A stretch of DNA of 32,196 nt. Origin: Waterburya agarophytonicola KI4 (lineage in GTDB: Bacteria > Cyanobacteriota > Cyanobacteriia > Cyanobacteriales > Xenococcaceae). This document shows, piece after piece, positions 1 through 32,196 of this stretch. The DNA lies in assembly GCF_020640915.1 (NCBI RefSeq), contig NZ_JADWDC010000055.1, positions 1 to 32,196 on the forward strand, in the 5' to 3' direction. Made by a program: the position numbers and the translations under genes. The notes below the pieces were generated by a model. It saw only the letters and a list, made by a program, of their open reading frames with translations. It had not been told where the DNA came from and ran no database searches. The first letter of the stretch is position 1, and every line of letters begins with the position of its first letter.

Positions 1-96
1 AAAGTTTTAACCAAACGACCTTATTATTTTATCAACTATTAGTGGGATAGGTTCAAAGCTGTTGACAACTAAAATATGATGAATTTATCCTAATTA

Positions 97-136
97 AAAT
101 AGATTGGTTTTGTTGTGTAACAAAACCAATCTATTT
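97..136. repeat. Perfect 18-bp inverted repeat with a 4-nt loop
   Basis: The left arm at 97-114 and the right arm at 119-136 are exact reverse complements separated by GTGT. The arms are AT-rich and no clear T-run follows on either side. It could be a terminator for a gene left of the window or the hairpin end of a small element. I cannot tell which. Confidence 0.6.
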
Positions 137-258
137 GGTATGTGTGGTATGAAGGCAATAAACTTGACGGGATGCTTTTAGATGTTAATAACTTTCAGCA
201 GAAGGTAAAAGTATTCTCTTTGGAGAGGATTATTACAGGAATCCCAAAGCTTGACTAG
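121..258 (+). pseudogene. Short open frame, possible tail of a lost gene
   Basis: From the stop at 118-120 to the TAG at 256-258 the plus strand is open for 45 codons. The translation has ordinary amino-acid composition (WYVWYEGNKLDG, then DVNNFQQKVKVF). There is no start codon at its beginning and I recognise no family. It directly follows the hairpin at 97-136. It may be the C-terminus of a degraded transposon or phage gene, or simply chance. Confidence 0.2.
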
Positions 259-400
259 CGGGCATATTATGACTAATGGGGCATGTTGTAGTGGAAAAAC
301 GCAGATAAACCTTTAAGGTAAGGGATTTTTTCTCTCCATCAGACTTGAGAGTCGCGTAGAAATAAGAAACTATTAATAAATGAAATATATATATTTAAAA

Positions 401-600
401 TTACAATGGACAAATAATTTGTCAACAACTAAATATTGGACACTCAATTTGTCAATCACGCTTTGAAAAGACTTTTTTCAAAAAACAGACCTGCAAATCT
501 TGTCTTCATGTTATTTCAGAGATTTTTAGTTTGGGTCAAATAATCTGTCAAGACGACATTTAACTTGGCAATCGACAGATGGTATTCCATTTGGCAAAGC
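401..600 (+). mobile_element. Repeat array resembling a Tn7-like/CAST transposon end (remnant)
   Basis: Two copies of TGGACA-N3-AATTTGTCAA lie 30 bp apart (407-425 and 437-455). A third copy at 534-551 matches the first at 16 of 18 positions, and weaker versions follow at 554-571 and about 574-597. The first copy contains the palindrome GACAAATAATTTGTC and is preceded by TTACAATG. Terminal TGTACA-type sequence followed by imperfect GACA...TGTC repeats is the known style of TnsB-bound ends in type V-K CAST and related Tn7-like elements. No tns, cas or tniQ gene and no opposite end are visible. The assignment to this class is inference from repeat style. Confidence 0.45.
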
Positions 601-631
601 TAAGAAAGATTTAAACCAATCGTATTTACAT

Positions 632-847
632 TCACCGCCACGGAAGCCCGAATGCATTCGGGCTGTCCGCCGTGCGGTGCTTTGCACCAAAATATTCTAT
701 ATCATTCCAAGTTTCCGCTCCGCTTATCACGGCGCAGATAGTAATGGTAATGATATCAATTAACTGATGTAATTTAGTTCTTTCTAATCTTGGATCTTTA
801 ATCTCTGAAAAATATTCCGAGATTGTGGTTTTAGATTTTAGTCTCAC
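632..847 (-). pseudogene. ISAs1-family transposase, N-terminal stump
   Basis: The first 54 or so codons match the N-terminal domain of ISAs1/H-repeat transposases: a conserved DPR, then TICAVISGAETWNDIEYFG. Full-length members are around 370 residues and carry a DDE catalytic domain. Here homology stops after about residue 55 and the frame runs into a GC-rich palindrome before terminating at 71 codons. The catalytic domain is absent and no terminal repeats were recognised, so the remnant cannot be active. Confidence 0.8.
633..689. repeat. GC-rich nested palindrome
   Basis: The core at 645-664 is a perfect 20-bp palindrome. It is flanked by further pairing arms (633-643 with 670-679, imperfect) and followed by a small hairpin GGTGC-ttt-GCACC (677-689). 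The block is much richer in G+C than its surroundings and lies exactly where homology to the ISAs1 transposase ends. It may be a REP-like or MITE-like insertion that truncated the transposase. Confidence 0.6.
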
Positions 848-1063
848 TACTAAACACCACCAAAATTATAGGATTATTTTAGTTATCATACCATTCATTA
901 TGAGAGTTAATTCTATTTTCAATTAATGATTAATTATTATTTCAACTAAATTAAGCGGAGCTTTTCTAAATCTCATGTCATCGTTGCGAAGTTTGCAACA
1001 CTACCTCTGTTGCTTCTTGACTTTTCTCTGTTTTTTGCTCAATTTGCTATTTTCGCTCAATTT
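848..1063. other. Non-coding AT-rich flank left of the inversion breakpoint
   Basis: No gene or recognised remnant is seen. A small hairpin GTTGC-N7-GCAAC lies near 984-1000. The reading frame of hoxH stays open leftward to 1010, but the residues encoded before 1064 (rich in Phe, Ala and Gln) show no HoxH similarity and belong to the flank. Confidence 0.5.
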
Positions 1064-2036
1064 AAGATGCATTTGCCCTGGGCTGTGCCAGGAGGAGTGC
1101 GCCAATCTTTATCGAATGAGGGAAAAATAAAAATTAGCGATCGCATCTCTGAAGCAAAGATAATTATTCTCAATGCCTTAGACAAGTTCAAAAGTTTGCT
1201 GACAAATTATCAAACAGAAGCACAAACCTTTGGTAACTTTCCTAGTTTGTTTATGGGGTTAGTCGGTCAAGATGGAGAGTGGGAACATTACGGTGGTAAG
1301 ATTCGCTTTGTCGATAGTGGTGGCAATATCATTGCAGACCGACCGCCTCGATCCCACTCATTATCAAGAGTTTATCGCCGAAGCCGTCGAACCCTGGTCG
1401 TACTTAAAGTTTCCTTACTATCGTCCTTTAGGATATCCAGCTAAGAAAGATTCCTGTAATCTGCAAAATGGTATTTATCGCGTAGGACCATTAGCAAGAT
1501 TAAATATTTGTAGTCGTATCGGCACGCCTTTAGGCGATCGCGAATTAGCAGAATTTAGAGATCGAGGTCACAGTACAGTTAATTCATCTTTTTTCTATCA
1601 CTACGCACGACTGATTGAAATCCTAGTATGTATCGAAAAAATCGACCAATTGCTAGAAGATTCGGATTTGCAGAGCGATCGTCTGCGAGCCAAAGCTGGT
1701 ATCAATCAACTAGAAGGAATTGGAGTGAGCGAAGCCCCTAGAGGCACTTTATTTCATCACTATAGAGTAGATGAAAATGGCTTGATGAAAAAAGTAAATC
1801 TAATTATTGCTACTGGACAAAACAACCTGGCTATGAATCGCACTGTCGCTCAAATTGCTAGATACTTCATTCGCGGAACTAAAATTTTAGAAGGAATGCT
1901 CAATCGGGTTGAAGCGGGTATCAGAGCTTTCGATCCTTGTTTGAGCTGCTCGACCCATGCGGTTGGTCAAATGCCATTACACATTCAGTTATTCGATGCT
2001 GACGAAAACTTGCTTGAAGATGTTTACCAAAATTGA
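1064..2036 (+). pseudogene. hoxH: hoxH, C-terminal two thirds (split, frameshifted)
   Basis: This encodes the C-terminal part of the bidirectional [NiFe]-hydrogenase large subunit. Homology starts abruptly at KMHLPWAVPGG, continues through [24 protein letters not shown] and [14 protein letters not shown], and ends with the Ni-binding L2 motif DPCLSCSTH, after which the maturation protease normally cuts. The reading frame shifts at 1337-1344, where GACC is tandemly duplicated. Removing one copy restores [14 protein letters not shown]. At 1440-1466 there are 27 extra in-frame bases between GYP and NGIYR compared with the HoxH sequences I recall; this may be natural variation. The missing N-terminal third lies at 20318-20769 on the opposite strand. 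Confidence 0.95.
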
Positions 2037-2070
2037 TGTTCAATAAATTGAAGCGATTAAGTAGCTCCAC

Positions 2071-2163
2071 CTAATTAAACATCAAACGTTTAACAGCGTA
2101 ATTTCCCAGTTGACCCCGATTTTCGATGCCTTCTTGAATTTCACTTTCGATGAGGTAATTTTA
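2071..2163 (-). pseudogene. Short open frame, possible gene remnant
   Basis: Between an in-frame stop at 2161-2163 and the TAG at 2071-2073 the minus strand is open for about 29 codons. It encodes a protein-like string (NYLIESEIQEGIENRGQLG). No start codon is present and I do not recognise the family. It lies between the end of hoxH and coaE and may be the tail of a degraded gene. Confidence 0.25.
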
Positions 2164-2198
2164 CTCAACGTTCGTTGGTATTTAAAGTATCCTTTGAG

Positions 2199-2804
2199 TT
2201 ATCGGAATTTAGAAGAGATAATGTTATGAATTTCCCGATCTACTTCAGCAAACAAATCATCTAAATCGCCATTATTCTCTAAAACTACGTCCGCAGCAGC
2301 GACTTTCTGGACTAAGGGGAGCTGGCTGTCGATTCGAGCTTCTGCTTGTTTGACAGTCAAACCATTCCTCTGTTGTAGTCTAGCAACTTGCATAGAGTGA
2401 TCGCAGCTAACTACCCAAATTTCCGTGACAGTATTGGTTAAATTAGCTTCAAACAAAAGAGGAATATCCAATATTATTGTATGATCTCGAATGGTTTGTA
2501 ATTCCAGATCGAAGCGATCGCGGACATAAGGATGAATTTGACTTTCTAGCCATTGCTTTTCTGAGTGGCTATTAAAAATAATTTCACCCAAAGCAGCACG
2601 GTTTAAAGTGCGATCGGGTAAGATAACTCTATCGCCATAACGAGTAAAGATAATTTGTAAAATTGGCGAATCTGGGGCTACGGCTTCTCTAGCATAAACA
2701 TCTGCATCCAAAATCGGCAAACTATATTTTTCTGCTAGATAATTTGATACGGTGGTCTTACCTGTAGCAATTCCTCCAGTTAATCCAATTAATCTTTGGT
2801 TCAT
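2199..2804 (-). CDS. coaE: Dephospho-CoA kinase
   Basis: CoaE phosphorylates the ribose 3'-OH of dephospho-CoA with ATP, the last step of coenzyme A synthesis, in the cytosol. The 201-residue product has the normal CoaE length. It starts with the P-loop GLTGGIATGKTT (residues 7-18), followed by the family's DADVYAREAV and the central segment ILDIPLLFE. The ATG at 2804 has no strong Shine-Dalgarno sequence. It is convergent with the hoxH fragment and divergent from the flavin reductase gene, so it is probably transcribed alone. The gene appears intact. Confidence 0.95.
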   Translation of the reverse strand: MNQRLIGLTGGIATGKTTVSNYLAEKYSLPILDADVYAREAVAPDSPILQIIFTRYGDRVILPDRTLNRAALGEIIFNSHSEKQWLESQIHPYVRDRFDLELQTIRDHTIILDIPLLFEANLTNTVTEIWVVSCDHSMQVARLQQRNGLTVKQAEARIDSQLPLVQKVAAADVVLENNGDLDDLFAEVDREIHNIISSKFR

Positions 2805-2914
2805 AATTTAATTTCAATGTCTCCCAAATTATTTATCTAACTAAAGAAAGTTTTTCTCGATCCAGAAGCTTGATAAACTGTTGCGAGATAATTCTAGATT
2901 AAGGAGCAAGAATT

Positions 2915-3397
2915 TTGTTAGACCAAAAAGCAAAAAAAACAATGCTACGGAAGATTCCCCACGGATTATATATCTGCGGAGTCAAGGAAGGGGAAGAAAT
3001 GAATGGTTTTACTGTTAGCTGGTTGATGCAAGCTTCTTTTGAGCCACCTTTGGTGGTTAACTGTGTCAAAAAAGGGACTACTTCCCATGAGATGATTAAA
3101 AATACTCAAGTCTTTGCCATTAGCTTTCTCGAATCGGGACAAAAAGACTTAGCTGCATCTTTCTTCCAACCCAAAACTCGTGTTGGCAATAAATTTGAAC
3201 ATGTAGAATTTTATGAAGGTGAAGCTACAGGCTGTCCTATTATCCAAGATTCTTTGGGTTATATTGAATGTAAAGTAGTTGGTACAGTAGAAAAAGGGGA
3301 CCATACTGTATATGTTGGTGAAGTAATCGCTTCAGGAGTTCATCGCGAAGGAGATCAGCTATTACTATCTAGTACGGGTTGGGAATATGGCGGTTAG
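2915..3397 (+). CDS. Flavin reductase-like FMN-binding protein
   Basis: The 160-residue product is a single flavin-reductase-like split-barrel domain, the fold that binds FMN and supports NAD(P)H-dependent flavin reduction. Typical features are the N-terminal PHGLYICGV, NGFTVSWLMQASFEPPLV, the FAISFLE strand and the C-terminal HTVYVGEV. It resembles both stand-alone flavin reductases and the last domain of cyanobacterial diflavin proteins. There is no metallo-beta-lactamase or flavodoxin domain, so it is not a diflavin protein. The start is TTG, supported by AAGGAG at 2901-2906, 8 nt upstream. The partner enzyme is unknown. Confidence 0.85.
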   Translation: MLDQKAKKTMLRKIPHGLYICGVKEGEEMNGFTVSWLMQASFEPPLVVNCVKKGTTSHEMIKNTQVFAISFLESGQKDLAASFFQPKTRVGNKFEHVEFYEGEATGCPIIQDSLGYIECKVVGTVEKGDHTVYVGEVIASGVHREGDQLLLSSTGWEYGG

Positions 3398-3453
3398 TAA
3401 TGATTAATAGTTGAAATGATAGGGGTATTTATTTCCCTATCTCCCATAGATGT

Positions 3454-3478
3454 GGGGAGTATATTGCCTCCCCATCTC
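3454..3478. terminator. Possible terminator hairpin between convergent genes
   Basis: ATG(t)GGGGAG and CTCCCCAT can pair across a short AT-rich loop with a single-base bulge. The hairpin sits between the 3' ends of the flavin reductase gene and the Sua5/YrdC gene. No clear T-run follows, so this is only a candidate. Confidence 0.35.
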
Positions 3479-3533
3479 CTAAGCTGTCAAGCATTTAATT
3501 TGCTTGTTGGGATTTTAAGTTATATTCTCAAAC

Positions 3534-4187
3534 TTAATGTACAAAATCTAGCCAATTCTCCACTTCCTGCCAACCCAAACCTTTTCGCACAACTTCGGGT
3601 TCGTCGCTAGTAAAATCTAGAATAGTAGAAACTTTAAACCCAGGATCTATACTGTTATCAATAATTATATCTACTTGATTTTCCAAAGCATCGAATAAAT
3701 AAGCTTTGTCTACATTCATCGTCGGGTAGTCGCCATCTTCATCTTTGATATGTGCCGAAGTAGAAACTACAGGATTGCCCAAAGTCTTCAATAATTCTTG
3801 ACATAAAAGATTATTTGGGACTCTAATACCGCTAGTCTTACGTTTGGGACTCATTACTAGCTTTGGCACTTGTTTGCTGGCAGGGAGTAAAAAAGTATAA
3901 GGCCCTGGAATGAGATGTTTCATGATACGATAAGCGTGATCGCTGACTGTCGCATATTCAGAAATATTAGACAAGGAAGAACACAAAAAAGTTAAGGGTT
4001 TATCATTAGACATCTGCTTGATTCTTCTAACTTTTTCCACCGCAGACTTAACGCTAAGATCGCAGCCGATCGCGTATACTGTATCGGTGGGATAAAGCAT
4101 TACTGCACCTTTTTTTAATGCGGTAGCAATTTGATCGATAGTTCTTTGTTGGGGGTTGTTGGGGTGTAGTTCGTGTAGAATAGCCAT
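3534..4187 (-). CDS. Sua5/YciO/YrdC-family protein (L-threonylcarbamoyladenylate synthase-like)
   Basis: The family makes threonylcarbamoyl-AMP from threonine, bicarbonate and ATP for the universal t6A37 tRNA modification. The 217-residue product is a single YrdC domain without the Sua5 C-terminal extension. Visible family motifs are YPTDTVYAIGCDL, the basic RRIKQMSNDKPLTFL, the central PGPYTFLLPAS, the substrate-site stretch SGIRVPNN, and VVSTSAH. GAGG lies 8 nt before the ATG at 4187. It is divergent from larC with 66 bp between the starts. The YciO subgroup is not proven to do the t6A reaction, so the exact function is uncertain. Confidence 0.85.
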   Translation of the reverse strand: MAILHELHPNNPQQRTIDQIATALKKGAVMLYPTDTVYAIGCDLSVKSAVEKVRRIKQMSNDKPLTFLCSSLSNISEYATVSDHAYRIMKHLIPGPYTFLLPASKQVPKLVMSPKRKTSGIRVPNNLLCQELLKTLGNPVVSTSAHIKDEDGDYPTMNVDKAYLFDALENQVDIIIDNSIDPGFKVSTILDFTSDEPEVVRKGLGWQEVENWLDFVH

Positions 4188-4253
4188 ATAAATTACCTCA
4201 TAATGAATAATGTTCTCGATCCAATCGATCGCGAGTAGTTTAGATGGTGTTTT

Positions 4254-5498
4254 ATGGGCAAAATTTGTTACTTAGAGTGTCCTACAGGAATTGCTGGGGA
4301 CATGTGTTTGGGCGCGCTAATTGATTGTGGTTTGCCCTGGCAATATTTAATCGATAGTCTTGGGCTTTTAGGTATTGAATCAGAATATCAACTAAGAACG
4401 GAAAAAGTTATTCGCAACGGACAAGCAGCTACAAAAGTTTATGTCAATTTGCAAGTAGAACACAAGCATACCCATGATGACCACCACCATCACCATTATC
4501 CAGCCAGACACCTGCCAGAAATTGAAAATTTAATAAAAAATGCAAGATTAAAAGATCGCGTCAAGGAATGGAGTTTGGCTATATTTAATCAACTGGCGAT
4601 CGCAGAAAGTCAAGTCCACGGTATTCCCCCAGAAAAAGTACACTTTCACGAAGTAGGGGCAACCGATGCCATTGTGGATATTGTCGGCACTTGTATCGGT
4701 TTGGATTGGCTAGATATCGAAGAATTATATTGCTCTGCTATGCCTACAGGGGGAGGTACGGTAAAGGCAGCCCACGGACTGCTATCTGTCCCCGTTCCTG
4801 CGGTAGTCAAACTCTGGGAGACAAGGAAAGTACCAATATATAGTAATGGTATCAAAAAAGAGCTAGTTACGCCGACGGGTGCTGCGATCGCCGTAACTCT
4901 AGCATCGGGTTTTGGCGACCCCCCCGCGATGAAACTAACTAAAATGGGTTTGGGTGCGGGTTCTCAAGATTTTGAGATTCCCAATATTTTGCGATTATGG
5001 CTAGGGGAGAAGGAGACGGAGAGACGGGGAGAGAAGGAGACGGTACGAGAGACGGTGACGGTATTGGAGACTCAAATCGACGATCTCAATCCTCAAGCGG
5101 TAGCTTATACCTTAGAACAATTAATTGCTGCGGGAGCATTAGATGTCTTTACCCAAAATATTGGCATGAAAAAATCGCGATCGGGTATCCTTTTAACGGT
5201 TATTTGTCATCCTACCCTGGCTAATACTTGCAAGACAATTATCTTCAAAGAAACGACTACCCTGGGAATAAGAGAGAGAAATCAACAGAGGAATATTCTC
5301 GATCGCCAACTAAAATCTATCTCTACCAAATACGGTACGCTAAAAGTTAAAATTGCCAGTTGGGGAACAGGTAAAGAAAGAGAAGTTATCAACATACAGC
5401 CAGAATATGAAGACTGCGCTATTCTAGCTCGTAAACATAATATTCCTTGGAGAGAAATAGCTCAACAAGCAATTATCGCCTGGGAAAGCGATCGCTAA
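4254..5498 (+). CDS. larC: LarC family protein (nickel-pincer cofactor synthesis, DUF111)
   Basis: LarC inserts nickel into the pyridinium bisthiocarboxylate precursor to make the nickel-pincer cofactor first found in lactate racemase. The 414-residue length is typical. The N-terminus CYLECPTGIAGDMCLGAL and the segment HFHEVGATDAIVDIVG are family hallmarks. Residues 70-81 form a histidine cluster (HKHTHDDHHHHH), common in Ni-handling proteins. Between the N- and C-terminal domains (about residues 251-267) a purine-rich microrepeat at 5009-5062 adds an Arg/Glu/Thr-rich linker without breaking the frame. larA, larB and larE are not in the window, so its client enzyme is unknown. Confidence 0.9.
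   Translation: MGKICYLECPTGIAGDMCLGALIDCGLPWQYLIDSLGLLGIESEYQLRTEKVIRNGQAATKVYVNLQVEHKHTHDDHHHHHYPARHLPEIENLIKNARLKDRVKEWSLAIFNQLAIAESQVHGIPPEKVHFHEVGATDAIVDIVGTCIGLDWLDIEELYCSAMPTGGGTVKAAHGLLSVPVPAVVKLWETRKVPIYSNGIKKELVTPTGAAIAVTLASGFGDPPAMKLTKMGLGAGSQDFEIPNILRLWLGEKETERRGEKETVRETVTVLETQIDDLNPQAVAYTLEQLIAAGALDVFTQNIGMKKSRSGILLTVICHPTLANTCKTIIFKETTTLGIRERNQQRNILDRQLKSISTKYGTLKVKIASWGTGKEREVINIQPEYEDCAILARKHNIPWREIAQQAIIAWESDR
5009..5062. repeat. Purine-rich microrepeat inside larC
   Basis: The block is built from irregular repeats of GGAGA, GACGG and GAGACGG units. It resembles the short tandem purine repeats common between cyanobacterial genes. Here it is in frame and lies in an interdomain linker, so it is probably tolerated. 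Confidence 0.6.
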
Positions 5499-5540
5499 TC
5501 GACAATTGACAATTAATTAAATATTTTTTACTCCATCCCT

Positions 5541-7403
5541 ATGACTGAAACCGTTCTTGATGTTCGTCACTTGCAAGTCCAATTTACCACCGAAAGCGAT
5601 CCCGTGGTAGCAGTCAACGATCTTAGCTTTCAACTAAGGAAAGGAGAAAAACTAGGTATAGTTGGCGAGTCAGGTTCGGGAAAATCAGTTACTTCTTTAG
5701 CAATTATGGGCTTAGTTCCCACTCCTGGACACATTACCGCAGGAAAGATTCTTTTTACTCCCGACAACAAATCCCAAGTCGATTTATTACAGGTAAACGA
5801 AGCCGAGCGTAGAAGCTATCGTGGTGGCGAAATTGCCATGATATTTCAAGAGCCAATGAGCGCGCTCAATCCCGTCTATGATATAGGTTTTCAGCTTACG
5901 GAAGCAATTTTACTACATCAAAAAGTATCATCCTCCGAAGCCAGAAGAAAAGCGATCGCCTTATTACAAGAGGTGCAGCTTTTATCCGACGATGAAACCC
6001 TGAAACAGCAATACCTTCGAGAAAATCCTAGTTCGTTACATAGCGATCGCGCGATCGCCGATTATATCAACCGACACAAGCAAGAAATACTAAAACGTTA
6101 CCCCCACCAACTATCGGGGGGACAATTACAACGCATCACTATTGCCATGGCTATTTCTTGCAATCCCAGGGTTTTAATTGCCGACGAGCCGACAACAGCT
6201 CTAGATGTAACAGTTCAAGCTACTATCCTCGACTTGTTGCGAGATCTCTGCCAAAAGAGGGGAATGTCTCTGATTTTTATCACTCACGATCTGGGAGTAA
6301 TTGCCGAATTAGTCGATACGGTGACGGTAATGTATCGGGGGAATGTCGTCGAGTCAGGGGATATTCAAACTGTTTTTACCAATCCCGCCCATCCCTACAC
6401 CAAAGGATTATTAGCCTGTCGCCCTACCCTCAAACACAAGCTAAAAATATTACCCACAGTGGCGGATTTTATGGAGGTATCTACCACCCCCGAAGGGGAA
6501 ATGAAAATTGTAGAAAAACCAACCAGTCTCGATCAAAAACTCAATGAAATTGTTACCGACAGCGCACAGCAAGCAAGATTAGACAAATTAGTCCAACAAA
6601 AGCCCATCATGTCTGTGGAAAAATTGCGGGTAGGCTTTCCCCTCAAAGGAGTTTTTGGCAGAACCAAAAAATATATGATGGCGGTGAATAATGTTTCCTT
6701 TGAAGTCTATCCAGGGGAAACATTAGGGCTAGTGGGAGAATCAGGTTGCGGTAAATCTACTTTAGCCAGAACTTTATTGCGCTTGATCCAACCGATGGAA
6801 GGAAATATCGTTTTTGATGGCGATAATATTACTAATTTATCTCTTAAAAGCCAAAAATTGCGATCGCTACGCCGACAGATGCAAATTGTCTTTCAAAACC
6901 CTTACAATTCCCTCAATCCGAGAATAAATATCGGTAAAGCGATCGCCGAACCTTTAGTCGTCCATAAAATAAAATGCGATCGCCAAAAGAAAGTAGCCGA
7001 ACTTTTAGAACGAGTTGGTTTAAATCCCGATATGAGAAATCGTTACCCCCACGAGTTTTCAGGGGGACAAAGACAACGGGTATGTATTGCTCGCGCCCTC
7101 GCTTTAGAGCCTCAATTTATCATCTGTGACGAGTCGGTTTCTGCTTTAGATGTTTCCGTACAAGCGCAAGTTCTAAACCTCTTAAAAAAGCTTCAAGCAG
7201 ACTTTGGTCTAACCTATGTTTTTATCTCCCATGATTTGAGCGTAGTTAAGTTTATGAGCGATCGCATTATTGTGATGAATAAAGGCAAAATTGAAGAAAT
7301 CGATACCGCAGAAGAGATTTATCGCAATCCGAAAACAGACTATACTCGAAAGTTGATTAATTCTATTCCGACAGGAGAATTTTTGGGAACAAATAATACG
7401 TAG
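5541..7403 (+). CDS. Fused two-domain oligopeptide/dipeptide-type ABC transporter ATPase
   Basis: The 620-residue product carries two complete ABC ATPase domains in tandem, like a DppD-DppF or GsiA fusion. Domain 1 has Walker A GESGSGKS (42-49), signature LSGGQ (191-195) and Walker B VLIADEP. Domain 2 has GESGCGKS (399-406), signature FSGGQ (506-510) and FIICDES. Each domain is followed by the oligopeptide-type sequence near HPYTKGLL or DYTRKLI. An insertion of about 30 residues sits before the first signature motif. Such ATPases energise import of peptides, nickel or glutathione. No permease is adjacent, so the cargo cannot be deduced. It follows larC on the same strand after 42 bp. Confidence 0.9.
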
Positions 7404-7460
7404 GGGAGTAAAGCTAGATTTTTGAAATGACCAAAGTTTTCAGAGTCTGACAAAAGAGGG

Positions 7461-8540
7461 CTAATTAAAAGGAGGAGAATACATCAAGCCACCATCTTTC
7501 CATAAGGCATTTTGTCCTCGTTTTAAGCGGAAAGGTTCGCCAATGTTGCGATCGTATATTTCTTGATAGTTGCCAACGTGCTTGATAATTCTAACAGTAA
7601 AATCATTACTCAATCCCATGGGTGAACCCAAGTCGCCATCCTTACCCAAAAAACGCTTAATTTCTAGATCCTGACTGTTTTTATAGGTACTAAGATTAGT
7701 GGAATTGATATTTAATTCTTCAGCTTGAATGAGAGCAAAAGTTACCCACTTGATTACGTCAAACCATTGAGAATCTCTATGTACTATTGCAGGGGCTAAA
7801 GGCTCTTGAGCGATTCTTTGAGGTAAGATTCGATGATATGTAGGATTAGCTAGTAAAATTTTACGTGCTACCAACTGAGATATATCTCCTGTAATAGCTT
7901 GACAAATATTGTGTTCGTAGGAATTATATAACGATTCTTTGTCAGAGATTACCAAAGGAGTATATTTAATATCTTCTTGAGTCATGTAATCTTCTAAATT
8001 ATTGTAACTAGTAGTTCCCTCTGCAACACAAATTGATTTACCTGCAAGATCGGCAATTTTTTTGATGTCACTAGCTCGATGAACCATAATTCCTTGGGCA
8101 TCATAAAATATAGGAGGAGTAAACTCCAAATTTTCATCAGTATCGCGACTGAGAGTTTGAGTAGTGTTGCGACTGAGTAAATCAATTTCTCCCGATTTGA
8201 GAGCAGAAAATCTTTCTTCTGTACCTAATTCGCGAAATTCTACTTTTTCGGGATCGTCAAATAATGCCGATGCTACAGCACGGCAAAAATCAACATCTAT
8301 CCCTGCATATCTGCTATTGAAATCTACAAAGCTAAATCCTGGAATTTCTCCACTGATGCCACAAATGAGATAGCCTCTTTGTTTTACTACGTCTAAACGA
8401 TTGCTATTGTGGTTGGATAGATTGGTGGTAGTAATATTAGCTTGAGTGATTTTTCCGCTACAACCGCCTACGGATGTTAATAAAGTTGCTATTAAAAATA
8501 AGAAGCTGCATTTTTGTTTCCACGCTATTTGACGCAACAT
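7461..8540 (-). CDS. Amino-acid ABC transporter substrate-binding lipoprotein (polar amino acid type)
   Basis: This is a periplasmic solute-binding protein of 359 residues. The N-terminus has a basic start, a hydrophobic core and the lipobox SVGGC, giving a lipidated Cys27. The mature part begins with the linker and RGYLICGISGEIPGFS, followed by YAGIDVDFCRAVASALF. This is the type-2 periplasmic fold of the AapJ/BztA general L-amino-acid binders (SBP family 3). The conserved SGEIDLLSRNTT and the C-terminal GLSNDFTVRIIKHVGNYQEIYDR also fit that group. No permease lies next to it. The neighbouring ATPase at 5541 is of peptide type and is unlikely to be its partner. Confidence 0.9.
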   Translation of the reverse strand: MLRQIAWKQKCSFLFLIATLLTSVGGCSGKITQANITTTNLSNHNSNRLDVVKQRGYLICGISGEIPGFSFVDFNSRYAGIDVDFCRAVASALFDDPEKVEFRELGTEERFSALKSGEIDLLSRNTTQTLSRDTDENLEFTPPIFYDAQGIMVHRASDIKKIADLAGKSICVAEGTTSYNNLEDYMTQEDIKYTPLVISDKESLYNSYEHNICQAITGDISQLVARKILLANPTYHRILPQRIAQEPLAPAIVHRDSQWFDVIKWVTFALIQAEELNINSTNLSTYKNSQDLEIKRFLGKDGDLGSPMGLSNDFTVRIIKHVGNYQEIYDRNIGEPFRLKRGQNALWKDGGLMYSPPFN

Positions 8541-8606
8541 AGATATTAAAATTAGATGATTATAAGTAATATAAAGGAAATCCTCTAACTTTATTTACCA
8601 ATAAAC

Positions 8607-8637
8607 TGGTCAGTTATCAATATTAGACAACTGACCA
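8607..8637 (-). terminator. Hairpin downstream of mscL
   Basis: TGGTCAGTT (8607-8615) and AACTGACCA (8629-8637) form a 9-bp stem with a 13-nt loop. It lies between the mscL stop and the start of the binding-protein gene, both on the minus strand. The bases after the stem in the direction of transcription are only weakly T-rich. Confidence 0.5.
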
Positions 8638-8669
8638 AGATTTAATTTAAGTGATTATATAATATGAAA

Positions 8670-9107
8670 TTACATTTGTTTGGTTTCCATTACTTCAGTT
8701 AGTCGCTCAATCGAAGTAGTTAATCTTTCTTGAGCCACAACCACAGCATCAGGAGTTTCTTCAGCTAAAGCTTCTTGGCGAATTAGACGTTTTTTGGCTT
8801 TTTCAAAAGCTTGAACGATCGCATAAATGCATAAAGCAATTACAAGAAAGTTCAAAATAGCTGCCAAAAACAAACCATATTGAATACCACCAGCAGATAG
8901 ATCTGCTAATTTGTCTACTCCAGCAGCTTTCATAGCTGGATTTAGAATTGCAGGGGTAATAATGTCGGCCACTAAAGAATCTATAATTTTACTGAAAGCC
9001 GCTCCAATAATTACTGCAACGGCGAGATCAACAACGTTACCGCGCATGATAAAATCGCCAAAACCAGATAAAAATCCCCCTGCTGCTTGTGTTCCTCTTC
9101 TAACCAT
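8670..9107 (-). CDS. mscL: Large-conductance mechanosensitive channel
   Basis: MscL is a homopentameric inner-membrane valve that opens under membrane tension and releases solutes on osmotic downshock. The 145-residue product begins with FGDFIMRGNVVDLAVAVIIGAAFSKI in the order amphipathic S1 helix, then pore helix TM1 with its Gly/Ala-rich face. A periplasmic loop, TM2 (FLVIALCIYAIVQAF) and a charged cytoplasmic helix with a helical tail follow. AAGGAG lies upstream of the ATG at 9107. The gene appears intact and is probably monocistronic. Confidence 0.97.
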   Translation of the reverse strand: MVRRGTQAAGGFLSGFGDFIMRGNVVDLAVAVIIGAAFSKIIDSLVADIITPAILNPAMKAAGVDKLADLSAGGIQYGLFLAAILNFLVIALCIYAIVQAFEKAKKRLIRQEALAEETPDAVVVAQERLTTSIERLTEVMETKQM

Positions 9108-9240
9108 AATTAATATCTCTCCTTTATAAAAGTTGTACTATTTCTGTTAAATAGGTAACTAATTATATGCGCTTCTCTAGAGAAATTAGATTTAGATTGA
9201 ATGAACAAAATGGGTGATTTGTGTCGAAATAGCTTCTATT

Positions 9241-10416
9241 TTATTTTGAGTTTAATATCTCTAATTGTTGCCAACATAAATATAAAGCACGGGGTACATG
9301 AAAACAACCTTTCCATTTGCCACCTTTGAGGTTTAATAATACTTCTCCTCGTCGATTGAGATAGCCAAACCATTCTCCGCTATGGCGATCGCTAAAATGT
9401 TTCCAAGTATAGTCGTGTACTCGCTCAAACCACGACCAACATTCCGATCTTTGGGTTAAATTAAACCCCATTAATAAAGCTACTAGGGTTTCTAGATGCA
9501 CCCACCATAATTTTTGATCCCACTCTAACCGATCGGGAGGATAGCCTTGGGCATCCATGAAATAGTAGATCCCTTCATATTGTTTGTCCCAACCAAAATT
9601 GAGGATCTTTAAAACTACATCAACTGCTCTATCGATTAACTGTCGATCGCTATTAAGACGGGCAATATCCATGATAAACCACATTGCTTCAATACCATGT
9701 CCAGGATTGATTAATCTACCATCAAAACAATCTAAATGCTGCCCCTCTGGAGTAACATTTTCGTACATTAATCCCGTATCTGCATCTAAGAAATCTTCCA
9801 TTACTTCTCGGACGGTTTGGGCTAAAATTTCCTCTAACTGGGTATCTTCTAGCAACCAGTCCATTTCTAAGGATAAATTGGCTAAAATCATCGGCACTGC
9901 CAAGCTTTTTAGCGATCGCGTCCCTGGATAGGCTTTATTATATTTACCCTTGGGATTAATCTGACGGCGTAAAACATTATGATAGGCTTGAAGGGCAATT
10001 TCTCTGGCGAGATCGTCCCCAGAAGCCAAAGCATATTGGCTATAAGCCATGGCAGCAAAACAATCAGAAAAGATATTATAAGGCTGCACTAAAGGTTGTC
10101 CCAGTTTGTCTAGAGCAAAATACCAGTTACCATCCTTATCTCGTCCGTGTTGAGCGAGAAAATCCGCCCCATGTTTGGCAATTTTAAGCCATTCTGACCG
10201 CTTTTCCAAGCGATTGTAAAACATGGAATAAGTCCACAACTGTCGATTTTGCAGCCAAATAAACTTATCAGTATCGTAAACTTTGCCATTATTATCCAAA
10301 CAGGTAAAATAGCCACCATTCGACCAATCTACTGAATGATTCGACCAAAAAGGAATCACATTATTTAATAGAGTATCTCGATATAAATCTGCTAAATTTT
10401 TAGCTTTCTGGTTCAT
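9241..10416 (-). CDS. AGE-family epimerase (N-acylglucosamine 2-epimerase type)
   Basis: The 391-residue product is a full-length (alpha/alpha)6-barrel sugar epimerase. Family features are [20 protein letters not shown] near the N-terminus, the central [18 protein letters not shown] with a conserved His, and the C-terminal [16 protein letters not shown] and [15 protein letters not shown] cyanobacterial member, Synechocystis Slr1975, interconverts GlcNAc and ManNAc and has the same length. Relatives act on cellobiose or mannose, so the substrate here is inferred. It stands alone, divergent from the GTPase gene at 10521. Confidence 0.88.
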
Positions 10417-10520
10417 ATTTAGCTCTTAATTTAGAATAATTATAATTTAATGGATCGATCGCCAATATTGACTGGAGGATTTATCATAAGACATTAACCA
10501 GTTATGATTGAGGTGGGACT

Positions 10521-11888
10521 GTGGGCAAAAAGACATCCAAACAAGAGGCTCATTACAATCAAGCTCGTGCCAGCTTACAACAGGCTATTTCTTGGTATTC
10601 TGGTTTTCGTCGTCACGGCAATTCTCCTCCAGGAGATCGCCTACAAGCAACTGTTAAAAAAGATTTACAATATCTCCAGAGTGCTTTAGATAAACTAGAC
10701 CGTCGCGCCATTCGCATTAGTACTTTTGGTTTGGTAAGTTGTGGCAAATCTTCCCTGATTAACGCTCTTTTAGAAGAAGAAGTGGTCGCAACAGGCCCAT
10801 TACATGGTGTCACCCAATCTCTAACTATTTTGCAATGGAATCCTTTTCCCGAAGATGGGTTAGCAGTAGAATTAATTGATACTCCTGGATTAGACGAGGT
10901 AGCAGGAGAAGCCAGGGCGACCATGGCGCGAGAAATAGCACAAAAATCCGATCTGATTTTATTTGTCGTGGCGGGAGATATTACCAAAACCGAATATGAA
11001 GCATTGTGCGAACTGAGAAGTACCCAAAAGCCTTTAATTTTGGTCTTTAATAAGGTAGATCTTTATCCAGATAGCGATCGCCAAAAAATTTATCGCCAAC
11101 TACAGCAGCTAAATGCCGAACGCAGTAGGGGTAGTTTAGAAGATCTTATTACTACTCAAGAGATTGTCATGGTTGCAGCCCAGCCTCAACCAATTCAGGT
11201 TAGAGTAGAATCAGCCGACGGTACGGTAGAAACTAGTTGGGAAAATCCCGAACCCCAAATCGAAGAATTGCATCAAACAATTTGTCATATCTTGCAACAA
11301 GAAGGTAAATCATTGCTGGCTTTGAATGCTCTGGTACAAGGAAGGGATGCAGAGGCTAATATTGCTCGCAAGACGGTTGAATTGCGTCAAACAGAAGCAG
11401 AGCAAATTATTAATAAGTATGCTCGTTATAAAGCGATCGCTGTAGCAGCTAATCCAGTTATTTTCTTGGACTTGGTGGGGGGATTTGTGGCAGATTTAGC
11501 TCTGATTCGCTCTTTATCTAAGTTATATGGACTGCCCATCACTACCTACGAAGCAGGAAACCTCTTGAGACGTATTGTAGCTAGTTCTGGTGGTTTATTA
11601 CTGGGAGAGGTGGGTAGTAGTTTGTTTCTGGGAGTTGGTAAAAGCGGGGCTATATTAAGCAGTGGGTTTGACAGTACTGGAGCGATCGCAGCTTATCTGG
11701 GTACAGCTACAGCCCAGGGAGCGATCGCAGGATATGGGACTTATGTCGTTGGTCGAGTCGCTCAGATCTATTTAGAACAAGGCTGTACTTGGGGAGAAAT
11801 GGGAGCTTCGACCTTGATCAAAGAGATTTTAGATCGGGTCGAACCAAATACGATTATGTACCGTTTACGTCAAGAATTGCTGGGATAA
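10521..11888 (+). CDS. Era-like GTPase with a hydrophobic C-terminal region (DUF697 type)
   Basis: The 455-residue product has an N-terminal helical segment (1-62) and a G domain with G1 GLVSCGKSS (70-78), G3 DTPGLD (120-125) and G4 NKVD (177-180). Its C-terminal half is Gly- and Ala-rich and hydrophobic (from about residue 310), able to insert in or bind membranes. This architecture is widespread in cyanobacteria and its cellular role is not established. The start is GTG, preceded by a GAGGTGGG-like ribosome site. A nearby ATG in another frame at 10504 is not the start. Confidence 0.85.
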   Translation: MGKKTSKQEAHYNQARASLQQAISWYSGFRRHGNSPPGDRLQATVKKDLQYLQSALDKLDRRAIRISTFGLVSCGKSSLINALLEEEVVATGPLHGVTQSLTILQWNPFPEDGLAVELIDTPGLDEVAGEARATMAREIAQKSDLILFVVAGDITKTEYEALCELRSTQKPLILVFNKVDLYPDSDRQKIYRQLQQLNAERSRGSLEDLITTQEIVMVAAQPQPIQVRVESADGTVETSWENPEPQIEELHQTICHILQQEGKSLLALNALVQGRDAEANIARKTVELRQTEAEQIINKYARYKAIAVAANPVIFLDLVGGFVADLALIRSLSKLYGLPITTYEAGNLLRRIVASSGGLLLGEVGSSLFLGVGKSGAILSSGFDSTGAIAAYLGTATAQGAIAGYGTYVVGRVAQIYLEQGCTWGEMGASTLIKEILDRVEPNTIMYRLRQELLG

Positions 11889-11905
11889 TTATTAATTATG
11901 ATTTA

Positions 11906-12220
11906 TTAGCGATCGGCAGTTAATTCAATTTGACTTTGACTATTTTCTTCCCCAATTAGGTTTGCATTCATTGAAGATAGAGCCACAAACACGAACGTAC
12001 CCACGATCGCCATAATTGTGATAAATTGCGTGCTATCGAAATGATATTGACTACTTTTTAGCTGTTGCAAGCAATTTTCATATTCTTGAAGGGTCATGGA
12101 CAATTCATTATCACAATCTCTTAGCTGAATATAAATATTATTTTCAATCTGCCTGAGATTTTTGATATTATTTGGTCTGGTTTCTAACAATACGGCAATT
12201 ATATTACGAGTAATAATCAT
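11906..12220 (-). CDS. Small putative membrane protein of unknown function
   Basis: This encodes 104 residues. Residues 1-60 are polar and probably helical. Residues 66-88 form one clear transmembrane segment (FITIMAIVGTFVFVALSSM), followed by a short acidic tail. I recognise no family. It is convergent with the GTPase gene, with only 17 bp between the stops, and divergent from thrB. The single hydrophobic helix in an otherwise soluble frame supports it being real, but no strong ribosome site was found. Confidence 0.5.
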   Translation of the reverse strand: MIITRNIIAVLLETRPNNIKNLRQIENNIYIQLRDCDNELSMTLQEYENCLQQLKSSQYHFDSTQFITIMAIVGTFVFVALSSMNANLIGEENSQSQIELTADR

Positions 12221-12347
12221 GATTAAATTTGGCTGTTTTATAATATTTTGATTTAACTACTTTTTTCCATTAACTACTAAAAATTCACTCCATTCAACGA
12301 TCCCGATCGCACTTACAAATTTTATTAAACAAAAAATAACTAATCAG

Positions 12348-13256
12348 ATGAATCAAGTTACTATTCGCGTTCCTGCAACTACCGCCAATTTAGGAGTTGG
12401 TTTTGACTGCATTGGTGCAGCCTTGACTATGGCTAATCAATTTCAATTTACTGTTGTCGATACAGAGAATAAACTCACTATTACAACAGAAGGTGATGAA
12501 GCAGATAAAGTGGGAACGGATGAGAGTAATTTAATATATCAGTCTTTTCTTCAGCTTTATCAAAAAATCAAACAAACACCCCCTAATATAAAGATTGCAA
12601 TAAAGCTAGGCGTACCTCTTTCTAGAGGATTGGGTAGTTCTGCTACGGCAATTGTGGGGGGGTTATTGGGGGCAAATCACTTGGCAGGAAAGCCTCTGAG
12701 TCGGGAGGAAGTAATGGCGATCGCCATTGCCATTGAAGGTCATCCCGATAACGTCGTCCCCGCATTATTGGGCAACTGTCAGCTATCGGTAGCTGATGGA
12801 GATATTTGGCAGATTAGCGAGATTTCTTGGCACGAGGATATTATTCCCGTAGTAGCCATCCCTAATTTTGAACTGTCTACAGAAGAGGCGCGTTCGGTGT
12901 TACCCGATAGCTATAACCGTCAGGACGCTATTTTTAATATATCTCGCATGGGTTTATTGATTAGAGCTTTAACTACTAATAACAGAGAATGGCTTAAAAC
13001 AGCACTAGCAGATAAGATACACCAACCTTACCGCCAACAACTAATTACTGGTTACGAGCAACTGCATCGTGCTGCTATTTCCGCAGGTGCTTATGGTATG
13101 GTCATTAGTGGTGCGGGGCCTACTTTACTAGCCTTGACAGATAAAAATAACGCCGATGGCGTGGTGCGATCGATGTCCGAAGCCTGGAGTAAATTGGGTA
13201 TAGATGCAACAGTGCGATCGCTCTCCCTCGATCCTGTCGGTGCAACAATGTTGTAG
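12348..13256 (+). CDS. thrB: Homoserine kinase
   Basis: ThrB phosphorylates L-homoserine to O-phospho-homoserine, the step before threonine synthase. The 302-residue GHMP kinase starts with VTIRVPATTANLGVGFDCIG. It carries the ATP-binding motif GVPLSRGLGSSAT (88-100), then EGHPDNVVPALLGN, and ends with the GHMP C-terminal motif YGMVISGAGPTLLAL. All diagnostic segments are intact. It lies 23 bp upstream of a GNAT gene on the same strand and may be cotranscribed with it. Confidence 0.96.
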   Translation: MNQVTIRVPATTANLGVGFDCIGAALTMANQFQFTVVDTENKLTITTEGDEADKVGTDESNLIYQSFLQLYQKIKQTPPNIKIAIKLGVPLSRGLGSSATAIVGGLLGANHLAGKPLSREEVMAIAIAIEGHPDNVVPALLGNCQLSVADGDIWQISEISWHEDIIPVVAIPNFELSTEEARSVLPDSYNRQDAIFNISRMGLLIRALTTNNREWLKTALADKIHQPYRQQLITGYEQLHRAAISAGAYGMVISGAGPTLLALTDKNNADGVVRSMSEAWSKLGIDATVRSLSLDPVGATML

Positions 13257-13279
13257 CAGATCCCCATTAATTTTACTCA

Positions 13280-13792
13280 ATGCAGATATTAGAAACACCC
13301 AGGCTGATTATTAGATATTTTACCATTAGAGATCTTGAAAATCTTTCGCCCATTTTGGCAGATCCTCAAGTTATGGAATTTTCTATTATTGGAGTTCACA
13401 ATTCCCAGCAAATCAGACAGTTTATCGAACAACGATTGCTCTCATACATCGAGCCTGGCTTCGGTTTGTATGCTTTAATTGATAAACAGACTAAAGAACT
13501 TATCGGCTACTGTGGCTTTTTTCTCCAAAAGATAAATGCGGATCGGGAAGTAGAAATAGGCTATCGTTTGGCTACAAAATATTGGGGACGAGGTTTGGCT
13601 ACCGAAGCAGCACAAGCTCTCTATCAATACGGTCGACAAAAATTTGATTTTAAGCGTTTTGTCTGTTTAATTGAACCTGATAATATTCGTTCGATTCGCG
13701 TAGCTCAAAAGCTAGGAATGAAGTTAGAAAAACAGATAATATATTATGGTATTAACGTAGAAATGTATACTGTCAATATAGATCAATTTTGA
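13280..13792 (+). CDS. GNAT-family N-acetyltransferase (RimJ/RimL type)
   Basis: The 170-residue product has the RimJ/RimL pattern. It opens with LETPRLIIRYFTIRDLENL and has the strand EVEIGYRLATKYWGRGLATEA. The WGRGLATEA part is the acetyl-CoA pyrophosphate loop. The C-terminal motif NIRSIRVAQKLGMKLE is also typical. Family members transfer acetyl groups to protein N-termini, antibiotics or small amines, so the target is unknown. It follows thrB by 23 bp. Confidence 0.9.
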   Translation: MQILETPRLIIRYFTIRDLENLSPILADPQVMEFSIIGVHNSQQIRQFIEQRLLSYIEPGFGLYALIDKQTKELIGYCGFFLQKINADREVEIGYRLATKYWGRGLATEAAQALYQYGRQKFDFKRFVCLIEPDNIRSIRVAQKLGMKLEKQIIYYGINVEMYTVNIDQF

Positions 13793-13812
13793 TATTTAAG
13801 ATCGAAAGTTAC

Positions 13813-14340
13813 TTATTTTTTATGAATAGAATCTTCCCAATTAACAGTAGATCTAGAGCGAACTTTTCTGGCATTAGCTGCATTATCATCTTGATCGCTC
13901 AGTTCAGCTAAAATAGGTTTTACTAGCCTAACAATATTTTTCCAAGTCAAATCTTTTTTGGGTAAATAATTAGCTAATTCTTGCAAAGCTGCTTGAGCTT
14001 CTCTAATATCGCGGTCGAGATTTTGATCGTCTTCAGCAGTTAAAGGAGTAGAACTACGCAATAGATCTTTTTGAACTGCGGCAAATCCTTTACGAACTTC
14101 TTGAGTAATTTTTACACTATAATCCGAACGCCCTTTGATTTTTTGCTTATTAAATCCTTGTTGGGAAGAAGCATACAAAGCGGGTAATCTATTCAGAGCA
14201 TAAGTAGATACTTCAATTGGGTTAATAAATTTCTTAATATTGCTAGGAAGACGATTTATTTGTCGATCAATTTCTTCTGAAACCAATATTTCCATAACAT
14301 TGCGATTAACGTAATCGCTTTCAGGTTTATTAATGTTCAT
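13813..14340 (-). CDS. ComFB-domain protein
   Basis: The product is 175 residues if it starts at the ATG at 14340. A TTG at 14376 would add 12 residues, but neither start has a good ribosome site. Residues about 12-65 match the ComFB domain: NVMEILVSEEIDRQ, then INPIEVSTYALNRLPALYASSQ. The remainder is polar and helical, with SADDDQN-like acidic and basic patches. ComFB proteins in cyanobacteria have been reported to bind cyclic di-nucleotides and influence cell size, type IV pili or competence. Such a role here is inference. It is convergent with the GNAT gene. Confidence 0.8.
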   Translation of the reverse strand: MNINKPESDYVNRNVMEILVSEEIDRQINRLPSNIKKFINPIEVSTYALNRLPALYASSQQGFNKQKIKGRSDYSVKITQEVRKGFAAVQKDLLRSSTPLTAEDDQNLDRDIREAQAALQELANYLPKKDLTWKNIVRLVKPILAELSDQDDNAANARKVRSRSTVNWEDSIHKK

Positions 14341-14596
14341 TTTGCTAACTTTTGCTAAATAACTATCTTTGAGCAAATAAGAATTACAATATAAAATCTT
14401 ACTCTTCCTATATATACATAAATAATCGTGATTGCCTAGCGGTAAATACTTTTAAATCTAGAAAATTCACTTAATTTTTATGTTATTTACTCTGCAATCT
14501 CAATTCCTTTATCTAAAACTTAAATTAGCCCTCAGAAAAAATACTGACTATTTGTTTAATATTTTTTATTGTTACCCAATGAATTAACAAAGCGAT

Positions 14597-14642
14597 CGCC
14601 TTGTTATTAAACCGAACTCAAAGTTAAAGCGATCGCTTTTTC
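14597..14642. repeat. Two HIP1-centred palindromes
   Basis: AACAA-a-GCGATCGC-c-TTGTT and AAAGCGATCGCTTT lie about 25 bp apart downstream of the TerB/Mo-nitro_C gene. The second runs into a T-stretch on the plus strand. They may act as transcription stops, but HIP1 palindromes are frequent in this genome. Confidence 0.4.
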
Positions 14643-14663
14643 ACGAAAATAACTAAATTGAAA

Positions 14664-15380
14664 TTATTGAATATATTTGGTCACATCTTCGCCACAATCA
14701 TCAGCTAAATAAGATAGGGAACGAAAACGCAGCATTGTAAATTGCTCGTATAAAGGGTTGAGTTTACATAAAGGAGGAATATGGGCAATCTTGCGTCCAA
14801 ATAAGTTTATATCTCGTTCAAAAGGACATTGAGGTGGAATCACCTTGCAGACAAATTTAGCCAGACGAGGATCTTTTACTTCCATCCCCTCAAGCCAATC
14901 TTTAATGGGATGAAGTACGTCTACCCCCGCTTTAGAATCTTGTGAGGGGGGAGTTAGGGGAGAAGCAGTACCAGCACTATTTGCTTGCTGTGCTTCTAGT
15001 TCTTCTTCTGATTTATAGAGGGTACTTTCTAAAGATTTTAAAGCTTCGACTTTAATTTCCAAGGCATCGCTAAATTGATGCAGCAATTCATATTCGGGAG
15101 TAGAATAAACCCCATCAGCTACCGCTACCAATACCGCAGTACGTAAGAAATTTTCGGCAGTATGGGGATCTTTTCCCAGGCTTTGAGCGAGTTCTTCGGG
15201 AGTAATTGTGTCTAGGGTATTAACGCGATCGATATCGGCTAAATCTTGAGTTAGTTGGGCGATTAAATCTTGTTCTTGGGGATCGTAATGTCCGTCGGCT
15301 AACGCCACAGTATATAAACCTCTTAGCCAAGCTACAATTTGGCGATCGCTATAGGCGGATTCTGTAATAGTAGTAGTCAT
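14664..15380 (-). CDS. TerB-like protein with C-terminal Mo-nitro_C domain
   Basis: The 238-residue product fuses two regions. Residues about 10-125 form a TerB-like all-helical domain: WLRGLYTVALADGHYDPQEQDLI, then VLVAVADGVYSTPEYELL, with acidic motifs like those that bind divalent metal. A Ser/Pro/Gln-rich linker (about 130-150) joins it to a segment that matches the domain named Mo-dependent nitrogenase C-terminus: WLEGMEVKDPRLAKFVCKVIPPQCPFERDI, then LCKLNPLYEQF and SYLADDCGED. No nitrogenase gene is present, so the domain name does not imply nitrogen fixation. Function unknown. Confidence 0.85.
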   Translation of the reverse strand: MTTTITESAYSDRQIVAWLRGLYTVALADGHYDPQEQDLIAQLTQDLADIDRVNTLDTITPEELAQSLGKDPHTAENFLRTAVLVAVADGVYSTPEYELLHQFSDALEIKVEALKSLESTLYKSEEELEAQQANSAGTASPLTPPSQDSKAGVDVLHPIKDWLEGMEVKDPRLAKFVCKVIPPQCPFERDINLFGRKIAHIPPLCKLNPLYEQFTMLRFRSLSYLADDCGEDVTKYIQ

Positions 15381-15435
15381 AGGAGCTATCTTTAATTATG
15401 TGTTTTAATTATGTGTTTTAAAAAAGGCTATTTGT

Positions 15436-15493
15436 ATTAACTCCACATAGGTCGTAACGAGGGAGTTAATGCACCATTAGAGGATGTCCTCTG
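15436..15493. ncRNA. Tandem hairpins in an intergenic region, possible structured RNA or leader
   Basis: A 9-bp perfect stem (ATTAACTCC at 15436-15444 with GGAGTTAAT at 15462-15470, 17-nt loop) is followed by AGAGGA-TG-TCCTCT (15479-15492). They lie between the divergent TerB-like and pseudouridine-synthase genes. The second hairpin shares 14 of 15 positions (agaggwtgtcctctg) with one at 32067-32081. The strand and existence of a transcript are unknown. Confidence 0.35.
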
Positions 15494-15617
15494 CAATATA
15501 TCATAGCTAAACCCTGGGGTAAAAATTCTTCAAATTAGCCGAACCCGAAACTGTAAAATAGAAGTTAATTAAAATTTTTAGTAAGAATTTGTCAGAGGTA
15601 CTATTCAAGAAATTATA

Positions 15618-16526
15618 TTGCAGGTAACAGAACAAAACGAACGTCTTGATCGCTGGTTATCAAGCCAGCTAACCGACATTTCCCGTTCTCGCATTCAAAA
15701 GTTAATTGAGAGTGGTAATGTTAGGTTAAACGATCGCCTGTGCCACAGTAAGAAGGTGAAAATTGTTCCTGGCGATCGACTTTTAATTACTATTCCCCCA
15801 CCAGAAAAACTAGATTTAACTCCCGAAAATATTCCTCTCGATATTTTGTATGAAGACGAGCATCTAATTATTGTCAATAAACCCGCAGGAATGGTGGTTC
15901 ATCCCGCACCAGGACACTATAGGAGTACCCTAGTTCATGCTTTACTTTATCATTGCCAGACTTTAGCAGGTATTGGGGGAGTAGAACGTCCTGGTATCGT
16001 TCACCGTATTGATAAAGATACTACGGGGGCGATTGTGGTGGCTAAAAGCGATCTCGCTCATCAAAATTTACAGGCGCAAATTAAAGCTAAAACTGCTCGA
16101 AGGGAATACTGGGGAATCATGTACGGTTCTTTTTCTACAGAATCAGGTAAAATCAATGCACCCATTGGTCGTCATCAAAGCGATCGCAAAAAAATGGCAG
16201 TTGTTACCTTGGAAAAAGGCGGAAGAGAAGCTGTTACCTACTGGAAAACTCTAGAGCGAATTGGTAATTATAGCTTGATGCAATTTCTCTTAGAAACAGG
16301 ACGTACTCATCAAATTAGGGTTCATTGCGCCCATCAAGGAAATCCCCTATTAGGAGATCCTATCTACGGCTCGAATCGTTCCCTTAAGGTTAATTTATCG
16401 GGACAAGCACTTCATGCAAGGCAATTGTCTCTATCCCATCCTATTTCAGGCAAATTAATTACAGCGATCGCACCATTACCATTAGAGTTTACCAAACTCT
16501 TGCAAGTTTTACGCAACCGAAATTAA
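15618..16526 (+). CDS. RluA/RluD-family 23S rRNA pseudouridine synthase
   Basis: This enzyme isomerises uridine to pseudouridine in RNA, most likely in 23S rRNA. An N-terminal S4 RNA-binding domain (ERLDRWLSSQLTDISRSRIQKLIESGNV) is followed by the catalytic domain. That domain contains HRIDKDTTG with the catalytic Asp, NKPAGMVVHPAPGH, and GRTHQIRVH near the C-terminus. Length (302) is typical of RluD. The start is uncertain: TTG at 15618 is used here, because no ATG is available. An AGAGG at 15594-15598 sits better for an ATT at 15603. The PKHD gene follows after 9 bp. Confidence 0.92.
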   Translation: MQVTEQNERLDRWLSSQLTDISRSRIQKLIESGNVRLNDRLCHSKKVKIVPGDRLLITIPPPEKLDLTPENIPLDILYEDEHLIIVNKPAGMVVHPAPGHYRSTLVHALLYHCQTLAGIGGVERPGIVHRIDKDTTGAIVVAKSDLAHQNLQAQIKAKTARREYWGIMYGSFSTESGKINAPIGRHQSDRKKMAVVTLEKGGREAVTYWKTLERIGNYSLMQFLLETGRTHQIRVHCAHQGNPLLGDPIYGSNRSLKVNLSGQALHARQLSLSHPISGKLITAIAPLPLEFTKLLQVLRNRN

Positions 16527-16535
16527 TTTATTCTT

Positions 16536-17207
16536 ATGATCTTTTCCATAGATAATATTCTTTCCCCCGAAGAAATTAGCGAAATCAAGCAAGTTTTAGA
16601 ACGAGCAGAATTTGTCGATGGTAAACTTACCGCAGGATGGCACGCTAAATTAGTCAAAAATAACCAACAATTAAAATCAGGAACATCTCAAAAAGAACTC
16701 AAGGCAAAAATTTGCGCTGTCTTGTTTAAAAATGCCCTATTTCAAACTACAGTTCGCCCTAAAACAATTCATTCCATTTTATTCAGTCGCTACGACCAAG
16801 GGATGTCTTACGATACTCATGTAGATAATGCCTTGATGAAAAACAACGGTAGTTTTTGCCGTTCGGATGTATCTTTTACCTTGTTTCTCAATTCCCCTCA
16901 AGACTATGAAGGGGGAGATTTAACTATAGAAGGAGTGCAAGAAGAACAACATTACAAACTAGATGCAGGTTCGGCTATTATCTATCCTTCCACTACTCTA
17001 CATCGCGTTAACCCCGTTACTCAAGGTACGAGGCTAGTTGTGGTAGGTTGGGTACAAAGTGTGATTCGAGATGCAAGCGATCGTGAAATTCTTTTTGACT
17101 TAGAAACTGCAAGGCGAGCAATCTTTGCCAAATCAGGCAAAACCCCAGAATTCGACCTTATTTCTAAAAGTATTGCCAATTTGTTGCGCAAATGGGCAGA
17201 TATTTAA
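16536..17207 (+). CDS. Fe(II)/2-oxoglutarate dioxygenase, PKHD-type (PiuC/YbiX family)
   Basis: The 223-residue product is a full-length PKHD hydroxylase. The iron-binding facial triad is H95-x-D97 (THVDNALM) and H156 (TLHRVNPV). R166 (QGTRLVVVGWVQS) is the likely 2-oxoglutarate ligand. The C-terminal extension with RDASDREILFDLETARRAIFAKSG is characteristic of the YbiX/PiuC subgroup, often linked to iron uptake. It follows the pseudouridine synthase by 9 bp, so cotranscription is likely. The substrate is unknown. Confidence 0.93.
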   Translation: MIFSIDNILSPEEISEIKQVLERAEFVDGKLTAGWHAKLVKNNQQLKSGTSQKELKAKICAVLFKNALFQTTVRPKTIHSILFSRYDQGMSYDTHVDNALMKNNGSFCRSDVSFTLFLNSPQDYEGGDLTIEGVQEEQHYKLDAGSAIIYPSTTLHRVNPVTQGTRLVVVGWVQSVIRDASDREILFDLETARRAIFAKSGKTPEFDLISKSIANLLRKWADI

Positions 17208-17253
17208 CCATCGTTAATCGTCGATCGTTTAGAAGCACTTTCACTACAAAACT

Positions 17254-17285
17254 AAAAAACCCAACAAGAATAATTTCTTATTGGG
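17254..17285 (-). terminator. Rho-independent terminator of nirA
   Basis: CCCAACAAGAA (17260-17270) and TTCTTATTGGG (17275-17285) form an 11-bp stem with one mismatch and the loop TAAT. On the minus strand the stem is followed by six T residues (17254-17259). It lies just beyond the nirA stop and can also serve the convergent PKHD gene. Confidence 0.85.
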
Positions 17286-17321
17286 CTGATAACTGATAAC
17301 TGATAGCTCAGTTAAGGAGTG

Positions 17322-19208
17322 TTAAACATCAAGCACCATAGAACTTACGGGTTTAGCACAACAGGTTAAAATTTCTCCCGCTTCCAAACCCCTCAAAGCG
17401 TCATAATCTTCTTCGTAAGTTACTTCACCTTTTAAAACCTTCGCCGTACAAGTACCGCAAGTACCCGCGCGACAGCTACTTTCGATCTCTACTCCCACTT
17501 TTTCCGCTGCATCGAGAATATATTCCCCTTCGCTACAGGCTGCTTCTTTCCAAGAGTTAGCTAGAAATATTTTAGTTTTAGTCGAACCATTTGCCGAACC
17601 ATTAGAATCAGATTTGAGAGTTTCGACTACAGGCGCAGACTCTTCTATTGTTACGCCATCTTTTAGCTTGGCATTAAATTTTTCAATTAATAAACTACGT
17701 AACGTTGTTTTAAGATCGTCTAGCGCAACCCCTTGATTAATCGCCGTACCTAATTCCGCACCATGACCAACTTTACCACCGCTATAGATTTTTGCTCCTG
17801 CTACGGCTTTTCCATCCTTACGTACCTTAGTTCCCATTAAGCCGATATCTCCTGCCTGGGGTTGTCCGCACGAGTTAGGACATCCCGTCCAATGTAAGCG
17901 AACTCGTTGGGGAATATCTAATTCTGCGTCTAATTCTTGAGCTAGTTTTAAGGCTGTTTGTTTGGTTTCGATAATGGCAAAATTGCAATATTGCGCCCCC
18001 GTACAAGAAATAACCGAACGAGTTAAAGTACTGGGATCGATCGCAAACTTCTCTAATAATGGTTCGGTAAGGAAAGTATCGACATTTTCGTTAGCAATGT
18101 AGGGAATAATTGCATTTTGTTCCACCGTGAGGCGAATTTCACCGTTACCATATACTTCTGCTAGCCTAGCTAATTCAAACATTGATTCGGCATTTAAACG
18201 TCCCATAGGTACGTGCAAACCAACATAACTATAGCCTTCTTGCTTCTGGGGATGTATTCCTAAATGATCTTTTTTATCTTGGGTAATCTCGTCTTTTTCC
18301 GCAGCAGATGCTAGAGGTTTGCCGAATTCTTTCTCTAGTTCGTTACGGAACTTTTCGACTCCCCAGGTTTCAATTAACCACATCATACGGGCTTTGGGAC
18401 GACTTGCTCTTAATCCTTCTGCGGCACCATTCTGGGTATATACGGTTAAAACAGCGCGAGAAAATTCTACTATATCGTCATCATTTGCAGGAAGCCACAC
18501 CCCCAAAGGAATAGATTCTGCACAGCGCTGCGCGGATAAATAACCACCCACTAAGACATTAAAACCAAGTACTCCATCTTTGTATGCAGGAACATAAGCT
18601 AAGTCGTTTAATTCTGCATGGATAGAATTATCTCTCGCCCCTTCGATCGCAATATTGAACTTGCGGGGTAAATTGGTAAAAGCATAATTACCCTCGCCAT
18701 TATTGGTAATCATGTCTTGAACTTTCTGGTTCATTTGGCGAGTGTCGATCAATTCATCGGGATCGATACCAGCTACAGGAGAACCCGTTAAGTTACGCAC
18801 GTTGTCCATTCCAGATTGAATACTGGTTAAACCAACTTCTTTAAATCGATTAAACAATTCGGGAATATCTTCTAAACGCACTCCCCGCAATTGAATGTTC
18901 TGACGGGTAGTAATGTCCGCCGTACCATTATCGCCATAACGCTCAATTCCCCCAGCCAATACTTTCATTTGTTCGCTAGTAATAACTCCATTGGGAACGC
19001 GCATCCGCACCATAAATTCCCCTGGAGTTACAGGGCGATAAAATATCCCCAACCACTTGAGGCGGGTTTCTAAATCTGCTTTGTCTACTGCTTCCCAACC
19101 TATCTTGGCAAAATATTCTAGCTCATTTTTGACATCTAATCCATCTTTGGCTGCTTTTACTTTCTCTACCTTGTTGAGTTTAATTTTGGTGTTGGCTTCA
19201 GTAGTCAT
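17322..19208 (-). CDS. nirA: Ferredoxin-nitrite reductase with fused C-terminal [2Fe-2S] ferredoxin domain
   Basis: NirA reduces nitrite to ammonium with six electrons from ferredoxin, using siroheme and a [4Fe-4S] cluster. The cluster/siroheme cysteines are C402, C408, C443 and C447 (SCTGAQYC and GCPNSC). Two ferrodoxin-like half domains precede them, as expected. After a Gly/Ser/Asn-rich linker (about 530-545), residues 546-628 form a plant-type ferredoxin with C579, C584 and C587 (CRAGTCGTC) and C616 or C617. Such fused nitrite reductases are known in some cyanobacteria and could shorten electron delivery. It stands alone; nitrate transporter and nitrate reductase genes are not in the window. 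Confidence 0.95.
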   Translation of the reverse strand: MTTEANTKIKLNKVEKVKAAKDGLDVKNELEYFAKIGWEAVDKADLETRLKWLGIFYRPVTPGEFMVRMRVPNGVITSEQMKVLAGGIERYGDNGTADITTRQNIQLRGVRLEDIPELFNRFKEVGLTSIQSGMDNVRNLTGSPVAGIDPDELIDTRQMNQKVQDMITNNGEGNYAFTNLPRKFNIAIEGARDNSIHAELNDLAYVPAYKDGVLGFNVLVGGYLSAQRCAESIPLGVWLPANDDDIVEFSRAVLTVYTQNGAAEGLRASRPKARMMWLIETWGVEKFRNELEKEFGKPLASAAEKDEITQDKKDHLGIHPQKQEGYSYVGLHVPMGRLNAESMFELARLAEVYGNGEIRLTVEQNAIIPYIANENVDTFLTEPLLEKFAIDPSTLTRSVISCTGAQYCNFAIIETKQTALKLAQELDAELDIPQRVRLHWTGCPNSCGQPQAGDIGLMGTKVRKDGKAVAGAKIYSGGKVGHGAELGTAINQGVALDDLKTTLRSLLIEKFNAKLKDGVTIEESAPVVETLKSDSNGSANGSTKTKIFLANSWKEAACSEGEYILDAAEKVGVEIESSCRAGTCGTCTAKVLKGEVTYEEDYDALRGLEAGEILTCCAKPVSSMVLDV

Positions 19209-19684
19209 AAATCTAGACCTTGAGGTATGTTATGGGTTGAGTATGGGAAAAAGTTCTGATTAATCTGATTAAAAGTGTTTTGGGTAGTTTGTAGATACGA
19301 GATTCGTGATTACTTAATATGATTGTGTAGATCTGTTTGGGTATTTTGTGTTTTTTAATACAAAATAGATTTTTTTATTCGTATATTGCATCAAGTCAAT
19401 CCTTTTAATACATACAAAGCTGAGATCAAAATTTCGATAGAGAAACGACTTCCATTTTTTTAATTGAAGCAGGATTAGGAACGTAATTTTGTTAACCGCG
19501 ATCGCTTTTGAGAAATTAATTTTAAAAATGATTGGATGCAAGATCCTTTTTTCGATCCCCAATCAAGTAATTTGAATTATCAAGATCCTGTTGAAGATTT
19601 TGATTGGTATAATTAAAGACTGTGCTTAAAATAAATAAAACTTATTTACTAGATTGATTTATTTTTATTTGGCTAGTTTGAAGA
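19209..19684. other. Intergenic region with nirA promoter side and a short remnant
   Basis: This AT-rich stretch lies upstream of nirA (left) and the orphan gene at 19685 (right). No exact NtcA box (GTA-N8-TAC) was found. GTA-N9-TAC at 19284-19298 is one base too wide. A 26-codon frame (19536-19616) resembles an internal part of the gene at 19685. An 82-codon minus-strand frame here (19314-19562) has no recognisable features and is probably chance. Confidence 0.5.
19536..19616 (+). pseudogene. Short frame resembling part of the adjacent orphan gene
   Basis: ATG to TAA encodes 26 residues ending SNLNYQDPVEDFDWYN. The neighbour at 19685 has [16 protein letters not shown] at residues 46-61, so 10 of these 16 positions are identical and most of the others are conservative. 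It is probably a leftover of a duplicated or recombined copy of the same gene. Confidence 0.4.
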
Positions 19685-20305
19685 ATGAAGGATACATATT
19701 CTTATATTGAATTTGAGTTTAATAGTTTAGAGAGATTCCATAATTTACAAAAGATGTTCTTGAAACTAAAGGAAGTGAAAGACGAATTTAGGAAAGACAT
19801 TAATTTGGAAGATAAACAAAATGATTTGAACTATAAAGATCCAGTTGATGATTATCAGTGGAAAAATTATCTAGATGAGAAAGCGATCGCCCACTTTAAA
19901 AATACATTTGATTTCAATAGTGAGGAAGGGATAATTTATTGGAAACTTTTGGAATTAACCGAACCTGAAAATCGTTTAGATCATCCTTTTTTTAAGACTC
20001 CTGGCAATTGGGATTTTGAATCTATGTTGGACGCTATTTTCAATGGCTATTATGTGTTGATAGATTTAGTAAAAGAGAAAAGAGATCGGGGATGTTTGTA
20101 TTATCAACCTACGGCTTATCCTTTTGGCGGTTCGGATAGTTTGGTAGAATTAATTAAATCTTTTGGTAATAGGATTACTTATAATTCTCGATCTAAACAT
20201 AGTAAACCTGTAATTGAATCCCAATGGGATTATGAATTAGCTAAAGAGTTGGTTAGGCAAGGTATTGGTTTTACTCCCGAATTGTTACATAATTGGAAGA
20301 TTTGA
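19685..20305 (+). CDS. Orphan protein of unknown function
   Basis: The 206-residue product is rich in Asp, Glu, Lys, Phe, Tyr and Trp, with no signal peptide or membrane segment. Stretches such as [29 protein letters not shown] and [25 protein letters not shown] look like a compact soluble domain. I do not recognise the family. It starts at an ATG after an AT-rich leader and ends 12 bp before the right inversion breakpoint. Its low G+C and the partial copy just upstream suggest an accessory gene, perhaps an immunity-type protein, but this is only a guess. Confidence 0.6.
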
Positions 20306-20317
20306 TAATGAGTTTGT

Positions 20318-20769
20318 TTTACCCCCTAACACCTCAATCACCTCTTGTCCAAACTGTCGTAGGCGAATAACATTACGGGCGAGTTCTGGTTCGGCAGCAA
20401 TCAAGCCAAATACGTTGCGAGCAGCAGGATCGCTATCCAAACCCATTAATAAATCGGGAGCGCTAAGATGAAAAAAGCTGAGAGCATGAGACTGAATTAT
20501 CTGACCCAAATTCATCAGACGACGTAATTTCTCCGCAGCAGCAGGAATATTAACTGCCAAAGCAGGCGATCGCCTGCTTTGGCAGAGGCTAGTAAATGAC
20601 TTACAGGACAAATACCACAGATACGCCCCGTAATGCCAGGCATTTCCCACAACGGACGACCTTCGCAGAACTTCTCAAAGCCTCTAAACTCAGTGACATG
20701 AAACCGAGCATCCTCTATCTGTCCTGCATTATCCAAATGAATTGTAATTTTGTCCAACAACTTAGACAT
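20318..20769 (-). pseudogene. hoxH: hoxH, N-terminal third (split, frameshifted)
   Basis: This encodes the start of the [NiFe]-hydrogenase large subunit. After [27 protein letters not shown] it has the Ni-binding L1 motif [10 protein letters not shown], then SAKAGD. The frame shifts inside a perfect 32-bp palindrome (20554-20585). Homology then continues in another frame with [30 protein letters not shown] and [12 protein letters not shown], and stops abruptly at 20318. Removing 2 nt gives exactly 150 codons. The remainder of the gene lies at 1064-2036 on the plus strand. The start codon abuts the left end of a tnpB element, so the native upstream region is probably displaced. hoxY, normally upstream, was not found. 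Confidence 0.95.
20554..20585. repeat. Perfect 32-bp palindrome at the hoxH frameshift
   Basis: The two 16-nt arms are exact reverse complements with a GCGATCGC centre. The first arm (in hoxH sense) encodes the conserved SAKAGD. The second arm holds two bases too many for the reading frame. This is what a quasipalindrome corrected to perfect symmetry by template switching would look like. Confidence 0.85.
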
Positions 20770-20785
20770 TGTAGCCTAACTTTAC

Positions 20786-22125
20786 ATTATCTACACACAA
20801 GGTTTGCTTGTGTAGGCTACAATACGAATATGTTGATTTTAACTTATGAGTACAAACTAGAACCAACTTCCGAGCAGGTCGATCGCATTGAGAACACGCT
20901 TGATGTATGTCGTTCTGTATGGAACTTTGCGCTCTTGTATCGTAAAGACTGGTGCAAGTCTCGTAAGTCATTAATCAATGCTTGCTCGATTGAACGTGAA
21001 TACATCATGTCAGTCGATGAGCCATTCCCTAACTACCATGTACAGGCAAAACAGTTAACAGAAGCCAAGAAAAATAATGACTTTCTCAAGTCTGCTAATG
21101 CTCAGGTTTTGCAGCAAACACTGAGGACATTAGACAGAGCATGGGATGAGATGAAGGCAAGAGGTTTCGGGTTTCCTCGCTTCAAAAACAAGTACCGATT
21201 GAGATCGTTTGTTTTTCCTCAGTTAAATAAAGACCCAATATCTGTTGACTCAATTAAATTGCCTGGACTCAAAGAAGTTAAATGGCGAATGTCTCGTCCG
21301 ATTCCTGATGGGTTTGTTCCCAAGCAAGCAAGAATAGTAAGAAAGGCATCTGGTTATTTTGTGATGCTGTCACTACAGCTAAATATTGATGTTCCTAATT
21401 CTTGCCCTCACGGACATCCTAGAGGTTTAGATTTAGGTTACGACAAGTTTGTAGCTACCAGTGACGGACTAGAGATTAAGCGACCTCGATTCCTCAAAAC
21501 TCTACAATACAAGCTTAAATTGCTGTCTCGTAGACTGAGAAATAAACAAAAAGGTTCAAGTAATCGGCACAAGTTAAACCAAAAAATAGCTCGTCTACAT
21601 CAGCGTATATCTGATACTCGTAAAGACTGGCACTTTAAGTTAAGCCATCAACTTGTCAGCGACGCAGGAATGATATTTATTGAGGATATCAACTTTGTCT
21701 CGTGGCAAAGAGGAATGCTCTCAAAACAAAGTGCTGATGCTGGTTTCGGTCAGTTTGTGAGTATTCTTGAGTGGGTATGTTTTCTCAGAAATGTGTATTT
21801 TGCCAAAGTCGATAAAGATGGCACAAGCCAAACTTGTCCTAACTGTGGCGCACATACAGGCAAAAAGACTTTAGATGTCAGAGTTCATTGCTGTCATGAA
21901 TGCGGATATACAACCACAAGAGATGTGGCAGCTAGCCAGGAAGTAAGAAATCGTGGAATCTCTGCGCTAGGGCATAGCGTAGCTCAAAATGTCTGTAGAC
22001 TGGAAGCGACGGGGAGCATTGGTCACAATGTTCTAGTTGGCACGGGACGAAGCAGAAAACTAGCATCGTGAGGTGTTAGAATCTCCCGTTAAAAATCTTT
22101 GATTTTAACGGTGAGAGCATGTCAA
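20786..22125 (+). mobile_element. Solo-tnpB element, IS200/IS605-like
   Basis: The element contains tnpB but no tnpA, so it cannot move by itself. The right end has the usual hairpin (22086-22111) followed by TGAGAGCATGTCAA. Ending at TCAA (22122-22125), with TTAC at 20782-20785 on the left, would match IS608-like cleavage sites. These exact borders are inferred. Inverted repeats TTGTAGCCTA (20769-20778) and TAGGCTACAA (20813-20822) straddle the proposed left border and could instead be part of the end structure. It sits directly at the hoxH start codon. Confidence 0.6.
20830..22071 (+). CDS. tnpB: TnpB, RNA-guided nuclease of an IS200/IS605-type element
   Basis: The 413-residue product starts MLILTYEYKLEPTSEQ at 20830. 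An upstream extension of the frame to 20596 is antisense to hoxH and not part of the gene. The RuvC triad appears intact: Asp in RGLDLGYDKFVATSDG, Glu in GMIFIEDINF and Asp in TTRDVAASQEVRNRG. The zinc finger CPNCG and CHECG lies between the last two. TnpB proteins are RNA-guided DNA endonucleases that help such elements persist. The guide is made from the element's right end. All motifs look intact, so it may be active. Confidence 0.93.
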   Translation: MLILTYEYKLEPTSEQVDRIENTLDVCRSVWNFALLYRKDWCKSRKSLINACSIEREYIMSVDEPFPNYHVQAKQLTEAKKNNDFLKSANAQVLQQTLRTLDRAWDEMKARGFGFPRFKNKYRLRSFVFPQLNKDPISVDSIKLPGLKEVKWRMSRPIPDGFVPKQARIVRKASGYFVMLSLQLNIDVPNSCPHGHPRGLDLGYDKFVATSDGLEIKRPRFLKTLQYKLKLLSRRLRNKQKGSSNRHKLNQKIARLHQRISDTRKDWHFKLSHQLVSDAGMIFIEDINFVSWQRGMLSKQSADAGFGQFVSILEWVCFLRNVYFAKVDKDGTSQTCPNCGAHTGKKTLDVRVHCCHECGYTTTRDVAASQEVRNRGISALGHSVAQNVCRLEATGSIGHNVLVGTGRSRKLAS

Positions 22126-22145
22126 TCTGGTAACTGGATCGATAA
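21930..22145 (+). ncRNA. Probable omega (guide) RNA at the tnpB 3' end
   Basis: In this family the guide RNA scaffold overlaps the end of tnpB and the right end of the element, and its guide is the flanking DNA. The stem CCGTTAAAAATC/GATTTTAACGG (22086-22111) with the tail to TCAA at 22125 fits the scaffold end. The guide would then begin at 22126 (TCTGGTAACTGGATCG). Extent on the 5' side is estimated from other family members. Confidence 0.5.
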
Positions 22146-22500
22146 TTATCTTTTGGGACATTTTGGTTAGCGGTTGGTTGTCAGTTGTAAATCAAAACTT
22201 CCTACTTCTGAACTCCTGACTCCTGATACAATGCAGGGCTTGGTCATGATATCGCAAACTCTTACTTGTCTGGGATCTAGACCTCTTGCTGGTTAGAAAG
22301 ACCTATCATTTAGTTCTTTCTATCTTTAAGGTAGATTAATAAATTGAAGAAATTGTGAGGAATTTGATTTCGGGGATCGATAATTCACTATGAAGAAGCA
22401 AGTTTATTCTGTTTTTTAAACTTTTTGCGACAGAATCTGCGATCGCACTTGTTCCCAATAACTAAATAACTAAATAACTAAATAACTAATTTTGAAATAG
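22126..22500. other. Non-coding region right of the tnpB element
   Basis: No gene is visible. The expected upstream hox gene, hoxY, was looked for in the translated minus strand next to the element and not found. The stretch holds common cyanobacterial intergenic phrases (AACTCCTGACTCCTGA near 22210) and an 8-bp tandem repeat at 22458-22489. Confidence 0.5.
22458..22489. repeat. Tandem repeat TAACTAAA, about 4 copies
   Basis: Four near-perfect units of 8 bp follow one another. The unit is rich in TAA, so the repeat blocks plus-strand reading frames. It lies just before the beta-helix remnant. Confidence 0.7.
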
Positions 22501-22671
22501 TTCTCTAACGTAATCTTCGATAGTACTATTAGCGGAAATGAAAGCGACCTTAATGGTGGGGGAATTTTTATTCGTGGTGCAGCCAGTTCGGGAGCTAGTC
22601 CCATCGCGATCGCCAATTCTACCTTTCTCCGACAACAACGATATTTAAAGCCTTTCTGTATTAAGCATTAA
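22501..22671 (+). pseudogene. Fragment of a parallel beta-helix surface protein
   Basis: The open frame, bounded by a stop at 22498-22500, reads NVIFDSTISGNESDLNGGGI, then IAIANSTFL. This is the repeat pattern of extracellular right-handed beta-helix proteins (STISGN...GGGI...NSTF units). One and a half repeat units remain, with no start or export signal. The end overlaps the feoC-like stop by a few bases. It is the debris of a much larger gene. Confidence 0.6.
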
Positions 22672-22895
22672 GCACTTTGAACCCATTCATAAAATTCAAT
22701 TTCCTCGTTGTCACATTTCTTCTGACAGGTTTCGCATTCTTCAGCGGTAGCAGATTTTTGAACTACGCCCTTTTGCATTAAACTTTCCAGCATGGGATTA
22801 AGAGTCTGGCGATCTACTTGTAGATAGAGTTTCATCTCGGCAATGGAAACCCGCTGAAAATTGCAGACAAATTCTTGTAATTCTTGTAAGTTCAC
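22668..22895 (-). CDS. FeoC-like winged-helix protein
   Basis: The 75-residue product has a small winged helix (LQELQEFVCNFQRVSIAEMKLYLQVDRQTLNPMLESLMQKGVV) followed by a Cys-rich wing with C54, C57 and C61 (CETCQKKC). This pattern is typical of FeoC-like proteins that may carry an Fe-S cluster and modulate the FeoB ferrous-iron transporter. No feoA or feoB lies next to it here, so it is either orphaned or acts in trans. The few overlapping bases with the beta-helix remnant indicate rearranged surroundings. Confidence 0.75.
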   Translation of the reverse strand: MNLQELQEFVCNFQRVSIAEMKLYLQVDRQTLNPMLESLMQKGVVQKSATAEECETCQKKCDNEEIEFYEWVQSA

Positions 22896-23102
22896 GATCG
22901 CAATCTCTAACTAATCTAGACTTGAGATAACTCTAGCCGATTTATTTTTGTTTTCAGTCAAATAAACAATTTTTGTAATAAATCACATAAATATTTATTG
23001 AAAAAGCAATAACCTGCGCTTTCCTTTATGCAAAGCGGTATCCTTTAGGGCGTTACCCTTTCTAGAAAGATCGGGTACTTAAGATACCAAATTAGACGAT
23101 AG
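22896..23102. other. Intergenic region with small inverted repeats
   Basis: AT-rich, with a local GC-richer block near 23030-23075 holding GGG-cgtta-CCC and CTTTCTAGAAAG. The block resembles repetitive extragenic palindromes. No gene is seen. Confidence 0.4.
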
Positions 23103-23438
23103 CTTTTAACAATTTGGCTAGTATGGAAAATAAGAATAGTAATCAAAGAGATCGATCTGGCTTTGGAATATGCTCAAAGTCGTGGCTTGTTTCCCCATGA
23201 TATTCATGGAGGCAATGCCATGATGTTAGATGGCAAAGGATTAGTAGTAGATATCTCAGACTTCTTAAAACCCGAACCTTGTTTGGCTTGGTCGGATCTG
23301 AAAATTGCCTACAATTGGCTATATTTACCTCTGTTTTCTTGGCATCGATTACCGTTGCCCTATTTCATTTTAGATCTAGTACGTTTCATGTACCGTCTTT
23401 GGCGAAGCTGGCGAAAAGTTATTAACTTCAGTCATTAA
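23103..23438 (+). pseudogene. C-terminal remnant of a kinase-like protein
   Basis: After an in-frame TAG (23100-23102) the frame is open for 111 codons. The part from EIDLALEYAQSRGLFPHDIHGGNAMM contains the catalytic-loop pattern HDxHxxN, and LVVDISDF is the metal-binding counterpart of DFG. This is the C-lobe of a kinase-fold protein (serine/threonine or lipopolysaccharide-kinase like). The N-lobe with the ATP-binding Lys is absent, and no proper start is present; a TTG at 23163 would start inside the domain. It is therefore taken as a truncated remnant. Confidence 0.6.
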
Positions 23439-23541
23439 ACCAGCTACAGATGGGATTTATTGTAATTGTCACCAAAAAAGCGATCGCATTGTTCGCAAAA
23501 CATAATCAATCTCCTTCTCTGTTGTTTTTAATGATCAATAA

Positions 23542-23985
23542 CTAAACTTCTTGATAAATTTGTTGTTCTCGATTGATGAAAATATCCGCTAAAGCTTCGT
23601 AAGCTTCCGTCCAAGCTGCTATAACATTAGGAGTAGCAGCATCTCCCAATACATCTTGAATTGCCTTTAACAAACATTCCCCCACGACGGGATACTGTTC
23701 TGGCAAGACATGGGTAGCAACATGACGGTGGGCAATTTTATCCACGGCTGTTTTTAATGCCCCTAAATCGTCAATATGGGTAGCGTAAGCATATACCGCT
23801 GTAGCGAGTTTGGCTGGCTGACTACCGTTGGCTTGTGCCGACATATCAAACTGGGACTTTACTTCGGGATGGGTGGCAAACATGATTTCATACATCCGCT
23901 TTGTAATGGTTTTGCCATGTTTTTTCAAGACGGGGGCAGTAGATTTAACAATGTCGATAGTTTGTTGGCTAATTTCCTGGGTCAC
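23542..23985 (-). CDS. Single-domain globin of the flavohaemoglobin type
   Basis: The 147-residue product matches the globin domain of flavohaemoglobins, starting with the pattern IDIVKSTAPVLKKHGKTITKRMYEIMF, which includes the B10 Tyr region. The proximal His is probably in KIAHRHVATHVLPEQYPVVGECLL. No FAD/NAD domain follows, so a separate reductase would be needed. Such globins bind O2 and NO and may detoxify NO or reactive nitrogen. The start is GTG with GGAG 9 nt upstream. It is likely monocistronic. Confidence 0.92.
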   Translation of the reverse strand: MTQEISQQTIDIVKSTAPVLKKHGKTITKRMYEIMFATHPEVKSQFDMSAQANGSQPAKLATAVYAYATHIDDLGALKTAVDKIAHRHVATHVLPEQYPVVGECLLKAIQDVLGDAATPNVIAAWTEAYEALADIFINREQQIYQEV

Positions 23986-24150
23986 GATCGCTTACTCCGA
24001 TAAGATGAGATTGAGGTTAGTTGTCATGAGTCAGATCCAAACTCGATACTCTTACTTTGACATCAAGTTTTCGTCCCGTCTTTGAGGTAGCTCATGTTTG
24101 GCGATAAAGTTTTGTTATGTTTATCTTCAGTCAATCTTGGAAATGCAGGT

Positions 24151-26766
24151 TTAATCTTCAAAAATATCCAATTGTTCGATCGCTTTACCATCTTTATCTT
24201 TCTTGGGCTGTGTTTGTTGAATACCCTTACGTAAGCCCAAAGCAATTTTACTGTGTTTTTCTATTTGTCCCATTACCTGTCTAGCCCTACTTATTACCGA
24301 AGGAGGCAAACCTGCAAGTCTTCCTGCTTCAATACCATAAGATTTGCTTGCGCCACCCGCAGTTACTTGATGGAGAAAAATAATCTTATCCGCCATTTCT
24401 TTAACGGTGACTTGATAATTGGCTACGTTGCTTAATATTGATGCGAGTTCGTTTAACTCGTGATAGTGAGTAGCAAAAATAGTTCTACCTTGAATATCCG
24501 TAGCTAAATATTCCGCTACCGCCCAAGCAATGGAAAGCCCGTCAAAAGTAGCCGTACCTCTGCCGATTTCATCGAGGAGGATTAAAGATTTAGGGGTGGC
24601 GTGGTTGAGGATATTTGCCGTTTCGTTCATCTCCACCATAAAGGTAGATTGCCCTGTAGCTAAGTCGTCTACCGCACCAACGCGGGTAAAAATGCGATCG
24701 CAGATAGCAAGTCTTGCTTCTGTTGCGGGGACATAACTACCAATTTGAGCGATAAGTTGAATTAAACCTATTTGTCTGAGATAACAGCTTTTACCACTAG
24801 CGTTAGGTCCCGTTAGAACGATCAAATCTGGATTATCTTCGCCCATTTGTGCGGAATTGGGGACAAAAAAGCCTTCCCCGATAGATTGTTCCACTACGGG
24901 GTGTCTCCCTTCAACGATTTTAATCTCTCTTCCTTCTACCATTTCAGGACAACAGTAATTTTGATAGACGGCAATTTCGGCTAATCCTGCTAAAACATCG
25001 ATCGCAGCGACTGCTTTGGAAATGGTACGAATTTCTTGAGCTTTTTCGGCGACAGTATTTCTTAATTCGGCAAAGATGTCGTATTCGAGACTGCTTAAGT
25101 CATCTTTCGCTGTGAGTATTCTGGTTTCTCGCTCTTTTAACTCCGAAGTGATATATCTTTCTTCGTTGGTTAAGGTTTGCTTTCTTTGATAATTATCAGG
25201 GGCTTGACTGGCTTTGGAACGAGGCATACTGATATAGTAGCCAAAAGTTTTGTTATAGCCGACTTTAATATTAGCTACACCGACTCTTTCCCTTTCGGTT
25301 ACTTCCAAGTTAGTCAGCCATTGCTTGTCATCTTCTAGTCTTTGACGAATTTCATCCAGCCTGGAATCTACTCCATCTTTAATTATGCCCCCTTCTTTTA
25401 ATAAGATAGGTGGTGCGTCTACCAATCTTTCTACGACGTATGCGCCTAATTCTTCCAATTCTGGAGGGACATTGTGTAAGGCTTTTAAATAGGGAGAAGA
25501 ACCAAAAGATGCGATCGCCGATAAATCGCTTAATTTGATCAAAGATTCGGATAAAGCCAACAAATCTCGTGCATTTGCCGTACCAGAACCCACTCTACCT
25601 GACAATCGTTCTATATCATATATTTTACGCAGCATAGAGCGCAAATCCTGGCGCATAGAAGTATTTTCCACTAGCTCTTTAATCGTGCTTTGTCTGGCTG
25701 CTATACCCTTGATGTCGATTAATGGTTGCAATACCCAACGGCGTAATGTTCTTCCCCCCATAGCCGTCATAGTGCGATCTAACGCCCATAATAAAGAACT
25801 GTGAAAGGTATTATCGCGAATTGTTTGAGTAATTTCTAAATTGCGTCGAGTCTGATGATCTAAAACTAGATAGTCGGCTAAACTATAGGTGCGTAGTGCT
25901 TGCAATGGTACTTGATAAGCTTTTTGAGTATCTTCTACATATTCCAATAAACCCCCCGCAGCTCGAACTCCTAGAGGAATATGAGCGCATCCCATCCCTT
26001 CGAGAGAACTTACATTAAAAGTATCTCTCAGTCTTTGACTGGCTTCGGTTAAAGTAAAAGGCTGTTGCGATCGCAATGAATAACAAAAGCTATCGGGCAA
26101 ATAATCAGCTAAATACTCGGATTTTTCTCCTGGACGCAGCAAACCATTGATATCTGGCGCATTAGCGGGAATTAAGACTTCGGAAGGCTGCAAACGCAAT
26201 AATTCTAGAGTCAAAGAATTTAGTTCGCTAGATTGGGTAGTAAAAAACTCCCCTGTAGAGATATCTGCATAAGCTAAACCCCAATGTTCTCCTGCAATAA
26301 CAATAGCAGCCAAGAAATTATTCTTACGGGCTTGTAACATTCCATCGTCGGTTAGAGTACCGGGAGTGAGTAACTTTTGGATCTCCCTGCGTACCATCCG
26401 TTTTTCCGCAGCAGCTTGTTGGGAGTCTTCCACCTGATCGCAGATAGCCACCGCAAAACCTTTTTCTACCAACATGGTACTGTAACGTTCTAAAGCATGA
26501 TGGGGTACTCCCGTCATGGCTACCCGCCCGAGTTCTTTTCCTCCTTCCTTGCTAGTTTGAACTAGTTCTAATTCTCTGGCAATGGTAACAGCATCCTGAA
26601 AAAAGCATTCAAAAAAATCACCTACCCGATATAACAACAGTGCATTAGGATATTGTTCTTTCACTTCAACATAATGTTGATACATGGGTGAAAGCTTGGA
26701 TTTATCTATGTTGGTACAGTCAGTAATAATTTTTCTGTCTGTTTGGTTATGCTTCTCGGAGGACAT
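24151..26766 (-). CDS. mutS: DNA mismatch repair protein MutS
   Basis: MutS recognises mismatches and small loops and starts repair with MutL. The 871-residue product has the whole MutS1 architecture. The N-terminal mismatch-binding domain has the F-x-E motif in GDFFECF. Connector, lever and clamp domains follow, then the ATPase with Walker A GPNASGKS (653-660), [15 protein letters not shown] (about 728-742) and [12 protein letters not shown]. The C-terminus ends with QLDIFED, which looks like a sliding-clamp-binding motif. The ATG at 26766 is the natural start. The gene is intact. Confidence 0.97.
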
Positions 26767-26899
26767 ATATCAGTGCAATAGGTATCTTGATTACTAAGTA
26801 CTTTATCCCATTGCATTGGTTCATTTAACGATAATCTCGATCTGTTTTAAGATTTCTATGACAATGGAAATTTCTGATGAACTATAAAATTAGAATAGG

Positions 26900-27952
26900 T
26901 CAAAGCTTATTGGGATCGCTATTAACGCCGAGTTTGGCGATCGCTTTATCCAATATTTCTAACCCTCGATCGACACTCTCTATTTGAGATAAACAATCCC
27001 TTAACTGGGCTGCATCAGCAAAATCTTTACAATACCAAGCAAGATGTTTGCGCGATTGATAGATACCGCGTTGCCCTTTATATTCCCACAACCCTACTAA
27101 ATGTTCCTTGGCACAGAGCAATTTTTCAATAGTCGAAGGAGGGGGTAAAACTTCACCAGTTTTCAAAAAGCGATCTATTTCTCCCACCAAAAAAGGATAT
27201 CCCAAAGTACCTCGCGAACACATTACCCCATCAGCATTAGTGATCGCCAAACATTTAATTGCAGCTTCTACCGAAAAAATATCCCCATTAGCAATGACAG
27301 GTATAGATAAAGTCTGTTTAACTTTAGCAATCCATTCCCACCGCGCATTACCGTTATAACCCTGGGCGCGAGTACGGGCGTGAAGAGTGAGCATTGCTGC
27401 ACCTCCATCTTCCATTCTGCGGGCAAAGTCAATAATATTTATTTCCTCATCATCCCAACCAATACGAGTTTTAACCGTTACGGGAACATCCACCGCTTCA
27501 ACCACGGTTTGGACAATTGCTGCTGCTATTTCTGGCTGACGCAACAAAGAAGAACCACCACCTTTTTTAGTAATCTTATTAACAGGACAACCCATATTAA
27601 TATCGATGGTGTTAGCTCCTTCTGCTACGGCTTTTTGGGCTGCTTCTGCCATAAAATCGGGGCGACAGTCAAACAGTTGAATGCTAATAGGATCTTCATC
27701 GGGTGCGATCGCCATAATTGCAGGCAATTCTGTCAAATGATGAATTTCTTTGGCACTCACCATTTCCGTATAGATCATCGATTCTGGGGCATATCGCCTT
27801 ACCAACCGACGAAACACTAAATCCGTTACCCCAGATAGGGGAGACTGTAAAACACGACTATTAACTACCACTGAGCCGATATTAAGAGGGGTAGATAACT
27901 TTTTTTTAAGTTCCCCAGATAAAGAAGGTGCGATATTTCTTGGATAAATCAT
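26900..27952 (-). CDS. tRNA-dihydrouridine synthase, DusB/NifR3 type
   Basis: The enzyme reduces specific uridines in tRNA to dihydrouridine using FMN and NADPH. The 350-residue product has the TIM barrel start LQSPLSGVTDLVFRRLVRRY and the substrate segment SIQLFDCRPDFMAEAA. The motif INMGCPVNKITKKGGGSSLL holds the catalytic Cys, and ARTRAQGYNGNARWEWI and VIANGDIFSVEAA follow. A helical RNA-binding tail completes it. The gene is intact. Its 5' side is next to the AAAAGGG repeat that separates it from lexA. Confidence 0.94.
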   Translation of the reverse strand: MIYPRNIAPSLSGELKKKLSTPLNIGSVVVNSRVLQSPLSGVTDLVFRRLVRRYAPESMIYTEMVSAKEIHHLTELPAIMAIAPDEDPISIQLFDCRPDFMAEAAQKAVAEGANTIDINMGCPVNKITKKGGGSSLLRQPEIAAAIVQTVVEAVDVPVTVKTRIGWDDEEINIIDFARRMEDGGAAMLTLHARTRAQGYNGNARWEWIAKVKQTLSIPVIANGDIFSVEAAIKCLAITNADGVMCSRGTLGYPFLVGEIDRFLKTGEVLPPPSTIEKLLCAKEHLVGLWEYKGQRGIYQSRKHLAWYCKDFADAAQLRDCLSQIESVDRGLEILDKAIAKLGVNSDPNKL

Positions 27953-27986
27953 GATTGATTACCAAAGAGGTAAAAAGAAAAAGAGC

Positions 27987-28047
27987 AAAGGGAAAAGGGA
28001 AAAGGGAAAAGGGAAAAGGGAAAAGGGAAAAGGGAAAAGGGAAAAGG
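27987..28047. repeat. AAAAGGG heptanucleotide tandem repeat
   Basis: Seven full AAAAGGG units (27993-28041) are flanked by partial units, close to nine in total, without a single mismatch. Short purine heptamers in tandem between genes are a known feature of many cyanobacteria. It lies between the start of the dus gene and the end of lexA. The copy number is likely to vary between strains. Confidence 0.95.
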
Positions 28048-28065
28048 TTTGTTTATTTCCCTTTT
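28035..28065 (-). terminator. Possible lexA terminator using the repeat as one arm
   Basis: AAAAGGGAAA at 28035-28044 can pair with TTTCCCTTTT at 28056-28065 over an 11-nt loop. Read on the minus strand, this comes 13 bp after the lexA stop, and the 3' arm runs into T- and C-rich sequence. The repeat offers several alternative registers. Confidence 0.45.
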
Positions 28066-28077
28066 TGTCGAATATTA

Positions 28078-28692
28078 CTAATTGTTTCCAGCAACAGATC
28101 GCCAGATACCTACCAACACGCCCTGAATTTCCACATTTTCGGCTTCGGCTTTAATTGGTTCGTATTTTTGATTGGCTGGCTTGAGGGTAATTTGCTCTTG
28201 TTCTTGATAAAAATGCTTGAGAGTAGTACCGTGTCCAGAAACTCTAGCAGCTACGATATCACCATTTTTGACTTCCGAACTCGAAGAAAGCGATCGCATG
28301 ACGGCATAATCACCTTCATTAATGAAGTCTTCGATCATACTGTCTCCCGTAACCCGCAAAACATAACAGTCTGACTGGGCAAATAAATCAGATAAGTCTA
28401 GTCTAGTTTTATCTTCAGTAAAAGGCTCAACTAATCCCCCAGCAGCAATTGCTCCTTCAATGGACAAACCTTTATCTGGTTGATGTAAAATTCTTAAGGT
28501 ACGGGCTTTGCCATCAGTCCAATCGATATAACCCTTATTCCGCAATCTTTCTAAGCGACTTTGTACGGGGGCTGGCGATCGCAAGTTCATCGCTTTCATC
28601 ATTTGTCTGATGGATGGTGCGTGTTGAGTCGAGCGAATATATTCGATCAACCAATCGTAAAGTTCCTTCTGGGCGGGAGTTAAACTTTCCAT
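28078..28692 (-). CDS. lexA: LexA-family repressor
   Basis: The 204-residue product has an N-terminal winged helix (APSIRQMMKAMNLRSPAPVQSRLERLRNKGYI) and a C-terminal S24 peptidase domain. The expected Ala84-Gly85 cleavage site (AIAAGGLVEPF), the nucleophile Ser118 (GDSMIED) and the Lys159 base (GTTLKHF) are all present. It therefore looks competent for RecA-stimulated self-cleavage. The Synechocystis homologue is reported to lack key residues and to have non-SOS roles. Whether this one runs an SOS response cannot be told here. The start codon is ATG at 28692. Confidence 0.95.
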   Translation of the reverse strand: MESLTPAQKELYDWLIEYIRSTQHAPSIRQMMKAMNLRSPAPVQSRLERLRNKGYIDWTDGKARTLRILHQPDKGLSIEGAIAAGGLVEPFTEDKTRLDLSDLFAQSDCYVLRVTGDSMIEDFINEGDYAVMRSLSSSSEVKNGDIVAARVSGHGTTLKHFYQEQEQITLKPANQKYEPIKAEAENVEIQGVLVGIWRSVAGNN

Positions 28693-28829
28693 AAGTTTAG
28701 AGAATTCTAGGGTTTAATTGATGAACAAAAACTTGCTCTGTTTTCAAAGAACATAGGTACTAAATATTAGAAGATATAAAGCCCTAGAAAGTCAAGTTTC
28801 AATCAGTAAAGAAAGAAGAAGCAACCATC

Positions 28830-29558
28830 TCAAACAGCCAAAAATTTCTGAATTACTTCTTGACTTAATTCGGCAGTACTACCCGATGCCACGATCCCGC
28901 CCTTTTGCATTGCATAATATTTATCTGCTTGACGGACAAAATGTAGGTGTTGTTCGACGAGCAATACAGAAATACCTGTTGCAGCGATTATTCGTTTAAC
29001 CGCAGCTTCGATTTCTAAAATAATCGATGGTTGGATACCTTCAGTGGGTTCGTCTAAGACTAATAAACGAGGTTTTCCCATTAAAGCGCGAGCGATGGCT
29101 AATTGCTGTTGTTGTCCTCCACTTAAATCTCCTCCCATGCGAGATAGCATAGTTTTGAGTACGGGAAATAGCTCGAATATTTCTTCGGGAATAGATTCGT
29201 TGCCTTTTCTACCTTGGGGTTTTGCTTCCAAACCCAAAAGAAGATTGTCTTTAACTGAAACGCGAGGAATTATTTCTCTTCCTTGAGGAACATAACCGAT
29301 ACCCAATTTTGCTCGACGATCTGGAGTTAGTTGGTTGATCGATCGCTCGGCAAAAAAAATATTTCCCGTGCGGGGAGAAAGCAAACCCATAATAGTTTTT
29401 AAGAGAGTGGTTTTACCTACTCCATTTCGCCCGATCAAACATACCATTTGCCCAGGAGGAACGCTCATGTCAACGTTGCGTAAAATATGACTTTCACCAT
29501 AATAGACATTGAGGTTGGATATCCCGAGCATGATATCTGTTGCTTGTGCTTGTGTCAT
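28830..29558 (-). CDS. urtE: ABC transporter ATPase, UrtE/LivF type
   Basis: The 242-residue product is a single ABC ATPase of the branched-chain/urea class. It has Walker A GRNGVGKT (43-50), signature LSGGQQQQ (145-152) and Walker B LLVLDEPTEGIQPS. GYVPQGREIIPRVSVKDNLLLGL points to UrtE, the last gene of the urtABCDE urea transporter operon. urtA-D are not upstream. The neighbour on that side is an unrelated small gene. It could be a displaced urtE or a related livF, and I favour urtE. Confidence 0.85.
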   Translation of the reverse strand: MTQAQATDIMLGISNLNVYYGESHILRNVDMSVPPGQMVCLIGRNGVGKTTLLKTIMGLLSPRTGNIFFAERSINQLTPDRRAKLGIGYVPQGREIIPRVSVKDNLLLGLEAKPQGRKGNESIPEEIFELFPVLKTMLSRMGGDLSGGQQQQLAIARALMGKPRLLVLDEPTEGIQPSIILEIEAAVKRIIAATGISVLLVEQHLHFVRQADKYYAMQKGGIVASGSTAELSQEVIQKFLAV

Positions 29559-29628
29559 AAATAGCGATCGCTTGTTGGTAACAATTTATCGAACTATATT
29601 TAGACTACACCAGACAGCACAATTGTTT

Positions 29629-30099
29629 CTAAAGAACTTTGTGAGTGTGAGAATGCTGCTTTACATTGTCGTCATTACTAACCACCCGAGAATTATTCAG
29701 CACTCTTTTTCTTTCCAAAGAATAATTAAAATCTTGTTTGCTCGTACCCAAGGGAATAAGCTCTTTAGCTTCGGGGCGACTTTTGTAGGTACGAGTTGCT
29801 GCTGCCAGTCTTTCGGCAAAGCGATCGCATAATTCAATCTTTTCGTTGCTTTGTAGTGCTTGAGGTATTTGCACCTCATCAGAGGATAACACTTCCCCCA
29901 AAGTTGTAGAACAGGCTAATTGATAAGAAGTAGGAATACCTTTGATTAGTGCCTCTAAGGCAGCCGAAGGAATAGGTTCGATTATTCTTACCTCTTGCAT
30001 TTCTCCATCGTCTCTGACAAAACAAGTTGCCAAACCCAAAACACAGTAATCTTCTCGATCTAAATCTGATGCTTGAGCGAATACAGTTCCCGTAGTCAT
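29629..30099 (-). CDS. Conserved-looking protein of unknown function
   Basis: The 156-residue product is soluble, with an N-terminal strand-rich part (DYCVLGLATCFVRDDGEMQEVRIIEPIPSAALEALIKGIPTSY) and a polar, basic C-terminal tail. I do not recognise the family. It starts at ATG 30099. It lies 70 bp upstream of the urtE-like gene on the same strand and may be cotranscribed with it. The coherent composition and absence of frame damage support a real gene. Confidence 0.65.
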   Translation of the reverse strand: MTTGTVFAQASDLDREDYCVLGLATCFVRDDGEMQEVRIIEPIPSAALEALIKGIPTSYQLACSTTLGEVLSSDEVQIPQALQSNEKIELCDRFAERLAAATRTYKSRPEAKELIPLGTSKQDFNYSLERKRVLNNSRVVSNDDNVKQHSHTHKVL

Positions 30100-30453
30100 A
30101 TTTGTAAAATGCCAGTATTAAATAAAAATCTTAACTATAGCGATAGCTAACACTAAGACTGAATTTAATGTAAAACGGTTTTATTCCGTTAAATGTAAAG
30201 GTGAATTGTAACTAAAACAAATATTTTTTATCAAAGCTTATAACAAGTTCAAAATTAATTTAAGTAATTATCAGGAAGACGTTTGACCTTTTTTTAGTCA
30301 TGATGCTGTTTATAAAGATTTTAAAAACCAATTTGGGGAATCTAATTTAATAATTTAAACGATAGTGAGACAGTTTGATTGGTGACACATAAGACCAGTA
30401 ATGACTGCCAAGCTAAATAGTAAAGTATCACTAGGAAAAGTTTAATTGGTGCT
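30100..30453. other. Divergent intergenic region
   Basis: Promoter region between the gene at 29629 (minus) and the TPR gene at 30454 (plus). It is AT-rich with long A and T runs. No convincing operator, small gene or RNA element is seen. Confidence 0.4.
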
Positions 30454-31182
30454 ATGAAGAACAACTTCGATCGGAATCCAAACTATATTAATTCTCCACA
30501 ACCAAGAGCAAATTTCCCACTATCATCTTATAGTTTGGATTTAGCATCATTGTCTCATTGTTATTGGTCTAATTTAGATCCTAAAAGTTCGGAACACTCT
30601 TTGAGAAGTTATGTCCAAGAAAAAGCATCTCAAGGAGAATATACTATTGCCATTTCTATTCTTGATGAGTTGATTGCTCTTAATCCAGATAATGCAGCAG
30701 ATTATAATAATCGAGGATTGATGCATTTTCGCAATAATCAAATGATTGAAGCTCTTTGCGATCTATCCCAAGCACTAGAAATCGATCCTCATCTTGATAG
30801 TGCTTATAATAATCGAGCTAACTGCTATGCAGCCCAAGGAGATTTGAGTAGCGCGATCGCAGATTATGACTTAGCATTAGATTTAAACCCCGCCAACCTC
30901 CGCGCCTGGATTAACCAGGGAATTACTTTCCGCGAATTAGGACTATACGATTTAGCTTTAGAAAATTTTGATATAACTCTAATTATTGGCGATGCTTTAG
31001 AAGAAAGAATTTATCCCGAACGAGGAAGAACATATCATTTAAGGGGCGACTGGAACTGTGCAGCAGGAGATTATCAAAAAGCTCTCGATGTCTTAGCCAA
31101 TAAACCAGAATTAGTCAATCACAGAAAAAAAGTAACGAGATGGTTAAACGAACTATTAAGCCCTTTGATGATTAGCGATTAG
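30454..31182 (+). CDS. TPR-repeat protein
   Basis: The 242-residue product has a low-complexity N-terminus (1-45) and about five tetratricopeptide repeats (roughly 48-81, 82-115, 116-149, 150-183, 186-219). The repeats have typical patterns such as ADYNNRGLMHFRNNQMIEALCDLSQALEIDP and SAYNNRANCYAAQGDLSSAIADYDLALDLNP. TPR arrays are protein-protein docking surfaces. No signal peptide or membrane segment is present. The binding partner is unknown. It overlaps the 3' end of the convergent downstream gene by 4 bp. Confidence 0.9.
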   Translation: MKNNFDRNPNYINSPQPRANFPLSSYSLDLASLSHCYWSNLDPKSSEHSLRSYVQEKASQGEYTIAISILDELIALNPDNAADYNNRGLMHFRNNQMIEALCDLSQALEIDPHLDSAYNNRANCYAAQGDLSSAIADYDLALDLNPANLRAWINQGITFRELGLYDLALENFDITLIIGDALEERIYPERGRTYHLRGDWNCAAGDYQKALDVLANKPELVNHRKKVTRWLNELLSPLMISD

Positions 31183-31550
31183 CGATTCCTTATTCCTCGT
31201 TTCTCATCTTCTGGTAGCCAATAAATTCTACTTTGGTTAGGAGAAGTCAAAGAACTGTATTGTTCCATCAGACTTTGAGTTCTTTGGGGATCGAAATTAT
31301 AATTCAATTGTTCTCTTAATTTAGATACTCTGGCATCAGTTTCTTGCACCTGGATGCGTAACTCTTCTAATTTTGCCTGTTGAGAAAGATGATAGGGCAA
31401 AAGTCGAAACAAAGAAGCGATCGCAGCAAGAGCAATTGCCCAACTTAAAATTAGCTTAAGACTAATCTCTGTAGTAACCCCTCGATAAGGATTTCCGCGC
31501 TGAGGAGATTTGCGACGTTTCTTTTTAGGTGTCTGCCGATGGGAATCCAT
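31179..31550 (-). CDS. Small single-pass membrane protein with coiled coil
   Basis: The 123-residue product starts with a strongly basic tail (residues 5-18 rich in Lys and Arg). One transmembrane helix follows at about 31-51 (LKLILSWAIALAAIASLF), then a coiled coil at about 55-85 (QAKLEELRIQVQETDARVSKLREQL). This layout, basic cytoplasmic tail plus membrane anchor plus extracytoplasmic coil, resembles FtsL/FtsB-like proteins, but no specific family is recognised. It is convergent with the TPR gene. Confidence 0.75.
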   Translation of the reverse strand: MDSHRQTPKKKRRKSPQRGNPYRGVTTEISLKLILSWAIALAAIASLFRLLPYHLSQQAKLEELRIQVQETDARVSKLREQLNYNFDPQRTQSLMEQYSSLTSPNQSRIYWLPEDEKRGIRNR

Positions 31551-31667
31551 GTTTGCATCTAGCGGTTAATAAATAATCAAGGATTCCAGACTAACAACTA
31601 ATATGATTATTGCCAATCTGAAATCCCGATCGCGATTTACTTAGATTTTACTTAGATATTTATGTCT

Positions 31668-31763
31668 TTAAGACTTGTATAACTCAGTAGAAAGACGAAC
31701 TGCCATAATTCCAGCAAATAATGCTACGACAAGAGCGATATAGATTTGACTATCTGAGATCAT
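31668..31763 (-). CDS. psaM: Photosystem I reaction centre subunit XII
   Basis: The 31-residue peptide reads MISDSQIYIALVVALFAGIM, then AVRLSTELYKS. It is a single hydrophobic helix followed by the RLSTELYK end that defines PsaM. PsaM is a thylakoid-membrane subunit of photosystem I near the trimer interface. AAGGAG lies about 10 nt upstream of the ATG at 31763. The gene is easily missed because of its size. Upstream, 31764-32196 carries hairpins and no other gene. Confidence 0.92.
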   Translation of the reverse strand: MISDSQIYIALVVALFAGIMAVRLSTELYKS

Positions 31764-32196
31764 AATATTTTACTCCTTTTTTGATTTTGTGAATAAAGAT
31801 ATTCCATCACTAATTTGCGTCATAATCGACCCCATACAGAAGATCTTGTAACAAGTCGTAGCAAAAATCTCTGAAAGGCACGCCTTGATTTACACCTGTA
31901 GTTTACCATGTTTTTGCTCGGCGTGCCAGAGTGTGCCAGCATTGGTTTTATAGTGTAGTATGCCCCGTTAATTTAATAGTCTATTTTGGGTCTTTTTCTA
32001 ATGCTGTACTAGCCTGTAGCAATATTTTAATACGACCTGCATTACCAGACGATATTTTTCGTTAGCAGAGGTTGTCCTCTGAAACGACGAGAATCGGTTA
32101 ACCCCCTCTAATAGAGTAGTTAATTTAGTGTATGTGCCATACTAAGCTTAGACGTATTTACATTGCATTAACTAAATCACCTTTATTTTTTAATTT
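31764..32196. promoter_or_regulatory. Long leader/promoter region upstream of psaM
   Basis: More than 430 bp without a gene. It contains two strong hairpins: GGCACGCC (31877-31884) pairing with GGCGTGCC (31920-31927), and CGTTagCAGAGG-ttgt-CCTCTGaAACG (32060-32086). Either could belong to the 5' region of psaM mRNA, to a small RNA, or to a gene beyond the right edge. The promoter position is not clear. Confidence 0.4.

Follow-up and report, generated by a model that had tools for sequence, protein, structure and literature searches.

Elements of the hupL type interrupt hydrogenase genes and are excised by their own recombinase, which restores the gene. The adjacent deletions, replicative inversions and deletion-inversions of Tn5 and Tn10 have one breakpoint exactly at a transposon end and a second one within unrelated DNA, and in the part of that account used here inversion and deletion are distinguished only by the strand attacked (PMC2723962). 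In Planktothrix, insertion sequences (IS) are commoner at breaking regions, and a 300-kb piece has been inverted (PMC9366434). A survey of cyanobacteria reports scattered hox genes as well as incomplete hup, hox or hyp sets in some genomes (PMC5186783).

A stretch of 32,196 nucleotides from Waterburya agarophytonicola KI4, hereafter the window, carries hoxH in pieces. As with the hupL elements of heterocyst-forming cyanobacteria (PMC4874684), DNA interrupts a hydrogenase gene, but no excision recombinase was found at the hoxH locus. The likeness to the Tn5/Tn10 adjacent rearrangements lies in a breakpoint exactly at an IS end with the other end in unrelated DNA; unlike replicative inversions, in which a transposon copy is also found at the target, the locus has an IS at one end only while the other appears trimmed (PMC2723962, as far as the portion cited extends). 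The breakpoint is IS-associated and the rearrangement probably an inversion, as in Planktothrix, whose inversion, in the sections relied on here, is ascribed to homologous gene loci and joins peptide clusters, whereas a 19-kb block would be flipped here and one gene split (PMC9366434). The cyanobacterial survey likewise shows incomplete hox sets, and the portion of it considered here does not describe a hoxH split by an IS (PMC5186783).

The two large parts of hoxH are opposed and lie 18 kb apart (Table 1), as an earlier note made from the sequence alone had stated and as PF00374 matches and coordinates bear out. PF00374 scores above its cut-off in two of the three hoxH open reading frames tested, the third (20285-20650) reaching 22.3 bits against a cut-off of 25.8. 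A PF00374 search of the whole genome returned these places only, with three matches, and so agrees with the absence of a duplicate hoxH. Both nickel ligand motifs, CGICP and DPCLSC, are present in the translations, as previously noted, and the reading frame is broken: the +2 and +4 insertions recognised earlier are both real, and the former sits within a perfect 32-nt palindrome (20554-20585).

Table 1. Features of the window around the parts of hoxH (codons numbered after the 483-codon gene of the relative G005).
Feature	Position	Strand	Remarks
Repeat at contig start	1..55		Shared at 100% with the starts of two other contigs (C120:1-54, C31:1-43)
Block of short TTTGTC/GACA-type repeats ending ...GGCAATCGACA	405..571		Read from sequence; inferred
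Truncated ISAs1-family insertion sequence	572..1080	-	Transposase N-terminus at 632-865; terminal repeat runs up to 1080, where hoxH adjoins
Assigned IS tip AAGATGCATTTGCCCTG	1064..1080		hoxH codons KMHLPW in the earlier note
hoxH C-part	1081..2036	+	Third base of codon 167 to stop; +4 insertion near 1336
IS630-family end (transposase C-terminal tail)	2058..2133	-	Starts 22 bp after hoxH stop, towards coaE
coaE	2199..2804	-	Named by eye and in the earlier note; hoxH not beside it in relatives examined
nirA	17322..19208	-	Name from the earlier note
Orphan ORF	19685..20305	+	No Pfam or NCBIfam match
Seven unassigned bases between orphan flank and hoxH N-part	20310..20316		
hoxH N-part	20318..20752	-	About codons 17-161; +2 insertion at ~20562
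TnpB-bearing (IS200/IS605-group) element inside hoxH	20753..22125	+	TnpB 20830-22071
True hoxH 5' end, codons 1-12, MSQKIIIDPVTR	22126..22161	-	Severed by TnpB element

A further lesion is found at the 5' end. The gene had been taken to start at the ATG at 20769, but its first codons lie beyond a TnpB-bearing element that interrupts it after codon 12; they follow the N-part in place, across this element. The left end of the element is uncertain by about 15 bp, and bases 22122-22126 may belong to either side; a 425-bp piece of it recurs identically on another contig of the same genome (C108). In all, hoxH is broken in four places, by the split, the TnpB element and the two frameshifts, and is a pseudogene of the bidirectional [NiFe] hydrogenase HoxH family. 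The dN/dS ratio is 0.055-0.078 against four intact genes and 0.050-0.085 among those four. The two ranges do not differ, which is compatible with a recent loss; as a test of relaxed selection the comparison is weak, dS (0.9-1.8) being around 1 or higher.

The earlier note had further claimed that inverting 1064-20317 restores hoxH to the base, with nothing missing and with the GGKKMH expected in HoxH at the join. The reconstruction fails because the perfect-looking join is IS terminal sequence. A truncated IS of the ISAs1 family borders the C-part with its terminal repeat, no base lying between the two. Its transposase piece 632-865 matches PF13808 with 60.3 bits (cut-off 32.3), whereas the continuation 526-696, at 16.7 bits, stays below; the remnant in the window comprises the transposase N-terminus only, and it is the complete homologue in G005 (C342) that matches NF033564, with 417 bits for a cut-off of 70. 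In all 14 tip-bearing loci, from six genomes, homology ends at window positions 1079-1082 and the flanks differ beyond, so that the terminal repeat ends at the insertion point. The 17 bases 1064-1080 are identical to IS tips at 13-15 positions and to hoxH at 12 at most; their log10 probability is -3.35 under IS tips versus -7.63 and -8.60 under hoxH, a fit 10^4 to 10^5 times better. They are the tip of an ISAs1-family IS and not hoxH, the K-M-H of the proposed join being read from it by chance. In all seven intact homologues, the matched ends are separated by 17 nt of hoxH, whose place is taken by the IS tip in the window; codons 162-167 are therefore missing.

A base-precise, reversible inversion with nothing lost, for which frame and length come out right if 1064-1080 are counted as hoxH, is hardly credible in the face of this fit and of the absent codons; in addition, the TnpB insertion and both frameshifts would persist after re-inversion, and no inverted or direct match longer than six bases exists between 1041-1120 and 20281-20360. 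This last result upholds the earlier remark that the breakpoints share little sequence.

The window's tip departs from the commonest one at three of 17 positions and is absent from the 12 places in its own genome matched by the tip pattern with at most two mismatches; the reversed pattern, used as a control, matches three places, and part of the 12 look like chance matches. Native hoxH 17-mers themselves share 9-10 of their 17 bases with the common tip. The ISAs1 family produces target duplications of about 8-10 bp, and a 10-bp duplication can be read on the flanks of the related C128 element. The far IS end is gone at the hoxH locus, and the candidate target duplication GGCTGTGCCA does not recur exactly in the window; copies with one mismatch at 15736 and 28504 are both distant from the breakpoints. 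The repeat block at 405-571, presumably the end of a Tn7/TniA-like transposon, looks like it cuts into the ISAs1 remnant.

Since the window is a whole contig starting in a repeat, and some further contigs (C129, C39, C72) likewise stop at IS ends, two contigs might have been misjoined at the IS. Such an artefact is quite improbable: the junction IS is just 81% identical to the closest copy that turned up in the genome, and the sequence at the right junction is unique, so that an assembler should be misled by neither.

Homology of the orphan ORF region with a relative (G009) stops at 20309, just short of the right breakpoint, and no IS or repeat was found there. It also lacks a second GGCTGTGCCA, unlike a textbook replicative inversion, and the IS copy at both breakpoints that characterises IS-mediated replicative inversion is not seen. 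In another relative (G001), a gene that resembles an M23 peptidase by eye comes next on the 3' side of the orphan gene; its relative in the Waterburya genome lies on C91 among other genes, a context that gives no help on the original 3' surroundings of the orphan.

These observations are probably best explained by a hoxH that was once contiguous and became a pseudogene broken by mobile DNA, its two large parts having been separated by a rearrangement of inversion type that ended on one side at the ISAs1 tip. An inversion is the simplest way to set two parts of one gene facing each other on one 32-kb contig; by our own arithmetic, chance proximity and orientation would amount to about 0.4% (2 x 18 kb in a genome of 5.1 Mb, halved for orientation). 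The flipped segment would have hoxH codon 167 at one end and the 3' flank of the orphan ORF at the other. In a one-step path, the IS would have lain on the far side of the orphan gene and attacked hoxH with its end; in a two-step path, the IS would have inserted into hoxH first, a second break then inverting IS and C-part together. On either path the end of the N-part would have been trimmed before joining the orphan flank. A more specific version, in which a lone ISAs1-family end acted on a gene of the same chromosome at a distance of 19 kb and inverted the intervening DNA, so that an IS remained at one breakpoint only and a trimmed, end-joined scar at the other, is offered tentatively and is rather doubtful; to our knowledge, conservative one-ended inversion is not a described product of the ISAs1 family. 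Counting against the broken-gene explanation as a whole are the right breakpoint, with neither IS nor second GGCTGTGCCA, the features of the window's tip and of native hoxH 17-mers given above, and, as described next, the position of the C-part between two IS ends and the gene order in relatives.

The other side of the C-part is also bounded by an IS. The fragment of about 76 bp next to its stop is 84% identical to a complete copy (L003:1514-2566) that scores 165 bits against NF033545 (cut-off 100) and has TA at both ends. The IS630 family inserts at TA, and the fragment is assigned to it through this copy. Lying between two IS ends, the C-part could have moved as a fragment, its closeness to the N-part being due to chance or local hopping. 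The surroundings of coaE fit such a translocation in that the coaE-hoxH adjacency looks derived. Indeed, the hoxH-coaE order predicted as ancestral was seen in no relative examined: tblastn found hoxH in none of 13 coaE-side regions (coaE itself was recognised in eight, two of them with less than 1 kb on its 3' side) and coaE in none of six hoxH 3' flanks, one just 903 bp long, and another conserved gene occupies the place in five of the eight coaE loci. A DNA search of 25 relatives, among the matches listed, combined with tblastn on the retrieved regions, did not find the restored order either, and window matches fall, among those listed, at many scattered places. With no intact hoxH by coaE in any relative examined, the order before the proposed inversion is unobserved. 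Translocation nevertheless appears unlikely, as the facing orientation at 18 kb is what one inversion yields and would seldom arise by chance.

A programmed rearrangement, comparable to the hupL elements or to a phase switch, is suggested by the interruption of a cyanobacterial hydrogenase gene and has practically no chance of being correct. It would call for a recombinase gene and repeated sites; the breakpoints carry no such sites, and no recombinase was seen by eye in the open reading frames of the interval. The claim that no recombinase lies inside holds for these translations, but the left breakpoint borders on a truncated ISAs1 transposase and TnpB sits within the 5' part of hoxH. Reversible and programmed inversion are both rejected, on the missing sites, the recombinase not seen and the further lesions in hoxH. 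Moreover, hoxE, hoxF and hypD were not found in the genome, hypB and hypE were found as distant paralogues only, and hoxU and hoxY keep open reading frames. That hoxE, hoxF and hypD were not found, and that hoxH carries the TnpB insertion, both speak against re-activation of hoxH by re-inversion.

With the apparent join assigned to the IS tip, the locus reads as a dead gene of the ordinary kind, not as a genetic switch: mobile DNA elements have broken into hoxH and left its pieces 18 kb apart. No report of a natural hoxH split by an IS was found among the papers listed, a weak negative judged from titles and the beginnings of abstracts. The claim of a reversible hydrogenase inversion gives way to a well-supported case of a gene killed by mobile elements, and the locus shows that an IS terminal repeat can pass for the missing codons of a split gene. 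With open frames in hoxU and hoxY, a shattered hoxH and no hoxE, hoxF or hypD found, the genome adds a small data point on the decay of the Hox hydrogenase.

The own genome, G000 (5.1 Mb, 149 contigs, completeness 99.98, contamination 0.38), includes the window as its entire contig C78. Matches to PF00374 at E 0.001 are confined in this genome to three places, all in the window (see the table). Within the genus, hoxH was found in four of 12 relatives, and the nearest named homologues are those of Pleurocapsales cyanobacterium LEGE 10410 and a Xenococcaceae MAG (83% and 84%). The two hoxH halves face each other at 18 kb, as one inversion would leave them; this argument from orientation and linkage is statistical. 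Alignment bears out the +2 and +4 frameshifts described in the earlier note. The former sits within a perfect 32-nt palindrome (20554-20585, with a GCGATCGC site at its centre) that is imperfect at the corresponding place of the hoxH of relative G005, and seems to have converted an imperfect palindrome into a perfect one, as in template-switch (quasi-palindrome) mutation.

PF00374 matches in the window from the search of G000
Position	Strand	Score
1473-1958	+	above cut-off
20569-20685	-	below cut-off
20450-20566	-	below cut-off

The left junction had been read as a perfect splice into hoxH from 1064, but bases 1064-1080 fit IS tips better than hoxH. When G000 was searched with 800-2300, the matches on contigs C31 and C129 stopped at 1080 with the query continuing beyond. 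A query ending at 1080 gave 24 rows in 13 genus genomes, namely the window, 14 loci reaching the query end (503 or 504) and nine internal pieces. These 14 loci, from G000 and relatives G002, G003, G005, G006 and G010, were selected for reaching the IS end, and all of them, aligned with 560-1200, stop at 1079-1082 with unrelated flanks beyond. The commonest end reads ...CTCAATTTAAGATGCGTTNNCCCT(G/A). The last 17 window bases are identical at 13-15 of 17 positions to 15 collected IS tips (hand-copied from alignments), at 10-11 to four distinct 17-mers of near hoxH genes, and at best at 12 of 17 to 33 distinct 17-mers, taken from 42 HoxH-like motif matches, three of which (L007, L009, L010) represent another hydrogenase type. 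A simple position model prefers the IS by 10^4.3 (near hoxH) or 10^5.2 (all). As a counter-point, a 15-base tip pattern with at most two mismatches occurs at 12 places in G000 versus three in a reversed control; part of these 12 look like chance, and the window's own tip, with three mismatches, is not among them. Judged by these comparisons, the junction sequence is the tip of an IS. In hoxH homologues, 17 bases likewise separate the matched ends (7/7), for example AAGATTCATCCTGCTTG, which codes KIHPAW to the last base of W, and the splice looked perfect because this native 17-mer and the IS tip share the initial AAGAT. At the right junction, base 20317 could be counted with either flank.

The IS belongs to the ISAs1 family, assigned on its complete copy on contig C342 of G005 (transposase NF033564, 417 bits). 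The window copy retains the transposase N-terminus only, on the minus strand (PF13808), and is 70% and 78% identical to the transposase of a related element on G000 contig C128 (about 11700-13285). The latter has inverted ends and is flanked by a 10-bp duplication, GATAAGCAAC, from which it follows that such elements end at ...CCCCTG. The far end of the window's element lies outside the window, and its inner side is truncated near 571, apparently by a second transposon's end. A series of TTTGTC/GACA-type short repeats, which runs out in GGCAATCGACA, occupies 405-571 inside the remnant and resembles one terminus of a transposon of Tn7/TniA-like, perhaps CRISPR-associated, type. A G+C-rich palindrome is present at 640-690 in the transposase remnant, and a similar-looking one was seen by eye at a different place in the C128 transposase. 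Bases 1-55 are identical to the starts of C120 and C31, a repeat where the assembly breaks; elsewhere, AAAAGGG-type tandem repeats (27965-28047) lie upstream of the minus-strand ORF 26900-27952.

The right breakpoint lies a few bases past the orphan ORF, and homology to relative G009 stops at 20309. No match longer than six bases is shared between the two breakpoints. According to the passages on Tn5/Tn10 in PMC2723962, adjacent deletions begin exactly at the transposon end, and inversions differ from them in strand choice only. Replicative inversion should leave a copy at both ends, whereas the right end of the window carries none, which favours either attack by an IS end, the other side being trimmed and then end-joined, or, equally compatible with the data, an IS that inserted first and a second break that came later. 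In G009 the orphan ORF is followed, after about 110 bp, by a possible IS630-like end (C892, L067, 4702-4733), a weak match with 81% identity over 32 nt (E 0.31).

The 5' end of hoxH was also misplaced at 20769: codons 1-12 lie beyond a TnpB element, at 22126 on (ATGTCCCAAAAGATAATTATCGATCCAGTTACCAGA), where 22126-22164 aligns with those of the G003 gene at 89.7%. As this element (NF040570) separates them from 20752, the RIEGH motif, intact in four relatives with intact hoxH, is interrupted, and hoxH does not begin with the ATG at 20769. The insertion is probably recent on sequence identity, since the 425-bp piece up to 22126 is 100% identical to G000 contig C108 and the G010 homologue reaches 83.6% over 20768-22126.

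On the 3' side, an IS630-family end starts at 2058, 22 bp past the hoxH stop, and this boundary recurs at C111, C72 and C39, the family being assigned on the complete C111 copy. The order hoxH beside coaE, predicted to be ancestral, was found in none of 13 coaE-side regions fetched from relatives (coaE itself recognised in eight, of which G004 and G009 offer less than 1 kb of sequence 3' of it) and in none of six hoxH 3' flanks (just 903 bp for the MAG). On this gene order the adjacency is derived, and was perhaps created by IS630. A conserved SRPBCC-like gene (named by eye) stands 3' of coaE in five of eight coaE loci; in G000 this gene is on C55. Named by eye, coaE, a short protein and the SRPBCC-like protein form a small conserved cluster in five genus genomes (L191-L194, L196), broken in G000. 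The G003 hoxH 3' flank holds hoxF; there, hoxE-hoxF head towards hoxH, meeting 3' to 3' (C190, L051, 7338-11074), and the hoxH frame stops early (399 aa) with DNA homology continuing past.

As for the rest of the pathway, C128 (L069) carries open hoxU and hoxY frames (1913-2629 and 3251-3793). In a search of seven genomes at E 0.001, HoxE and HoxF gave no match in G000; both are present in all six relatives. HypD has no match in G000 and HypE matches of 27% and 26% only, while HypB has one of 36% and one of 44%, the latter, of a kind occurring in 13/13 genomes, being probably UreG; the HypB and HypE matches are thus distant paralogues only. Flipping the segment back would not be enough to give a working enzyme.
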